Source: Bremerella sp. TYQ1 (GTDB lineage Bacteria > Planctomycetota > Planctomycetia > Pirellulales > Pirellulaceae). Taken from it: a DNA stretch of 64,000 bases. Each line of letters opens with the position of its first letter. The first letter of the stretch is position 1. Made by a program: the position numbers and the translations under genes. Shown one piece after another: positions 1 through 64,000 of this stretch. Below the pieces are notes generated by a model. The model was given only the letters and a program-made list of their open reading frames with translations, was not told where the DNA came from and did no database searches. Location of the stretch: positions 310,001-374,000 of the forward strand of contig NZ_CP083740.1 of the NCBI RefSeq assembly GCF_020150455.1, read 5' to 3'.

Positions 1-729
1 AACGCATTGCCGGCCGCTTGGATCCGTCGTCATGGATCGAGCGACCCGAAATATGGTTGGGCATCGATGATTCTTCCGTTCATCGAACAGTCGAACCTTT
101 ACGATCAACTCGACCCTGGTCGCATTGCGTTGAAAGACCGCTTCAAGTCATCGGCAACCGCCACGGACAAAGCGTTGTTGCAAACGGTCATCGACGGCTA
201 TCGCTGCCCCAGCGACGTGACCGGCGATTTGAACGATAAAGACATCTTCGGTTCCGATCACTTCGATATCGCTACGGCCAACTACATTTGCAGCATCGGT
301 GATGTTTCCGTGACCGGCGATATCGATGGCGGAGCCGTTTTCTATGGCAACAGCTATCTCGGATTCAAAGACATTACCGATGGCCTAAGCAACACGGCAA
401 TGATCGGCGAACGCGATGGTGGCAACTCGGAAGATACGAGTGTCAACTTCCGTGCGGCCGTTTGGGCTGGTGTTGGACGCGACAACAACAACGGTAGCGG
501 CTTTGTGGGACGAACGACCGGACGAAGCAACTTCGTGATCAATTTCGATTACGGTGCCACCGGCGCAACGGCGAACCTTGGCAAAGGATTCTCCAGTCTC
601 CATCCCGGCGGCGTCAACATGCTGTTAGGGGATGGCGCGGTTCGCTTCATTCCTGAAACCGCGAATCCAACCAATGTGGTGCGGCCACTAACGCTTCGCT
701 CGGACGGAAAAACGATCGAACTGCCGTAG
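1..729 (+). CDS. DUF1559 prepilin-like protein, C-terminal part (5' cut by window edge)
   Basis: The reading frame is open from the first base, so the N-terminus with its expected prepilin-like segment lies outside the window. The visible roughly 240 residues match the globular part of planctomycete DUF1559 proteins: a 'MILPFIEQSNLYDQ' stretch, a 'YRCPSD' segment, 'DITDGLSNTAMIGE', and the terminal H-X9-DG signature (HPGGVNMLLGDGAVRFI). These proteins are very numerous in planctomycetes, carry a type IV pilin-like N-terminus and are presumed to be surface or envelope proteins; their precise role is unknown. The gene is followed by a hairpin terminator and then by a small lipoprotein gene, the same arrangement as at 8380-9899. 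Family assignment is firm, function is not. Confidence 0.9.
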   Translation, partial: NALPAAWIRRHGSSDPKYGWASMILPFIEQSNLYDQLDPGRIALKDRFKSSATATDKALLQTVIDGYRCPSDVTGDLNDKDIFGSDHFDIATANYICSIGDVSVTGDIDGGAVFYGNSYLGFKDITDGLSNTAMIGERDGGNSEDTSVNFRAAVWAGVGRDNNNGSGFVGRTTGRSNFVINFDYGATGATANLGKGFSSLHPGGVNMLLGDGAVRFIPETANPTNVVRPLTLRSDGKTIELP

Positions 730-751
730 CGTTAATCGCTTGGAAAACGAT

Positions 752-794
752 GGCACCTGTCGTTTCGCGTTCACCGCGTGACAGGTGCCTTCTT
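752..794 (+). terminator. Hairpin terminator after the DUF1559 gene
   Basis: A perfect 10-bp inverted repeat, GGCACCTGTC at 752-761 and GACAGGTGCC at 780-789, encloses an 18-base loop and is followed by TTCTT. It lies 22 bases after the DUF1559 stop codon and before the lipoprotein start at 852. The T-tract is short, so termination may be partial, allowing some read-through into the lipoprotein gene. Confidence 0.55.
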
Positions 795-851
795 ATGGCC
801 TGTCCCTTTTCTGCCCGCTCAGTCGTTTAACTTTCACACTACGCATTAAAC

Positions 852-1253
852 ATGAATATGAAGACGTTTCTTACTTTTCTAGCAACCTGTTTGTTGCTTT
901 TCTCCGTTGTCGGTTGCAGCAGTGGGACGACTGGGGTGGTGACTGGCGTGGTAACGATCGACGGTGAGCCTGCCGATGGGATCGAAGTGATGTTCAGCCC
1001 GGTCGGGCACGATGGTGCTCCGGCAATGGGCTTTACCCGCGACGGGGGTAAGTTCCAACTCATGCAGGGCCGCGGCAATCGAAGCATCAGCGCCGGGAAG
1101 TACAAAGTCAGCGTCACTCGCTTGGCCGACGAAGAATCTGGCAAACCGTCCAAGGGGATCGCTCGTCAGTTCAAAACGCCAAACGATTCGCCTATCACCG
1201 AAGAAATCGTCCCCGGTAAAAACCAGATCGATATTCCCATCGCCAGCAAATAG
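852..1253 (+). CDS. Small lipoprotein, carboxypeptidase-regulatory-like domain
   Basis: The 133-residue product starts with a basic hydrophobic signal and a lipobox (FSVVGC) that places the lipidated cysteine near residue 22. The mature part 'GVVTGVVTIDGEPADGIEVMF' is the start of a transthyretin-like beta-sandwich of the carboxypeptidase regulatory-like type common in planctomycete lipoproteins. There are no catalytic residues to identify. Its position behind a DUF1559 gene is repeated by the pair at 8380-9381/9420-9899, suggesting a functional partnership in the envelope, which is inference. An internal ATG two codons downstream is an equally possible start. Confidence 0.85.
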   Translation: MNMKTFLTFLATCLLLFSVVGCSSGTTGVVTGVVTIDGEPADGIEVMFSPVGHDGAPAMGFTRDGGKFQLMQGRGNRSISAGKYKVSVTRLADEESGKPSKGIARQFKTPNDSPITEEIVPGKNQIDIPIASK

Positions 1254-1410
1254 GCGGTGGTAAAGACAAGGAATTGCGCCACGAAAACGTAAACCATCCT
1301 CTGGCGCTGTTCCACTTCTATTTCTATAAATTTGCGTCCCTGCCTCTTGTGGGGTATCTTGCACCGCTGAGGTTTGCGTTTCTTTGAACTCGTGGCGGCA
1401 GGGGCTTGGG

Positions 1411-3528
1411 ATGGGGTTTCTATTGAATCGATGTCTGGCCACCGGGTTGGCGCTGCTGGGAATGCTGGCATCAGGCATGACGCTTGTGGCGGAGGAAAAG
1501 CCTTCCGCCAAGCAGTTTGTCGATACGTTTCAGCAGCGAATCGAAGAGCACCAACCGCTGAGGATCTTCATCCGCGCCAGAGCCACGATCCCGTATGAAC
1601 ACTGTTTCGTCCAGGCGATCTCGGATGACGGCAAGTATTTGGTCGCCGATGCCTACGAAAACCAAAAAAGCAAAACCATCTGTTGGGATGTCGACAAGGA
1701 CCAACTGTTGTGGGAGTTGGATTCTGGCACAGTGTCGGCGTGTGCTTATTCTGGCGATGGAAAACACCTGCTCGTTGGCAAACTTGGTGGTTCGATCGAT
1801 GTGCTGGATGCTGCCAACGGCGACAAGCTTTTCACGCACGATACGCTGGATAGTGGGATTTGCGGCGTCGGTTTCGCCGCGGACGAACGATTTATCTATG
1901 CCGTCGACAGCCAGGGGAATTCGTTTGTTGCCCCGTTAATGGAGAAAGCTACGGACATTCACCAAGTTGGTGTATCACTAGGAAGCAACAGCGTCCAAAT
2001 GGCGGCGATCGACGACAACCGGTGGTGGAAAGTCATTCAACAGGGCCGCAAATTCAAGCACCTCATTCACGATGGCGACGCTCCGCCGCAAAAGTTCGAA
2101 ACGCCTGGGAGTAATCCCGAATTTGGGACTTCCGAAGGAGATCTGGCAGCAGGCCCCGAAGGGATGGCCTGGGCAGAACGCGGAACGCTGGTCACCGCGC
2201 GGATCGACCCTGATCAGCCTGATCGCCTGCTACCTCATCAAGAGTTCGAGATCTCCGACCATGCCCCGATCGAGCGAGTTACTATCTCGCCGGAGAAATC
2301 GTACGCCTGGGTTTGGCAGTCAACTCACCTCGATGTTTTCGATATGGCCTCGGGGCAAGAGGTCAACTCAATTCGACTTCCGACAGTCGGACATCAGATG
2401 GGCAAGCCTATCTTGCACGGTTCAGGGCTAGCGATGATGTGTGAACTGAACGAGCTACAGAAATCGGTCCACCCTGCGGTTTGGCAGTTGGAAGGGGATG
2501 AAATCTCGGCTCTGGAGCTTACGCATCAAACGATCGTGCAGTGGCTGACTGACAATCGATTTGACGCCATCGAGGAATTGGCGGCGCGCTGGGATGGGCG
2601 GACCGACATCTTCTATACTAAGGTCAAGCAAGCCCCTAATCGTCAGATTGTCAATTGGATCAAAGAGTTTGACGAGCCTCACAAAGCGGATGAAACACGC
2701 GACAAGCTTTACGAGCTATGGGTGAAAAAGAACCCCGACCAGGCGCAGATTATGCGGATGGTTGTCTACGAACTGAAGCACGACGCAACGTTCGACAAGT
2801 TCGAGATCAAGGAGGTGATGCAAGAGGTCAAGGAAATCCAGGACCGTAGTTGGTGGTCTTACTTCTTCCCCAGTGAAAAGCAGCGGTCGCGAACCGACGA
2901 AATTCTGAAAACCAATCAGTTTCGGCAAGATGCGTGGAACGAGCTCATGGAGCCAATCTTCCAGCAGGAGCACATTCCCGCCGAGGCGTATTGGACGTTC
3001 ATTCATGCCACCATTGGTAATAAGAAGCTGAAAAGTCAGGTCGATGCCAAAATGGAAAAAGCCCTGCGGCGGTGGCCTGAGTACTACCCCGTCTTCGCGT
3101 ACGAAGCCCAGCACCGTGTTGTCAGTCGGAACAAACTGCCTGATTCGACAGTCAACGGATTTACGAAGAAGATTGCCGATCAAGCTGGCGGCGTGAAAGG
3201 GGACGTTCTGTATGCTCGAATGTTCCAGCGAACAGATATCAATCGTTACTTCACTTCGACACAGCCAGAGAGCGTGCCTGCCGATCGAGCCAGGGCGTTA
3301 CGCGGTATGGTAACCATTGCTGAACAAACGGAAGATGTCGACGCGATGTCGTTTGGTATGGAGCTCGCCTCGCGATTAAACGATGAAGCGACAGCTCGCA
3401 AAATTGCCCGACGAATGCTATCGGTCGGTGCCTATCCGGCACGTTCCTACGACGCCGACGCCAACGGACAAATGATATGGAGAGTCGTGCACGAAGAAGA
3501 ACGCCGCAAATTGAGCGAACAAGACTAG
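1411..3528 (+). CDS. Exported beta-propeller-like protein with helical C-terminal half
   Basis: The product is about 705 residues. I chose the ATG at 1411, which begins a clean signal peptide (MGFLLNRCLATGLALLG, cleavage near 'LVAEE'); a TTG at 1384 in the same frame is an alternative. Residues about 45-360 contain repeated 'S.DGKYL.., ..ICWDVD..LLWEL, SGDGKHLLVG..GGSIDVLDAANG' units typical of WD40 or quinoprotein-like beta-propellers, though the GH/WD signatures are weak. The C-terminal 330 residues are rich in charged helices and aromatic residues and may be TPR-like. I do not recognise a function. The gene stands alone, with 157 bases upstream and 121 bases to the next gene. Confidence 0.75.
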   Translation: MGFLLNRCLATGLALLGMLASGMTLVAEEKPSAKQFVDTFQQRIEEHQPLRIFIRARATIPYEHCFVQAISDDGKYLVADAYENQKSKTICWDVDKDQLLWELDSGTVSACAYSGDGKHLLVGKLGGSIDVLDAANGDKLFTHDTLDSGICGVGFAADERFIYAVDSQGNSFVAPLMEKATDIHQVGVSLGSNSVQMAAIDDNRWWKVIQQGRKFKHLIHDGDAPPQKFETPGSNPEFGTSEGDLAAGPEGMAWAERGTLVTARIDPDQPDRLLPHQEFEISDHAPIERVTISPEKSYAWVWQSTHLDVFDMASGQEVNSIRLPTVGHQMGKPILHGSGLAMMCELNELQKSVHPAVWQLEGDEISALELTHQTIVQWLTDNRFDAIEELAARWDGRTDIFYTKVKQAPNRQIVNWIKEFDEPHKADETRDKLYELWVKKNPDQAQIMRMVVYELKHDATFDKFEIKEVMQEVKEIQDRSWWSYFFPSEKQRSRTDEILKTNQFRQDAWNELMEPIFQQEHIPAEAYWTFIHATIGNKKLKSQVDAKMEKALRRWPEYYPVFAYEAQHRVVSRNKLPDSTVNGFTKKIADQAGGVKGDVLYARMFQRTDINRYFTSTQPESVPADRARALRGMVTIAEQTEDVDAMSFGMELASRLNDEATARKIARRMLSVGAYPARSYDADANGQMIWRVVHEEERRKLSEQD

Positions 3529-3649
3529 AGCAGTGGGGTGACTGTCCGCTGGTCGTCGACTTGATGTGCGTGTTGTTCTTCCGCGGGTTATTCTTCTTGA
3601 CGCACATCGACTTCAGATGCCAATTCATCCCGTGTGTCCGGAGGTTGTG

Positions 3650-4372
3650 ATGAAATGTTGGTTAGCTTGCTTCGCCCTAGCGGGCCTATTTTTCGCGTCG
3701 ACTCTTTCAGCCGCCGAACGTAAGCCGCTGAAAGAGGTGAATGTCGCGTTGATGATGCGTGAATGCGAATTGCTTCCTGCCACGAATCGTGATCCGGACG
3801 GTCGCTACATCGGCAAAGCGTTTTGGATCCCGCACGCCTATTGGCAAGTAATCTTCGCCAAAAACGAAACGATGCCTGACAAAGAACGCCAAGACGCATT
3901 GAAACAGCTCGATGGCGTGTTCTTGGTAGGGCTTCTATTAGGCGAGCACCAGCCTGCCCCGAATCCCACCCAGTTCTACGATCGAGAAGAGATCCTGAAA
4001 GGCTTCAAGATCTCTGTGATCGATACGCAGGGAAAGCGGAAGATGCTTTCCATCACGGAAAAAACGAACCCGTTTATCGATTTCGTTTTGAAGAACATGC
4101 GACCAATGGTCGAAGGAACGATCGGCGAGGCCGGCAAGCATCTCGAGATTGTGGTCATCGACAATCGTAACCCGGATGGCTCGCCCATTATCGATGCCTA
4201 CGAGCCTGGGCGAATCGACATCCGTATGGTTCGAGAGAGCGGCCAGAATGTGGATAGCTACGCGGAGCTTCCCATGAACTCTTTGTACGTACCGCGGAAA
4301 TGTCCCAACGGTCGCGACGCGGACATCTCTTGGAAGTTTTGCCCTTGGACAGGACAACGCCTCCCTGAATAA
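3650..4372 (+). CDS. Exported protein of unknown function, 240 aa
   Basis: The ATG at 3650 is preceded by GGAGG and opens a classical signal peptide (MKCWLACFALAGLFFASTLSAAER), so the longer in-frame extension to 3566 is not used. The mature protein of about 215 residues is mixed alpha/beta with no motif I recognise. It ends in 'VPRKCPNGRDADISWKFCPWTGQ', with two cysteines 14 residues apart resembling half of a zinc ribbon ('FCPWTG' is typical of short zinc-ribbon tails). It converges with the DUF1080 gene, with three bases between the stop codons. Function unknown. Confidence 0.8.
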   Translation: MKCWLACFALAGLFFASTLSAAERKPLKEVNVALMMRECELLPATNRDPDGRYIGKAFWIPHAYWQVIFAKNETMPDKERQDALKQLDGVFLVGLLLGEHQPAPNPTQFYDREEILKGFKISVIDTQGKRKMLSITEKTNPFIDFVLKNMRPMVEGTIGEAGKHLEIVVIDNRNPDGSPIIDAYEPGRIDIRMVRESGQNVDSYAELPMNSLYVPRKCPNGRDADISWKFCPWTGQRLPE

Positions 4373-4375
4373 CAC

Positions 4376-5137
4376 TTACTTCGCGCCTTCGTACACAATC
4401 GCCTTTTCGTCGAGAGGCTTGATCCACACGTTGCGGAACTCGACCGCGTTATCGTGATCTTGCAGAAAGACAGGCCCGACCGACGTTTCTTTCTGGTGCT
4501 CCCAGATTGCTTTCAGGTAATCAGTCGTGTTGTAGCGGTAAGGGTGATATTTGGAACGTGGTTCACCGAGCTTCGTTTCGTCTTGCACCTTCTGACCGTT
4601 AAGCCACGCGGTGATGCTTCCTTCTTCAGTAATCTTGCCATTCTCGTCACGGCGTGGGGCTCGATAGCGGATGTCGTACACTTGCCATTCGCCTGGCCCT
4701 TTGCCAGCATTTACCATCGCCGGGGCGAAACCGTAGACGGCGCCGATGTCGCCTTGGTCGAGCTTTTCCTTGCCGACCGAATTGATGATCTGCAGTTCGT
4801 AGTTGCCATGAATGTAGATACCGCTGTTGCCGCTTCCTTTCTTGGGAAGCTTGAACTCAGCATGAATGTCGGCGTCGCGGAAGAATGTCTTCGAGACGAT
4901 ATGATTCGAGCGACCTTCCCCGCGTGTCGAAGTGGCCACGCCTTCTTCCAGCGGCCAATCGATCGCTTCGCCATGCTTGTTGAGGAAGTCGTTGGTCGTC
5001 TCGTCCAGCAAAACGATCGCCCCTTCCGGCGGAGCCACCGGCATCTCGGATTGGTTCGGCTGGAAGTCGTCGGCAATGCAGACGCCAGCAACCAGCAGCA
5101 AAGTGGAACAAGCCAATAGAGTTCGCGTCGTGGGCAT
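4376..5137 (-). CDS. DUF1080 (3-keto-disaccharide hydrolase-like) exported protein
   Basis: The 253-residue product begins at the ATG at 5137 ([20 protein letters not shown], signal peptide); the frame is open further upstream but without export features. It has the single concanavalin-like lectin/glucanase fold domain of DUF1080: '[19 protein letters not shown]', 'YELQIINS', '[13 protein letters not shown]', '[10 protein letters not shown]' and a terminal '[11 protein letters not shown]'. Members are abundant in planctomycetes; some cleave 3-keto-glycosides, others are presumed carbohydrate-binding, so the activity here is inferred from family only. It is divergent from the esterase-like gene at 5310, sharing a 172-base upstream region. 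Confidence 0.88.
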
Positions 5138-5309
5138 GAGATTCGTCTCGCGGAATGGGGCAGGGGAGGCAGTAACGAGGCAATTTAGCGTAATCGATTT
5201 CAGCATGATTGCAATTATGCGTCAGTCGGTGCTGGAAAATGGCGTGCGTGTCGGTCAAACTGAACGGCTCCTCCCTGAACTGTTTGCCTGCCCCAAAAAG
5301 GACCGCCCC

Positions 5310-6647
5310 ATGCGTTCGCTTGCCTTATTGCTTCTGCTTGCCGCGACTTCGTTCGCACAGGAAACCGAAAACCCCTACAACGATCCCGTCCCTGTCGCCG
5401 AGCCTTATTACCGAGTCCGATACGAAGCTTCGACGAAGCCAGGCGAACTGCAATTTCCGGTCACCTATACGCTGTGGGTTCCGGAAGGGGTGGAGACGCT
5501 ACGTGGGGTGATCGTCCATCAGCATGGCTGCGGCGTCGGTTCCTGCCGCTCGGGGCAAACCGGCGTATTCGACTTACATTGGCAGGCCTTGGCGAAGAAG
5601 CATGACTGCGCGCTGCTGTCGCCTGTCTATGAACAACCGGCCGACGCCAATTGCCAGCTTTGGTGCGATCCTCGCAATGGTTCGTCGGCTGCGTTTCAAC
5701 AAGGGCTTGCCGACTTCGCCCAGCAAACTGGCCACGCCGAATTGGCGACCGTCCCGTGGGCAATTTGGGGACACAGCGGCGGTGGGCATTGGTGTGGCGG
5801 CATGGTGATGCTGCACCCTGAGCGTGTTGCCGCGGCATGGCTGCGAAGTGGCGTGCCGCTGTTCGAGAAGCAAGAGGGCCGCAACATCAATCCTTACGAA
5901 ACGATTCCGACGGCCGCATTGGCTGTCCCCGTGATGTGCAACTTAGGCACGGAAGAAGGTTTCACCGTCAGCGGCAAGCGGTTCTCCGGCGTCTGGCCTG
6001 GCGTGCAATCTTTCTTCGGCAAAATGCGCGAGCAAGGAGGACTTGTCGCCGTTTCGGTCGATCCGCTGACGAGCCATCAGTGCGGCAATCAGCGATACCT
6101 GGCCATCCCTTGGCTGGATGCCTGCCTGACGCAGCGATTGCCGAAGGAAATGGGGCAGCCTCTTAATCCCCTGAACGAAAATGCCGGGTTACTCGCTCCG
6201 TTGCCAATGCCGGAAGAAGAAGTGGTCGCCCCGGTCGCCGCCCTAAAATTCACCGGCGATAAGAAGCAATCGATCTGGCTCCCTAGCGTTGCCGTTGCGA
6301 AGGCCTGGAAACAGTACATGCACGATACCAACGTGACCGACACCACCCCGCCTCCAGCCGCAACCCACGTTACCGTCGACGGCAATACGATCACGTGGCA
6401 ATGCGAAGCCGACATCGAGAGCGGTCTCGCTCCGTTCACGATTCTTCGCGACGGCAAACCGATCGCCCAAGTCCCGGAGAAGTCCAAAAACCCGTTCGGC
6501 CGATCCGTCTTCCAAGGACTCCAATACAGCGACACCCCCATCCAGCCCCTCGTCGAAATGAAATTCACCGACAAAACAGCCCAACCAGGTGAGTCCTATC
6601 AATACCAAGTGATCTCCGAAAACACGGCCGGTTTGAAGTCGGAGTAA
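5310..6647 (+). CDS. Exported alpha/beta-hydrolase with C-terminal FN3-like domain
   Basis: The start at 5310 follows AAGGA and opens a signal peptide ([17 protein letters not shown]), giving 445 residues; the frame runs upstream to 4932 but that part is antisense to the DUF1080 gene. The hydrolase core shows an oxyanion-type '[10 protein letters not shown]' loop and the nucleophile elbow '[10 protein letters not shown]' with the serine in GHSGG. Six cysteines suggest disulfides in the exported protein. Residues about 345-445 ('[18 protein letters not shown]... [15 protein letters not shown]') resemble a fibronectin type III-like module. Likely an esterase acting on polysaccharides or xenobiotics outside the cytoplasm; the substrate cannot be told. 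Confidence 0.8.
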
Positions 6648-6674
6648 GTCATTCGTATCCAAGGAGGCGATCCC

Positions 6675-8099
6675 ATGTTGAATCCACTAGGCCGTCGTGA
6701 CTTCTTGCGAATGGCTTCCATGGTGATCGCCGGCGGAATGCTAGGAGGGCGTTCCCGTACTTTTTCAACCGATTTGCCGCAAATCGGTGACGCCTACATG
6801 CCGATCATCGAGTCGGCTCATCCGTTGGGTTCGTCGCCGGTTTGGTATCCCCAAGTCGAAGGCATTCCGACGTTAGCCTATCTTAATCGGGATGGTGAAG
6901 AACGTGCCTGGTGGGCGGCTGACGACGATGAGTTAGCCGCAATGGAAAAATGGTTTTGGGCGACACGAAGTCTTGGGAAACCAGATGTTGCGATGGAGGA
7001 TGTGTTCCCTGTTCGTCGCCCTGAACGAGAAGAAAAACTGCTGCGACAAATCGCTCTGCGAGATGAAACCGAGCTAGAAGCACGGCTGGAATATGCAGAC
7101 CTGCTCAGTAAACGGGACGACTTACAAGGCGAGTTTATCCGTCTCGACTGCGAAGTCGAAAACGGCGATCTTGCGTCCGAAGGTTATGCAGAATTGGTCG
7201 CAAAGCGGGACGCGTATTGCTACGAGCATGCCCATCATTGGCTCCGGCCGTTGGCGGCTCTCGGCATTTGGCCATCTGATGGAAATCAATACAATCCTAT
7301 CGATTGGCACCGCGGCGGCTTGGTAGAGTTCGTCGGGATTCGCGTGCCAGGCGTGCTGCCGGAGAAAGCCCATTTACTGTTCCAGGCTTATCCCACGCTG
7401 CGATCCATCTACATCGAATTTGAAGGCTGGAAAAATCCTCAGGCGTGGAAGCCGCCTCAACTTGCTCAGCTTGAAGCGATGGTTCTTCGTTATGGATTTC
7501 GTAATTCGGCCACGATCGCTGATATCGAAGGAATGGAGTGGGCTCGGCTTGATCGCCTGAAATGGATTTGGGTCCGAACAAATCTTAGTTATTTCTGGCC
7601 GGAAGTTTTCGAGCGGTTTTGCCATTCGACAATTTTCCCCGATCCAGATATCGCATCGGCGGAAGATGCGACAGGTTTGCGTAATTTGATGCTGAGTGGT
7701 GGTTCGTTGTCTGCCGAGCATGCCCAGATTTTGGCAGATTCGCCGCGCATGCGTTGGTTATCACGGCTTGATATAGAAGGAAACCCACTAGGTGATTCAG
7801 GAGTTCTGTCACTGCTACGTTCAGAGAATATGCCGCACCTGAAAGAACTTAATATTGATCACACCGATTGCTCCGATGCGATTGTAGATGAATTGCTGCA
7901 GTTCGGCTTTTCGCACGAGGGCTTAGACCTTCAGTTCTATCAGAACGAGTTAACTTCTGAGGGACGATTCCGTTTTATCATGGGTATGCAGCCCCCAATC
8001 GTGCATATCCATCGTTCTTTCTTCAATGAAGATCATTTGGAGAAATTGAAACAGCATTTTGGCGCCCGTCTTGTTATCGACGATTCTGATCTGGGTTAG
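6675..8099 (+). CDS. TIGR02996 repeat-companion protein with Tat-like N-terminus
   Basis: The ATG at 6675 is preceded by a perfect AAGGAGG. The N-terminus (GRRDFLRMASMVIAGGMLGG) has the twin-arginine motif RRDFLR followed by a moderately hydrophobic stretch, suggesting Tat export. Residues about 118-165 ('LLRQIALRDETELEARLEYA.. QGEFIRLDCEVENG') match the TIGR02996 repeat-companion domain found in planctomycetes and myxobacteria next to leucine-rich or similar repeats. Residues 300-450 contain leucine-rich-like units ('LRNLMLSGGSLS', 'WLSRLDIEGNPLGDSGVLSLL', 'LKELNIDHTDCSDA'). Repeat-companion proteins are usually cytoplasmic, so an export signal is unusual. Function unknown, probably protein binding. 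Confidence 0.8.
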   Translation: MLNPLGRRDFLRMASMVIAGGMLGGRSRTFSTDLPQIGDAYMPIIESAHPLGSSPVWYPQVEGIPTLAYLNRDGEERAWWAADDDELAAMEKWFWATRSLGKPDVAMEDVFPVRRPEREEKLLRQIALRDETELEARLEYADLLSKRDDLQGEFIRLDCEVENGDLASEGYAELVAKRDAYCYEHAHHWLRPLAALGIWPSDGNQYNPIDWHRGGLVEFVGIRVPGVLPEKAHLLFQAYPTLRSIYIEFEGWKNPQAWKPPQLAQLEAMVLRYGFRNSATIADIEGMEWARLDRLKWIWVRTNLSYFWPEVFERFCHSTIFPDPDIASAEDATGLRNLMLSGGSLSAEHAQILADSPRMRWLSRLDIEGNPLGDSGVLSLLRSENMPHLKELNIDHTDCSDAIVDELLQFGFSHEGLDLQFYQNELTSEGRFRFIMGMQPPIVHIHRSFFNEDHLEKLKQHFGARLVIDDSDLG

Positions 8100-8379
8100 T
8101 CCCAACGTCGATCTGGGGATCCGCATGGGTCAACGCTAAGGCAATGTCACGAAACATCGACCCGGTTCGGGGGCGGTGGTGCGCAAAAGCGAGTGATGGG
8201 TGCGCAAAGAGAGAGGGTTTCATGCAATTTGCCTGATTTCGTCATCTAGCCTTAACGGCGGCTACGTACGTCTCGTCGAATTCCGCTTCTACGATTATCC
8301 ACACTTGGGGACCACATCGGTGTGCCCCGATCTTCGGTATTCATCGTAGTTGACTTTGCCACAGGATTTGGAGGCTGGT

Positions 8380-9381
8380 ATGCGACGCGACGCGCTTCGG
8401 CATGGGTTTACGTTGGTGGAATTGTTGGTTGTGATTGCCATCATTGGCATTTTGATTGCATTGCTTCTGCCGGCCGTGCAGCAGGCTCGCGAGGCGGCTC
8501 GGCGCATGCAGTGCAGCAACAACTTGAAGCAGATCGGCTTGGGACTGCACAACTACGAAAGCACGTTCAAAGTGTTTCCGCCGGGCGACTGTAGTGTGAA
8601 CTACGGATCAGGCGACATTCCCCAGGCTTCGACGCAAGCTTTCATCCTGCCATTTCTCGAACAAGGCAACAGCCACGATACGTTCGACTTCCGTTACCAG
8701 GTAAATGCCAACGCGGCGAATACCCAGGCGCGTCTGCAGAACATCGTGACGTATCAATGTCCGTCGGAAATCGCTCCGAGTGGACCACTGTTGGTGGCCA
8801 ACGCCATCAATGCTTCAAGTGCCAACTACATGCAATGCTTGGGGGCTCACTCGGAACAAAACCCAACCTCCCCGACTCCACAGCATGGGGTGTTCTGGCG
8901 AAACTCGGCAACTCGGTTTGCCGACATCACCGACGGAACGTCGAACACCGCTTTGTTTAGCGAAATCAAGAAGGGCCCGAACCATACCAGCTCGTACTTG
9001 CAGCTCGATGCCGGACACCCTGACGATTTCCGCGTGGCAACTCGAGCGACTTCGACGTGGTCAGGGGCGGATCTGCTCGATGCACCAAGCGAATGCGAAA
9101 CGCGGGGAACCAACGCGTGGGCTTACCGTGGTCTGCAGTATTACCGCGGGCTGCTCGTGGCGACATACTACACGCACACGCTGACCCCCAACGCGCGTCT
9201 GCGGGATTGCACCGACAACACGATCTATCGAGGACATCTTGCCCCGCGAAGCTATCACCCCGGCGGAGTCGAACTTTGCTACGCCGACGGTTCGGTTGGC
9301 TTCGTTGCCGATACGATTGACGCCAATGTGTTCAAAGCCATGGGATCGAAAGCAGGGGGCGAAGTGGTGACGCGTAACTAA
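8380..9381 (+). CDS. DUF1559 prepilin-like protein
   Basis: The ATG at 8380 is preceded by GGAGG. The 333-residue product has a type IV prepilin-like N-terminus: short basic leader ending in RHG, then FTLVELLVVIAIIGILIAL with glutamate at +5, as required for prepilin peptidase cleavage between G and F. It continues with 'LLPAVQQAREAARRMQC', 'CSNNLKQIGLGLHNYEST', 'DITDGTSNTALFSE', and ends with the H-X9-DG signature (HPGGVELCYADG). Membrane-anchored, with the globular domain outside the cytoplasm. It heads a DUF1559/lipoprotein pair. The biological role of this large planctomycete family is not established. Confidence 0.95.
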   Translation: MRRDALRHGFTLVELLVVIAIIGILIALLLPAVQQAREAARRMQCSNNLKQIGLGLHNYESTFKVFPPGDCSVNYGSGDIPQASTQAFILPFLEQGNSHDTFDFRYQVNANAANTQARLQNIVTYQCPSEIAPSGPLLVANAINASSANYMQCLGAHSEQNPTSPTPQHGVFWRNSATRFADITDGTSNTALFSEIKKGPNHTSSYLQLDAGHPDDFRVATRATSTWSGADLLDAPSECETRGTNAWAYRGLQYYRGLLVATYYTHTLTPNARLRDCTDNTIYRGHLAPRSYHPGGVELCYADGSVGFVADTIDANVFKAMGSKAGGEVVTRN

Positions 9382-9419
9382 CGCGTTCCACCGGTTCGGT
9401 TTGCTGAATTAAGATTCCC

Positions 9420-9899
9420 ATGCACAAGGATGACAACGTGTTTCGAATGTTATCTAACGTAGTTCGCCGCGGCAGCATAGCCTTTGTTCTCGGTTTGCTG
9501 CCGCTTGTCGCCGGGTGCAATAACATGCCGACCGGCGATATCGTGCCGACAGTTCCTGCCGGCGGTGTGGTCACATTTCAAGGGAAACCGCTAGAGCATT
9601 ACCAGGTGCTTTTGCAGGCGGAAGACCAACGGCCTGCTTCAGGGATGACCGATGCCGATGGCAATTTCGTCCTCGGCACCAACGGCAAAGGAGACGGTGC
9701 CCCGGTCGGCATGCACAAAGTGGCCGTTCGGTATGTCGGCCCGCCGGACTTCGATCCCGAATCAGGCGGCATGGAATTCAAACCAATGCCACCTCCCAAA
9801 GTCAAAATCCCGGCGAAGTACTCCAGCATCGAGTCTTCCGGGCTGACGGTCGAAGTGCCGTCGGACGGGAATACCGAAATCGATCTGAAACTGCAATAA
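9420..9899 (+). CDS. Small lipoprotein, carboxypeptidase-regulatory-like domain
   Basis: The 159-residue product carries a lipobox (LPLVAGC) near residue 31 and then a beta-sandwich-like domain starting 'TVPAGGVVTFQGKPLEHYQVLL' with 'GMTDADGNFVLGT', typical of carboxypeptidase regulatory-like/transthyretin-type modules in planctomycete lipoproteins. It follows the DUF1559 gene by 38 bases and is probably cotranscribed, mirroring the pair at 1-1253. In-frame GTG 9438 and ATG 9447 are alternative starts that would shorten the leader to a more normal length. No enzymatic motif is visible. Confidence 0.85.
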   Translation: MHKDDNVFRMLSNVVRRGSIAFVLGLLPLVAGCNNMPTGDIVPTVPAGGVVTFQGKPLEHYQVLLQAEDQRPASGMTDADGNFVLGTNGKGDGAPVGMHKVAVRYVGPPDFDPESGGMEFKPMPPPKVKIPAKYSSIESSGLTVEVPSDGNTEIDLKLQ

Positions 9900-9923
9900 C
9901 GCCGTTTCTTTTGCCAATGGATA

Positions 9924-10604
9924 CTACCGGCTGTCGCCGATCGCTTCCAAGCCGAACAACAGGAAATCGACAGACGCCTTGTGCATTGCCACGAGGCGTT
10001 TGACGATCGAGCCGTCGAGCCACGCCTCTTTGGTTTGTGGCTGCTTGACAACAAGCGAACGCATTTTCAAATAGAAAACATGCTCGTGCTCGGCGTAATC
10101 GGAGTAGCCACGCGGCATCGACTTGAGTGGATCGATCGGGTCGAACTCGAAGCCGGCACGCTGCATCTTCTTGGCAACTTTGGTGAACTGTTTCGGCTCT
10201 TCAATAATGCGGTCGCGGATCAGGTTCAGCACCTTCGTATCGAGGCAATAAAATCCTGCCGCTAGAAATCCGCCTTCCGCCGATAGATGCGCATACAGCA
10301 GCGCCGAGTCTTGGTTCTTGTTACCGGAAGGGGTGAGCAGTCCGCCGATGTGTTCCTTGTAGGGGCGTTTGTCGTGCGAAAAACGAACGTCTCGGGGCAG
10401 GCGAAACATGGTTTGCTTGCTGCCGGAACAAGGGAGTTTGGCGTTCTTCAGCTTCGTACTGACCGTTTCCAGCATCTCGGCGAACGGCTGGAGCAGGTGC
10501 TCTTTCAAGTCGTCTTTGTTTTCGTGATACCACTCGCGATTGTTGTTATCGTGGATCTCTTTGAGAAGCTGAAACGATTTCTTGGTGAACCCGATGTCGG
10601 CCAT
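9924..10604 (-). CDS. DUF2461 family protein
   Basis: The 226-residue product, from the ATG at 10604, matches the DUF2461/TIGR02453 family from end to end: 'GFTKKSFQLLKEIHDNNNREW' (split over the N-terminus), 'FRLPRDVRFSHDKRPYKEH', 'LYAHLSAEGGFLAAGFYC' and 'FEFDPIDPLKSMPRGY'. These proteins are soluble, about 220 residues long and widespread in bacteria; no biochemical role is established. The longer frame to 10685 has no better start. It lies convergent to the lipoprotein gene and divergent from the gene at 10712. Confidence 0.88.
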   Translation of the reverse strand: MADIGFTKKSFQLLKEIHDNNNREWYHENKDDLKEHLLQPFAEMLETVSTKLKNAKLPCSGSKQTMFRLPRDVRFSHDKRPYKEHIGGLLTPSGNKNQDSALLYAHLSAEGGFLAAGFYCLDTKVLNLIRDRIIEEPKQFTKVAKKMQRAGFEFDPIDPLKSMPRGYSDYAEHEHVFYLKMRSLVVKQPQTKEAWLDGSIVKRLVAMHKASVDFLLFGLEAIGDSR

Positions 10605-10711
10605 GATGCTCGTTGATTGAGGAGTAAGAGTGTTGCGTGAACGGCTTGCCTCATTCAACCGTGCGTGCAGAAAATGTGCAACCAAGGAAGCCGGGAAGAA
10701 GCCAGTCCGAA

Positions 10712-11221
10712 ATGAACGCGGAAACCCTGAAAAAACTGTTAGATGCCACTGGGCCCATTGCCGTTGCAGAAATCCGACCGGCGTTTGTATCGAGCGATCT
10801 AACGGTCCGCGGGATGCTACGCGAGTTACTTACACGGCATCGCCATCGCATTCAGCCGAAGCCGAGCGACGTCCGCTGCCATCAAATCGTCGCAGGCTAT
10901 CTGCTCCTCTGTATCGAAAAGCAGGACGAATCAAGCGAGTACGTTTGTTCCGGCTACGAAGCCACACGCGACTTGCTAGGGCACTTGCAATTGTGGGAGC
11001 AAGGGAGAAGCGAGCTACGCCCCCTTGTCGAGGAAATGCTCGATGAACTACGGCAGCTTTACCTGCGTTCCGACGACGCAACACGGCTCTGCATCGAGAA
11101 TGGCTTCCTCGAACATTACCTGGCCGATCGCACGAAGCTCAAACAGTTTGAAGACTGGCAGGCCGATCCGGTTACCGCCAAAGCCATCGAGAACGCAATC
11201 GAGTTCTGGTACGAAAGCTAG
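10712..11221 (+). CDS. Hypothetical cytoplasmic protein, 169 aa
   Basis: The ATG at 10712 gives a 169-residue acidic, helix-rich protein without signal peptide or membrane segment. Visible features are 'AGYLLLCIEKQDESSEYVCSG' (overall a leucine/acid-rich helical core) and 'LVEEMLDELRQLYLRSDDA' followed by 'CIENGFLEHYL'; the second half looks like a small helical bundle. I cannot name a family. A longer frame starts at 10637 but overlaps the divergent promoter region. It is followed directly by the REP-like repeat cluster. Confidence 0.7.
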   Translation: MNAETLKKLLDATGPIAVAEIRPAFVSSDLTVRGMLRELLTRHRHRIQPKPSDVRCHQIVAGYLLLCIEKQDESSEYVCSGYEATRDLLGHLQLWEQGRSELRPLVEEMLDELRQLYLRSDDATRLCIENGFLEHYLADRTKLKQFEDWQADPVTAKAIENAIEFWYES

Positions 11222-11234
11222 TCGACGCTATCCT

Positions 11235-11368
11235 AGCCCCGAAGGGGCGGCAGAAAATAGCCAGGGGCGCAAGCCCCTGGTAAGTGATCCAAAGATGGTA
11301 AGCCCTGAAAGGGCGACAGAAGCATTGAGTGCACAACATTCAGTCGCCCCGTTGGGGCTTTCTCGCTG
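11235..11368 (+). repeat. REP-like cluster of GC-rich inverted repeats
   Basis: Four short hairpins lie within about 125 bases: GCCCC-GAA-GGGGC (11236-11248), CCAGGGGC-GCAA-GCCCCTGG (11261-11280), GCCCT-GAA-AGGGC (11302-11314) and GCCCC-GTT-GGGGC (11346-11358). The first and third share a direct flank (AGCCC..GAA..GGGCGRCAGA), and the fourth is the same unit in the opposite orientation. This head-to-tail plus inverted layout is that of a REP/BIME-type element; I know similar units from planctomycete intergenic regions. It sits between two genes and may also act as a transcript end or mRNA stabiliser for the gene at 10712. Confidence 0.75.
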
Positions 11369-11418
11369 CCAATCTTCCTGAGATTATCGCTAGGCAGCTT
11401 CATGCGTTGAAAAGGGGT

Positions 11419-12417
11419 TTAATCCTTCAAACCGACTTCAAAGGCCTGTTGGAATAGCTCGAAGTTTTCGATGTGCGGAAGATGACCGAGGCCGGGGAGT
11501 TCGATGACTTCGATGTCGGGGTTACGGGCTTTGACCTGGGAGCCTAGTAGATCGTACCGTCCCAATTCGTAGTCGACGCCATCTCGTTTCCAATTGCGTC
11601 CAGGCCCCGTGCGATCCCGCGTTCCAAGGATCAGCGTGACAGGCACCTGAAAGTCTTTGAACTCTTCGATGACCGGTTGCGTGAAGATCACGTCGTAGGT
11701 CAGCGCATTCACGTAGGCAAGATCTTTCCAGTCAGGCCCTTGCACCCAACCGACCAAGGGCTCGGTCAGCGCGGCATAGTCATCGTTCCATGCCCCGTCG
11801 TAATAGTTCTTCTTCTGATACGCGACGATCTTCTCGGGGGCTTGCTGCAATTCGTTCTGATAGAAGAAATCGACGTCCTTGTACTGGACATATTGAAGGT
11901 AGTTTTCCAGGCCAATCGGATTGACCAGAATCAGCTTCTGCGTGGTATCGGGGTAGAGCAGGGCAAAGCGGGAAGCGAGCATGCCACCCATCGAATGCCC
12001 AACGACAATCGTGTTGTCGACGTTCAACGACTCGAGCAATCCCTTCGTGTTTTGGGCGAACGCGGGAAAGCTGTACTGGTAGTCTTTCGGTTTGCTCGAC
12101 TTGCCGAACCCAATCTGATCGGGCATCAGCACGCCGTAACCCTGCGACTGCAGCAGTTTCGCAGTCGATTGCCAATACGCTCCGTTAAAATTCTTCCCAT
12201 GCAGCAGCGTCACAACCGGTTTGCTGTCGTCCTTGGCTGGCAGAAACATGTAAGCCATTTCCAGCTTCTGCCCCTGCGATTCAAACTCGTAGGTCTTCAC
12301 CGGAAAAGGATATTCGTACTCGGTCAGACGTTGATCAAACGACAGATCTTCTGATTGAGCCAGCAGCGTCGACGGCAGTATGGCCATCGCGGCAAGTAGT
12401 AATAGCGAACGCAACAT
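11419..12417 (-). CDS. Exported alpha/beta-hydrolase
   Basis: The ATG at 12417, preceded by AAGGGGA, begins a signal peptide (MLRSLLLLAAMAILPSTLLAQ); the frame extends to 12642 but that part is not coding-like. The 332-residue protein has all parts of a classical alpha/beta-hydrolase: 'VTLLHGKNFNG' oxyanion segment, nucleophile elbow 'VVGHSMGGMLAS', the acid in 'LILGTRDRTGPG' and the catalytic histidine in 'LPGLGHLPHIE'. The closest well-known relatives are proline iminopeptidase/epoxide hydrolase/haloalkane dehalogenase-type enzymes, but the substrate cannot be assigned. Monocistronic. Confidence 0.88.
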   Translation of the reverse strand: MLRSLLLLAAMAILPSTLLAQSEDLSFDQRLTEYEYPFPVKTYEFESQGQKLEMAYMFLPAKDDSKPVVTLLHGKNFNGAYWQSTAKLLQSQGYGVLMPDQIGFGKSSKPKDYQYSFPAFAQNTKGLLESLNVDNTIVVGHSMGGMLASRFALLYPDTTQKLILVNPIGLENYLQYVQYKDVDFFYQNELQQAPEKIVAYQKKNYYDGAWNDDYAALTEPLVGWVQGPDWKDLAYVNALTYDVIFTQPVIEEFKDFQVPVTLILGTRDRTGPGRNWKRDGVDYELGRYDLLGSQVKARNPDIEVIELPGLGHLPHIENFELFQQAFEVGLKD

Positions 12418-12784
12418 GGTTTCCCCTTTAGCCAATAGTTGTTCCAACGAATACCAGGATTGTAGCGCGGCTAAGTGTCTCGCCAATCCCGCCTGAATGG
12501 GGAAGGCTGGCAGATTAATTTCAGAATCCGGCAGGAAGAAAATTAGAAATCGTCGTAAATTTGGCCTGCCGACCGGTAGAAGAGTGTGACTGAAGTGATG
12601 TTGAACTCTTGTAGAGTTAATTATAAGTAAGTTTGCGTACAAGCTACAAGAAATATTCGCATGGTTATGTGGTAAGCGTACGCAAGATTGCGCGGATAGA
12701 TGGGCCTGAAATGCGGAATAAAACCAAAAAACGCCCCTGCAAATACAGGGGCGTTTCGAGTTTATTGAGTTTCGTTCTGGCAGG
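12418..12784. other. Intergenic region, 367 bases
   Basis: This gap lies upstream of the hydrolase (minus strand) and downstream of the 598-aa protein gene (minus strand). Its only clear element is the terminator hairpin at 12729-12756. The rest, 12418-12728, must hold the hydrolase promoter, but I see no convincing -35/-10 pair. Open frames across it show no coding character. Confidence 0.5.
12722..12756 (-). terminator. Intrinsic terminator of the 598-aa protein gene
   Basis: A perfect 11-bp inverted repeat (AAACGCCCCTG at 12729-12739, CAGGGGCGTTT at 12746-12756) with a 6-base loop. On the minus strand it is followed by a T-rich run (TTTGGTTT), so it ends transcription of the gene whose stop codon is at 12785. 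It is the clearest intrinsic terminator in the first third of the window. Confidence 0.88.
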
Positions 12785-14581
12785 CTATTCCGAATCGCGC
12801 TTCAACGTAAAGCCAACCCAATGCAGGCCTGTTTCGTCGTCCACCATGATCGACCCGCTCGGGGCGAGGTACTTGCTGATCACGTTGAAGTCCGGCAACG
12901 GGTTCGCTTCCAAGTTGCCTTGGAGGTTGTTGAAGAAGTCGTTTCGTTCAGCTCGCTGGCTGATGAAATTACGCGTCGAATCGGCTTGAACCAACTCGTA
13001 AATCATTCGCAGGCTTTCTTCCGGACGAGCAAAACTGACCATCGCCAGTTTGCGTTCGCCGGCTTGTTCCTGGAGTTGATTCAGCACGAGCTTGAAGCTC
13101 AAGTCGTCCGCCAGGCGAGGAATATCGCCACCATGCGTCATCGCAATATGTTCGACGATTCCAGGGCGATCGGCGAAGAAGAGGAAGTCGCCAATCAATC
13201 CGAAGCAAGGCTCAGGACGAAGGGTTCGGCGGTTCTCCATCCGTCGGCGACGATCTTCCGGCACGTCTTCGGGAATCGGGGCATTGCCGACGTTGGCCGA
13301 GTAATAGGTCGCATCGCCGAAGTTCTTCTTCTCGACAATGTCGTTCAACCGTGGCAGCGACTCGACGATGCGGTCGATGGTTCGCTGCATGGCGGCTCGA
13401 TCTTTCACTTTGGCGGCGATAAACGTGGCCTGACTGTTGATCCGAGCTGGCGGTTCGTACCACTGAACCAGGGTGAACTTCCCTTCCAAGTTGTCGAGCA
13501 CTTCGGTCTTGAAGTCGATGCCGGTTCGTTGGTTAATTCGGCGGTCGATGTCCTCGGCAAGCTTGCCTTCGCCGAAGATGCTGTCGTAGAGGTTTTCCAG
13601 TGCTCCGTAGCATTTCTCGACGTCCCAATTGCTTGTCATATAGTTGGTTACGTCTTCCGGTACCCAGACTTCCGGGTCGGTCGAAGCATTCTTCAACGCG
13701 ATCATTTCGATGACGCCGGTGCGAGGACGTTCGAGCATGATGTGCAAGTGCCCAATCGAGTCGAAGTCTTCCGTAGCGAAGATGTTGCTACCGCCGATCG
13801 CTTTGATTCCGTCGAGACCAAGCACTGGGAGGAAACCCATCACGTAACCGCCGCCAGGCTGATCTCGGGTGACCGTGCGAAGGCCATCGATTGGATTGAC
13901 GTACCAAATCATCTGGGCCGGCTCGTCTTTGGTACCTCGCGAAGCGGAAACAATGGTGCTGAACCGATCGTCCGATGCGAGGCTGTCTTCACGTTCGCCG
14001 GACCAATTATCGAGCGAGTCTTCGACTGCTTCAATTCGGTTGGAAAGCAGCAGCGTATTCTCGTGAATGCAAACGGCCAATGGACCATTATTGCCGCGAA
14101 TTAGAGTGATTTCGGCATCTTTGTGCTTGTTGCGTTCGATCAACGCACCGTCGTTGCCGGCAACGGTTTCGAGCAAGCTGAGGACTCGTTCGACCACGCG
14201 AGTGTCTTCCCCCAAGTCGCACAAGATGAGCACGCCAGGATTGCCTTCCTGCATTGCGACAACCCCAATCGCCAATTCGCCCTGGGGGATACTCAAGATT
14301 TCTTCGAGCGTCAGGCCACTTCGTTCCTCGGCATTGGCGGCCCACTGCTTGAGTGTCTGCCAGATGCCGTTGATGAAGGGCTGCATCTGCGGGTCGTTCG
14401 CCGCTTTACCGATCGAGGTTTGCTCGAGTTTGGCAATAAAATCTTGTGTGTCGGCGACACGAAGGAACGCGAACGTCTGATCGGAAATGATCCGAGCGGC
14501 ATTGGGACGCTCGGCCAAAACGCTGGAAATGAGCAGCGTGGAAAGCAAAAGGCCAAGAAGTGGGGTGATACGGCGTTTCAT
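12785..14581 (-). CDS. Exported protein of unknown function, 598 aa (DUF3352-like)
   Basis: I place the start at the ATG at 14581, eight bases after AAGG; a GTG three codons upstream is possible. The product has a signal peptide (MKRRITPLLGLLLSTLLISSVLAE) and no further membrane segment. The layout of repeated 'FAFLRVADTQDFIAKLEQTSIG..', 'GELAIGVV', 'VLILCDLGEDTRVVERVLSLLE', 'LLLSNRIEAVEDSLDNW' and 'FADRPGIVEHIAM' elements recalls DUF3352-type proteins that occur widely in planctomycetes and cyanobacteria. No catalytic motif is visible. It is monocistronic, with its own intrinsic terminator at 12722-12756. Confidence 0.78.
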   Translation of the reverse strand: MKRRITPLLGLLLSTLLISSVLAERPNAARIISDQTFAFLRVADTQDFIAKLEQTSIGKAANDPQMQPFINGIWQTLKQWAANAEERSGLTLEEILSIPQGELAIGVVAMQEGNPGVLILCDLGEDTRVVERVLSLLETVAGNDGALIERNKHKDAEITLIRGNNGPLAVCIHENTLLLSNRIEAVEDSLDNWSGEREDSLASDDRFSTIVSASRGTKDEPAQMIWYVNPIDGLRTVTRDQPGGGYVMGFLPVLGLDGIKAIGGSNIFATEDFDSIGHLHIMLERPRTGVIEMIALKNASTDPEVWVPEDVTNYMTSNWDVEKCYGALENLYDSIFGEGKLAEDIDRRINQRTGIDFKTEVLDNLEGKFTLVQWYEPPARINSQATFIAAKVKDRAAMQRTIDRIVESLPRLNDIVEKKNFGDATYYSANVGNAPIPEDVPEDRRRRMENRRTLRPEPCFGLIGDFLFFADRPGIVEHIAMTHGGDIPRLADDLSFKLVLNQLQEQAGERKLAMVSFARPEESLRMIYELVQADSTRNFISQRAERNDFFNNLQGNLEANPLPDFNVISKYLAPSGSIMVDDETGLHWVGFTLKRDSE

Positions 14582-14946
14582 TGAAGGCACCTTAACTGGT
14601 GGAGAGCTAAGCGTTTGTGTTCAGGGTAACTCATCAGAATTACCTGATCCGGTCAGGCAAAGTTTCAAGATTGTTCGGGAAACTTCTGCTGGGGTACCCT
14701 GCCGGGGTAGTGGGCGCGTAGCGAAGGGACGTATTGTGCCGGCTTGATGCATTTCGCGGGGGATAGCAGTGCCAAACGACGATACGAGAGATACCCTATC
14801 TTCGCGCAATTGGGCGACGAGGATGACTCCGCGGAGCCAGTGGACGCAAGAATTCTACTTGGAACAGAAACACTTCCGCGCGATAATGGGGTTAATGATA
14901 GGCGCGGTATCCCTGGACAAGCGGCTCGCCAAGGACGAGAAGAATC
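14582..14946. other. Divergent intergenic region, 365 bases
   Basis: This region separates the 598-aa protein gene (minus) from the BON-domain gene (plus) and should contain both promoters. I see only short imperfect inverted repeats (for example CCTGA-TCCGG-TCAGG near 14643-14660) and no convincing promoter hexamers. A 65-codon frame at 14769-14966 overlaps the BON start and has no coding support. Confidence 0.45.
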
Positions 14947-15684
14947 ATGCGATTGAACCGAATTGAGATCTTTGCCATCGCCATCTGCAGCGCCCTCACT
15001 TGCGGACTAGCCAGCGCCCAAGCGCAAGGCCAGTCGGTCAACTCCGATACGCTGCAACAACCAAGCTCCGGTTTCGGTTCAGGGTTCAATTCCAACTCGG
15101 GTGGAACGATCAGCAGCTCCGGGACCAACATGTTTTCTTCACCACTGCCAAGTCCTTCGTTTTCGGACGGATCGACATCTTCCGGTAGCGGGACATCCAG
15201 TGGCTTGGGCGGATCAGGCGACGCCAGTGCTGCTTCTTCTTTGATGCAGCAGAATCAATTGAATCCGTTTGGAGGCGGAACCACAGGAACTGGTGGCAGC
15301 GGATTCAACTTCGGTGGAGCCAACTCGGCTCGAAGCAGCTTCGGTCGCTTCGGAGCGTTCGGCAACATGTTCAACAACCAGGCGTTTCAAAATGGATTCG
15401 GCCAGGATGACACGCCCCGACTACCGACCAAGTTGACGGTGAAGTTCGACCATCCGGTCGTTCCGTCGAACCTGGTCAGTGCCGACATCACGCGCCGCAT
15501 CCGAAAGATGCAACGCTTCTCGGGCATTACCGTGACTGTGGAAGACCGGGTGGCCACAGTGACGGGGATTGTGGAGTCGGAAGATGATTTGCGGTTGGTT
15601 GACCGATTTGTGTCGTTGGAAGTTGGTGTGTCATCGGTGGTGAACCAACTTGAATTGCAGGAGCCATCGCCTGCCGACCGGTAA
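14947..15684 (+). CDS. Exported BON-domain protein
   Basis: The 245-residue product has a signal peptide (MRLNRIEIFAIAICSALTCG, cleavage near AQAQG), a long low-complexity linker rich in Ser, Gly and Asn (residues about 35-155), and a C-terminal BON-type domain (about 170-240; 'ADITRRIRKMQRFSGITVTVEDRVATV.. ESEDDLRLVDRFVSLEVGV' over its length). BON domains are thought to bind phospholipids or act in envelope maintenance and are also found in some secretins. It converges on the secretion cluster, and its last 158 bases are antisense to the end of the lipoprotein gene at 15527-16657. Confidence 0.85.
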   Translation: MRLNRIEIFAIAICSALTCGLASAQAQGQSVNSDTLQQPSSGFGSGFNSNSGGTISSSGTNMFSSPLPSPSFSDGSTSSGSGTSSGLGGSGDASAASSLMQQNQLNPFGGGTTGTGGSGFNFGGANSARSSFGRFGAFGNMFNNQAFQNGFGQDDTPRLPTKLTVKFDHPVVPSNLVSADITRRIRKMQRFSGITVTVEDRVATVTGIVESEDDLRLVDRFVSLEVGVSSVVNQLELQEPSPADR

Positions 15685-16657
15685 TCGCTTGACCGCTGGC
15701 GAGGTAATCGCTGTAGGCTTTCGAGTCGGCAAAGTCAGGGCGGAACGTTTGTAAGTTCACCCCTGGCTTCAACTGCATCGACTGCGGTGCACGGCTTTGG
15801 TAGGGGCTTCCCTGGTAATTGCTTGCCGCTTGGTCCATCAATGGCTGGCTCGGCTGTTGCACCTGAGGCGTTGCCATCTGCCGATATACGTTCGACATAT
15901 TTGGCTGCGGACGCGATTGCGACTGCATACCAGGCGTCACGTAGCGAAGTCGTTCTTCCATGGAGTTAGGAAGATGAATCGTCGTTGTGCGTAACTGAGC
16001 ACCATTCGGCTGAGCCGCTGGCGTTTGTTGATATGGCATCGCCTGCGGTGGATTCCGCTGGTAGTTTACCTGGGCGACTTCCTGTCCAACATAGTCGCTT
16101 GGGCTTGGCTGCTGATTAGGCATCGACGGCTGTTCTTCGCCGTTCTTTTTGACGCCCATCAGCAAGTGCTTGCTTTGTTCGCTCATGATGAGCTGACCGG
16201 TTGCGGTGCGGAAGAAAGGAGCCAGCGTGATTTCCTTTTGCTCGCCACCGGCGCGATCCCATGGAATCCAGAAGCTGTAGGAATGTCCCAGCTTCGACAT
16301 GCTGTAATGCGATTGTAGCTTGTCGGCCTCGAAAACGAACTTCCGATCCGGACGTTCGTTGTCGATGTTGCCTTCCAACGCGTCGTCGTAGCCATAAATG
16401 GTCAGTTGCCCTTCAACGCGAACCGGTTTTTGCGATTCGTCATAGAAGTGAATTCGACCTCCGAAACCACGTGTTGGTGGGTCGTGTGGGTTATAGCGGA
16501 CGGCGTCCTTCCACGTTACGACCATCTTCAGTGGTATTTTGTATTCCGGCTCGTCCGATTCCCAAGGCATGCTCGGCATCTTCCCGAAGGAAGAGCAACC
16601 GCTTGTCGTGAGAACGGTCAGGCAAACCAAACTAATTGCAAATGCGATGCGCTGCAT
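15527..16657 (-). CDS. Lipoprotein downstream of the cluster A secretin gene
   Basis: The ATG at 16657 gives a 376-residue protein with a lipobox-like segment (LTVLTTSGC, Cys about residue 20). Residues 45-200 form a beta-rich domain ('KMVVTWKDAVRYNPHDPPTRGFGGRI', a 26-residue stretch beginning about residue 45, then 'LGHSYSFWIPWDRAG'), and the remaining 170 residues are Pro/Gln/Met-rich and probably disordered. It starts 27 bases after the secretin stop codon and is very likely cotranscribed with it, so a role as outer-membrane partner or pilotin-like factor is attractive but unproven. Its last 158 bases overlap the BON-domain coding region on the other strand. Confidence 0.78.
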   Translation of the reverse strand: MQRIAFAISLVCLTVLTTSGCSSFGKMPSMPWESDEPEYKIPLKMVVTWKDAVRYNPHDPPTRGFGGRIHFYDESQKPVRVEGQLTIYGYDDALEGNIDNERPDRKFVFEADKLQSHYSMSKLGHSYSFWIPWDRAGGEQKEITLAPFFRTATGQLIMSEQSKHLLMGVKKNGEEQPSMPNQQPSPSDYVGQEVAQVNYQRNPPQAMPYQQTPAAQPNGAQLRTTTIHLPNSMEERLRYVTPGMQSQSRPQPNMSNVYRQMATPQVQQPSQPLMDQAASNYQGSPYQSRAPQSMQLKPGVNLQTFRPDFADSKAYSDYLASGQAITGRQAMAPAIQVGSPPMTHQLPTTQIGQPTANHLPTPQSPSLWPPGLPQSR

Positions 16658-16684
16658 GATGGTAGCTCCTAAGTTCTTCACGAG

Positions 16685-19600
16685 TTAGCGACGGTACTGC
16701 TGCTGGGCAGGTTGTTGAGAATACTGCGACGGCTGCGGGTGGCGTTGCTGAGGCTGTGGTTGTTGCGGAGCCGGTTGCTGCGGATACCCCGGATACTGCG
16801 ACTGTTGTTGCGGCGGCATCGCTTGGTACTGCTGCTGTTGATAGTCGACCGGGCGAACTTCCACAGGCTGCATGATGGTCGGCCGCGGCTGGACGTTTTG
16901 TGGACGGCCCATGCCAGGCGGCTGCGATTGTGGCAGCAATTCGGTGCCTGACGGTCGTGGCAGCGGACCCCGCGGAGGATCAAGGATCGGAGCGTTGTAG
17001 CCCGGTGGAATGATCTCAGGAGTTCCCGATGGGTTGTCATCAGGGTGAATGGTGATGATGCCATCGTCCATCGGCATGGAAGGATCGATACCATACAGTG
17101 CTTCAGGGCCGTACACTTTGGCAACGTCAGCCAAGCACCAGCTCATGCGGCACATTTCCTGTTCTTTCAGGTAAGCCGCATCGGCGTCAGAGCGGACGAC
17201 CACTGGAGTGATGATGATTAGCAGTTCGCTACGCTGTGCGTTGTAGCTGTCGTAGCGGAACAGACGACCCAGCAGCGGCACGTCGCCGAGCAATGGAACC
17301 TGACGGTTGATGACTTCGTTCGAGTTCGAGATCAAACCGCCAAAGACAATCGTCTGTCCAGAGCGAGCACTGACCACGGCCGTAGCGGTTTGAGTATCGA
17401 TACGTGGCGAACGAATAACGTCACCATTTTCGTTGATCGAAATCGGGATGCCGTTTGCTTCGGAACCAACGGCCGAACGTTCGGCTTGAAGGGCCATCAC
17501 GACAACACCATCAGGGCTGATGCGTGGGGTGACGCTCAAGATGATACCGGTATTGATCAACTCTGTCGTGTTGATCGTACCGTTGTTGGTTTGTTGAGTC
17601 GAAGTAATGTAGGGAACACGTTCACCGACCTGAATAAAGCCAGGCTGGTTATCCATGGTCATGATTTGCGGACGAGCGAGCACTTCGAGTCGGCTTTCTC
17701 GTTCCAGTGCACGGACGAGAATATTGACCGATTCGCTGGCCGCGGAGAACACGAAACCACCATAGCCAAGATCGTTGTTCACACGTCCAAGGGCAAAGTT
17801 AGTTAGGCCTTGGCTACCAACGGCACTCGCGGTGGCCAAACTGGCCGCACTCGAGCTATTACCCAATGCCTGATTATTGAAGTTGTAGCCTGGGTCGAGC
17901 GAACCACTCGAAACGACGCTGCGGTCAAACAGCACCGAGTCTTGCAAGCCGAGCTCGAAACCGAGTTCTTCCAAGTCGTTCAGACGCACGTCCGCGATCA
18001 AGACTTGCAGCATGACCATCGGTGGGCGTTCGTCCAGTTCGCGGACGATTTCCAGAACTTGATCGAAGTATCGCGGTGTGGCACTGATGATCAGGCTGTT
18101 GCTGAACAATTCCGGCACAACGATCACTTCGCGAACCAATTGCTGGAAGGGGCTGACCACTGATGGATCGAGCGTTTGCAACTGGCTTTCTTCGGATAAC
18201 AATGCCGTCAAAGACTCTGCGACGAGGTCGGCCCGAGCGTTGCGTAGTCGAACGACGGTGCTTTTGCGTTCGGTGACTTCGTCTTGATCCAAGCGAAGCA
18301 AGATGGCTTCGACCACGGTCAGGTCACTTGCGGAACCAGAAGCGATAATGCTGTTCGTTCGCGTGTCGACAGTGAAGTTCAGTGGGATCAAACTCGATTC
18401 GCCGGAACTTGCTGCCTGTGGCGAGAAGAACGCGTTGGTCTGTCGGGCCTGGTTGTTGGCGGACTGAACGGTCTGGAACAATTCGTTGAGCATGGTCGAC
18501 AGCTGCGTCGCATCACCGTTGACGATGGTGAACACTTTAATCTGCGACTCAGCCGACGGCTGCGAATCGAGGTTCTTCACCAACGCAAGGATCAAGTCCA
18601 TGCTGTTTTCCGGGGCACGAATAATCAGGGCATTCGATCGCGTATCGGCGGTGACTTGAACTTCGTTCAAAATACCGGAACGTAAGATCTGCTTGCCTTC
18701 GGTGTCGAGCGTCATGAAAGAAAGCATGGCGGCACGAACTTGAGCACTCGATTGATTCTGCTGGTTACCGGTTCCTGTGGCAGGGGCGCCGGTGATCGCT
18801 TCCTGCAGGATCGGGGCCAGGTCTTCAGCGACCGAGTTGCGAAGCTGAACAATTTCGAGCTTGAGCGACGATTCGCTGGTCGGAACATCAATCTGCTTCA
18901 GCAGGTATTCGATCTCGACCATGTCGCGTGGGCTGGCCGAAACGATCAGCGAGTTCGAGCGAACATCGGAAGCAACGCGAATTCGCGTGCCCAGAGCCGT
19001 TGGGTCGGTATAGAATTCAGCGAGCTTCGTTTGGGCATCCGCTGCGGCTAGATTCTGCAGTGGGAAGACTCGCAGGGTTTTGGCTGGGCCCACGGGTTGA
19101 TCAAGCTTGTCGATCAATTCCAGAATGCCTTCAACACTTTGAGCACGGCCAATCACAAGGATCGCGTTCGGACGATTCAAAGCCGTGATGGTGACTTGAC
19201 CATAGCGGGCGTTGAGCAGGCTTTCGTAAAGTTCGTTAATCATCGTCGCGACTGCTTCACTGTTGGCGTGGAGCAATTCACGGACTTCAATGACCGGTTG
19301 GGTCTCGACGCTAAGTCGTTCGATGTCGTTGATGATATTGGTAATACGTTCGACGTCACGGCGGTGACCACGGACGACGATCACATCCAGACCTTCGAGG
19401 AATTCAATCTGAACTGGCCCGATCAGACCACCATCTTCTTCGGGGCTGATGGTGAACTGTGGATTGTTCGGATTGGGTTCGTCTGGAATGTCGATCGGCT
19501 GGCCATTTTGCGGCTGACCGATAATCTGGGCGGCGTTGTCATCTTCATCGACCGGAGGAGCTTCGGCTTCAGGCTGGAAGATCATCGCGGCCAGGTCACC

Positions 19601-20443
19601 ACTCCAGCGGAGCTTCTTTTTGTCAGCGACACCCTTCAACGCTTGAAAGACCTGACGTTTGGCCAGGCTGTTTTCAACGTCACGAAGCGGATCGAGTGCT
19701 TTTTCAACGGTATCTCGCGAGGCATTTCGCAAGGAAACGAGCGTGGTGCGATAAGCATCGCTGTGGGATGGGGTGTCGAGTGCGCGGATGACTTCGCCCC
19801 AGCTCTTCGCGGCATCTGACTCGCCACGGACGATTGCTGTTCCATCGTTGCGGTAAACTTGCAGACTGACTTTTTTGCCGGAGTTGGTTGGCAACGTCAT
19901 CATGACGAGAGCCCCTTCCGCCGAGATACTGACTGGCACGCGTTTGCCAACCAGTTTGACAATGCCAGACTCAAGGTTTTCGCCTTGCAAGTTTTTCAGC
20001 TGGATCTCAAGTTCGACCAGGCCGTCACCTAGATCTTTGGTTCGCTGAAACGTGGAAGCCGTAGGCATTGGCTTCGGTTCGGCAGGCTGGCGGCGAACGC
20101 GGAGCTCGGAACTGTTGGGTTCAGCTTTTTGTGGAGCCGATTGATAACCACTTCGTTCGATGAACTCTGCGATTTGCCCCTGGGTCGATTCCGGAGCGGT
20201 GACAAGTAGCTGTCCGGAGCCCGGGTCTGCGTGAATCGCCACGTTCGATTTCCCAGCAAACAGCTGCTTAAGCGAGTTGGAAAGTCCTTCCAACTTGCTT
20301 TGCTGAATGGGGTAAGAGCGTATTTTGACGCCGTCACCAGGTGCTTGGGCTTTGATCGGCGCCGAAAGGATACCGCTGAGAGCGACGACGAGCGTTGCTA
20401 TCAGTACACGTGATTTGGTTAATCGATCGAAGGGGCTGACCAT
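16685..20443 (-). CDS. gspD: Type II secretion-type secretin, cluster A, 1252 aa
   Basis: The product is nearly twice the usual 650-700 residues of GspD. A signal segment (VLIATLVVALSGILSAPIKA) is followed by several secretin N1-like domains, each with the 'R.NSLIV.A......I..L...LD.P' pattern (for example 'DVRSNSLIVSASPRDM', 'DTRSNALIIRAPENSM', 'DTRTNSIIASGSASDL'), then the beta-barrel secretin domain about 815-1105, ending in 'VPLLGDVPLLGRLFRYD' and 'SELLIIITPVVV'. The last 120 residues are Pro/Gln-rich and probably disordered. It forms the outer-membrane channel. The ATG follows GAGG. A terminator upstream (20618-20645) separates it from the preceding gene, so it may have its own promoter. 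Confidence 0.93.
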   Translation of the reverse strand: MVSPFDRLTKSRVLIATLVVALSGILSAPIKAQAPGDGVKIRSYPIQQSKLEGLSNSLKQLFAGKSNVAIHADPGSGQLLVTAPESTQGQIAEFIERSGYQSAPQKAEPNSSELRVRRQPAEPKPMPTASTFQRTKDLGDGLVELEIQLKNLQGENLESGIVKLVGKRVPVSISAEGALVMMTLPTNSGKKVSLQVYRNDGTAIVRGESDAAKSWGEVIRALDTPSHSDAYRTTLVSLRNASRDTVEKALDPLRDVENSLAKRQVFQALKGVADKKKLRWSGDLAAMIFQPEAEAPPVDEDDNAAQIIGQPQNGQPIDIPDEPNPNNPQFTISPEEDGGLIGPVQIEFLEGLDVIVVRGHRRDVERITNIINDIERLSVETQPVIEVRELLHANSEAVATMINELYESLLNARYGQVTITALNRPNAILVIGRAQSVEGILELIDKLDQPVGPAKTLRVFPLQNLAAADAQTKLAEFYTDPTALGTRIRVASDVRSNSLIVSASPRDMVEIEYLLKQIDVPTSESSLKLEIVQLRNSVAEDLAPILQEAITGAPATGTGNQQNQSSAQVRAAMLSFMTLDTEGKQILRSGILNEVQVTADTRSNALIIRAPENSMDLILALVKNLDSQPSAESQIKVFTIVNGDATQLSTMLNELFQTVQSANNQARQTNAFFSPQAASSGESSLIPLNFTVDTRTNSIIASGSASDLTVVEAILLRLDQDEVTERKSTVVRLRNARADLVAESLTALLSEESQLQTLDPSVVSPFQQLVREVIVVPELFSNSLIISATPRYFDQVLEIVRELDERPPMVMLQVLIADVRLNDLEELGFELGLQDSVLFDRSVVSSGSLDPGYNFNNQALGNSSSAASLATASAVGSQGLTNFALGRVNNDLGYGGFVFSAASESVNILVRALERESRLEVLARPQIMTMDNQPGFIQVGERVPYITSTQQTNNGTINTTELINTGIILSVTPRISPDGVVVMALQAERSAVGSEANGIPISINENGDVIRSPRIDTQTATAVVSARSGQTIVFGGLISNSNEVINRQVPLLGDVPLLGRLFRYDSYNAQRSELLIIITPVVVRSDADAAYLKEQEMCRMSWCLADVAKVYGPEALYGIDPSMPMDDGIITIHPDDNPSGTPEIIPPGYNAPILDPPRGPLPRPSGTELLPQSQPPGMGRPQNVQPRPTIMQPVEVRPVDYQQQQYQAMPPQQQSQYPGYPQQPAPQQPQPQQRHPQPSQYSQQPAQQQYRR

Positions 20444-20611
20444 CCGTTGTCCTCACTTGCTTTCGCGCAGCTAAATAGCTGGATTACCGCGCACCTCGCA
20501 CTACATGGAATATTCGGTAGCAAGCGAATTACCCCTACACCGATTTCAAACGGTATAGCCGACAAATCTTCGCGCGATGTTAGACTTTGACGATTAGCGA
20601 GCGATCGTTAA

Positions 20612-20650
20612 ACGAAAAAATGCCGCCAGCTAGCTGGCGGCATTTGCGTG
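20612..20650 (-). terminator. Hairpin terminator between the PilO-type gene and gspD of cluster A
   Basis: An almost perfect palindrome, AAATGCCGCCAGC (20618-20630) and GCTGGCGGCATTT (20633-20645) with only TA between the arms. On the minus strand it is followed by TTT then CG, giving a run of six T in total, which fits an intrinsic terminator acting on the gspE-to-pilO transcript. It would uncouple gspD from the upstream operon. Confidence 0.8.
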
Positions 20651-20684
20651 TTTGGCGTGAATTTGAAGTTCGGAGGACGATTCC

Positions 20685-21881
20685 TTAAAGTTCTCCGCCT
20701 GGGCCCATCGTCATGGCGTCAGCTAACGGCTGGCCGATGGAAAGAACACGTAGATCACCTTCGATCTCGATCACGACTTCGCGGTCCTTCACGTCAACGA
20801 CTTTACCCTTGAGCGTGCCGATCGAGAACGTATCGCCGGGGCCGAGTCGGAGCTGCTTGTTCTTGGGTCGATTGTTCAACCAGGCCTTGGGTTGGCCACC
20901 AACGGCAACGGTGCCGGTCAAGAAGGTGAACTTCGCTTCGTCAAATTCCGGGCGAGTAGGAGTCGGATCTCGCATTGGCTCTGGTTCCGGCTCGACGACT
21001 TTAACGATGAGCTCTTGTTTCGAGCTTTTCGGCGGTAGGCGACTGTCGCGTGCTTCGACGTTGATTTTGTATTCACCCAGCGCAGGCGGCGTCCACTGCA
21101 GTGTTCCACTTTCGGACAATTCGACTCCTTCCGGCGGGTTCTCTCCAAGGAAGAATGTCACTCGGTCCTTGCGATCAGGATCGTTGGCACTCAAACGATA
21201 GCGTAGCGGACGCTCGAGCTCGGCTTCGACTTCCGTTTTGGACGTGAATAGTGGGGGCTTGTTGGCTTGAGCGAATAGATTCCGCTGGACAATAACGTCG
21301 GCGTAATCCTTCAGGTTCCCGTGTGCGAGGGAATTCAAACGCACGTCCTCCGGATTCGGAACCTCTTCGGTTCCATCTACGCTAAGCACTGAAACGTTCA
21401 TCGAGATATCCAGCAGTTCTGAGTCCTTCACCGGCACCATGGTCAGCTTGGTAAACTTGTGCAGGATGTTGAAGGAGTAAAACTCGTAGGTGAACTGAAC
21501 GAGCTCCTCAAGGGTCGCACGCCCATTGATGCTGAACATATGCTGGTAATGGTTGCCACCGCGACGGCCGTTGAGCGGTTTGATCACCACATCATCGAAT
21601 CCTGTTGATTCGAGCGTTTCGCGCAGTCGCTCTTGATAGAACGAATGGCTGGCGCGTGTACTTTCGGGCAACGCATGCTGTCGGTAGGTCGCCAAGCGAT
21701 CCATTGCCGTGTTGGCTTTGTATTCGATGAACTCTTCATCTTTTAAACGCTTCGAAAGCGTATCGATCTGACGATCACGCGCCTTGAGTGCGTCGAAATA
21801 TTGATTCATAAAATAGTAGCCACCGACGCCGACCACACAGATACCGACGAGAATGGCCAAAACACGTTCGCGTTGAGTCAT
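20685..21881 (-). CDS. PilO/GspM-type protein fused to an Ig-like and a PilP/GspC-like domain
   Basis: The 398-residue protein starts with one membrane helix (VLAILVGICVVGVGGYYF), a coiled-coil (30-60) and a PilO-like periplasmic domain (65-175). After 'DVIVQRNLFAQ' (195-205), typical of the linker that opens GspC and PilP periplasmic domains, residues 221-297 resemble a He_PIG/cadherin-like Ig domain ('GVELSESGTLQWTPPALGEY'). Residues 316-385 ('LTGTVAVGGQPKAWLNN', 'LRLGPGDTF', 'KGKVVDVKDREVVIEIEG') look like the PilP/GspC homology region that contacts the secretin. It overlaps the gene before it by four bases. This fusion would explain why no separate gspC exists in the cluster. Confidence 0.82.
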   Translation of the reverse strand: MTQRERVLAILVGICVVGVGGYYFMNQYFDALKARDRQIDTLSKRLKDEEFIEYKANTAMDRLATYRQHALPESTRASHSFYQERLRETLESTGFDDVVIKPLNGRRGGNHYQHMFSINGRATLEELVQFTYEFYSFNILHKFTKLTMVPVKDSELLDISMNVSVLSVDGTEEVPNPEDVRLNSLAHGNLKDYADVIVQRNLFAQANKPPLFTSKTEVEAELERPLRYRLSANDPDRKDRVTFFLGENPPEGVELSESGTLQWTPPALGEYKINVEARDSRLPPKSSKQELIVKVVEPEPEPMRDPTPTRPEFDEAKFTFLTGTVAVGGQPKAWLNNRPKNKQLRLGPGDTFSIGTLKGKVVDVKDREVVIEIEGDLRVLSIGQPLADAMTMGPGGEL

Positions 21882-23491
21882 GACTGGTCTCCCGTGGTGC
21901 TAACAACGTCTGCTGCCGCATCGGCTGGAGCTTCTTCTGTTTTGTCCGTTTTCGGTTCGGTGGAAACCTCGGATGTTTCGTCCTTGGTTTCTGTGTCCTC
22001 TGCTTCAGGAGTCTCTGTTTCTTCAACTCTTGGAGCAAAGCGATCTGTACCATCTGGCGTGATGGTGACGTATTCCTGGAAACTGATGGAATAGGCCTCG
22101 CCGTAGGTTCGCTCCTGGGTTCCTTTCCCAAGGACGGCATGATTCTCGCCCATTAGGCTCGATTCTATCTTGCCGATGACAGATTGATCGGAAACGTAGC
22201 CTTCCAGGGCGGCAGTTCCACCTTGGTTGTTGGCCGGCTGCATATGAATTCGAGTGGTGATCATCTCGTCGGCCGAGGGTAATTTGTCCGACATTCGATA
22301 GAGCTCGTCGAGCCACTGAACGTCAGCGTTAACCCAGCTGTCGATTTCGAGCACTTCCTCTTCAAGTTCGACGAGAGGCTTATTCGATTTTTGAATTTTG
22401 GCGATGTCCTCTTTCAACTCAGTGATCTCCGCTTCGCGAGCTGAGATACCGCTGTAAAGAAGATAGACGGCGGCCACTACGACCGATGCAGCAGCAAGTC
22501 CGCCGAGAGCGAATATGCGTTTTCGATCAGGCGGATCAGGTTTGCGGCGTGGATTTAAGAAATCGATCTTCGCGTGATACGTGGAACCGTCAGCAAGCAA
22601 GATTCCAAGTAATCCACCAAACTGGCTGGCCGTTTCCGGGGCGACTTCAACCGTGCAGGAAACATGCTCCGCAGAAAACGGATCGAGAAACTCGACCGAT
22701 GCTTTCAGATCATCACCGAACGATCGCCAGATCTGAGGTTGTGTCGACTCACCCAAAATAACGATTTGCGAGATCGAATCTGATTTGATCTTGGTTTGGG
22801 CAGCAAGAATTGTTCGGCGGATTTCACCTTGAAGTGACTTGGTGAATTGTTCCGAATCTGCTTCGCCAGGGACTCGTGTCGATCGTGTGAGGATTACATT
22901 TCCGTCAGAAACGACGGTGAGCTCGGCACGGTCTTCGAGTATTTCGACCAGCAAAAACGCAGACGACGCAAGCTTCGATTGGGTCGCTGCAAGATGGGCA
23001 GCTCCGAATGATCGAACGTAAAAGCTCTCAGGCTGAAGTTGGGCCTGATCGCAGATCTTCTGGATCGACTTCAGATTCTTGGCGGAGATTGCCGCAGCAT
23101 GTACGCGTGCTTGCCCATCTTCGCTGGAGGGTAACTTGACGAAGTCGACCGTTCCGTCTTCGCCCAGGCTGGTACATTCCCTCATGGCCTGATATCGGAC
23201 GATGTCGGGAAGTTCGTCGTCTGGCACAGGAGGGACGGCGACAACTTGAAGCTCGATCGACGACCGACTGACGCCGACGATGGTCGGAAGTTTGCTCAAG
23301 CCGAGGGCCGACACTTGATCGGCGAGCAAACGGCCAACGCGGCTTTCCAGCGATGTGGTTTCGGTACCGTCTGGCGACGTGGTCAGAGGGAAATGGAATG
23401 CTTGTTCCACGGCAATACTCGAACCGCGCTGGCGTGCCACCAACATGCGGAGAGATCGCGAATCCCATTCAATTGCAAGTTTCTTAGCCAT
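21878..23491 (-). CDS. GspL-type protein (PilM-like ATPase fold fused to PilN-like part)
   Basis: The 537-residue product has a cytoplasmic actin-like PilM domain at 1-320 ('KLAIEWDSRSLRMLVARQRG', 'LPTIVGVSRSSIELQVV', 'DDELPDIVRYQAMRE'), one membrane helix about 345-368 (FALGGLAAASVVVAAVYLLY), a coiled-coil and a PilN-like periplasmic domain to about 490. The last 50 residues are a Glu/Thr/Pro-rich acidic tail that is probably disordered. In T2SS, GspL has this same topology and links the ATPase to the pseudopilus base. Start and stop overlap neighbours in the operon (four bases with the next gene). Confidence 0.88.
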   Translation of the reverse strand: MAKKLAIEWDSRSLRMLVARQRGSSIAVEQAFHFPLTTSPDGTETTSLESRVGRLLADQVSALGLSKLPTIVGVSRSSIELQVVAVPPVPDDELPDIVRYQAMRECTSLGEDGTVDFVKLPSSEDGQARVHAAAISAKNLKSIQKICDQAQLQPESFYVRSFGAAHLAATQSKLASSAFLLVEILEDRAELTVVSDGNVILTRSTRVPGEADSEQFTKSLQGEIRRTILAAQTKIKSDSISQIVILGESTQPQIWRSFGDDLKASVEFLDPFSAEHVSCTVEVAPETASQFGGLLGILLADGSTYHAKIDFLNPRRKPDPPDRKRIFALGGLAAASVVVAAVYLLYSGISAREAEITELKEDIAKIQKSNKPLVELEEEVLEIDSWVNADVQWLDELYRMSDKLPSADEMITTRIHMQPANNQGGTAALEGYVSDQSVIGKIESSLMGENHAVLGKGTQERTYGEAYSISFQEYVTITPDGTDRFAPRVEETETPEAEDTETKDETSEVSTEPKTDKTEEAPADAAADVVSTTGDQS

Positions 23492-23552
23492 AGTACTATT
23501 GTATTTCGCAAGATTCGGGGTGAGCGAGAAAATCCTCGCTGGCTAACCGAAA

Positions 23553-25130
23553 TCAGTTGATTTGTCCGTCGTCGAGCCCGAGTTCAACACCTAGGACTTC
23601 CAAGGGATGCCCACGGCCTAATTCGGAAATGTCGCGCCACAACATGACTTTCGGTTGCGGCTGGGTTGCGTCGATGACAACTTCCTGTCTGCTAAAGGCA
23701 CTTCCATCTTCGAAGTAACCTACAACTTGTGCCCGGTACACATCGCCACCGGCACAGATAAACGGTGAGAGCGAACGCATTTGTTCCGTGGTGACAATGC
23801 CTCGCATCAAAATCCATGTTTCGTGTCGTGTGACAGGATCTTCGGGATCAGGCACTGGCAGGCGTTGCTCGAGTATTTGTCCAGCGATTTCTTCGTCCAT
23901 CCCTGGGATGCCAAGCAATATTTCGTAGGGAGCCTGATTGATGTTGATTCGCCCTGGAATGACCGGGGAAGGATTGATGGTCATGTTGTCCATAATGCTA
24001 GGCAAATAAACATTCATCGCGACGATGCTGTCCTCGAATGGCGACTGCATAGTGACGGTACGATTGCCTTGTTGGACTTGAACCGATGCGCCGATCAATT
24101 CCAACACGTTGCTGATCTGGGTTTGCCCTTCCTGCGAGAGATCGAGATTGACCGATCCGCCTCCGCCACCTCCACCGCTGTTGCCGCCACTGCTGCTCGA
24201 GCCGCCATAAATTCGGTAGGCGCAGATGAAGTCGGCGTATTCAGCGGGAAAGATGGCCGAGATGTTGTCATGAAGCGTCTGCAGGTCTTCTTCGTTGAGA
24301 AAGACTTTGGGTTGTCCCGTGTCGGAGTAATTCTTCTCCATGCTCACAAGCGTCAGATAGGAAGACCATCCGAGATCCGGCACAAGGTCCAACATTTCAG
24401 CCACTGCTGGGTCGCCATCCGGAGGTGGTGCCCATTCGTGATCGTCAACTAAGCCGTTTCGATTCGTGTCTCGACCGAAAAGGAGTTCAGGCGTTACGCC
24501 ACGCACGAGCAGTAACTCTCCGACGGTCTCCAATGGGCCATTTTTGGGATTGTAAGGAGGATCGAGCGTGTTGTAATAATCGAACTCTGCACCCAGTTCG
24601 CGCGGTTCGTCGTCTTCGTCCAGGTAGTCGAGAATGCAATCAGCAATCTCTTCATTCATGCCCGGCAAAGCCATGAGAAGGGATTGTCCAGAACCTTCCG
24701 ACTGCTCTTCGAGCATTAATAACGCGTTTAAATTGACTCGGCTCGATTCATCTTCCAAGCCGAAACGAATACCTTCGATAGAGCCGTCGACGTTAAGAGA
24801 TGGCGCTAGAATCGAAAACCTTCCACGCGAATCTGACGTATCGTCTGGATGAACCAAGATGCCGCGCATGATATCGGGGTTGTCGTAAATGCCCCCTTGT
24901 TCGGTAATCAGTTCCTGGTCTTGTTCCAGGAAGACCGAGAGCATTGCGATGCCGCTCTCCGCGACGTTGCGAGCTTGAATCTGCCGACCTGTTAGGTGAG
25001 TTGCTTTGTTCTCGATAAACATCAACTCGGTGTAGGCATACGCCGAGAGCGTGATCATCATGACAACGATGAGTACGATGAAAAGAACCGCTCCACGCTT
25101 CGGTCGACGGTGACCAGGCGAGACGCTCAT
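23553..25130 (-). CDS. gspK: Minor pseudopilin GspK, cluster A
   Basis: The 525-residue protein has a prepilin-type N-terminus (KRG then AVLFIVLIVVMMITLSAY) that lacks glutamate at +5, as is usual for GspK. It contains the large helical insertion of the family ('RVNLNALLMLEEQ', 'LLMALPGMNEEIADCILDYL', 'TVGELLLVRGVTPELLFG') and a helix-hairpin-helix-like stretch near the end ('IPGMDEEIAGQILEQRLP'). A Gly/Ser-rich insert (about 318-333) is extra. GspK caps the pseudopilus tip with GspI and GspJ. It is longer than most homologues (about 320-380). ATGA overlap with gspJ. Confidence 0.93.
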   Translation of the reverse strand: MSVSPGHRRPKRGAVLFIVLIVVMMITLSAYAYTELMFIENKATHLTGRQIQARNVAESGIAMLSVFLEQDQELITEQGGIYDNPDIMRGILVHPDDTSDSRGRFSILAPSLNVDGSIEGIRFGLEDESSRVNLNALLMLEEQSEGSGQSLLMALPGMNEEIADCILDYLDEDDEPRELGAEFDYYNTLDPPYNPKNGPLETVGELLLVRGVTPELLFGRDTNRNGLVDDHEWAPPPDGDPAVAEMLDLVPDLGWSSYLTLVSMEKNYSDTGQPKVFLNEEDLQTLHDNISAIFPAEYADFICAYRIYGGSSSSGGNSGGGGGGGSVNLDLSQEGQTQISNVLELIGASVQVQQGNRTVTMQSPFEDSIVAMNVYLPSIMDNMTINPSPVIPGRININQAPYEILLGIPGMDEEIAGQILEQRLPVPDPEDPVTRHETWILMRGIVTTEQMRSLSPFICAGGDVYRAQVVGYFEDGSAFSRQEVVIDATQPQPKVMLWRDISELGRGHPLEVLGVELGLDDGQIN

Positions 25131-26104
25131 AGGGCGGCCTCCTCGGTTAATGTGTCGGTCGATTCTTCCTCTTCTTCCTCGTACGGTTTGGCGGTCGGGA
25201 TGCGGATCAATCGGCGAAAAATCTGGCCGACGGGATTGCCTGTTTCGTCCACAGGAACTTCGACTGCTCCGTCAGAAAGAAGGGCCTGGGTTGTGTCGTG
25301 ATCTCGAATGGCAATGATGACATCGACTGCCATGGGGAGACATCCCATCGCCTCGGAATCCCATTCTTCCAGCCACTGAAACCCATCGAAATAACGAAAC
25401 TGCAGAAGCGAGATTTCCGGGGCAAGGATCTCCGCGGAAGCATCAAGTCCGGCCGTATCCCCTTCATTCAAAGCGTACTGCGTTACCGCACGATCGAGTT
25501 CACGTCGAACCAAACCAAATTGCGTTTCCGTGATACCGGCATCGCCAACGGTGCCATGCCCAAGCGAAGAAACGCCTGGTTGAAGCAGGAAATAGGTGAC
25601 GGTTTTGATATCGCTAGGAATATCGCCAATCGCACGATCTCGAAAGCTCGTGTACTGCGGGTCATACTCATCGATTCGCGGGATACGGCTGATATCGACT
25701 TGAAGCTCCATCGCGTTGCCATATAAGCCAATCGTGGTTGGCAGCACGCTTGATGCAGCAAGCTCTTGGGTGTTTGAGCCTGCGATTGCGTCTTCCGCCA
25801 TAGTGGGATCGATCCCCGCACTCGCGGCCAAGTCTCCGGCGCCTCCCGCTAAGCTGTCGGCAGCCAGCGTTTCCACAGCGGAGAAATCGATTTCGTTTTT
25901 CCAGATCGCGCTTTGCAGATCGGTTTCCATGCGGCGCATGATCGAACGAGCCAGTTGAGCTTGTTCGATACTTGTTTGGCTTTCGGTCACCTGAAAAAGG
26001 TAAAACTGGACCGCTCCGCCGACCGCCAATAAAACCAGCACAGATAGCGAGGAAGCCAAGATGACTTCCAACAGTGTAAAACCGTTTCGTGAAGAGTCAC
26101 GCAT
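25127..26104 (-). CDS. gspJ: Minor pseudopilin GspJ, cluster A
   Basis: The 325-residue protein begins with a prepilin peptidase site (RNG^FTLLEVILASSLSVLVLL, Glu at +5), followed by 'EQAQLARSIMRRMETDLQSA', the characteristic helix of GspJ. The C-terminal part includes the family's 'LEFRYFDG..W..EWDS' type element ('SLLQFRYFDGFQWLEEWDS'). An Ala/Ser-rich insert at about 70-120 and an acidic C-terminal tail make it longer than the typical 200 residues. It forms the tip complex with GspI and GspK; the genes overlap (one base with gspI, four with gspK). Confidence 0.92.
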   Translation of the reverse strand: MRDSSRNGFTLLEVILASSLSVLVLLAVGGAVQFYLFQVTESQTSIEQAQLARSIMRRMETDLQSAIWKNEIDFSAVETLAADSLAGGAGDLAASAGIDPTMAEDAIAGSNTQELAASSVLPTTIGLYGNAMELQVDISRIPRIDEYDPQYTSFRDRAIGDIPSDIKTVTYFLLQPGVSSLGHGTVGDAGITETQFGLVRRELDRAVTQYALNEGDTAGLDASAEILAPEISLLQFRYFDGFQWLEEWDSEAMGCLPMAVDVIIAIRDHDTTQALLSDGAVEVPVDETGNPVGQIFRRLIRIPTAKPYEEEEEESTDTLTEEAAL

Positions 26105-26583
26105 CAGATGGCACCTCCTAGTTCCGTAGGAGCCCCATCACTGCTGTCGGGCAATTCCTCAACCGCAAGTTCAGGGTCGCGCATCCAGCGAACGATTTGA
26201 AACGAATCGTTTTCTGCTGCCGACTGAGCACCTGCCCTGCGCACTTGGACAGCGACCATGATCAGTCCGTCAACAGGAGCCGGTTCCCAGTTAATGCTGT
26301 ATAGCCAGGGAGCATCTTGTTCGACGGCGAGTGTCGAAAGATCGCTGGTCATCGTGACATTCATGTCGGTCACAGGATCTGGCGGAATCAAGCCGAGAGC
26401 GATTTCTTCCATGATCGTTTCAGCGATCATTTGGGCTTCGGTTAATCCTTGGGCCTGTTGGGCGTTTTGAAAGCCCAGACTGACCAATTGACCGAGCATT
26501 GCCAACGAAACCGCCAGGACTGTCAGCGCAAGGATGACTTCAATCAGAGTAAAACCATGTTTGTAGGGACGGTGTGCCAGCAT
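26104..26583 (-). CDS. gspI: Minor pseudopilin GspI, cluster A
   Basis: The 159-residue protein has a prepilin N-terminus (KHG^FTLIEVILALTVLAVSLA, Glu at +5) and then 'GQLVSLGFQNAQQAQGLTEAQMIAETIMEE', in which the helix after the membrane segment matches GspI ('A..LAE..M.E'); it is quoted here in two pieces to residue 52. It ends in an acidic segment. GspI forms the pseudopilus tip with GspJ and GspK. The gene lies three bases after gspH and overlaps gspJ by one base. Confidence 0.9.
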   Translation of the reverse strand: MLAHRPYKHGFTLIEVILALTVLAVSLAMLGQLVSLGFQNAQQAQGLTEAQMIAETIMEEIALGLIPPDPVTDMNVTMTSDLSTLAVEQDAPWLYSINWEPAPVDGLIMVAVQVRRAGAQSAAENDSFQIVRWMRDPELAVEELPDSSDGAPTELGGAI

Positions 26584-26586
26584 GAT

Positions 26587-27246
26587 TTAGTCGACACCTC
26601 CATTGTCCAAGTTGGGGTCTTGAATCCGAGCAATTCCTGTCAGACCGCGAAGCTTTACCGAAGTCAGTGTTCCTCCTTCGCCACGCAAATACACGGTGGC
26701 ATCCGAAGCGGTGCCATCAGGATAAAACAAGATAGGACGTGACCAGCCGGAAATATCCATGTCGGTGCCTTGCTCTTGTTCAAGGGAATAGCTTCGCATA
26801 TCGGCTTCGACATTGTCGCCGGCGAAGACAACCCCTTCCTCGAGCATCTCGTTCAGCGTTTCCTGTTCGGCTGACTCGAGTACAACGCTCGATACACCGA
26901 TTCCTTGGCTTGTGCCGGCGAAGTTGTTTTCCAACTCGTCGCTGCTGCGAACGAAAGGGGCAACCGTGAAGTTGCCGGTCTCTTGTTGAAAACGGAACAT
27001 GCGAATACGGCCAGACTCCATGGCATCGACGCGAGCTCGCATGAACTCGGTTTGCACTTTTTCAGCCGAGATGGTTAATCGATGTCCTTGCAGCGAACTG
27101 AACAATGCTGGCATGCCCATGCCAAACAAAACGACCAGGATGGCGAGTACAAGCAAGAGTTCCAAGAGTGTAAACGCGCGGCGATACCGTTCAGCTTGAA
27201 GCTGTCGGAACGTCACCGATCGTGTTGGTAAATGGAACTGCTTCAT
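26587..27246 (-). CDS. gspH: Pseudopilin GspH, cluster A
   Basis: The start at 27246 gives 219 residues; the longer frame to 27366 runs through a palindromic repeat and is rejected. The leader of about 23 residues is long and ends in RRA^FTLLELLLVLAILVVLFG: the usual glycine at -1 of the prepilin site is alanine. The rest fits GspH/FimT ('RLTISAEKVQTEFMRARVDA', 'MESGRIRMFRF'). GspH is the minor pseudopilin linking tip and body. It is the first gene after the repeat-containing gap behind gspG. Confidence 0.88.
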   Translation of the reverse strand: MKQFHLPTRSVTFRQLQAERYRRAFTLLELLLVLAILVVLFGMGMPALFSSLQGHRLTISAEKVQTEFMRARVDAMESGRIRMFRFQQETGNFTVAPFVRSSDELENNFAGTSQGIGVSSVVLESAEQETLNEMLEEGVVFAGDNVEADMRSYSLEQEQGTDMDISGWSRPILFYPDGTASDATVYLRGEGGTLTSVKLRGLTGIARIQDPNLDNGGVD

Positions 27247-27380
27247 GGATTGATTGCAGCGAACTCTGGCTATCTCAATACGGCAAGGGCCATGGCCACG
27301 GCCTTGCAGACAACATCGCTTCGATGCATGCCCACGCGGTCGTGGGCATGGCACCCACTTAGTCAATCACCACCGGAAGA
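27247..27380. repeat. Palindromic element between gspG and gspH
   Basis: This 134-base gap inside an otherwise tightly packed operon contains a perfect 10-bp inverted repeat with four-base loop (CATGCCCACG at 27327-27336, CGTGGGCATG at 27341-27350) and, next to it, a weaker palindrome around GCAAGG...CCTTGC (27286-27306 region) with GGCCATGGCC-like core. The CCCACG/CGTGGG unit followed by GCACCC resembles short palindromic repeats I know from planctomycete genomes. On the minus strand there is no T-run, so it is not a standard terminator; it may be an mRNA processing or stability element. Confidence 0.6.
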
Positions 27381-27791
27381 CTAGCCGGTAATGTCGTCTT
27401 CGGTCCCGCTGGCCCCGTCTGGTCCCATCGACCAAATCTTGAAGTTGGCCCCGTTCACTTCGTACTGGTACTCGTTTTCCCATGGATCGAGTGGAATGGA
27501 TTCTTCTTCCAAGTAAGGGCCTTTCCACTTGTTGCCTTTATCGTCGGAAGGCTGGGTGAGCAAGTTGTCCAGCGATTCAGGAGCTTTGTTCATGTTCAGC
27601 TTGTAGAACTTGATGGCTCCTTCGATGTTCTCGACTTGAGTCTTGGCAGCCTTTTCGAGGGCTTGACCTTGGATATTAAAGATCGAGACGCCGACCAACG
27701 AACCCAGGACCACAAGGATCACGAGCACAAGCAAAACTTCGATAAGCGTAAAGCCGGCGACCGACCGGCGGCGTCGTTTCAGGTGGGACAT
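27381..27791 (-). CDS. gspG: Major pseudopilin GspG, cluster A
   Basis: The 136-residue product has the classical architecture of the major pseudopilin: leader ending VAG^FTLIEVLLVLVILVVLG with Glu at +5, the 'ALEKAAKTQVENIEGAIKFY' helix, 'SLDNLLTQPSD', 'WKGPYLEEESIPLDPWENEY' and the calcium-site loop 'WSMGPDGASGTEDDI' near the C-terminus. Its presence is the best evidence that cluster A is a T2SS rather than a type IV pilus system. 61 bases separate it from gspF. Confidence 0.96.
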   Translation of the reverse strand: MSHLKRRRRSVAGFTLIEVLLVLVILVVLGSLVGVSIFNIQGQALEKAAKTQVENIEGAIKFYKLNMNKAPESLDNLLTQPSDDKGNKWKGPYLEEESIPLDPWENEYQYEVNGANFKIWSMGPDGASGTEDDITG

Positions 27792-27852
27792 GAATTGTTT
27801 CTCCTTAACAATGGTGGGTGTGTGTTTTACGAAAGCGCGATTAGTGTTTTAG

Positions 27853-29058
27853 TTAAAGCGAGCTGCTCATTCGGAACACCGGCAAAAGCAGGGCAATCAC
27901 CACGATAAGCACGATGAATGCCATGACGAGCAGCATGAGCGGCTCGAGCAAGCGAACCGCCAAGTCGAGTCGGCGAGTCGTTCTACGTTCCAAGTTGTCG
28001 GCAATTTCGACCAACACGCGGTCCAAAGAGTTCGACTCTTCGGCCACGCTAATCATTTCGACGACTGTCTTGGGGAAATATCCGGAAGAGCTAAGAGGAG
28101 CTGCCAGTGATTCACCCGAGGAAATATTCTCGGATGCGTCCTCAATGGCTTCCGCCAAAATTCGATTCCCGGCTGCCTGGCGGCTGATCTCTAAGGCTCG
28201 AAGGATTGGGACCCCGTTCTTTAGCATTGTCCCGAGCACACGACAAAAACGTGCGACAGACAAGTCGAGCAAGATCGATCCAAGCAGCGGGACTTTAATC
28301 TTGAAGTAATCAAAGCGACGTTTGCCTGATTCCGTTTTAAATATCGTTCGCAAATAGGCAAACAGGCCGATAAGCCCTATCAGAATAAACAACCCGTAGC
28401 TGTTCAAAGTTCCGCTAAACCACAACAACCAGTCGGTAATCGCCGGCAATTGGCCACGTTCTCGCAAGCGGGCAAACATCTCTTCGAAGCTGGGAACGAA
28501 GAAGACGAGTAGGAACGTCAGAATTGCGGAGCCCACAACGGCCAGGAAGATCGGATAGGCCAGGGCGCTGATGGTGCGGCCTTTGAGGTCTTCTTGTTCT
28601 TCGGTAAAGGAAGCAACACGTTCCAAGGCATCTTCCAGGAAGCCACCTTCGGCGCCGGCTCGAACCATGTTGATGGCCATGTCGCTGAAAGCTCGAGGAT
28701 GACGAGCCATGGCGGTGTCTAACGGTTCGCCTTCTTCGACACGGCCTCGGACATCTTCCAAGACGCTTTTCAAAGCCTGATTCGAGGCCTGGTCGTATAG
28801 CACGTTTAACGATCGCATCAAAGGGACACCGCTACGCACGAGCGAGGCCAACTGCGAATAAAACGTTGCTGCTTGCTGAGGGCTTACCTTCTTGCCACCA
28901 AACTGAAACCGAGCCCCTTGCTTTTCCTGTTTAACTTCAATCGGGAAAAGCGACTTCGCATTGAGCGAATTGATGACTTCGCCTTCGGTCTGCGCAGTCA
29001 GCTTGCCCGAGACCTTTTGGCCCTGCAGGTTTCGTGCGACGTATGCGAAGTCTGGCAT
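27853..29058 (-). CDS. gspF: Inner-membrane platform protein GspF, cluster A
   Basis: The 401-residue length and domain pattern match GspF/PilC: an N-terminal 'FAYVARNLQGQKVSGKLTA' segment, two T2SSF repeats (about 70-190 and 270-395; 'FYSQLASLVRSGVPLMRSLN' and 'FCRVLGTMLKNGVPILRALE'), each followed by membrane helices (about 170-195, 220-245, 375-398). It anchors the ATPase in the inner membrane and supports pseudopilus assembly. It lies 41 bases after gspE and begins with ATG. Confidence 0.95.
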   Translation of the reverse strand: MPDFAYVARNLQGQKVSGKLTAQTEGEVINSLNAKSLFPIEVKQEKQGARFQFGGKKVSPQQAATFYSQLASLVRSGVPLMRSLNVLYDQASNQALKSVLEDVRGRVEEGEPLDTAMARHPRAFSDMAINMVRAGAEGGFLEDALERVASFTEEQEDLKGRTISALAYPIFLAVVGSAILTFLLVFFVPSFEEMFARLRERGQLPAITDWLLWFSGTLNSYGLFILIGLIGLFAYLRTIFKTESGKRRFDYFKIKVPLLGSILLDLSVARFCRVLGTMLKNGVPILRALEISRQAAGNRILAEAIEDASENISSGESLAAPLSSSGYFPKTVVEMISVAEESNSLDRVLVEIADNLERRTTRRLDLAVRLLEPLMLLVMAFIVLIVVIALLLPVFRMSSSL

Positions 29059-29099
29059 GATTTAGGTAGGCTCAGTGGTGAGGTGGGAATTGTATTGTA

Positions 29100-30818
29100 C
29101 TAATTTCCGCGAAGATTATCACTCTTAGTGACACGAAGAATTTCTTCCACAGACGTTTGTCCGGAAAGAACCTTACGCCAGCCATATTGACGCAAAGTTG
29201 ACATCCCTTGCTTGATGGCGGCTTGCTTGATTTCCCAGCTACTGACGTTGTCGTGCACCATTTGGCGGAGATCTTCCGACGATGCGAGGAACTCGTAGAT
29301 ACCCATTCGACCGGTGTAGCCCACGCCTCTGCATTTACGACACCCAGTCGGGTGGAACAGACGCGTTTCGTCCTGTTGCATCAAATCGTCCCACGGGAAG
29401 TCGTCCGGCAGATCGGCTCGATGTACCCCGTGAGGGGCTTTGCATTCAGGACACAAACGTCGAACAAGACGTTGGGCCATCACCCCTTCGACGGTCGAAG
29501 CAATCAGAAACGGTTCGACCCCCATGTCGACCATACGAGCAAACGCACCTGCGGCATCGTTGGTGTGAAGCGTGCTAAACACCAAGTGGCCGGTAAGCGA
29601 AGCCTGGATCGCGTTTTCGGCAGTTTCCAAGTCACGAATTTCACCCACGAGCACAACGTCAGGGTCATGACGCAAGATGCTACGCAGCGAAGCACTAAAC
29701 GTCAGGCCGATCTTCGAGTGGACTTGAATCTGGTTGATCCCGTCCAGCTGATATTCGACAGGGTCTTCCGTCGTGATGATCTTGGTGGCTTCGTCACGAA
29801 TTTCGAGTAGCGAACTGTAAAGCGTTGTCGTCTTACCAGAACCGGTCGGTCCGGTGACAAGGATAATCCCGTGAGGCTGGCGGATGACTTTTTGGAACTG
29901 GGAATAAACGTCGGTGTCCATCCCCAGTTTTTGCAAATCAAACGTTAGCGAACCTTTGTCCAGAATACGCATGACGATGCTCTCGCCATGGATCATTGGG
30001 ATTACCGAAACACGGACGTCGATCTCGCGGCCACGGACTTTCAGCTTCATGCGACCATCCTGAGGAAGTCGCTTTTCCGCGATATTCAGTCGCGACATAA
30101 TCTTCAAACGGCTAATGATGGCCGCCTGAAAGTAGTTGATTTCCGGCGGGACCGGTTGTGAATGAAGCATGCCGTCGATTCGGTATCGAATCACGACGGT
30201 GTTGTTGGATTGAGATTCGATGTGGACGTCACTCGCTCGCGATTCAATCGCTTCGAGCAAGATTTCATTCACCAGGCGAATGACCGAGGCCTCTTGTTCG
30301 ATCTCGGCAAGTTCGCCGTCGTCGTCCAGATCTTCCAGCAGTTCGACGCCGGCTTCTTCTTCCTCTTTTCGAGCCAGCATCCCTTCGACGGTTTCGCCAC
30401 CGACGCCGAGATTGGCTTTGATCAGCTTGGCAATTTCGGTTCGGCCCGCTAAGACAGGCACCACGCTCAACCCAGTTGCCGAGGCGACTTCATCCAACGG
30501 ATACAGATCGAACGGATCGCTCGTGGCAACGACGATACTGCCATTTTCCCGCCGAACCGGCAAAAGCGACTGGCGGTAGATCAACCGCTGGGGAATCGAC
30601 TTGATCAGAGCCGTATCGATTTCGGTGTGATTCAAATCGATGAAATCGAGCCCTACGGCTGTCGCGAGTGCTTTGAGTGCTTCGTCTTCTTCAACGAACG
30701 AGAGCTGCACTGCCGTGGGAATAAAGTCAGCGCTTGTTTCCTGTTCATTGCGGACAATGTCGGCCTGTTCGGGCGTCAGCAATCCACAACTCAGCAGAAT
30801 TTCACCAGCATCGACCAT
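29100..30818 (-). CDS. gspE: Secretion ATPase GspE, cluster A
   Basis: The 572-residue AAA-like ATPase of the GspE/PilB superfamily has an MshEN-type N-terminal domain (1-150), Walker A GPTGSGKT at 323-330, Asp box 'ITTEDPVEYQLDGINQ', Walker B 'DPDVVLVGEIRDLETA' (385-400), His box 'STLHTND' and the zinc-binding tetracysteine (Cys 456, 459, 493, 496). All catalytic residues are intact. It powers pseudopilus assembly. As the first gene of the minus-strand operon it lacks a clear Shine-Dalgarno sequence; a 24-base pyrimidine tract lies in the leader on the mRNA strand (30835-30858). Confidence 0.96.
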   Translation of the reverse strand: MVDAGEILLSCGLLTPEQADIVRNEQETSADFIPTAVQLSFVEEDEALKALATAVGLDFIDLNHTEIDTALIKSIPQRLIYRQSLLPVRRENGSIVVATSDPFDLYPLDEVASATGLSVVPVLAGRTEIAKLIKANLGVGGETVEGMLARKEEEEAGVELLEDLDDDGELAEIEQEASVIRLVNEILLEAIESRASDVHIESQSNNTVVIRYRIDGMLHSQPVPPEINYFQAAIISRLKIMSRLNIAEKRLPQDGRMKLKVRGREIDVRVSVIPMIHGESIVMRILDKGSLTFDLQKLGMDTDVYSQFQKVIRQPHGIILVTGPTGSGKTTTLYSSLLEIRDEATKIITTEDPVEYQLDGINQIQVHSKIGLTFSASLRSILRHDPDVVLVGEIRDLETAENAIQASLTGHLVFSTLHTNDAAGAFARMVDMGVEPFLIASTVEGVMAQRLVRRLCPECKAPHGVHRADLPDDFPWDDLMQQDETRLFHPTGCRKCRGVGYTGRMGIYEFLASSEDLRQMVHDNVSSWEIKQAAIKQGMSTLRQYGWRKVLSGQTSVEEILRVTKSDNLRGN

Positions 30819-31020
30819 AGAGACTTATTTAACCAGGAGAGGGGGGAGAGGGAGGAAATCAGGTTACCGCGCCTGACCGATTACCAGACCCAACGCGGTC
30901 GGTCCATTCTTAAACGAATGGGAGATTAGGCTTTAGCTTGCTAAGTATTAAACGTTTTGCAACCACCAAAGGTTTCGCGAATTCCCAAATCGAACCCTGT
31001 TCCTTCCGATCATAACGGAT

Positions 31021-31051
31021 AACCCCTCGCCAGGGCGAGTGGCGAGGGGTT
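31021..31051 (-). terminator. Hairpin downstream of the LTXXQ-like protein gene
   Basis: A perfect 12-bp inverted repeat (AACCCCTCGCCA at 31021-31032, TGGCGAGGGGTT at 31040-31051) with a 7-base loop lies 40 bases after the stop codon of the minus-strand gene at 31091. No T-run follows on the minus strand (ATCCG), so it may act as a factor-assisted terminator or transcript-end stabiliser. It separates that gene from the gspE promoter region. Confidence 0.55.
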
Positions 31052-31090
31052 AATGGTGCGATAAATTCCCTTGCGGGTAATTCGAGCGAC

Positions 31091-31819
31091 TTAGATTTCG
31101 CCGTCGTCGTTTCCACCACGGCCGCCGGGGCCACGCTGGCCACCGCGTCCGCGGTCTTGACCGCCGCGACCACGGTCTTGCCCACCGAATCCACGTCGCT
31201 CTTGTTCCATTTCAAACGGATCGCCGACCATTTCTTTCCATTTGGCCTGTTGTTCAGGGGTCAGCATCTGAAGAAGTTCGTCATCGGCTTGTTTGCGAAG
31301 CTCTTCGATCTTTTCACGCATCTCTTGCTGAAGTTCTTCCGCTTTTTCACGCATGTCTGCGAGTTGGTCTTCGCTCAGCCCCAAAGCTTCGGCGATACGA
31401 GGATTCGAGAACGAAACGCCTCCGCGGCCTTGCGATTGCTGCTGAACTTGAATCTGCTTCAAGCGTTGCAGTTGGCCAGGCATCAAAATTTTGCTGAGGT
31501 CCTTTTCCATGTCTTCACGAGCCGTTCGAAGCTTGTCGAACATTTCGCGGCGTTCATCTTCGCTGGCGTTACGCATGCCTTGGAACATATCACGCATGCT
31601 TTCCCGCATTTCCTCGCCGAGATCACGAATGTCTTCGAGCTGCGATGGAACGACTTCCAGCTCTTTTTGAACCGATTCGTTGTTCAGCAGGCCGAACAAG
31701 TCGCCGCCGGGTCCACCAGGACCGCCACCTGGGCCACGTCCACCGGGACCTTGTGCCATGACCGAACTCGATGCGAAAGCCATTGCCCCCGCGCAAACCA
31801 ACGCGACCAGAAGTTTCAT
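31091..31819 (-). CDS. Exported Gly/Arg-rich protein with LTXXQ-like helices
   Basis: The 242-residue protein has a signal peptide (MKLLVALVCAGAMAFASSSV), a Gly/Pro/Arg-rich stretch after cleavage, a central coiled-coil region of Spy/CpxP type (about 45-205) containing LTXXQ-like elements ('MLTPEQQAKWKEM', 'LGLSEDQLADM', 'LMPGQLQRLKQ'), and a tail of RGG-like repeats (DRGRGGQDRGRGGQRG). Spy-family proteins are periplasmic chaperones or metal/stress sensors, but homology here rests on short motifs. It is divergent from the EF-hand protein at 32150, which has a similar Gly/Pro/Arg-rich mature N-terminus. Confidence 0.78.
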   Translation of the reverse strand: MKLLVALVCAGAMAFASSSVMAQGPGGRGPGGGPGGPGGDLFGLLNNESVQKELEVVPSQLEDIRDLGEEMRESMRDMFQGMRNASEDERREMFDKLRTAREDMEKDLSKILMPGQLQRLKQIQVQQQSQGRGGVSFSNPRIAEALGLSEDQLADMREKAEELQQEMREKIEELRKQADDELLQMLTPEQQAKWKEMVGDPFEMEQERRGFGGQDRGRGGQDRGRGGQRGPGGRGGNDDGEI

Positions 31820-32149
31820 CGAAGCACCTTTCAGGAAAAGGAATTGCCCTCGCCCATACGAGGGGGATATTAGTTGTTGCCATCCTGATTCCTGTCCTGT
31901 GGCGTACCATAGTGCCCTCAGGGGGAATCTGCATAAGAGAGGTCAACCATGGACGCCACGTTAGGTTTCGCCTCAAATCGAGATTCCGACAGAAAATTGC
32001 GATATTTCTTAAATTGGCACGTCGAAAACCACAACTCCCCGGCCCCTAACGGGGTTTATAGAAGCGTACCCGGCGTGGTTGAACTAAGGTAAATCTAGCT
32101 CAACTTCGGAATCGCTTTCGTTCATTGACGACTGTTCAGGATCATCAAG
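31820..32149. other. Divergent intergenic region, 330 bases
   Basis: It separates the LTXXQ-like gene (minus) and the EF-hand gene (plus), and so should hold both promoters. I see no strong promoter hexamers, no long palindromes and no plausible small gene. The short inverted pair CCCC-TAA-CGGGG near 32044-32056 is too small to interpret. Confidence 0.45.
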
Positions 32150-33445
32150 ATGGTCACTCGTCCCCTGGCTCACTTCGGTTTCTTCAGTCTTGCCCTCGCT
32201 GTTTCGGCCATGTTGGCTGGTTCCACGTTTGCGCAAGGACCGCCACGCGGTGGCCCAGGATTCGGTGGACCACGTGGTCCTGGAGACTCCGGCGGTCCTG
32301 GCGGCGAGTCTCGTTGGGGACGCCGCGGCGACGACGGAGACCGGGAACGTGGCCGAGGCGATGATCGAGATCGTGAGCGGGGCGACCGAGAGGATCGCGA
32401 CCGCAGAGATGACCGAGATCGTGGCGACCGTGGCCGAAGCGACCGGGGACCGAGCGGCTGGGATCCTACGGAGATGCTTCGCCGAATGGATCGTGACCGA
32501 AACGGCAAGATCGAAGGGGACGAACTCGAAGGCCGCGGCGGAGAATTCGTGCGACGGATTTTAAACGGCACCGGGATGGAGAACAGCAAAAGCATCAATA
32601 TTGATGACGCTTCGAAGGCCGTACAGAAAGTTCGCGAGCAGCGTGAAGCAGGCGTAGATTCGGCGAGTATGTCGTTCGGAGCGGCGTCCGATGCTGAACC
32701 AGCGGTCGGCTTTGACGCTCCGCCTCCTGTAAATGGTAAATCTTTGGAAGAACGTTTTGGCAAGTCTGTCGTAGATCAAGTCGCTGGCATTATGGAGCGT
32801 TACGACAAGAACAAGAACCATTACCTGGATGGCCCTGAGTGGTCCGAAGTCCGTTGGCGAGATGATCCTACCCAGGACGATGCCAACAAGGATGGCCGGC
32901 TTTCTATGGAAGAACTGTGCAATCGAATTGTTCGCTCCAATGGCAGTCGTAGTCGAGGCGATGACCGAGGACGTGACGATCGCCGTTCTGATGAAGGTGA
33001 TCGCAGCGGTGACGACCGGTATCGCCAGTATGCCGAAAGTCTTCTTCGTCAAAACGATCGAAATAAGAATGGAGTTCTCGAAAAAGACGAGTGGGGCCGA
33101 CTACGAGGCAACCCTGCCGACTACGACAAAAATGGCGACGGCAAAATTACCGTCGAAGAGCTAACACAACGATCCGAGAGTTTCGGTCGAGGGCGCTCTT
33201 CACGAGATCGCTCCGACGAAGCGCCGAAGCAAGAAACTTATCGGTTTCTAACAGCGACCGAACGTCTTCCCAAGGGCCTGCCAGATTGGTTCATGCGAAA
33301 TGACCTCAACGGTGATGGCCAGATCATGATGCACGAATATACGACGTCGTGGAGCTCGTCGAAGGTTGCAGAGTTCAATTCTTACGATCTCAATGGCGAT
33401 GGAGTGATCACTCCGAAGGAATGTCTTGGCGCGGAAAAAGGCTAG
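32150..33445 (+). CDS. Exported protein with seven EF-hands and an Arg/Asp-rich region
   Basis: The 431-residue protein has a signal peptide ending TFAQG, a Gly/Pro-rich segment (30-55), a strongly charged Arg/Asp/Gly region (56-100) and seven canonical EF-hand loops at about 114-125 (DRDRNGKIEGDE), 219-230, 244-255, 303-314, 326-337, 385-396 (DLNGDGQIMMHE) and 413-424 (DLNGDGVITPKE). A second Arg/Asp-rich stretch lies at 265-297. Likely a calcium-binding protein outside the cytoplasm, perhaps matrix-associated; the function is unknown. It is transcribed divergently from the Gly/Arg-rich LTXXQ-like protein. Confidence 0.88.
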   Translation: MVTRPLAHFGFFSLALAVSAMLAGSTFAQGPPRGGPGFGGPRGPGDSGGPGGESRWGRRGDDGDRERGRGDDRDRERGDREDRDRRDDRDRGDRGRSDRGPSGWDPTEMLRRMDRDRNGKIEGDELEGRGGEFVRRILNGTGMENSKSINIDDASKAVQKVREQREAGVDSASMSFGAASDAEPAVGFDAPPPVNGKSLEERFGKSVVDQVAGIMERYDKNKNHYLDGPEWSEVRWRDDPTQDDANKDGRLSMEELCNRIVRSNGSRSRGDDRGRDDRRSDEGDRSGDDRYRQYAESLLRQNDRNKNGVLEKDEWGRLRGNPADYDKNGDGKITVEELTQRSESFGRGRSSRDRSDEAPKQETYRFLTATERLPKGLPDWFMRNDLNGDGQIMMHEYTTSWSSSKVAEFNSYDLNGDGVITPKECLGAEKG

Positions 33446-33639
33446 TTCTTTCACGCAGTTTTGACGTTTATTAAGGTTGGTCGAATCTGTTCGACGTCGC
33501 CGAAAAATCAATTTACACGGCTGAGGTGGATCGGTAGTTTCAGAGTTCGATCCGAGTCAACCCCCAGTCCAGCGATCGACGAAAGTGGCACGTAGTCGGT
33601 GCTAGTCGGACGCAGGGCGTTCTTTGCGCTGCCGTGGGA

Positions 33640-34335
33640 ATGATCGAGATACGTCACAAAACCTCAGGTGAGATGCTTCGTCAACTCAACGTGAAGTCTC
33701 TCGTCGGTGCGAAGTTGTCCAGTCTGCCGCTCTGCGGGGCATGGCTTGCAGACTTGGATCTTACCGAAGCGATTCTCGACATTGCCGATTTGCGAGAGGC
33801 TGACTTGAGCCGGGCAACCCTGGAGCGTGCCAGCTTACAAGATAGTTGTCTGGCACAAGCGAACTTGGCCAATGTCAACGCGGAGAATGCCGACTTCTCG
33901 AATGCCAAATTGCGTGCGGCAATTTTATTGGAAGGTAATTTCCAGCACAGCTCGTTTCGTTATGCCGATCTTAACGGAGCCAACTGCGAAGGGGCGAAGC
34001 TTTCCGATTGCGATCTAAGTATGGCGAAGTTACGGGGTAACTTTTCGCACGCCAATCTAAATCGATCTGATCTACGATCGTCTGATTTAAAGGGAGCCAA
34101 TCTTCGTCGCGCGTCGCTAAAGAAGGCTTGCCTGGAAGGCGCCATCTTTGTCGGAGCAGACCTTACCGACGCAAACCTGGAGGGGGCCAAGCTGACGGGC
34201 GCGAAGTTTTTCAATTCGATCCTTCGTGGAACCATCTTAGAGAACTCAGAGATGGACGTTCGTTTGGGAAGTGGCACGATGACGAAAAAGAAGAAGACCG
34301 GACAAACCAAGTCTTGGTGGAATGTCTGGAGCTGA
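33640..34335 (+). CDS. Pentapeptide-repeat protein
   Basis: From the ATG at 33640 (a GTG two codons upstream is possible) the product has 231 residues and no signal peptide. Residues about 25-205 are nearly continuous A(D/N)LXX pentapeptides ('ADLREADLSRATLERASLQD', 'ANLANVNAENADFSNAKLRA'), predicted to form a right-handed quadrilateral beta-helix of roughly eight to nine coils. The C-terminus is short and basic with a KKKK run. Some such proteins mimic DNA and protect gyrase (Qnr type), but no feature here allows that assignment. It stands alone upstream of the two-component genes. Confidence 0.9.
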   Translation: MIEIRHKTSGEMLRQLNVKSLVGAKLSSLPLCGAWLADLDLTEAILDIADLREADLSRATLERASLQDSCLAQANLANVNAENADFSNAKLRAAILLEGNFQHSSFRYADLNGANCEGAKLSDCDLSMAKLRGNFSHANLNRSDLRSSDLKGANLRRASLKKACLEGAIFVGADLTDANLEGAKLTGAKFFNSILRGTILENSEMDVRLGSGTMTKKKKTGQTKSWWNVWS

Positions 34336-34622
34336 AGGGCACAGTTCTCCGCTGGCTAAGTGCCTGAAAATGCGCAGAAGCATCGTGAAAGTTTCGTGAA
34401 TTTGAACGTATCTCATTCCGCGAAGAACGCGGACAGGGGTATACCTGTAATTCAATGACGCCGTAAACGCTATGCTAACGCAGCTTCGAAATTCTCCTTG
34501 AAAAACCTCTGGGGTATGACCGAAGTCACACGTTACCCATTGATGTCCGTGCAAGCGATCGACTTGCTCGCGTCCCTGTGATTTTTACTATCTCTGGTTT
34601 CGGGATCGTAGGAGAGTTCTGC

Positions 34623-35534
34623 ATGCCCACCATCCTGATTGTCGACGATACTCCGGTCGATTTGCACTTGATTGAAGCAATTCTCAAGAAGGATCCTGCC
34701 AATGGATCGATCGCCAAGGCATCGCATGGAATGGACGCGTTGGAAAAGCTGCACGCCATCGCCGAAGAAGTCGACTTGGTGGTAACCGACTTGAACATGC
34801 CCGAAATGAACGGCTTGGAATTAGTGACCCGGATGCAGACCATCTATCCGGAGATTCCCGTCATTCTGACAACGGCCCATGGAAGTGAACAGCTTGCCGT
34901 CCAAGCCTTAGAGCAAGGGGCTGCTTGTTACGTACCTAAAGGGCTGATCGCCGAACGCCTGTTGCCAACCGTGCAGCAAGTTCGTGCCATGGGGCAGGCA
35001 GAGAAAAACTACGAACGTTTGACCAACTGCATGAAGACGGCTGAGTTCACGTTTGAACTCGAAAACGAGCCGGTTTTGTTTGAGCGGCTTGTCGAGATGC
35101 TCCAGCAAATCTGCGGAAGTCTTGGCATCTGCGAAGATAGCGGCCAGGTTCGTTTGGGGATGGCTCTGGAGGGTGCGTTGTTCAGTGCTTGCTACCGAGG
35201 GAACTTGGAGCTTTCGTTGGATGAAATCGATCAATTGCAGCTCGGTAAGCCAGATGCTTTAGCGCTCGTCGAATCTCGCCGTATGACCGATCCATACCAA
35301 GGACGCCGCGTGCGAGTTACGGCAAAGATGTCGCCGAAACGTGCGGAGTTTGAAATCTCGTTCGATGGTGCCGGCATCGATCCGGCATCCATTCCTGATC
35401 CGAATGCCGCCAATGCCCTTGATCGAATCGGGAATCGCGGGCTCGTGCTGATGCAGGCATTCATGGACGAATTCAAGTTCGACGAAGTCTCGAAAACAAT
35501 CACGATTGCCAAGGTTCGATCAGACGCTTCTTAG
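34623..35534 (+). CDS. Response regulator fused to an RsbW-like ATP-binding domain
   Basis: The ATG at 34623 is preceded by GGAGAG, giving 303 residues. Residues 1-125 are a receiver domain with acidic pair D8/D9, phospho-acceptor D56 ('VVTDLNMPEMNG'), Thr in 'ILTTAHGS' and Lys in 'YVPKG'. Residues about 155-300 resemble an HATPase_c_2 (RsbW/SpoIIAB anti-sigma) fold: 'RLGMALEGALFSACYRG' (N-box region with the usual Asn replaced), 'ISFDGAGIDPASIPDP' and 'NRGLVLMQAFMDEFKF'. Such proteins sense phosphorylation and bind anti-sigma antagonists in partner-switching. The hybrid kinase 52 bases downstream is the obvious partner. Confidence 0.88.
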   Translation: MPTILIVDDTPVDLHLIEAILKKDPANGSIAKASHGMDALEKLHAIAEEVDLVVTDLNMPEMNGLELVTRMQTIYPEIPVILTTAHGSEQLAVQALEQGAACYVPKGLIAERLLPTVQQVRAMGQAEKNYERLTNCMKTAEFTFELENEPVLFERLVEMLQQICGSLGICEDSGQVRLGMALEGALFSACYRGNLELSLDEIDQLQLGKPDALALVESRRMTDPYQGRRVRVTAKMSPKRAEFEISFDGAGIDPASIPDPNAANALDRIGNRGLVLMQAFMDEFKFDEVSKTITIAKVRSDAS

Positions 35535-35586
35535 ATAGGAAGCGTTTGTCGAATTCAAAGCCTGAAACTTCTGACGCTACGGCCTG

Positions 35587-38093
<2,507 letters not shown>

Positions 38094-38097
<4 letters not shown>

Positions 38098-41000
38098 CGA
38101 CCTCCGCGACCACCGCCGCCTCCACCACCACGGGTGCTGCCGCGTCCACCTCGTTCGCCGCCGCCACCTCCACTGGGAGGGCCTCCACGTTCACCGCCAC
38201 CTTGGCGTTGCATCTGTTCGCGAATTCGTTGGAACATTTCCATCCGTTGTCGCATTTCGTCTGGGTTAGGTCCTGACTGAGCATTTGAGCTTGAGTTGGA
38301 ACTGCTACTCGAGCTTGAAGCACTTGAGTTGACATTGACGGCCTGACCAGTCAACGAAGAGAGTGCTTTCTGGATCGTTTCCGGATTGGAACTACGAACT
38401 TTCACAACTTCCATCGTTTGGTTTGTGTCGTCGCCAGCTTGATCGAGTTCTTCGACCAGCGCTTTCACTTCTTCAAACAAGGGGTCAGGAGCCGAGACGA
38501 CAAGCGAATTGCTGCGTGTATCAACGCCGATGGTCATCTTTTCAGGCTCGCTTTGTGCTCCACCGCCGCCTCCTCCTCCGTCGCGACCTCCACGACCACC
38601 TCGCAGTGCGCGGATGAAGTCTTCTGGAGATGGCTGACGCTGCTGTTGCCCACCGCCGGTGCTGGCGATTCGATCGGCGTAAACCGTTTGAACGATGTTG
38701 GCGATCTCTTGAGCACTGGTAAACAAGACCGGAATCATACGTGGCGTACGCTTCGTTTCGACTTGTTCAGGACTATGCGGCTGATCCATGATCTTGAGTA
38801 ATTGATCGATCTTGTCGAGATCTTCGACGCTCGCTTGAATCACCAGGGCGTTGAGACGCATGTCAGGAATAATGCTGAGCGAGCCACCGGAAAGCGAAGT
38901 GCTGGAACTGCTTGAGCCCAAGCCCATCAGGGAACCCATCAGGCCACCACCGCCTCCCAGCATTTCAGAGGCAATATCACCCATCAGCGATCCGCCGCCG
39001 TCGTCGCTTGGCGTGACACCGGTCAAGATGCTCTGGAGCATTTGAGCTGCCACATCCGCTTTAACATAACGAAGGTAATAGACAGAATACTCAGCGGAAG
39101 ATGAATATCGCGAACTCAGCGTTTCAATCAACGCTTCTAACTTGTCCAAAGCGTCTTGGTCGTCCGAGGCAATGACCAAACCGTTGGGGCCCATCATTAC
39201 GACGATTTCTCCTGGCTTTTTCGATGCCCCTTCGTTTGCAGGCGTCTTTGGTAGGGCAGAAGGGCTCAGGTTCTCAGCTTGAGCTGGGCTTTGAGCAGCA
39301 GTAATGATCGGTGCACGGCGCGATTGTGTTTCCTCTTCCGACGGAGTCTCTTCGCCGTCGAAGGCAACATACTGGAACTTAACGTTTGGCTGACGAGAAG
39401 CTTCCGAATCGAGCGAAGGGCGATCGTTGGGGCGGTCTTCCTGAGTCGAACCGGTCGTGTTAGGGGGATCAACCGGCGGAGCAGGGGAGAGCCCGCGAAT
39501 CGCCGGCGACGATGATGGGCGAACCACGCGAATCCGGCTGGTGCTGACCGTTGGCCAAAGCATTTCCAGTTCATTCAGCACGCGTTCCGCAGCTGTACCT
39601 GAAAGTGGGATCGAGCGGATGTTGCCGCGATCGGCTTGCATTGCCAAAGCAGCTTTCGGGTCTTCTCCCATTTTCATCAGCAGGTCTTTGATCTGCCGAA
39701 CTTGTTCGCTTGTTCCTCGAACGAGAAGCTGCGATGTCAGTGGATCGGCATCGATGACAGGGGCGTTTGGGTTCGGCTTTTCGCCGGTGCCGCCGAACAG
39801 TTTACTGATCGATAGCACCGCCATTTGCGGGTCGACGACCATCAGCTGGATGACTTCAACTTGCTTAGAATCGCGTTGCATTTGAGCAAGCGTGGCTTTC
39901 ACTGTCGAGTGCTCTTCACCACGAGCAAGCGTGATCAAATTGCCGGTGTTCTCATCGATTGCCAGGCGGACGTCTGGATTCCCTGCCAGCAGCGTTTGCA
40001 TCACCTGAAGGGTGGTGGTCGGATCCAATGTCCCCAGTGGATAAACTTCCAACTGCAACTGATCGGCAGGAGAGCTACCTAGTCCGCCCCCTGGGACGTC
40101 GACTTGAGCGATAAGCTTTTGAACCTTTTCGACCGTGTCTTTTTTGCCGGTCACAAAGATCTTCGTTCCAAGCGTGTCCGTTGCGAATCGGACCGATCCA
40201 TCTTCGGCTGTGTTCGAACCTTCAGCCATGCCGATCAGTTGCCGCACGACTGCCAGAATTTCTTCGGCCATCAAGTTCTTCGTTTCGACAACGGTAACAT
40301 CATTGCCGAATGGGTTTTCGACCGCTTGAATCATGTCGCGAATGGTGCGTAGCCGCCCTGCGGTTTCCGTTACGAAAACTTGCTGGGACTGCGAAAGGGC
40401 TACGACAGCACCTTGCGGTCCGATCAATTTCGTGATCTCCGCTTCCGCTTCTTCCGCGGACATCTTCTTGAGATCGAAGAGCACGCTCACTAATTCGTAC
40501 TTGCCCCGCTCGTCGAGTTCGTCCATCGAAATGGTTGTGACCAGGTTCGGTGGAATGCCATCTTCCAGGTTCACGACAATCAGCATTTTCTCGCGACGAA
40601 CGAGCGTGTAGCCCTTGGTCAGCAAAATGCTATTGAGCAGGTCGATTGCTTCTGCCGGCGTGTAAGCTTTGCCGTCGGTGTAGTTCAGTGTGCCGGGTGG
40701 GGGTGAGTCCATGATCAACGAAAGATCGGCTTGCTCAGCAAACCAGTCGAGAACATCACCCCATGGTTGATAACGGAAGCTGAACTTCATCGTGTCGCTG
40801 GCGCCGCGCGTCGCCGAATCGGATGGAGAAGCAGCAGGTGACGAACCTTCCGAAGCAATCATTTCAGGAGCCGGTTGAGCGGCTTCTTCACGGCTCGGAG
40901 GAACGACCTCGTCAGCGGGAATCGTTTCAGGGTTGTTGGTAATCCCGGCAAGTTCTTCCCACTTGGCACGCTGCGATGGGCTTAGCAGTCGGTTGGCAAA

Positions 41001-41519
41001 ACGCTCGAATTCCGCGATCTCGCGCGGTCCGGCATTAGGGGATTTCGCGGCGCTGAGGCTTCGCGAGAGTTCTTCTTTCTGCCAATCGGCCAAGTTCAAT
41101 TGGCCAGCGATCGAGGGCTCCAAGATTGAAGGGAGCCCCGCTTTTTTCACTTGCAGTTTCTTTAGCTTGTCTTGCTGCTCGGCGGTAAGCAGCGCCATGG
41201 CCTGCTTTTCTGATTCGGCGACATACGCATCGAGCTTGGCCTGTTTTTCTTCTGGCGAGGCCCCTTTGAGCTCCATCGCCATATCCAAAGCCTGCTTCTC
41301 GCGTTCGTAGGCCAGCGTCTTGAGCTTCATCAGCACTTCATCGTCGAGCTGAAGCTCGGCAGCTGCTTCGTCTTCCAACGCAATGGCTAACGACCCTACG
41401 AAGGTGGGGTCGGCAGCGTTAATGCTGCGTATTTGCACGCAAACACCGAGAAAAGCGACAGCAACGGTGCAGGCCAATGCCTTTGCAAGGTAGTTCCGAC
41501 AACAAAGCGTTGTATGCAT
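38094..41519 (-). CDS. Large exported secretin-N-domain protein without a pore domain
   Basis: The ATG at 41519 gives 1141 residues with a signal sequence ([20 protein letters not shown]). After helices with LTXXQ-like elements ('[13 protein letters not shown]', '[13 protein letters not shown]', residues 85-190) come an N0/STN-like domain ('[20 protein letters not shown]', about 250-310) and at least six N1-like repeats ('[19 protein letters not shown]', '[20 protein letters not shown]'). The secretin beta-barrel with its terminal 'VPLLG.IP.LG.LF' signature is absent. The tail is Ser-, then Gly/Arg-rich (about 1040-1141). It may be a periplasmic scaffold that binds secretins or prepilins. The function is unknown. 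Confidence 0.85.
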
Positions 41520-41824
41520 AAGGTATTGCAAATTAATAGGTTAGAGTTCTTTGGCCCTGGCCAGGACGAGTCATTTCTGGCAAGGCTGAAGAGCGTAAGC
41601 AAAGGCTCTCAATCTAATCTAAACCCCACTAATCGCCCTAAGTGTCAGAATTCGGGAAACTTTTTGAGATTCCCAGGGTGGATTTTCCTTAGGACAAGAA
41701 ATTTACTTGCTGGAATCTCTACCGTCACGACAATGAAAACATCGCACGAGTCAGGTGTTCGCACTTGGCTTCGCCTACCGGTATCGACTTATCTGACTAC
41801 ATGTCTCGCAAGAGGAAAGCACGA
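41520..41824. other. Divergent intergenic region, 305 bases
   Basis: It lies between the secretin-N-domain gene (minus) and the DUF1570 gene (plus). I see only a small palindrome CCTGG/CCAGG near 41557-41566 and a weak GGGAA/TTCCC pair near 41652-41672; no convincing promoter or RNA element. The in-frame extension of the DUF1570 frame to 41765 has no ribosome-binding site. Confidence 0.45.
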
Positions 41825-43237
41825 ATGGTGCCATGTCGCTCCAGCTGCTGGGCTGGGCTCGCGATTCTCGTTTTTGCCCTTCTTACGGCACCTTCGTTTG
41901 CACAAAAACGGGTGACGGTGCCTGACCCTCGTTCCTTTGGGCTCGACATCCCTCCTGGGCTGGTTCTTCATAACGTGAAGGGCAACGTCAAGTTTCGCAC
42001 CGACGAGGGTCAAGAATCCATCGGCCGAATTCAAATTGCGATCGATACCAATCTGGTGGTCGAACAGCCAGATGGCCGATTGGTGACCCGGAAGATCTCG
42101 GAAGTTCAAAAGACGGACGAACCCTTTGAAGGGATCGATCGCAAAGAACTCGAGGAACGTCTGAAAGCGGAGCATCCCGGGTTTAAAACGTTTGCCACGC
42201 GGCACTTTATTTTTGTCTACAACACTTCCAATGAGTTCGCTCAAGGGACGATGCGAATTCTTGAGTCAATGTTGCCGGGTGTGATGGCCCATGCGAAACG
42301 CCAGAAGATCGACGTTCATGACCCTGACGTACCATTGGTCGTCATCATGTTCGCGACAGAGCGGGAGTTCAATCAGTTTTCTGACGACTTGCCGGACGGC
42401 GTGGTGGCGTATTACGACGTGATGGAAAATTACGTTGTGATGTATGAAAAGCCGACCGATACGCCATTTAAGTGGGAACTGTATATCAAGCAGGCAATTG
42501 CGACGATCGCCCACGAAGGAACCCATCAAATTCTGCACAACATCGGCGTCCAGCAACGACTTTCGCTTTGGCCGATGTGGATTTCGGAAGGAATTGCCGA
42601 GTACTACGCTCCAACTGAATTTGGCAAACGGATGCGTTGGAAAGGCCCCGGTGTCATCAACGACATGCGAATGTTCGAGCTTGAATCGTACCTGAAAGCC
42701 AAAGACGCCACGCAAGCTGACGGAACGATGATCTCAGAGACGGTAGGCTCCAGTGGTTTACAGTCGACAGGTTACGCTTTGGCTTGGGCGATAACCCATT
42801 ATCTGGCAACGCATAGAAAGCTTGAATTCGACAAGTTCATGAAAAAGGTCAGCGAGCTACGGCCGCTGGAAGGGGCACTCGACCGTGGCCCTGATGGCAA
42901 AGTGACAAGCAATTTAGAAGGATTTAAAGAGTTCTTCGGGACCGACGTCGCCGAGCTAGAACGAGAACTTGTCCAGCATCTTAAGTCACAGCCATATGAT
43001 CATCCGCTCAAAGAATTTCCGCACATCGTCGCATCAGTACAAGTGAATATAAACAACCGCACTTTTGGCACTGCCAATGTATTTCATAGTCAGGAACTGG
43101 CATCGAAGTGGCAGCGAGAGCAAGTTCGCAAGTTGGATGCCGTCCAGCAGCAGAACGCTCGTGCCGGTATGCAGGTCTTTCCCAATCGTAGGGCCGCCGA
43201 GCGGTTCGCTGATCAGTGGTTAAGGGCTCATAACTAG
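41825..43237 (+). CDS. DUF1570 exported zincin-type metallopeptidase-like protein
   Basis: The start at 41825 follows AGAGGA at a suitable spacing and opens a signal peptide (WAGLAILVFALLTAPSFAQ); ATG 41801 is an alternative. The 470-residue protein carries the zinc-binding motif HEGTH (230-234) in 'IATIAHEGTHQILHNIG' and a downstream Glu-rich helix 'MWISEGIAEYYAPT' (E255 or E259 as third ligand), the gluzincin arrangement typical of DUF1570 proteins. Planctomycetes have many copies. Substrate unknown. It is monocistronic; a small hairpin lies in the gap before the FKBP gene. Confidence 0.88.
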   Translation: MVPCRSSCWAGLAILVFALLTAPSFAQKRVTVPDPRSFGLDIPPGLVLHNVKGNVKFRTDEGQESIGRIQIAIDTNLVVEQPDGRLVTRKISEVQKTDEPFEGIDRKELEERLKAEHPGFKTFATRHFIFVYNTSNEFAQGTMRILESMLPGVMAHAKRQKIDVHDPDVPLVVIMFATEREFNQFSDDLPDGVVAYYDVMENYVVMYEKPTDTPFKWELYIKQAIATIAHEGTHQILHNIGVQQRLSLWPMWISEGIAEYYAPTEFGKRMRWKGPGVINDMRMFELESYLKAKDATQADGTMISETVGSSGLQSTGYALAWAITHYLATHRKLEFDKFMKKVSELRPLEGALDRGPDGKVTSNLEGFKEFFGTDVAELERELVQHLKSQPYDHPLKEFPHIVASVQVNINNRTFGTANVFHSQELASKWQREQVRKLDAVQQQNARAGMQVFPNRRAAERFADQWLRAHN

Positions 43238-43306
43238 AGTTTTTAGATTGCCCTCTCTTTTCCCAACCACCAAAAAGCTCGATAATTACGCACAGTACCT
43301 AGAAAC

Positions 43307-43323
43307 GGTCTGGGTGCCAGACC
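43307..43323 (+). repeat. Small palindrome upstream of the FKBP gene
   Basis: GGTCTGG (43307-43313) and CCAGACC (43317-43323) form a 7-bp stem with a GTG loop, followed by CATCCCGGGACC. Similar short palindromes occur in planctomycete intergenic DNA. It lies 69 bases after the DUF1570 stop and 37 bases before the FKBP start; it has no T-run, so a terminator role is doubtful. Confidence 0.4.
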
Positions 43324-43360
43324 CATCCCGGGACCCCACCTATTGCCCGAAAGGAAATTC

Positions 43361-44032
43361 ATGATCCGTTCACTTTGCGCCATCGCGATGGTGCTGGTCG
43401 CTCACGCGGCTTTTGCCCAGGAGATTAAATTGGAGACGACCGAACAAAAAGCTTCCTACGCCATTGGCCGCAATATTGCGAACGAAGTCGCTAATCCCGA
43501 TGTTCCTTTTGACGTCGAAGCCCTTGTTGCTGGTTTCCGCGACGGTTTGTCCGGCAAGGAATCGAAGCTTTCCGAAGAACAAGTGACCGCCGCACTGCAA
43601 GCTTTCCAGACTTTGGTCCAAGGCCAAATGCAAAAGAAGGCCGAAGAAGCTGCGAAGGCTGGCGAAACCTACTTGGCTGAAAACGCCAAAAAGGAAGGCG
43701 TCGAAACCACCAAGACCGGTTTGCAGTACAAAGTCATCGAAGCTGGTACCGGGGCAACGCCTAAGCTGACCGACACCGTGGTTTGCCATTACAAAGGCAC
43801 CCTCGTCGATGGAACCGAATTCGACAGCTCGTACAAGCGTGGCGAACCTGCTCAGTTCCCAGTCAATGGCGTGATTGCCGGTTGGACGGAAGCGCTTCAG
43901 AAAATGAAAGTCGGCGGCAAGTGGAAGCTGTACATCCCAGCCAACTTGGCTTACGGTCCTCAGGGCCGACCAGGCATTCCACCAAATGCTGTATTGCTGT
44001 TCGATATTGAACTGCTCGACATCGCTAAGTAG
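43361..44032 (+). CDS. Exported FKBP-type peptidyl-prolyl cis-trans isomerase
   Basis: The ATG at 43361 follows GAAAGGAA and begins a signal peptide (MIRSLCAIAMVLVAHAAFAQ), giving 223 residues. Residues 25-110 form the helical FKBP_N dimerisation arm ('QKASYAIGRNIANEVANPDV', 'LSEEQVTAALQAFQTLVQGQ'), and 125-223 the FKBP_C catalytic domain with 'TVVCHYKGTLVDGTEFDSSY', 'GVIAGWTEALQKMKVGGKW' and 'IPPNAVLLFDIELL'. This is the Mip/FkpA/FklB architecture of periplasmic folding helpers. A strong terminator follows at 44061-44092. Confidence 0.95.
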   Translation: MIRSLCAIAMVLVAHAAFAQEIKLETTEQKASYAIGRNIANEVANPDVPFDVEALVAGFRDGLSGKESKLSEEQVTAALQAFQTLVQGQMQKKAEEAAKAGETYLAENAKKEGVETTKTGLQYKVIEAGTGATPKLTDTVVCHYKGTLVDGTEFDSSYKRGEPAQFPVNGVIAGWTEALQKMKVGGKWKLYIPANLAYGPQGRPGIPPNAVLLFDIELLDIAK

Positions 44033-44060
44033 TTTGCTGAACTGATTAAGTAAAACATTA

Positions 44061-44092
44061 AAAAGCCTGCCGCGATTCGGCAGGCTTTTTTT
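44061..44092 (+). terminator. Intrinsic terminator of the FKBP gene
   Basis: AAAAGCCTGCCG (44061-44072) pairs with CGGCAGGCTTTT (44078-44089) over 12 bp with a five-base loop, and the T-run continues to 44092 on the plus strand. The A-run on the other side lets it also serve the convergent PAP2 gene ending at 44111. It is the strongest terminator in the window. Confidence 0.92.
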
Positions 44093-44110
44093 ATGGCCGA
44101 TCGCGACTTG

Positions 44111-44962
44111 TCATCCGGCGTTCGGTGGGGATGAATCGACGCTCGGTTGTCGGCGAATCTTCTTTTCCAGCCAATCGATCAGCTGGGGCAATCGTCCGTA
44201 CGTCAATAGGAACGTCGCCGTTACCAGGCCAAGTGCCGCCCCAAGGCAAACGTCACTCGGAAAATGCATCCGGAACACGACTCGTTGGAAGCAAGCCAGC
44301 CCCGCGAGAAGCAGGAAGTACCAGCGGGCATGCGGGTAGAGATAACACAATCCAACGCACAGCCCGGCCGCCGTTGCCGAATGTCCTGACGGAAAGCTTT
44401 GAAGAGCCGATCCTCGCAATTCTTCCTGCGAGAACCACGTCAGAAAGGGAAACCATTGGTAAAAGCTGTCCCAGATCGGCAGCGAAAAATCAAACGCGTG
44501 GGGACGATACCGCGCAATGCCAAAAAACTTGGCAACGTTGGCCATCATGCCAGCCCCAAAAGCGGTCCCCAGCAGAAGACCTACCTTCCAGCGATTTTCC
44601 AAGTCGAGTGCAAAGACGGCCAAAACAACCAGCAGAACGCCGGTGCCGTGGCCGAATACTTCGGACAAAGCGACCAGCTTCTTAACGTCACCGCCGATAA
44701 AGCGGAACTCGTGGGGGGGCTCGGCCAATTGCTTGCCGATTGCGTGATCAATGAAAAATGACAGCAGTCCACAGATGAACAGAACCACGGCGAGGATCAA
44801 AAAGAACCGCGCCGGAAATCGCCGGTCCTTGGCCGCCATGGATGCAGGGGAGGGGGCAGGCGATTCGTGGGAAATCGCTTCGCGACGCGGCGAATCGAAC
44901 TCGGTTTCCGCAGGGTGTATCGTCACTGTTCTGGGCTTTATCCAATCCGTGGTGAGGGGCAT
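44111..44962 (-). CDS. PAP2-family membrane phosphatase
   Basis: From the ATG at 44962 (preceded by AGGTGA) the product has 283 residues; the frame upstream overlaps the divergent glycosyltransferase gene and is not used. It shows all three PAP2 motifs: C1 'KFFGIARYRPHAF', C2 'FPSGHSATAAG' and C3 'RVVFRMHFPSDVCLGA', between predicted membrane helices (residues about 55-75, 110-130, 205-240). Such enzymes dephosphorylate undecaprenyl pyrophosphate or other lipid phosphates. The neighbouring divergent ArnT-like gene suggests lipid-linked sugar metabolism, by inference. Confidence 0.92.
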   Translation of the reverse strand: MPLTTDWIKPRTVTIHPAETEFDSPRREAISHESPAPSPASMAAKDRRFPARFFLILAVVLFICGLLSFFIDHAIGKQLAEPPHEFRFIGGDVKKLVALSEVFGHGTGVLLVVLAVFALDLENRWKVGLLLGTAFGAGMMANVAKFFGIARYRPHAFDFSLPIWDSFYQWFPFLTWFSQEELRGSALQSFPSGHSATAAGLCVGLCYLYPHARWYFLLLAGLACFQRVVFRMHFPSDVCLGAALGLVTATFLLTYGRLPQLIDWLEKKIRRQPSVDSSPPNAG

Positions 44963-45095
44963 GCTATCACCTAAGTTAACGCTTTTGCTGGTAATGACCA
45001 ACGGCAGAACCGTGCCAGCGAAATGCCATTGGCCCCGGGGGCACCATTGGGGTAAACTCCTCGCTTGACTTACGTGCAAGCAAAGGAATGCTGCC

Positions 45096-46847
45096 ATGTT
45101 CTCCGCGAACAAAAACCTGGGGCTGTTGGTGGCCCTGTGTGCGATCGTTTTCTTCGTGAATCTGGGTGGTCCGAAGCTTTGGGATCGAGACGAACCCCGT
45201 AATGCCGGCTGCGCTATCGAAATGATGGAAGCCGCCGACTGGGTCGTACCCCGATTCAACGACGAATTGCGAACCCACAAGCCTGCGCTGCTTTATTGGC
45301 TGATGATTACGGCCTACTCCTGGTTTGGGATTAGCGAATTCAGTGCCCGGTTTTTCTCGGCAGTGCTCGGAACGCTGACTGTTCTGTTGACCTACGATAT
45401 CGGGCGAAGGCTCTTTAACCCGACGGCCGCACTTTGGGCTGGCATTTGTCTGGCGACCACGTTGATGTTCACCGTAGCGGCCCGAGCGGCGACGCCCGAT
45501 GCTCCGCTGATCTTTTTTGTCACACTCGGACTGTGGACATATGTCTTGTTCAGCTTTCGAGCAACGGAAGACGAATCCGTCGAACCGACTTACTATCCAA
45601 CGCAGTGGTGGCAGGTCGCATTGCTGTACGGTGTATTCGGCTTTGCAGTCCTGTCGAAGGGCCCCGTCGGGCTGGTATTGCCCACCGCGATCATCGGCAT
45701 GTTTCTACTGATCATGCGATTGCCGTCCGCAGAGCCGACCACCACTTGGTGGCAGTGGGGCGTTTCGTTGGTGCGGCCGTTCTTTCCGCTGCATTTCCTG
45801 AAAACGGTTTGGTTCATGCGTCCATTGTTGGCCGTCGCAGCTTGCCTGGCAGTTGCGCTGCCGTGGTATGTTTGGGTCGCTGCTCGTGACTTCCGCTGGA
45901 TCGAAGGCTTCTTTCTCGAACACAATCTCAACCGGGCGGTGACCTCTTTCGAGGGGCACTCCGGTCCACCGATCTACTATTTAGTGGCCATCTGCATCGG
46001 CTTCTTCCCTTGGTCGGTCTTCTTCACGCCGCTCTTGTGGGACGTTCGCCAACAGTTGCGGTCGGACACTCGTTACAAGGCGGCACTCATCTTTTGCTGC
46101 TGCTGGGTAGCCGTTTGGATGGGGGCGTTTTCCATTGCTCAAACCAAACTGCCTAGCTATATCACGCCCCTTTATCCTGGCCTGGCCCTGCTGACAGGTA
46201 TGTTTGTCGCTCGCGTTTTGGAGAAGCGGACCGACTTCTCAACGCGTTGGCTCGATCTTGCTTTCGGCCTAACCACCCTCGTCGGTGTTGTTTTGTGCGT
46301 TGCTTTGGCTTGGTTGGCCGGGAAGTTTCTTCCAGGCGAACAGTTCGTCGCTCTGCTGGGGCTTGTTCTGATTGTCGGAGGCGGATTGGCCTGGTGGCGG
46401 AAGTCGCAGGGCAATACCCAACAAGCGTTCCGAGTCTTCGCGACCGCCTCGATGTTGTTTGTGCTCGGCCTCTTCGCGGTCGTTGCTCAGCGGGTTTCCA
46501 ATCATCAGGCGATTGGTCAGTTGCTGGCCGAAATCGAAGCCGCTAACCCTGATGCGCAGCTTTGTTCGTTTGGCGTAAGTGAAGCCAGCTGGGTGTTTTA
46601 CGCTCGCCAGCCGATCAAGTTTATTCCTTCCGATCCTGCCGATCTGCAGCGAGAATTCGCGGTCGATCGAGGGACCATCCTGCTGACTACCCCCGAGCAG
46701 CTTGAGCTGCTTCCACCGGAGATGCGAAGCCAGCTTCAGGAGGTCGCTCAGGCCCCTTATTTCCTGAAGGATTACCCGCTGATCGCGCTGCAGCCATCGC
46801 CGGAATTGGTTGAAATTGCGGCACAACAGCAGGCTTCCCGCCGCTAG
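45096..46847 (+). CDS. GT39/ArnT-like membrane glycosyltransferase
   Basis: The 583-residue protein is a polytopic GT-C enzyme of the PMT/ArnT type. An N-terminal helix leads to the first periplasmic loop 'GPKLWDRDEPRNAGCA', which carries the Asp/Glu pair needed for catalysis, followed by 'HKPALLYWLMITAYSWFG', 'EFSARFFSAVLGTLTVLL', many membrane helices and a periplasmic domain after about residue 480. Members transfer a sugar from undecaprenyl phosphate to lipid A, glycans or proteins outside the membrane. The acceptor here cannot be told. It is divergent from the PAP2 gene with 133 bases between. Confidence 0.92.
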   Translation: MFSANKNLGLLVALCAIVFFVNLGGPKLWDRDEPRNAGCAIEMMEAADWVVPRFNDELRTHKPALLYWLMITAYSWFGISEFSARFFSAVLGTLTVLLTYDIGRRLFNPTAALWAGICLATTLMFTVAARAATPDAPLIFFVTLGLWTYVLFSFRATEDESVEPTYYPTQWWQVALLYGVFGFAVLSKGPVGLVLPTAIIGMFLLIMRLPSAEPTTTWWQWGVSLVRPFFPLHFLKTVWFMRPLLAVAACLAVALPWYVWVAARDFRWIEGFFLEHNLNRAVTSFEGHSGPPIYYLVAICIGFFPWSVFFTPLLWDVRQQLRSDTRYKAALIFCCCWVAVWMGAFSIAQTKLPSYITPLYPGLALLTGMFVARVLEKRTDFSTRWLDLAFGLTTLVGVVLCVALAWLAGKFLPGEQFVALLGLVLIVGGGLAWWRKSQGNTQQAFRVFATASMLFVLGLFAVVAQRVSNHQAIGQLLAEIEAANPDAQLCSFGVSEASWVFYARQPIKFIPSDPADLQREFAVDRGTILLTTPEQLELLPPEMRSQLQEVAQAPYFLKDYPLIALQPSPELVEIAAQQQASRR

Positions 46848-47281
46848 GTGACGTGCCGCGATACAGTCGGACGCATTATGCCCATAAGATTGTTCAAGCG
46901 TCCAGCACTTTGCCGTTTGCCCTTAATTTGGCATGCATGTCGCGTAGAATTCGCCCTGAAGTGGCGGACAGTTGACGTGTATCTCTCTAATAGATCATGC
47001 AAAGTTGTTGTACACTTGGACAATAAAACGTTACAATATATGCGTTCGCTCAGTTTGGCTGAAATGGGCAAACACAATGCCGCAAATCCTCTCCTTAAAT
47101 TTTCCGGTCTTCGATCTGACTTGCGGCATGCCGTTGGTTTCTAAGCGGCGGTCATGCGTGTTGTGCCGGTTATGCGGCTGCTTCTCTTGGATCTTCTGAA
47201 CTGATTTGCTTGCCTTCCAGTGAAAGCTAAGGTTGAGCGTCGAATTGCCACCACCTGGGATTCCTTTCGAAGGTCACACGC
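46848..47281. other. Intergenic region upstream of cluster B, 434 bases
   Basis: No gene is credible here: the open frames have no family resemblance and poor starts. The segment around 46980-47040 is AT-rich compared with its surroundings and contains a possible promoter, TTGTAC (47008-47013) and TACAAT (47032-47037) with 18 bases between; only the -10 hexamer is a good match. It would drive the receiver gene and cluster B. I see no riboswitch-like or terminator structure. Confidence 0.4.
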
Positions 47282-47671
47282 ATGCGCGAAAGCAAGCATT
47301 TCATTCTTGTCGTCGAGGACGATCCGTTGCTGGCGGACATCACGGCGTTTCGTTTGGAACTGCTCGGCTTCGAGGTCCTGACCGCTGAGAACGCGGACGA
47401 AGCGTTGACGGCTTGCGAGACCCAGCATGTCGATCTAGTGATTGTCGACTTAGAGCTGGCAGGCATGAAGGGGCTCGACTTGATCCATCAGTTGCAGATC
47501 ACTGAAGAGACGCACGAGACACCGATCCTCGTCTTCTCGACCGATCCCAGCTTGGACGTCGTGCAGAAGGCATTCAAAGCGGGCGCGAAGGACTACCTGG
47601 TCACGCCGTACGACCCCGCAGTGCTGGAACACAAAATCGAATTATTGCTGTCGCCGGAAACGGTTCAGTAG
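47282..47671 (+). CDS. Stand-alone response regulator receiver at the head of cluster B
   Basis: The 129-residue protein is a receiver domain only: acidic pair in 'ILVVEDDPLLAD', phospho-acceptor D56 ('LVIVDLELAGMKGLDL'), Ser in 'ILVFSTDPS'. The conserved lysine of the 'KP' motif is replaced by threonine (YLVTPYDP), a change that in other receivers alters the phosphorylation response. It starts 26 bases before the cluster B ATPase gene and is probably cotranscribed, so it may control assembly through protein contact rather than transcription (it has no DNA-binding domain). Confidence 0.9.
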   Translation: MRESKHFILVVEDDPLLADITAFRLELLGFEVLTAENADEALTACETQHVDLVIVDLELAGMKGLDLIHQLQITEETHETPILVFSTDPSLDVVQKAFKAGAKDYLVTPYDPAVLEHKIELLLSPETVQ

Positions 47672-47697
47672 GCAACGCACACAGTTAGAAACAAACC

Positions 47698-49389
47698 ATG
47701 GCAGGACGGCTAGGTGACATTCTGGTAGCTCGCGGGCACATCACTCAGGAACAACTGGAAGGTGCGCTCCGCAGCCAAGGTTCCGAGCGAGGTATGCTCG
47801 GCGCCATTCTGCTGCGCCGCGGCTTGGTGACTCGCGAACAAGTCGGCTCGGCATTGGCAGAGCAGTTTGAAGTGCCGTTCGAGACGATTGTGCCAGAGGC
47901 GGTCAACCCGCAGTTGGTGCGATTGTTACCGGAAGAGTTCGCCCGCAGCCGCAGTACCGTGCCTGTCGGGCTGGCCAAACGAAGATTGCGCCTGGCCATG
48001 GCGGCGCCGGACGATATCGAAACGATTTCTGAAGCGGAATTGATCACCGGTTATCCGGTCGACCCAATCGTGAGTTTCGGCGCGGACATTCAGGACACGC
48101 TCGATCGTGGTTTCGACGACAAAATTGTCGCACGTCAGACCATCGTCGATATGAAGCTGCAGGAACTTGCTCAGCATCAAGATGTCGACGACGAAGCGGA
48201 ACAGATTGCCGCGCTCAACGAAGAAGAAGCAGCTCCCGTTGTTCGCCTGGTGAAATCGCTTTTGTCAGGGGCGATTAACTCGAGCTCCAGCGATATTCAC
48301 TTGGAACCGCACAAGCCAGAAATGCGGGTGCGGTATCGTGTCGATGGGCAACTCCAGCAAGTGATGACCATTCCTAATCACATTGAAGAAGCGGTGATCG
48401 CGCGTATCAAAGTGATGGGAGACATGGACACCACTGAAACGCGGCGTCCGCAAGATGGGCACATCAGCATTGAGGATGGCGGCAAGAACGTCAACTTCCG
48501 TGTGAGCACCATTCCGACCGTGTTGGGCGAAAAAGTGGTGATGCGTTTGATCGACGAAAGCTCGAAGGTGTTCCGTATGGATCAGCTCGGCTTCAGCGAT
48601 GTCGATAGCCACCGTTTGCAGGAACTGATCGACAAGCCACACGGAATGCTGGTCGTTACCGGGCCAACTGGTTCGGGGAAATCGACGACGCTTTACGCGA
48701 TGCTTTCAGAGCTGAACCAGGTACACCGCAACATTGTCACCGTTGAAGACCCTGTCGAGTACCGTTTGCCAGGCATCACTCAGGTTCACTCCGATAACGA
48801 ATTTGGTCTCGGGTTTGCCAACGCTTTGAAGTACATCATGCGGCAAGACCCCGACGTGATCATGGTGGGTGAAATTCGCGATCATGAAACGGCAACCACG
48901 GCTGTGCAAGCCGCACTCACAGGGCACTTGCTGATCAGTACGCTGCACACCAACGACGCTGTCGGTTCCGTCGCGCGACTGAATGACTTGGGAATTGACC
49001 ACTTTCGGATCGGTGGTTCGCTGCTGGGAAGTGTGGCTCAACGATTGTTGCGGACGATCTGTCCGTTCTGCAAAGAACCGGCTCAACCGAATCAAACGAT
49101 GCTCGAGACAATCTCGCGTCGCTGTCGCATTCCAACTGATGCGGTGTTTTACCATGGCCGCGGCTGCAACAAGTGCCTCGGTAGTGGCTATCAAGGACGT
49201 GTTCCGGTCTTTGAAATTATGGTCAACACGCACCGTATGGCCGAAGCGATTGATCAGGGAATGCCCCAAGCAAAGCTACGCGAATTGGCGGTTGAAGAAG
49301 GAATGACCGACCTGCTGACGGCTGGGGTTCGGATGGCAGTGGCCGGACGAACGACCCTGGAAGAAGCCTACTTCAAGACGATGGGTTAA
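47698..49389 (+). CDS. GspE/PilB-type assembly ATPase, cluster B
   Basis: The 563-residue protein has an MshEN-type N-terminal half ('LGDILVARGHITQEQLEGAL', 'LAMAAPDDIETISEAELITG'), Walker A GPTGSGKS at 322-329, Asp box 'VTVEDPVEYRLPGITQ', Walker B 'DPDVIMVGEIRDHETA', His box 'STLHTND' and a tetracysteine zinc site ('CPFCKEP', 'CNKCLGSGY'). All catalytic elements are intact. It is clearly related to but distinct from the cluster A ATPase, so the two clusters are not a recent duplication. First of a set of nine genes on the plus strand. Confidence 0.95.
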   Translation: MAGRLGDILVARGHITQEQLEGALRSQGSERGMLGAILLRRGLVTREQVGSALAEQFEVPFETIVPEAVNPQLVRLLPEEFARSRSTVPVGLAKRRLRLAMAAPDDIETISEAELITGYPVDPIVSFGADIQDTLDRGFDDKIVARQTIVDMKLQELAQHQDVDDEAEQIAALNEEEAAPVVRLVKSLLSGAINSSSSDIHLEPHKPEMRVRYRVDGQLQQVMTIPNHIEEAVIARIKVMGDMDTTETRRPQDGHISIEDGGKNVNFRVSTIPTVLGEKVVMRLIDESSKVFRMDQLGFSDVDSHRLQELIDKPHGMLVVTGPTGSGKSTTLYAMLSELNQVHRNIVTVEDPVEYRLPGITQVHSDNEFGLGFANALKYIMRQDPDVIMVGEIRDHETATTAVQAALTGHLLISTLHTNDAVGSVARLNDLGIDHFRIGGSLLGSVAQRLLRTICPFCKEPAQPNQTMLETISRRCRIPTDAVFYHGRGCNKCLGSGYQGRVPVFEIMVNTHRMAEAIDQGMPQAKLRELAVEEGMTDLLTAGVRMAVAGRTTLEEAYFKTMG

Positions 49390-49398
49390 AGGGAAGCG

Positions 49399-50541
49399 AT
49401 GAAAGCGAATACCTTGCCGAGCCGATCGAAGTCAGGCGGAATCGTCGGGCTACTACAGTGGCTGCACTCCATTCAACTGACGCCTGGGCGCAAGAAACAA
49501 GGCCTTTCGCCGAGACGTGTCGGCGAGATCTTTTCGCACTTGGCGACGCTGCTGGAAAATGGCGTGACGCTGCCGAAAGCCATTTTGACGATCGCCAACG
49601 AATCGTCGATGCGTTGGGGGCGACCGCTGCTGAAATCATTGCATAGTGCGATTGAACGTGGTGATAGCTTCTCGAAGGCATTGGCCCGCGAAGAAGGCAT
49701 GATCGACGAGATTGTGATTCAGCAAATTCGTATTGGTGAACGATCAGGCAACGTGCCGCAGGTGCTGAGACGCATCGCCGATAAGATGGAATCGGACAAC
49801 GATCTACGGGGACGGATCATCAAAAAGATCAGCTACCCGGCGATTGTGACGATTGCCGGTAGCGGCGTTTGCGCGTTCATGATCTTGTTCATTTTGCCGG
49901 TCTTCGAAGAGACGTATCGCAAGTCGAAGATTCCTTTGCCGTTGCCAACTCAGGTATTGGTGAGTGTCGGGCACTTCGCCACATCGTACGGATGGATCGT
50001 CTTGCTGGCCATTTTGGCGGCCGGATTGATCGTGCGACAAATCCGACGGAATCGACCGATGGCGATTGCCATGGATCAGCGAATGCTGCGGTTGCCGTTG
50101 ATTGGCCCATGGCTGGTCGACATGGCGATGTTGCAGTTTATGGAAGCGTTGGGAACGATGCTGGAAAGTGGCTTTCACCTGGCCGATGCCCTGACGCAGT
50201 GCCAAGGAACGGTTGGCAATTTGGCTGTCGATCGAGCGATTGGCTCGTTGGGAAGCGCAGTTCGCCGCGGCGAACGACTTAGTCGCGAGATGGAACGCCA
50301 CCAGCAACTGTTTCCGCCGGTGGTCAGTCAATTGGTGATTGTCGGCGAACAGACCGGCAACTTGGGGCCAGCGAGCCGCCAGGTGCGCGATCACTTGAAG
50401 AAAGACATCGAACGAAAGACCGATAGTTTCGTGCGTGTCGTTGAACCGGTCACAACGATCTTGATGGCGTTGCTGGTCGGAGGGATTTTGTTAGCGATCT
50501 ACATGCCAATGTTTGGAATGTTGGATCTTGTTGAGAAGTAG
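49399..50541 (+). CDS. GspF/PilC-type platform protein, cluster B
   Basis: The 380-residue protein has two T2SSF repeats ('IFSHLATLLENGVTLPKAIL' and 'QFMEALGTMLESGFHLADAL') with three membrane helices (about 150-175, 190-215, 350-375). It lacks the N-terminal 60-residue 'ARNLQG' segment that cluster A GspF has, and starts with a basic stretch instead. It lies nine bases after the ATPase gene, so the two are translationally linked, as in other T2SS/T4P clusters. Confidence 0.94.
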   Translation: MKANTLPSRSKSGGIVGLLQWLHSIQLTPGRKKQGLSPRRVGEIFSHLATLLENGVTLPKAILTIANESSMRWGRPLLKSLHSAIERGDSFSKALAREEGMIDEIVIQQIRIGERSGNVPQVLRRIADKMESDNDLRGRIIKKISYPAIVTIAGSGVCAFMILFILPVFEETYRKSKIPLPLPTQVLVSVGHFATSYGWIVLLAILAAGLIVRQIRRNRPMAIAMDQRMLRLPLIGPWLVDMAMLQFMEALGTMLESGFHLADALTQCQGTVGNLAVDRAIGSLGSAVRRGERLSREMERHQQLFPPVVSQLVIVGEQTGNLGPASRQVRDHLKKDIERKTDSFVRVVEPVTTILMALLVGGILLAIYMPMFGMLDLVEK

Positions 50542-50665
50542 GCCCTTTCCTGCAAACTACAGTTGATTGGCAGATATTACAGCCAAGTAAAAATTGGTGC
50601 GATTTGCCAGGCTCGGGAAGAGCATTCGGACAAATAATTTCACGTTAGCTAAGACGGCATTAAAA

Positions 50666-50992
50666 ATGAGTCAAGCCAAGTTCAATCGTAAGCGTCGTGG
50701 GTTTTCGTTGTTAGAGCTTTTGGCAGTGGTGGTCATCTTGGGGATCATCGCAGCGATTGTCGTCCCACGCGTTAGTACCTCGAGCGAAACCGCGAAGCAG
50801 CGTGTCAACGAACACAACATTGCGACGCTGAATGCTGCCGTCGAACGATACTTCGTCAACGAAGGAAGCTGGCCGTCGGCGTTGAGCGATTTGGGAACAG
50901 ACTATCTTCCAGATGGTGTTCCGGCCGTTCCGACCGACGACTCGTTGAGCTACACGATTGACGGTACTACGCATCGCGTGAGTGCGAACTAA
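50666..50992 (+). CDS. GspG-like pseudopilin, cluster B
   Basis: The ATG at 50666 gives 108 residues with a short leader and a perfect prepilin site, RRG^FSLLELLAVVVILGIIAA with Glu at +5, followed by 'SSETAKQRVNEHNIATLNAA', 'VERYFVNEGSWPSALSDLG' and a short C-terminus ending in 'SLSYTIDGTTHRVSAN'. It lacks the DP-W and calcium-site region that define true GspG, so it is best called GspG-like. As the shortest pseudopilin gene and first in line after the platform gene, it is the probable major subunit. Confidence 0.88.
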   Translation: MSQAKFNRKRRGFSLLELLAVVVILGIIAAIVVPRVSTSSETAKQRVNEHNIATLNAAVERYFVNEGSWPSALSDLGTDYLPDGVPAVPTDDSLSYTIDGTTHRVSAN

Positions 50993-50998
50993 GACGTC

Positions 50999-51505
50999 AT
51001 GGATCGTTGTGCGAATCAACCGAATGACCGCGTTTGGATTCAGACGCGGTCGTTTTCGTTTTCACGCCGCGGGTACAGCTTGATCGAGATGCTGGCCGTG
51101 GTGGTGATTCTGGGTATCCTCGCTGCGATCGGTGCGGTACGTCTGGCCCCTGGGTTGAAGGACAATTTGGCGACCGAAACCGATTCGTTTCGTATGCTGA
51201 TGGCGCTTCGCGAGGCCCGCTCGGCGGCGATCTCAACGGGGGACGAACATCGTTTGCGGCTGTTGCAATCAGGCGGAACGATTACCGGATATCAAATTGA
51301 ACGCCTGGGTGGTTCGACCACGGTCGTCGAAGGCCCGCATCTGTTTTCTGGCCGAGCTGCCATCTCTCAAACCGGTAGTGACGCGACGTTTGATTTTCAA
51401 GGACAGGCCATCGTCGCCCCGGTGCTGACGTTTGTCGGACCGAATCGAACCGATCGCATTACGGTCGTCTCCGCGACCGGCTGGGGCTTGCTCGAGCAGT
51501 TGTAA
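50999..51505 (+). CDS. GspH/FimT-like pseudopilin, cluster B
   Basis: The 168-residue protein has a leader of 24 residues ending in RRG^YSLIEMLAVVVILGILAA (Tyr at +1, Glu at +5), followed by 'LATETDSFRMLMALREARSA' and 'ISTGDEHRLRLLQSG', the helix-then-beta pattern of GspH/FimT. It begins six bases after the GspG-like gene and is surely in the same transcript. A minor pseudopilin role is inferred from order and size. Confidence 0.86.
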   Translation: MDRCANQPNDRVWIQTRSFSFSRRGYSLIEMLAVVVILGILAAIGAVRLAPGLKDNLATETDSFRMLMALREARSAAISTGDEHRLRLLQSGGTITGYQIERLGGSTTVVEGPHLFSGRAAISQTGSDATFDFQGQAIVAPVLTFVGPNRTDRITVVSATGWGLLEQL

Positions 51506-51619
51506 CTTGCCGCAATTGTTCGCTTCGTGGGCCACTTCTTTTGACGTCCATTGGGGGTGACCTATTCTTACTCGTCCCCATGCGCCTGTGGGGAAAGGTA
51601 CCTGGACGGAGAACGTTTC

Positions 51620-52045
51620 ATGAAATCGCGTGGAGGCTACAGCTTGTTGGAAGTGGTGATTGCCACGTTCCTGATGGGCCTGGCCATTATTCCAGCGATG
51701 AACTTCATGAGCGGCGCGATCCATGCCAGCGGCGAGTTGGAAACGTGGAACCAGATGAACCTGTTGGCGGTGAGCAAGCTGGAAGAACAGCTTTCGGTCG
51801 CCGCCGCCGATTTCACCCAAGGAAACGAGAGCGGAACGTTTACCGATCCTGGCTTGGAAGCAATTCGGTTTTCGGCAAGCCGATCGACCTCGGCAACCGT
51901 AGGTGGAATCGACGAACGGCTGATGGTGATCAGCGTTACTGTGTGGCACGACGAAAACGGCAACACGGCCATCGACGCAAGCGAGGCCCAGGTAACCTAC
52001 GCAACGAAACTGGCGAGCATGACGTTATACCAAGATGGTTTTTAG
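51620..52045 (+). CDS. GspI-like pseudopilin, cluster B
   Basis: The ATG at 51620 is preceded by GGAG and gives 141 residues. The six-residue leader MKSRGG is followed by YSLLEVVIATFLMGLAIIPA with Glu at +5 and a GspI-type helix ('NQMNLLAVSKLEEQLSVAA'). The rest is beta-rich ('DERLMVISVTVWHDENGN'). The longer frame to 51551 has no signal. The gene overlaps the next one by 11 bases, and 114 bases separate it from the GspH-like gene. Confidence 0.86.
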   Translation: MKSRGGYSLLEVVIATFLMGLAIIPAMNFMSGAIHASGELETWNQMNLLAVSKLEEQLSVAAADFTQGNESGTFTDPGLEAIRFSASRSTSATVGGIDERLMVISVTVWHDENGNTAIDASEAQVTYATKLASMTLYQDGF

Positions 52046-52550
52046 AGCACGCACAACACGAAACGGCTTCAGCCTGCTGGAACTGCTGGTGGCGGTCACG
52101 TTGATGGTCTCGGCCGTGACGGCGGTGTCGGTATTGTTGCGCGTGAACTACGAGGCCTGGATTGACTATCGCAGCGACAACCTCCGGCATGAATCGGCCG
52201 TGGGCGTGCTGCGACACATGGTTCGAGAAATTCGCCAATGCGAACAAATTACGGCCATCAGTGCCGCTGGTGATAACTCCGGAAGCCTGACCGTTCGTAT
52301 GCCCTCGGGCGATAGTGTCGTGTGGGATCATGAAGGGACCAATGTGCTGTTCGGAACGACCACGGCTGACCAGCTTTTAGGGAACAACATCACCGGCCTG
52401 CGTATGGTGGGTTACCAATACGACGGCGTCACGAGCGCGACGCAGCCGGAAGAAGTTCAGTGTGTACGAATCACGGTGAGTTACACATTGCCGCAGAAAG
52501 CGACCGCCAATCGAACGTTAACCGCAACGGCGTGGGTTCGTGCGTTCTGA
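52035..52550 (+). CDS. GspJ-like pseudopilin, cluster B
   Basis: The 171-residue protein has the site RNG^FSLLELLVAVTLMVSAVT (Glu at +5), followed by 'LRHESAVGVLRHMVREIRQC', the GspJ-type helix, and a beta-rich domain ('NNITGLRMVGYQYDGVTSAT'). It is half the length of cluster A GspJ. Its start overlaps the GspI-like gene and its end lies 13 bases before the next start, typical of one operon. A role at the pseudopilus tip is inferred. Confidence 0.86.
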   Translation: MVFRARTTRNGFSLLELLVAVTLMVSAVTAVSVLLRVNYEAWIDYRSDNLRHESAVGVLRHMVREIRQCEQITAISAAGDNSGSLTVRMPSGDSVVWDHEGTNVLFGTTTADQLLGNNITGLRMVGYQYDGVTSATQPEEVQCVRITVSYTLPQKATANRTLTATAWVRAF

Positions 52551-52563
52551 TGAGACAACAAGC

Positions 52564-52959
52564 ATGTTTGCAAGTGTAACGAAAACTCGACCTTCGACTC
52601 AGCCCAAGCGGCGCGGCTTCGCGCTGTTGTTGGTCTTAGTCGTGATGGTGCTGACTTCGTTGATCCTGGCCGGCATGGGTAACGGGCTGACCACGCAATT
52701 TGCCGCGTATCGAAACACGGCCGACTACGATCAGGCTCAGTATCTGGCTGGGGCAGGCGTACATCATGCGGCCGCTTTATTGGAAGAAGACAACAGCTGG
52801 CGAGGCTCGGTCAGCAACATGGAATTGCCGGCCGGAAGTGGCAATCGGTACAGCTTCACGGCTGCCGATGGAGATCCGGGGCAAGTCATCGTGACCGCGC
52901 AAGGGGAAGCTGGTTCGGTCACGCGACGTTTGGAATGTGTGATCAGTACCGACGGTTAA
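52564..52959 (+). CDS. Short GspK/PilX-like protein, cluster B
   Basis: The 131-residue protein (ATG 52564; a GTG at 52540 overlapping the previous gene is an alternative) has a prepilin-like segment KRRG^FALLLVLVVMVLTSLI without glutamate at +5, the GspK/PilX hallmark, followed by 'QYLAGAGVHHAAALLEEDNS' and 'RYSFTAADGDPGQVIVTAQ'. The large helical domain of true GspK is missing: the protein is one quarter as long as cluster A GspK. The tip complex of cluster B must therefore be much smaller. Confidence 0.83.
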   Translation: MFASVTKTRPSTQPKRRGFALLLVLVVMVLTSLILAGMGNGLTTQFAAYRNTADYDQAQYLAGAGVHHAAALLEEDNSWRGSVSNMELPAGSGNRYSFTAADGDPGQVIVTAQGEAGSVTRRLECVISTDG

Positions 52960-52966
52960 ACCAATC

Positions 52967-54484
52967 ATGAAAACAAAACGCATTTCCAAGAAGAACGATC
53001 ATCGCCCGGTCCTGGCTTTGCAGATCGGTCACACCAAAGTTCGTGCGGTGCTATATCGCATTGAAGATGGCAGCTTGTGCGAGTGTGAGTCGCTGGAAGA
53101 GTCGTGGCAAGAAGGGCATTGGAAGATCCACAGCGAAGATGGCATGGATGGCCTGAAGTCCGCGTTGCGAAGACTCCTCGCGCGGACACCACGCGGCATT
53201 GACGAAGCGTATGTGGCACTCTCGGGCGAATTCTGCGTGACGCGGGTCGTGAGCGATACCAACGAGAACGTCGCCTACGAAGTCCGTGAGATCGAATCGC
53301 GTAGCAATCTCTATCTTTCGCTCGGACATGGGCCGAAGGTAGTCGCCGGGAATATCTTGCAGCAAGATCCGAAGCATCAACATGCGACCGTTTCGGTTGT
53401 CCATCGACAAACGATCGAAGCGATTTTGGAAGTCGCCAAAGGTGTCGGTCTGACGATTACTGCGATCGAACCGACCGTGATTTCGCTGTGCCGCTTGCTG
53501 GGGGCATTGCGGCTCGATCGCGAAGCTCCTGCACTGCTGGTTTGCCCTGGACAGTCTGGCGTCGAGATCGCAATCTCGTATCAAGGGCGGTTGTACCTCG
53601 ACTATCGTCCGGCCGGGATCACTCAGCAGGAAGAGATCGCTGAGATTCTGGTTCATCACTTGGAACGGCTGCAGCGTTATTGCCGCCGCCATGCTCGAGT
53701 GATGCAAAGTGCAATTGGTTCGGTCTACTTGACCGGCGAACGGCGCCGTGCGGAAGCGATTCAAGCTCAGCTAGGCGGCCGCCTCAGAATGCCGGTCGAA
53801 ATATTACAAATGGAAGGGAGCGGCAACGAGATTGCTTCGCTACTGCGAAACCTGCCGATCTCGCATTTTCCAGCCGCAGGCGTCGGATTGTTGGCGGTGC
53901 GTGAATATGCCACGCCGGGACCAAACTTGATGGAACGGCTGCATGCCGACTACGAAGAACCACTCTTCACGCGAACGCTTAAAGTGCTCGGTCCCTTGGC
54001 GGCTGTTGTCCTGATTGCCGCGATGGTGTGGGGATATTTGTGGGAACAACGGTGGGAACTGCAGCAGGCAATGGCGCAAGCGGCCGAGTTGGAACCGATT
54101 CACCGCGAATCGATCTTGCTGCGTGGCGTGATGAAGCAAAACCGCGAAACGTTGAATGCCCATCAGCAAGTTGGTAAGCAGTTGCCGCTTCGGCCGGTGG
54201 CTCGGTGGATCGAAAAGATCGGTCAGGCCGTTCCGGACGATGCATGGCTGACAAACGTGTCCCTGGATGACGAAGGTGACCTGACCATCGAAGGGAATAC
54301 GACCAACGAGGCGAGCATCTTTGCCTACGGCGAAGAGGTGGGGCAATTCGACTTCGTGCATCGAGCCACCGTCGACGGTGCCGTTCCGTCGAATACGAAG
54401 TCGGGACCGGCGATCAAGTTCACCATTCACTGTGACATTGACGATTGGGAAGAGTTGGAGGATCAAGACGATGGCAGCATCTAG
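52967..54484 (+). CDS. PilM/PilN-type fusion (GspL role), cluster B
   Basis: The 505-residue protein starts with an actin-like PilM domain ('VLALQIGHTKVRAVLYRIED', 'GIDEAYVALSGEFCVTRVV', 'VVHRQTIEAILEVAKGVGLT', 'LLVCPGQSGVEIAISYQG'), then one membrane helix about 345-362 (GPLAAVVLIAAMVWGYLW), a coiled-coil and a PilN-like domain ('WIEKIGQAVPDDAWLTNVSL'). Both clusters therefore use a single GspL-like protein instead of separate PilM and PilN. The start overlaps nothing (seven bases from the previous stop), and its end overlaps the PilO-like gene by 14 bases. Confidence 0.88.
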   Translation: MKTKRISKKNDHRPVLALQIGHTKVRAVLYRIEDGSLCECESLEESWQEGHWKIHSEDGMDGLKSALRRLLARTPRGIDEAYVALSGEFCVTRVVSDTNENVAYEVREIESRSNLYLSLGHGPKVVAGNILQQDPKHQHATVSVVHRQTIEAILEVAKGVGLTITAIEPTVISLCRLLGALRLDREAPALLVCPGQSGVEIAISYQGRLYLDYRPAGITQQEEIAEILVHHLERLQRYCRRHARVMQSAIGSVYLTGERRRAEAIQAQLGGRLRMPVEILQMEGSGNEIASLLRNLPISHFPAAGVGLLAVREYATPGPNLMERLHADYEEPLFTRTLKVLGPLAAVVLIAAMVWGYLWEQRWELQQAMAQAAELEPIHRESILLRGVMKQNRETLNAHQQVGKQLPLRPVARWIEKIGQAVPDDAWLTNVSLDDEGDLTIEGNTTNEASIFAYGEEVGQFDFVHRATVDGAVPSNTKSGPAIKFTIHCDIDDWEELEDQDDGSI

Positions 54485-55115
54485 TGAATCGGTTCTCCGC
54501 CTTTTGAGGCATCCACACGCTTTGATGGTCGGCATAATCGTAACTTTTGTGGTAGCACTTGTGACGCTTATTCCGGCCGCCGATGAATATTCGGCATTAC
54601 GAGAACGATCGGAGGAAGTCGCGCGCCTGCTAGAGCAGGGAACCAACGACCGTGACGGACTAGCTTTGATCCAAGCCAAACATGCCGAAATTCAGGAGAC
54701 GCTCAATCAGCATCAAGAGCGAGCCATCGACGAAGATCGAGCTCACGAGGTTCGCCAGTCGCTGGTTCATTTTGCTCGGGGATCGAATTGCCACTTACGG
54801 CGAGTTGATCTTGGCCCGGTGCGTGTTCGTCACTGGCACGAACAGGATCATCCTGTGCAAGCCGTTTCGACCGCCAAGCGAGGCAAGAAGACTGACTTCC
54901 GCTTGGAAGTTCGCGAACTTCGCCTGACGATGACCGGCGAGATGCACGAGATTGAGAGTTTTCTGGAGAAGTTCGAGACGCTGGATGTTCAAATGAACTT
55001 GCAGCAAATGAACCTGCGAGCGTTGGATGCCAACGGCGACCAGGTTCAACTGGAACTAACGCTGCAATTGTTTGGAGTTCGTCGTGCCAAGCAGGATGAA
55101 TCGTTGAAGTCCTGA
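54471..55115 (+). CDS. PilO/GspM-type protein, cluster B
   Basis: The ATG at 54471 is preceded by GGAGG and overlaps the upstream gene by 14 bases; the longer frame from 54321 is only an overlap artefact. The 214-residue protein has a membrane helix (about 19-38, LMVGIIVTFVVALVTLIPAA), a coiled-coil (44-85) and a PilO-like ferredoxin-type domain ('FRLEVRELRLTMTGEMHEIE', 'SFLEKFETLDVQMNLQQMNL'). Unlike the cluster A homologue it has no Ig or PilP extension. It should dimerise with the PilN part of the preceding gene product. Confidence 0.86.
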   Translation: MAASSESVLRLLRHPHALMVGIIVTFVVALVTLIPAADEYSALRERSEEVARLLEQGTNDRDGLALIQAKHAEIQETLNQHQERAIDEDRAHEVRQSLVHFARGSNCHLRRVDLGPVRVRHWHEQDHPVQAVSTAKRGKKTDFRLEVRELRLTMTGEMHEIESFLEKFETLDVQMNLQQMNLRALDANGDQVQLELTLQLFGVRRAKQDESLKS

Positions 55116-55174
55116 GAAAACCGCTACGGTTTTGCCCCTAGACCGCGCGATCACGTTTTGGTGAAAGCAACGGA

Positions 55175-57094
55175 ATGTCACAACGCCAGGATGGCCTAAA
55201 AAACGCAAACTCCTCGATCGCCAGATCGCTTTGCCCTCGGCTTAGCGTCTGTCTGCTGCGCGGCGGTTTGCTGTGGGCTATCGCAATGGTTTGCCTCGGC
55301 GTCGGTGTTGGTCATGTTTCTGCCGAAGGCATCAGTCCCCGCATTCAATCTGCTTTGAAGCAGCGCGGAGATTTGACGCTGCGAGAAACAAGCCTGCCGC
55401 ATGCACTGCAAACAATCAGCGAGATTTGGAACATCAACGTCGTGATGGGAAGCAAAGTGGAAGGGACCATCAACGGAACCTTCCGCGACGCCCCGCTGTA
55501 CGACATTCTCGATTCGATACTGCTGCTCAACGGCTATGGCTACCGCCCCGTCGGCGATAGTCTGGTGATCGTTCCGCAAACCGAACTGGGAACGGCCAAT
55601 CCCATGTTTCGTTCCGAGACGATTCCGCTGAAACATGCCAGTGCCGTAGAGATTATCCCTGCGCTGGAGTCCCTTCGCTCGCGGGGTGGATCGATTCAGG
55701 CGATTGCTTCGGCGAATAGCCTGGCAGTGGTTGACTATCCCCATCACGTTCAGATGATTCGGGAAGCGGTTGCCAATATTGATCGCGTTGCCGCTGCATC
55801 TGGTGCCGCCCCTGGCACGCGGATCATTACTGACGTGCTCAATTTTCGGCCTGAATATATCGACGCGAAAAGCTTGCTGGAAGCGATCCAGTCGTTGATT
55901 AGCGCCGATGGGCGTGCGGCGGTCGTAGACTCCGAGAACCAAGTCATCGTCATCGATCGACCAGAGAACCTGCGAATGATCGAGAGCATGCTGCGGCGGT
56001 TGGACGTGCCGAAACCGCAAGTTCGCATTACGGCGCTGATCTACGATATCGACTTGGACGACATGGAAAATCTGGGCGTGAACTGGAGCACGTTCTTCAA
56101 AGGGCGAACGCTGGCAGACGGCACGACCGAGAACCTCTTCGGGATCGAGTCGGCGATTGCGATTCCTGCGGCGGCAAGCGATCCGACTGGGGTGATGACG
56201 TTTCAAACGCTGAGCAGCGGGTTCGACTTGAAGGCGGTGATTGACGCCGTCCGGCAAATGGACGACTCTCGTTTACTCGCGGATCCGAACGTGGTCGTGG
56301 TGGACCGAGAAAGAGCGCTGATTCAGATCGTTACTGAAATTCCCTATCAGCAGCTGACGCAGACGTCGGCAGGGGGCAACATCGGGACCACTGCGTTTCG
56401 AGAAGCAGGCGTCATGCTGACGGTGACTCCTCGAATTGCCGCGGACGGGACAATCGAAATGGATGTGGTGCCGACGTTCAGCCGGCTAACAGGTTTTAGC
56501 GAAGGCCCTAACCGTCAGCCAATTATTGATAAGCGAGAAACGAGCACCACCGTGCGTGTCGCCGATGGCCAAGTGTTGGTAATCGGTGGTCTTCGTCAGC
56601 GAATCGATATCAGCAACGACAATGGGATTCCTTACTTGAAGGATCTCAAGTATGTCGGCAAGCTGTTTCGCTATCGCAGCACTCAGGTTCGGGAAAGTGA
56701 ACTGGTCGTCTTTCTGCGAACCGAAATTCTGCCGTTCCCGACACAAGACTTGAACTGCCGACAAATCGATGCGTACGAAGAAAGCTATGCCAAGTTGGAC
56801 GCGGTCCCACAGGCATCGCAGTACCCTTGGCCCAAGCTAAGTCCGCCACCGCCAGGCAAGCGGCCGACATCTTTCGGACCAGATCCCCGGCGGCAATTGG
56901 CTCCAGGGGCAGTTCCACCGCAAGGCATGCCTCCCCACGGAATCGCGCCGCAGGGGATGCCGCCTCAAGCGATGCCAGAAGGGGGCTATCAGGTTCCGCC
57001 GCAAATGATGCACGAGGAACCGATTCAATCGCCGTCCCAACAGATGCCGGTATACGAATCGCACGTGATTCGGCGATTTCCGATGGTGCGTTAG
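55175..57094 (+). CDS. Secretin, cluster B, 639 aa
   Basis: The protein has a signal region (LLWAIAMVCLGVGVGHVSAE, about 31-51), an N0/STN domain ('LRETSLPHALQTISEIWNIN', 65-130), N1-type domains ('SANSLAVVDYPHHVQMIREA', 'SENQVIVIDRPENLRMIESM') and a complete secretin domain (about 290-530; 'GVMLTVTPRIAADGTIEMDV', 'NGIPYLKDLKYVGKLFRYRS', 'SELVVFLRTEIL'). The last 90 residues are Pro/Met/Gln-rich with 'PQGMPPHGIAPQGMPPQ' repeats. Size is normal for PilQ/GspD, half that of cluster A. Its stop interleaves with that of the convergent gene (TTAG, 57091-57094). Confidence 0.94.
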   Translation: MSQRQDGLKNANSSIARSLCPRLSVCLLRGGLLWAIAMVCLGVGVGHVSAEGISPRIQSALKQRGDLTLRETSLPHALQTISEIWNINVVMGSKVEGTINGTFRDAPLYDILDSILLLNGYGYRPVGDSLVIVPQTELGTANPMFRSETIPLKHASAVEIIPALESLRSRGGSIQAIASANSLAVVDYPHHVQMIREAVANIDRVAAASGAAPGTRIITDVLNFRPEYIDAKSLLEAIQSLISADGRAAVVDSENQVIVIDRPENLRMIESMLRRLDVPKPQVRITALIYDIDLDDMENLGVNWSTFFKGRTLADGTTENLFGIESAIAIPAAASDPTGVMTFQTLSSGFDLKAVIDAVRQMDDSRLLADPNVVVVDRERALIQIVTEIPYQQLTQTSAGGNIGTTAFREAGVMLTVTPRIAADGTIEMDVVPTFSRLTGFSEGPNRQPIIDKRETSTTVRVADGQVLVIGGLRQRIDISNDNGIPYLKDLKYVGKLFRYRSTQVRESELVVFLRTEILPFPTQDLNCRQIDAYEESYAKLDAVPQASQYPWPKLSPPPPGKRPTSFGPDPRRQLAPGAVPPQGMPPHGIAPQGMPPQAMPEGGYQVPPQMMHEEPIQSPSQQMPVYESHVIRRFPMVR

Positions 57095-57567
57095 TTCAGC
57101 TGCAGCGTGATCTGTTCCAAGCCGCGGCGTAGCGTTGCCTGCGAGTCGGTAACGCTCAGGACTTCCCATTGCAGAACAAAGTCGCCGACGACGGCCCGTT
57201 GAAAGTCGCCGTTAGCCTCTAGAAGAGCAAACGGTTGATCGCCACGCTTGGCAATGCCGAGCAAGCGAATGTCGGCGGTCTGGGCTTGTTGCGGGGTGAC
57301 GGTACGCGTTTTGACGGTGGGTGGCCGAAACGGATTGCGAGGGGACGAAGCGTTCTCGTTCGCCGCGACGGTAGGACTTTCGGCGGCGATGTCTATCGTA
57401 TCCACGGGCGGAGGCGTTTCTTTCTCGCTAAGCGGTGCGGCGTCGCGGTTGTCGGCGCTGGCAACTTGCTGGGCAGGAACGGTCTGATCTGCGGCACACC
57501 CGGCGATGACAGCCAGTGTGGTCAGGAGCAGGGCAAAAGCCAGCGGTAAAGTGATCGTCCGGAACAT
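57091..57567 (-). CDS. PilP-like lipoprotein converging on cluster B
   Basis: The 158-residue protein has a lipobox (LAVIAGC, Cys about 23), a disordered linker and a C-terminal domain from about 75 starting 'SPRNPFRPPTVKTRT', then 'DIRLLGIAKRGDQPFALLEA' and 'VGDFVLQWEVLSVTDSQATL', which match the RNPF-linker and homology region of PilP/GspC proteins. These bind the secretin N0 domain and connect it to PilO. Here the gene faces the cluster, so it must have its own promoter. The gap upstream (57568-57698) shows nothing notable. Confidence 0.78.
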   Translation of the reverse strand: MFRTITLPLAFALLLTTLAVIAGCAADQTVPAQQVASADNRDAAPLSEKETPPPVDTIDIAAESPTVAANENASSPRNPFRPPTVKTRTVTPQQAQTADIRLLGIAKRGDQPFALLEANGDFQRAVVGDFVLQWEVLSVTDSQATLRRGLEQITLQLN

Positions 57568-57698
57568 CTTGAAAGTCTCGCGAAGAGCGGCAAATACGTT
57601 TCGTAAGAATAGCTTGCCGCGACGAGCACACGCCCCAGCGTACGGCAGAACGCGGTTCGTCCCGTCGGCGAGGGCGTCATAATCGTTACGACACGAAC

Positions 57699-59321
57699 CT
57701 AGGCCAAGGGATCGCTGGTCGGTTCGAGCGTTTCCGGAAGGTTCTCAGGCAGGAAGCGGGGATCGACTTCACGCGTCGGGAACAGCTTTCTCGCCGAGAG
57801 CAGGAAGTTCAGCAGAAACAGACCTGCGGAAAAGACCATCATCGCAACCACAAACAGGGTCACCCACGGCTGCCCCACGAACGCGGAGTCGTCCATTCCT
57901 TCAACAAAGAACCAGAACGGATTGGTCCAGTGGTTGAAGTTGCGGTCCATGGTCCGATTGGTGAGCACCTGAAAGCCAAGCGGCAGCATCACGCTGGTCA
58001 CCAGCAAAATGAGATGCAAGATGACCGAGACAAAGATATCCGCGCGAACGACAAGCGTGACCAACCGCATGATCAGTCGGCCGATCGACAGAAAGCACAT
58101 GCAATACGTCATCAACCCTGCCGCATAGAAAAACGCGTTGGCCGAATCGGTCGATGAAAGTCCGTTGAGCGAATTGAAAAACGCCACACAGCCGATGATG
58201 ATCAAGCCGCTGAGTAGCGACGTCACGACGAACAAATAGCCACGGTCAGGCCCCGGGATGAGCCAGTTTCGCCAGATGCGATCGAGCGAAAACGTCGGAA
58301 TGCCTCGTTTGATCCGTGGTGAGATCGTGGGGGATTCGCCGTTGATAAATGCCCCCATGATAAACCAGTGCAGTGCCAGCAGGATGCCAAGGGTCATCAA
58401 GATCTCTTGCTCTTGCGGAAAGCGAAGGGCCATGTAGCCGAGCCAGCCGATGGCCAGCAGGTGCTGGATCAGCATTGCCCGGCGAATGCCTGCCGAGCGG
58501 TTTTCGCTGGCAAACGTAATCTGAGCCGAAGCGACTTCGATCAGCAGATAAAGGTAACTGGCGTAAACGGTAAGCAGCGCAAAAGAAGTCAGCCAGAAGT
58601 CCGAGTTATCGTACATCCGCCATCCGGAGTCCTCGTAGATGCTGCCGTAGCTGATGACTAAGCCAACAATAAACAGGAAGATGAACAGCAAAATAACAAT
58701 CACCGACAACGCCGACTGCCAATGTCGCTGCTGCGTAACACAGGCCAGCACCAAGCCGACGCCCGAGAGAAGCACCGACGCCAAGAAGGCCCAGCACAGG
58801 ACGTAGCCGATGGTGATGATATCAATCCCACGCAGCAGATAGGTGAACGCAAGACAAGGGGCCAACGCCGACAGGTAAACCAGCATCTGGACCATGGAAC
58901 TGATCAGTTTACCGGTGATAATTTGACGAGGGCTGAGCGTCGAGATCGAAAGCAACTCGAACGTGCCATCTTCCCGCTCCGACGCCAGCGAACGAAACGC
59001 CGAGAAGGGAATGATCACAATCAGTGGAAACAGCAAGATGTCGACGTAGCCGACCATCAAGTAGGGACCATCCGGCGAGTAAAGAATTCCCGGGTAGCGG
59101 AAATAGATGGCCAGCAGCGACCAGATCCAACTGGTCAAAAGCACCAAGGCGAACGTGATCGCGAAGTGCCGGCTTTTAAGGGCCTGACGCGTCTCCTTAA
59201 CCAGGATCGGGTTGAGATACTCGCCCAGGTCTTCCAAGCGGCGATCGACCGTTTGCCACCAAGAACGAGTTTCCGGCGACGGCGAAGCCGATTCTTCCGC
59301 GGCGATATCGACAGTAGTCAC
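57699..59321 (-). CDS. ABC-2 type transporter permease
   Basis: The 540-residue protein has about twelve hydrophobic segments. An N-terminal cytoplasmic part ('YLNPILVKETRQALKSRHFA') leads to helices and a motif 'ASEREDGTFELLSISTLSPR' that is the conserved cytoplasmic element of ABC-2 permeases, followed by 'GKLISSMVQMLVYLSALAPC'. It is the membrane partner of the ATPase gene that overlaps its start by four bases. Substrate not predictable; such systems in planctomycetes often accompany large exported proteins as here. Confidence 0.9.
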   Translation of the reverse strand: MTTVDIAAEESASPSPETRSWWQTVDRRLEDLGEYLNPILVKETRQALKSRHFAITFALVLLTSWIWSLLAIYFRYPGILYSPDGPYLMVGYVDILLFPLIVIIPFSAFRSLASEREDGTFELLSISTLSPRQIITGKLISSMVQMLVYLSALAPCLAFTYLLRGIDIITIGYVLCWAFLASVLLSGVGLVLACVTQQRHWQSALSVIVILLFIFLFIVGLVISYGSIYEDSGWRMYDNSDFWLTSFALLTVYASYLYLLIEVASAQITFASENRSAGIRRAMLIQHLLAIGWLGYMALRFPQEQEILMTLGILLALHWFIMGAFINGESPTISPRIKRGIPTFSLDRIWRNWLIPGPDRGYLFVVTSLLSGLIIIGCVAFFNSLNGLSSTDSANAFFYAAGLMTYCMCFLSIGRLIMRLVTLVVRADIFVSVILHLILLVTSVMLPLGFQVLTNRTMDRNFNHWTNPFWFFVEGMDDSAFVGQPWVTLFVVAMMVFSAGLFLLNFLLSARKLFPTREVDPRFLPENLPETLEPTSDPLA

Positions 59322-60265
59322 TGAACCCTTCCTTTCGTGACGTTCAGGAAGACATCTTCCAGCGTCGAATGACGTGCCCCGAACTCCGCGATGCGAAAAC
59401 CGGCTTCAATCATTTCTTTCAACAACACCGCTTCCTCGGCACGTTCGCCGATGTGCGAAAAGTGAAGCAGTTCGCCATCGGTGACAATCTCGTCGTAGCT
59501 CTCTCGTTCGGTCAGCCAATCGGCAAGTCCTTGCGTGTTTTCGAGCACCCGAACGCGAACGCGGCTTTTGGTCAGTTGCCCCCGCTGGATGTCGGCGACG
59601 CTGCCGGTCGCGAGAAGTTGTCCCTGCTCGATAATGCCGACCACGTCGCACATCTCGGCAAGCTCGGTCAAAATGTGCGAGCTGACGAGAATCGTTTTGC
59701 CATGTTGAGCAAGTCGGGCAATCATCTCGCGAAGTTCGATACGTGCCCGGGGATCGAGCCCTGCGGCTGGTTCATCCAGAATCAGTACCGCTGGATCGTG
59801 AATCATCGACCGGCCCAGGCAAAGCCGTTGCTTCATCCCTTTCGAGAGGCCACTGATCGGCTTTTCGGCCAGTACATCCAGCCCCGTGAACTCCATTGTT
59901 TTGTCCATTGCCAGTCGGCGTTCACGTCCACGCAGGCCGTAAGAACGTGCAAAGAAGTCGAGATACTCGCGGCAATTCACGTTGGCATATACGCCAAACG
60001 CGTCGGGCATGAATCCAAGCCGCCGACGAACTTTATCAGGGTCGTTAATTACCGAATAGCCATCGATTAACGCGTCGCCGGCGGTGGGAAGATCGAGCGT
60101 AGCGAGGATTCGCATGCTGGTCGTTTTCCCTGCGCCATTAGGGCCGATATAGCCGTAAACCTGACCGGGGTAGACTTCGAACGAAACGTCATTCACGGCT
60201 TTGGTCTTGCCAAAGAAGCGGTGCAGTCTTCGCAGTTCGATGACCGGCGTGCGTGTCGCAATCAT
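59318..60265 (-). CDS. ABC transporter ATP-binding protein
   Basis: The 315-residue ATPase has Walker A GPNGAGKT at 41-48, signature 'SGLSKGMKQRLCLGRSMI' (138-155), Walker B 'LILDEPAAGLDP' (161-172) and H-loop 'ILVSSHIL'. The C-terminal 90 residues form the DUF4162-like tail seen in CcmA/NatA-type exporters. It is a partner of the permease gene, which overlaps it by four bases, and follows the large membrane protein gene by four bases, so all are cotranscribed. Confidence 0.95.
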   Translation of the reverse strand: MIATRTPVIELRRLHRFFGKTKAVNDVSFEVYPGQVYGYIGPNGAGKTTSMRILATLDLPTAGDALIDGYSVINDPDKVRRRLGFMPDAFGVYANVNCREYLDFFARSYGLRGRERRLAMDKTMEFTGLDVLAEKPISGLSKGMKQRLCLGRSMIHDPAVLILDEPAAGLDPRARIELREMIARLAQHGKTILVSSHILTELAEMCDVVGIIEQGQLLATGSVADIQRGQLTKSRVRVRVLENTQGLADWLTERESYDEIVTDGELLHFSHIGERAEEAVLLKEMIEAGFRIAEFGARHSTLEDVFLNVTKGRVQ

Positions 60266-60269
60266 TTGG

Positions 60270-62564
60270 TTACCATTTTCCCATCACGACTTCGAGACTT
60301 TTTTCACCGCTACGAACGTCCAGCCCCAGAGGCGTTTCCGGAAAACGTTCGACGATGGCCACATAACTTTTTGGGCCCAACGCTTTGAACCCTTTGGCCA
60401 TTTGGTCGCTCAGTTGACGTTCGAGTAGGGATTGTCCGAACGTGGGGGGAGCGAGATAAAGCTCGGGGGTGTTCGAGCTTTGGATGTAATAGTTGTGCTG
60501 CCGCGAATCGATGCGAACATAGGCGCGGCGGTCGAAACCTTCCGGAATGTTCAGGCCGGCATCGTTAATCGTTCTACGGAAATCTGAAATATCGCTCGGC
60601 GTCGCAGGCTGGAGCGTCGACGTTGCGTCGGTCTTTAAATTGCCGGCGTAGAAAGTGTCTTGTTTGTCATCGATGACAAGCAACTTTAAGACGTTCGTGC
60701 CTAGTTGGTTCTGGACGGAAAGCTGATCGCCGGATGAGGAGATGTTCAGCTTCAACGGTGTTTCAAACGGACGAATGGCCAAGTATTGCTGCGTGACACG
60801 CGAGCGGAAATAGCCGCCGCGTAAGACCTGGTTGTCACCCCAGTTCAATCGCTTCTGCCCGGTATGCTGGGTGAGCGGATACTGTTCGTAGTCGTAAATC
60901 GCCGTATCAAGAGGAAACGTAAGCCCCGAGGACGATGCCAGGCCGGCGTAATAAGATTGACGGCTCCACGTTGCCCCTTGGCCGGTATGTTGGTCCAGCA
61001 GGGTCACCGAGCGAATCCTTGACTGCGTGTGCAGGCCATCAGAAACGAAGGCATATCCCATCAGCAGGAATGTGACCAAAAGTGCTCCGACAGGAACGGT
61101 GACAATCAAAAAGTTGAGCCTGCCGAGCGAGCGAAGCAGGAAGTAATTGACAGGCCCAATTACGATAACGAACAACGTGATGAGCAACTCGAACGTGGTG
61201 ACAGGGGCGACACCAACGCCAGGGATTAAGAACTCCCAGAAACCGGGGTTTTCGCGAAGCCGCGACATGCCGTGCCGTTGGAACCAGGCCAAGCGTTGTC
61301 CTTCAAACGTCGCGAAAATGCGTTCCCATGAACCAACCGAGCCTGGGAATGGATTTTCCTGCACCAGCAGCATGCGTCCGAAACCTTCATCGCGAGTCGC
61401 AAGCTGCAGCAAATCACCAGGATCGGTCACTTTACCTGATTGACGATCGTCTGTTTCGACCAGTTTTCCATTGCGGATTCCAAGAGGCTTATACGTGCCG
61501 GCATTGGCGGCTGTGAATCGATTGCCTGGCTGTCGCATCTTGTTGAAAATACCGAGATCTCGAAGCTCGACATCTTCGGACGACATCCGTTGCCATTGCG
61601 GTCGATCGTCCGTGTCTTTGTGTCCCAGCAGTTGATCGATTGCCTGAGGACCATCTTGCTCGGCATTCCAGATAAGCAGGTTGCCGCCAGACACAAGCCA
61701 GTTGTGCAACGCCGCGAATCGATCTGGGTATTTATCGTGAAGCGTGGTGAAGTCTTCTCGGTCGAGCAGAATGAAATCGGCCGAAGAAAGCCCTTGCCAT
61801 GTCGTCGGCATATCGGTCAAAGGAGCGACATCGCTACGAGTAAGGAAGTCCAGGGCTGTTAATGTGTTGTTCGAACTGTCTCTGAAATGGGATTGCAATT
61901 GCTGGTTGTTGGGCAATGTCTGTTCGTTGAACAAAATCCGCAAGTCGGGCAACTCGACGGTTGGCTTACCTTCTTCTTCCAGAGTTGCTTGCTCGAGAAC
62001 CCAGTTTGATCGCAAGTCGCGAGGCGGGGCATTGCGGTGGAACACAATCGTCGAGGGGTAGGCTTCCGTGTAATAGCCATTGGCGTAGAACGAGACAACC
62101 GAAAAACCTTGGTTCGATAGCTCGTCAAGCTTGTTGCCATCTTCAAACGTAAGAACGCTCATCGTGTTCCAAAGGAATTGCTGCGGCACCAAGACGGTGT
62201 GGTCGGCCGAACTTTTCCCCTGCGGTAGCTTGATTTGCTGAGTAACGACAGGAAATGGATTGCGATTGTTGTAGTTGTAATAGCTGGGAATCAGCGAAAC
62301 GTCGATCCGACGATCGGCCGGGGCAGGGCGGCCATTGGCAGTGGTAACCGTGAGGCGTATCGGCCGATACCCGCTGCCATCGATCCAACGCGTATCGATT
62401 GCCAGAAACAGTCCATGATCGGGCTTGTCGGGAGGCGCAGGCAATCGAATAACCCGGCCCGTTTCTGCATACGCGGCATGGAGCGGCGCGAGTACCAAAA
62501 CGGCTAGAAGCAATCCGACAGCCAACGTGCGGATAACATGACGAGACGAAGCAAGAGAAGGCAT
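60270..62564 (-). CDS. Large membrane-anchored protein of the ABC transporter operon
   Basis: The 764-residue protein has a signal segment (LAVGLLLAVLVLAPLHAAYA), an extracytoplasmic part of about 430 residues with 'FILLDREDFTTLHDKYPDRF' and 'HNWLVSGGNLLIWNAEQDG', which resembles the GATase-like/GldG-type fold of ABC-associated exported domains, then two to three membrane helices ('FELLITLFVIVIGPVNYFLL', 'LIVTVPVGALLVTFLLMGYA') and a C-terminal beta-rich part. It may recognise the exported substrate. It lies four bases before the ATPase gene and follows the small membrane protein gene by 38 bases. Confidence 0.8.
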   Translation of the reverse strand: MPSLASSRHVIRTLAVGLLLAVLVLAPLHAAYAETGRVIRLPAPPDKPDHGLFLAIDTRWIDGSGYRPIRLTVTTANGRPAPADRRIDVSLIPSYYNYNNRNPFPVVTQQIKLPQGKSSADHTVLVPQQFLWNTMSVLTFEDGNKLDELSNQGFSVVSFYANGYYTEAYPSTIVFHRNAPPRDLRSNWVLEQATLEEEGKPTVELPDLRILFNEQTLPNNQQLQSHFRDSSNNTLTALDFLTRSDVAPLTDMPTTWQGLSSADFILLDREDFTTLHDKYPDRFAALHNWLVSGGNLLIWNAEQDGPQAIDQLLGHKDTDDRPQWQRMSSEDVELRDLGIFNKMRQPGNRFTAANAGTYKPLGIRNGKLVETDDRQSGKVTDPGDLLQLATRDEGFGRMLLVQENPFPGSVGSWERIFATFEGQRLAWFQRHGMSRLRENPGFWEFLIPGVGVAPVTTFELLITLFVIVIGPVNYFLLRSLGRLNFLIVTVPVGALLVTFLLMGYAFVSDGLHTQSRIRSVTLLDQHTGQGATWSRQSYYAGLASSSGLTFPLDTAIYDYEQYPLTQHTGQKRLNWGDNQVLRGGYFRSRVTQQYLAIRPFETPLKLNISSSGDQLSVQNQLGTNVLKLLVIDDKQDTFYAGNLKTDATSTLQPATPSDISDFRRTINDAGLNIPEGFDRRAYVRIDSRQHNYYIQSSNTPELYLAPPTFGQSLLERQLSDQMAKGFKALGPKSYVAIVERFPETPLGLDVRSGEKSLEVVMGKW

Positions 62565-62602
62565 ACGATGGACTTTCCAAGCTGCCTGACGGCAACACGC
62601 CG

Positions 62603-62890
62603 TTATTGGCTGTCGATTTCTTTCGGCGGAATGATTTGTGGGGCCGGCACCTCGGTTGCGAAGGGGGCCTGGCCTTTTTTAGGAGTTATTGCTTGGATCA
62701 GATTCATCATCACGTAGCCGATTGCACCAAACATCATGTGAATGACAACCCATAATGCGGCGGCACATACGACCAACGAGACCGCTTTGGCCCAGTCGGA
62801 ACCTGCGATTGCCTGGCGTATGGTAAGCGAGGCCACCGCAGCGAGGGTGATTAGAACGAACAGTTTGGCAATGGAAAAGCGTTGAATCAT
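62603..62890 (-). CDS. Small membrane protein, first gene of the ABC operon
   Basis: The ATG at 62890 is preceded by GAGG and gives 95 residues: a basic start, a first helix (FVLITLAAVASLTIRQAIAG), a second (AVSLVVCAAALWVVIHMMFG) and a Pro-rich cytoplasmic or periplasmic tail ('APFATEVPAPQIIPPKEIDS'). The longer frame to 62983 has no ribosome-binding site. It begins the operon with the large membrane protein and the ABC transporter. Unknown function. Confidence 0.75.
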   Translation of the reverse strand: MIQRFSIAKLFVLITLAAVASLTIRQAIAGSDWAKAVSLVVCAAALWVVIHMMFGAIGYVMMNLIQAITPKKGQAPFATEVPAPQIIPPKEIDSQ

Positions 62891-63071
62891 GTCCTCATTG
62901 TCTCTGCCGAGGCTTCGTTTGCAAGCAATTTGCCAAAGGCCCATTCGTCCGTAGTTCGCGAATCTTGGGGGCACAGGGGACAAACTTTTTCAGATATTTT
63001 CAGCGGGGTGGTCGGCCGGTTCTGGGTGCGGATAATTGAGGATAACGTACCTATCCCTGATGAGGCCCCGC

Positions 63072-63467
63072 ATGGACTCGCAATCTCGCGAAACGTTTGA
63101 TCTGCATCTCGAGCACGTACTTGCTCGTTTGCCTGAATCGATTTCGACGCTGCTCGATAAAGTTCCTATGATCGTCGAAGATTACCCGTCCGATGCATTG
63201 TTGCGGCAGCTTGGGCTACATAGCCGACGTCAGTTGTGCGGACTTTATACCGGTATCCCGCTATCCAACCGATCGATTCAAGGGCCCGCGGTTCCGTCGG
63301 ATGTCATTCAGATCTTCCGCGAAGGGATCCTTTCGCAAACCCGATACGTCAATGGGCAAGTCACCGCCGAAGGACTGCAGGAGCAGATCCGGATCACCAT
63401 TCTGCACGAGCTGGGACATCATTTCGGCATGACTGAAGAGGATCTTGACGAGCTAGGCTACGGCTAA
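63072..63467 (+). CDS. Zincin-like metallopeptidase, 131 aa
   Basis: The ATG at 63072 follows GATGAGG. The 131-residue protein carries the zinc motif HELGHHFGM near the C-terminus ('ITILHELGHHFGMTEEDLDE'), an 'LPESISTLLDKVPMIVEDYP' beginning and 'GLYTGIPLSNRS' in the middle, which together match the Zincin_1 type I family of short cytoplasmic proteins (PF06262). These contain HExxHxxGxxE and are presumed peptidases without known substrate. It lies 111 bases before nadE and may be cotranscribed. Confidence 0.88.
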   Translation: MDSQSRETFDLHLEHVLARLPESISTLLDKVPMIVEDYPSDALLRQLGLHSRRQLCGLYTGIPLSNRSIQGPAVPSDVIQIFREGILSQTRYVNGQVTAEGLQEQIRITILHELGHHFGMTEEDLDELGYG

Positions 63468-63577
63468 TCGGGGTGAGCCTTGCTTGGCTGCGATGTGTCC
63501 CCCTTGGTGTCCGATAGACCCGAACATCGGCATCGGGTAGCTTGTTGGGAAACAACGAACTTCGGGGAATATTCATC

Positions 63578-64000
63578 GTGCTGAACGTCAAAGTTGCCGC
63601 TGCGGTCCTCAACCAAACGCCGCTCGACTGGGAAGGAAACACGCAAAACATCTTGGATGCCCTCCAGGCGGCACGCGATCAGGGGGCATCCATCGTCTGC
63701 CTGCCGGAACTGTGCATCACAGGGTATGGCTGCGAAGATGCGTTTCTTTCTGCCGGGATGCGACGCATGGCGTGGGAAAAATTGCAAGAGCTTCTGCCGG
63801 CAACGAAAGGCTTAGTGGCTTGCATCGGCCTGCCGATTTCGTACCGCGGTTTGGTCTTCAACGTTGCCGCGATTGTCGCCGATGGCAAACTGATGGGTTT
63901 GGTCCCGAAAAAGAATCTCGCCGGTGACGGGATCCATTACGAGCCGCGCTGGTTCAAACCATGGCCGAGCGGCAAGCGCACCTATTATGAAGAAGGCGAC
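63578..64000 (+). CDS. nadE: Glutamine-dependent NAD+ synthetase, N-terminal part (cut by window edge)
   Basis: A frame from GTG 63578 (preceded by GGGGA) is open to the window end, giving 141 residues. It begins 'VKVAAAVLNQTPLDWEGNT' and shows the nitrilase-type amidase domain: the 'IVCLPELCITGYGCEDAF' segment includes the catalytic Glu region (CLPEL), 'LVACIGLPISYRGLVFNV' and the lysine region 'LVPKKNLAGDGIHYEPRWF'. This pattern fits the glutaminase domain of NadE that feeds ammonia to the synthetase domain for the last step of NAD+ synthesis. The cysteine nucleophile and the synthetase domain lie beyond the edge. Confidence 0.88.
   Translation, partial: MLNVKVAAAVLNQTPLDWEGNTQNILDALQAARDQGASIVCLPELCITGYGCEDAFLSAGMRRMAWEKLQELLPATKGLVACIGLPISYRGLVFNVAAIVADGKLMGLVPKKNLAGDGIHYEPRWFKPWPSGKRTYYEEGD

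Follow-up and report, generated by a model that had tools for sequence, protein, structure and literature searches.

A poreless secretin-N protein near a T2SS-type cluster in Bremerella sp. TYQ1 and a possible extendable periplasmic channel in planctomycetes

Two assembly clusters in one window

The window, i.e., the whole 64,000-nucleotide stretch of DNA analyzed here, contains two gene clusters related to type II secretion systems (T2SS) and type IV pili (T4P). Cluster A, on the minus strand, is a T2SS-type operon, which is listed here with its neighboring genes:

15527..16657, minus: lipoprotein-like gene after secretin A
16685..20443, minus: secretin A_D, 1252 aa; N domains (six clear, up to two weak), pore at residues 895-1089
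20685..21881, minus: PilO/P-like fusion (OP) with an Ig-like insert; weak PilO
21878..23491, minus: PilM/N (GspL-like) fusion; PilM by profile (2ych, E 7e-20)
23553..25130, minus: GspK; T2SSK_1st
25127..26104, minus: pseudopilin, J position; T2SSJ and N_methyl below cut-off
26104..26583, minus: pseudopilin, I position
26587..27366 (start may be 27246), minus: pseudopilin, H position
27381..27791, minus: major pseudopilin GspG; T2SSG, NCBIfam gspG (TIGR01710)
27853..29058, minus: platform GspF; T2SSF
29100..30818, minus: ATPase A, GspE/PilB-type; T2SSE and MshEN
31091..31819, minus: sub-threshold LTXXQ protein, upstream of ATPase A
32150..33445, plus: multi-EF-hand protein, between the N-only gene (see below) and ATPase A

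The gene content that the earlier note had read from this cluster is recovered as domain matches (T2SSE with MshEN, T2SSF, T2SSG, N_methyl, T2SSK_1st and secretin), the PilM-like match being below the Pfam cut-off. The major pseudopilin is of GspG type (TIGR01710 at 100 bits, above the cut-off of 88.85) and GspK is identified as a minor pseudopilin by T2SSK_1st (66 bits, cut-off 26.2) and 5vtm (E 6e-5). For the platform and A_D, GspF (372.8 bits, curated cut-off 424) and GspD (345.6 bits, cut-off 351.35) are the best of all models, while the best NCBIfam model of the ATPase is gspE (624.3 bits, cut-off 630.25) and its best PDB matches are PilB. The PilO/P fusion is present as claimed, with the correction that it carries an additional Ig-like stretch scoring near, not over, the He_PIG cut-off. 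A GspC/PilP identity was rejected for this protein, as no GspC match was obtained and the profile search gave only a weak PilO (E 0.029), higher-ranked short matches to designed Pizza propellers being ignored. In several relatives, a homolog of the lipoprotein-like gene likewise follows the secretin gene. Cluster A is best read as a planctomycete version of the T2SS with a modular periplasmic channel, which may export folded proteins.

Cluster B, on the plus strand, is a separate and more T4P-like set:

47282..47671, plus: receiver-only response regulator heading the cluster
47698..49389, plus: ATPase B, PilB-like by score; T2SSE and MshEN
49399..50541, plus: platform; T2SSF
50594-50992, 50999-51505, 51620-52045, 52035-52550 and 52540-52959, plus: five pilin-like genes
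52967..54484, plus: PilM/N fusion; PilN domain
54321..55115 (start likely 54561), plus: PilO-position gene; no Pfam match
55175..57094, plus: secretin B, 639 aa; two Secretin_N domains and pore, N0/STN sub-threshold
57091..57567, minus (opposite to cluster B): lipoprotein-like gene, 158 aa

Its previously described content was likewise found, with N_methyl proteins among the domain matches and the PilO-position open reading frame as the exception. Three pilin-like proteins score above the N_methyl cut-off, the product of 51620-52045 lies just under it (20.5 versus 21.2 bits) and the fifth has PilX_N alone, sub-threshold (16.4 versus 25.5). The best models, PilB (544.8, cut-off 675.65) and PilQ (217.8, cut-off 284.35), stay below the curated T4aP cut-offs, and cluster B holds no second T2SSE gene that could be a PilT candidate. 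The product of 57091-57567 has what we take to be a PilP-like look; this identity was dropped, as no database match was obtained. The best reading of cluster B is an independent pilus or pseudopilus system with its own receiver-only gene.

All open reading frames named for both clusters are open at these coordinates, gene starts being taken from a simple script with some start points uncertain, and the claim of two different assembly clusters stands. As the earlier note had proposed, the two are not recent copies: their ATPases are 34% identical, their platforms 27% and their secretins 28%. In an ATPase tree, A and B fall into two separate, fully supported planctomycete clades, the A clade grouping weakly (82/89) with the genome's own PilB-like pair. 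The phylogeny suggested earlier thus separates the clades but places neither firmly among GspE or PilB, and naming the systems from it was abandoned. That A and B serve different substrates, or that one makes a fiber, is plausible.

Decay of one cluster in all relatives, which the earlier note had set against its reading, is seen in part. Cluster B has been deleted in two congeners, G004 and G005, both of which retain an intact B_G and the latter a 47-aa stub of the platform gene, but G001 has the cluster, and its PilM/N was found in G002, G006, G007 and G008.

A poreless secretin-N protein and its distribution

Upstream of ATPase A lies a gene which was missing from the earlier list:

38094..41519, minus: poreless secretin-N protein ("N-only"), 1141 aa; N0 and N domains, no pore

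Its start looks like a signal peptide by eye and is followed by a helical region (38-191), a GspD-like N0 (242-331), about seven N domains (within residues 347-1077; i-Evalue <0.01, with an HMM built for this analysis) and a Gly-rich tail. The predicted structure has a mean pLDDT of 67.7 and a pTM of 0.28, hence the domain arrangement is not given by the model. By Pfam, Secretin_N is found in 20 of 20 family members and the N0 domain PF21305 in 12 (E up to 1; the window copy below cut-off), while our own HMM places N0 in 120 of 120 family proteins among the matches listed. The pore domain was found by Pfam (PF00263) in none of the 20 and by our own HMM in none of the 120 among the matches listed.

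In A_D proteins of the order to which Bremerella belongs, N0 was not found by sequence (0/21; Pfam 0/15), the domain at 134-237 being structurally ambiguous and inside some XcpQ N012 alignments. In a second family of the class (f21), N0 is present in 23 of 27 A_D proteins, and thus on both chains. A simple hand-over, in which A_D lost the N0 that N-only carries, was rejected in view of f21 and of the ambiguous domain; by sequence, it holds in the order of Bremerella, as a weak point only.

Among 60 genomes, the N-only family occurs in all 49 that have an A-type ATPase and in one of the 11 that lack it, and at a stricter cut-off in 42 with this ATPase and none without, all cut-offs having been chosen after seeing the data and kinship being uncorrected. 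The strength of the link depends on the marker: a stricter count by secretin weakens it and a count by ATPase strengthens it. N-only is often the gene directly upstream of the A-type ATPase, on the same strand. Among the matches listed (the best per genome and contig, hand-picked), 29 of 60 A ATPases have no linked N-only; for 20 of these none is listed on the contig, and in the other nine, which include the single-contig genomes G027, G041, G042, G052 and G059, it is far or differently placed. In eight of the 47 genomes with an A-type secretin (G020, G024, G035, G037, G040, G045, G050 and G056), the best N-only match reaches only the level of own-genome paralogs, so that an A-linked ortholog is not established there by score; G037 and G020 carry a giant form beside A.

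Giant secretins and a putative extendable channel

In seven giant secretins from other planctomycete classes, N0, 35-50 N domains and a pore belong to a single polypeptide, the longest of 5016 aa. In all those that could be tested (six of seven), the start matches N-only and the end matches secretin A. Database giants among the matches listed reach 5812 aa and 61 N domains (median 46), figures which describe the range searched (0.55 to 1.75 times a 4822-aa query) and include some partial proteins. Order and class labels (Pirellulales, Planctomycetales-like, Phycisphaerae) were assigned from kinship labels and named database relatives.

We consider it somewhat better than an even bet (about 0.55) that these proteins form an extendable periplasmic channel, made of two chains (N-only and A_D) in Planctomycetia and of one giant chain elsewhere. 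The ATPase and platform set (E, F, G-K, PilM/N and PilO/P) would build a pseudopilus and drive export through A_D. Most likely, N-only rings would stack below A_D and dock to the inner-membrane platform through N0, presumably giving a longer channel that could span a wide periplasm. The other classes have these parts in one chain, within which the ring number is expanded to 35-50 or more. What the data show are the sequences with their domains and predicted folds, the order of the genes, their co-occurrence and the fusion; the stacking of rings, the contact of N-only with A_D, the bridging and the substrates are inferred.

Alternatively, N-only could be made of secretin N domains and yet stay outside the channel wall, serving system A in the periplasm as a scaffold, an assembly factor or a regulator, comparable to GspB/ExeAB or a pilotin-like partner. 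Such a role is possible, if distinctly less probable, and would fit the helical region before N0, the N0 on both chains in f21 and the place of two of the three N-only paralogs of this genome (par1 and par2), neither of which neighbors a secretin, ATPase or platform gene. All three copies have EF-hand genes no more than 5 kb away, a possible sign of a function linked to calcium or of a general one in the envelope. However, in other classes the order from N0 to pore is that of one chain, which makes an N-only protein outside the channel hard to explain.

The A-type secretin is found in 47 of the 60 genomes and the PilM/N of B, patchily, in 19 (weakly in G009); the two show no association (Fisher p 0.52; cut-offs set after viewing the data, kinship uncorrected). 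Outside the genus, no genome was found to have B PilM/N and an A secretin less than 70 kb apart on the same contig, several having them on separate contigs, and the proximity of A and B is a genus-level arrangement. An ordinary T2SS and T4P lying close by chance is the right description of A versus B. Its extension to N-only as an incidental neighbor is improbable, since co-occurrence, the upstream same-strand place and the fusion speak against it. As for A and B being halves of one machine, e.g., a B fiber leaving through A-built structures, the secretins do lie about 36 kb apart on opposite strands in the window and in G001, G002 and G006. Yet neither cluster depends on the other for an ATPase, platform or secretin gene, and of the 60 genomes 31 have A but not B and three have B but not A; with no association across genomes, this highly improbable reading was dropped.

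Relation to known systems and other secretion genes

Like the proposed channel, GspD/PulD/XcpQ possess N0 and N domains, which share fold and weak sequence similarity with N-only and A_D. The differences are the placement of N0 and additional N domains on a second, poreless chain and, in the fused relatives, 35-50 N domains (up to 61 among those listed). Another likeness, according to passages of PMC5745081, is offered by PilQ of Thermus thermophilus (757 aa), one of the largest characterized secretins, whose extra stacked N rings span a wide periplasm. This protein forms six rings over 350 Å from one chain, whereas about 14-16 would be distributed over two chains here, and the listed giants have a median of 46 N domains.

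Planctomycetes also carry crateriform structures, outer-membrane complexes of which at least some are linked to the cell membrane and some bear pili-like fibers; the relevant passages of PMC5394234 do not give their molecular identity. It is conceivable, if doubtful, that N-only with A_D, and the giant one-chain secretins (up to 61 N domains), constitute the trans-periplasmic core of these structures, far taller than any characterized channel, the number of rings serving to measure out an unusually wide periplasm. If so, candidate genes would be at hand for structures tying planctomycete membranes together. The proposed channel, if correct, would also imply that pore and additional rings of a secretin can reside on different chains, one of them made of rings only, that secretin rings extend from a handful in model bacteria to dozens and that a natural series (about 6-8, about 15, 35-50 and up to 61) exists for relating secretin length to periplasm width.

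In their mixed gene sets, the present clusters resemble the generic type IV filament systems fitting no class well, as described in passages of Denise et al., 2019 (PMC6668835), a paper with no occurrence of the word stem "planctomycet". In Planctopirus limnophila, a ten-gene T2SS operon (Plim_0410-0401) is reported in part of PMC10632474; it was not named cluster A, the likeness seen there being gene number alone (ten, E to D). Among titles and abstract starts of open-licence PMC papers, a scope outside which most subscription papers fall, no poreless or giant planctomycete secretin was found. The evolution of the planctomycete envelope was reportedly addressed by Mahajan and colleagues in 2020.

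As the earlier note had supposed, the window contains no prepilin peptidase. The genome has four Peptidase_A24 matches, three of which (near 0.67, 1.05 and 6.44 Mb) have a T2SSE-family ATPase and a secretin no more than about 11 kb away, in loci that are probably Tad-like; the fourth, at 2.456 Mb, is away from such genes. With 15 T2SSE-family matches (14 over cut-off) and seven secretin matches in this genome, one T2SS in most bacteria, the yardstick used previously, is too narrow. Between two PilB-like proteins at 6.6066 Mb lies a 366-aa T2SSE protein, a PilT-like candidate by its size and place.

The poreless secretin and system A

Between the two clusters, on the same strand as the minus-strand T2SS-type operon (cluster A), lies a gene for a 1141-aa protein (hereafter N-only) in which Pfam recognizes five Secretin_N stretches and no pore:

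38094-41519, minus strand: N-only, poreless secretin-N protein

Domain HMMs delineate one N0 domain (242-331), preceded by a helical region, and seven N domains. The closest named homologue, from Bremerella volcania, is 90% identical across the searched region, in line with a Bremerella-like source of the window. The AlphaFold model has a mean pLDDT of 67.7 and a domain arrangement of low confidence, and structure searches matched XcpQ, PulD and the isolated GspD N0 domain. An LTXXQ family match was found in 4 of 20 homologues, and a similar one in a small protein encoded directly upstream of the cluster A ATPase.

Co-occurrence and an upstream, same-strand position support that N-only belongs to system A, and it may associate physically with A_D, the 1252-aa secretin of this system. 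Matches to the N-only family (E below 1e-30) are present in all 49 genomes containing an A-type ATPase and in one of the 11 without it, while above a paralogue-level cut-off these figures become 42/49 and 0/11. Using the secretin as marker, N-only was found in 47/47 A-positive and 3/13 A-negative genomes; these three carry an A-type ATPase and their assemblies are incomplete or fragmented. In a second family of the same class (f21), it was found in all 27 A-positive genomes. A weak point is that in 8 of the 47 A-positive genomes the match is only at paralogue level.

For 31 of 60 A-type ATPase genes, N-only is encoded at most 13 kb upstream and in the same orientation; among the matches listed, 20 have no N-only on their contig and nine have one far away or differently placed. 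Examples in which it directly precedes the ATPase gene, separated by ~40 to 160 bp, are G010, G014, G095 and G220; two of these, G014 and G220, have the secretin gene far off. A second A-type ATPase occurs in 11/49 genomes, and poreless proteins of 3639 aa (G015) and 2547 aa (G020), which match the 1141-aa form at both ends and are expanded internally, are encoded beside the second system.

The genome also encodes two N-only paralogues, par1 and par2, composed of N0 and N domains and devoid of a pore (809 and 951 aa from script-chosen starts, the open frames being 877 and 1082 aa). Neither lies near secretin, ATPase or platform genes, which is a weak point of the channel reading developed below. 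Each of the three poreless genes has an EF-hand gene at a distance of no more than 5 kb. One of these EF-hand genes, with a sigma-70 gene nearby, encodes an anti-sigma-like product that has a zinc finger:

Window 32150-33445: EF-hand gene
L084 11253-12854: EF-hand gene
L085 11587-13035: EF-hand gene
L084 6977-8065: DUF1559/N_methyl pilin-like gene near par1

Fused giants and a possible longer channel

When the A_D profile was run against 244 genomes of the phylum, 13 genomes from other classes yielded secretins whose open frames span 2431 to 5073 aa. All seven giants read combine N0, 35-50 N domains and the pore within a single ORF. A homologue of the K gene of cluster A is located upstream, on the same strand, in five of six giants re-read with longer surroundings, some also with MN (PilM/N), OP (PilO/P), J, G or F; the G248 giant has an MN-like gene alone, 17 kb upstream. 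In the six giants that were N-complete when compared, the best match for N0 and the first N domain of N-only is at the very start, and that for the last N domain and pore of A_D at the very end; the middle N domains have no consistent place. The surroundings of six giant genes, 32-49 kb each, contain no separate N-only. In a protein database search admitting only lengths near that of the query, 416 of 1275 scored candidates passed. Among the 120 giants listed (median 4738 aa; median 46 N domains, maximum 61), all have a pore and 113 an N0, always ahead of the first N domain. Their database names are hypothetical protein, secretin N-terminal domain-containing protein, type II secretion system protein D and similar. 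Searches of an open-licence library listed no description of split or giant planctomycete secretins, and both appear new within a known secretin kind.

The N domains of secretins are ring-builders. By analogy with Thermus PilQ, which is 350 Å long and spans a wide periplasm with six rings (PMC5745081), N-only would stack beneath A_D, place N0 at the inner-membrane platform and make the channel longer. At ~30 Å per ring (our estimate), the ~15 rings here would reach ~45 nm, and 46 rings ~140 nm. A weak point is the presence of N0 on both chains, as 23 of the 27 f21 secretins read also carry this domain. The A_D of the order studied here has no N0 by sequence, an absence which is not decisive by structure. 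G232 encodes two A-type secretins (L114, L115), with N0 on one only.

In Planctopirus limnophila, crateriform structures, termed enigmatic by the authors, number about 100 per cell, at least some join the membranes, and they sometimes bear 12-nm pili-like fibres (PMC5394234). As a hypothesis, system A may form these structures.

Two independent systems

Sequence and domain searches of the 6.66-Mb, single-contig genome (window, G000:C1:310001-374000) recovered both assembly clusters described in the earlier note, an observation by itself of moderate interest. Cluster A, on the minus strand, has the order E-F-G-H-I-J-K-PilM/N-PilO/P-secretin-lipoprotein. Its G and K exceed curated T2SS cut-offs, while for E, D and F the T2SS models score best, yet under cut-offs (narrowly for E and D). 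Cluster B reads receiver-E-F-five pilins-PilM/N-PilO-secretin, T4P models scoring best for its ATPase and secretin, also under cut-offs. An ABC-2 transporter trio (57699-62564) adjoins cluster B, and parts of this trio reappear in the vicinity of B (G028, G042) or of N-only (G009).

A and B are two independent systems, near each other within this genus, since their identity is low (34% for the ATPases, 28% for the secretins), their ATPases form separate clades, their occurrence is not associated and B is lost in congeners. The proposal that they are not recent copies holds. In the ATPase tree (n=21), both clades have a support of 100/100 and the backbone is unresolved. Across 60 genomes (own included), the A-type secretin (E below 1e-60; 47 genomes) and the B PilM/N (19, one of them weak) show no association. 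The B gene order, receiver first, is kept in seven clusters of other genera, with some members missing or broken: G028 lacks calls for G and K, the secretin is off contig in G022 and the ATPase frame is split in G042, where it is interrupted by ~1.1 kb (L232 4950-7751). An eighth, partial cluster (G019) has no receiver in the stretch read, so that the receiver comes first in 7/8.

In the congeners G004 and G005, cluster B is gone and an intact B_G, the major pilin, remains, in G005 adjoining a 47-aa stub of the platform protein B_F. These are pilins without their machine:

L064 16356-16682 (G005): B_G, 83% identical
L083 9552-9878 (G004): B_G, 66% identical

Other secretion and pilus genes

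The genome contains 15 T2SSE matches, seven secretins and four prepilin peptidase matches; as anticipated, none of the four peptidase matches lies in the window. A 1356-aa protein (L025 4087-8157) has a weak and split secretin pore match and hardly any recognizable N domains. At 6.60 Mb, a shorter PilT-like ATPase is flanked by two PilB-like ATPases, together with pilin-like genes and a platform (L024 6494-11442), and no secretin match was found near this trio. A third system with a secretin lies at 1.87-1.89 Mb (L022 8852-13998 and L023 6174-12658). It is headed by kinase-like, receiver and STAS-domain genes, its PilM and PilN are encoded separately, and unrelated genes are interspersed. In clusters B and C, the gene of the type IV filament ATPase is directly preceded by a receiver gene (window 47282-47671 and L022 10288-10689, respectively).
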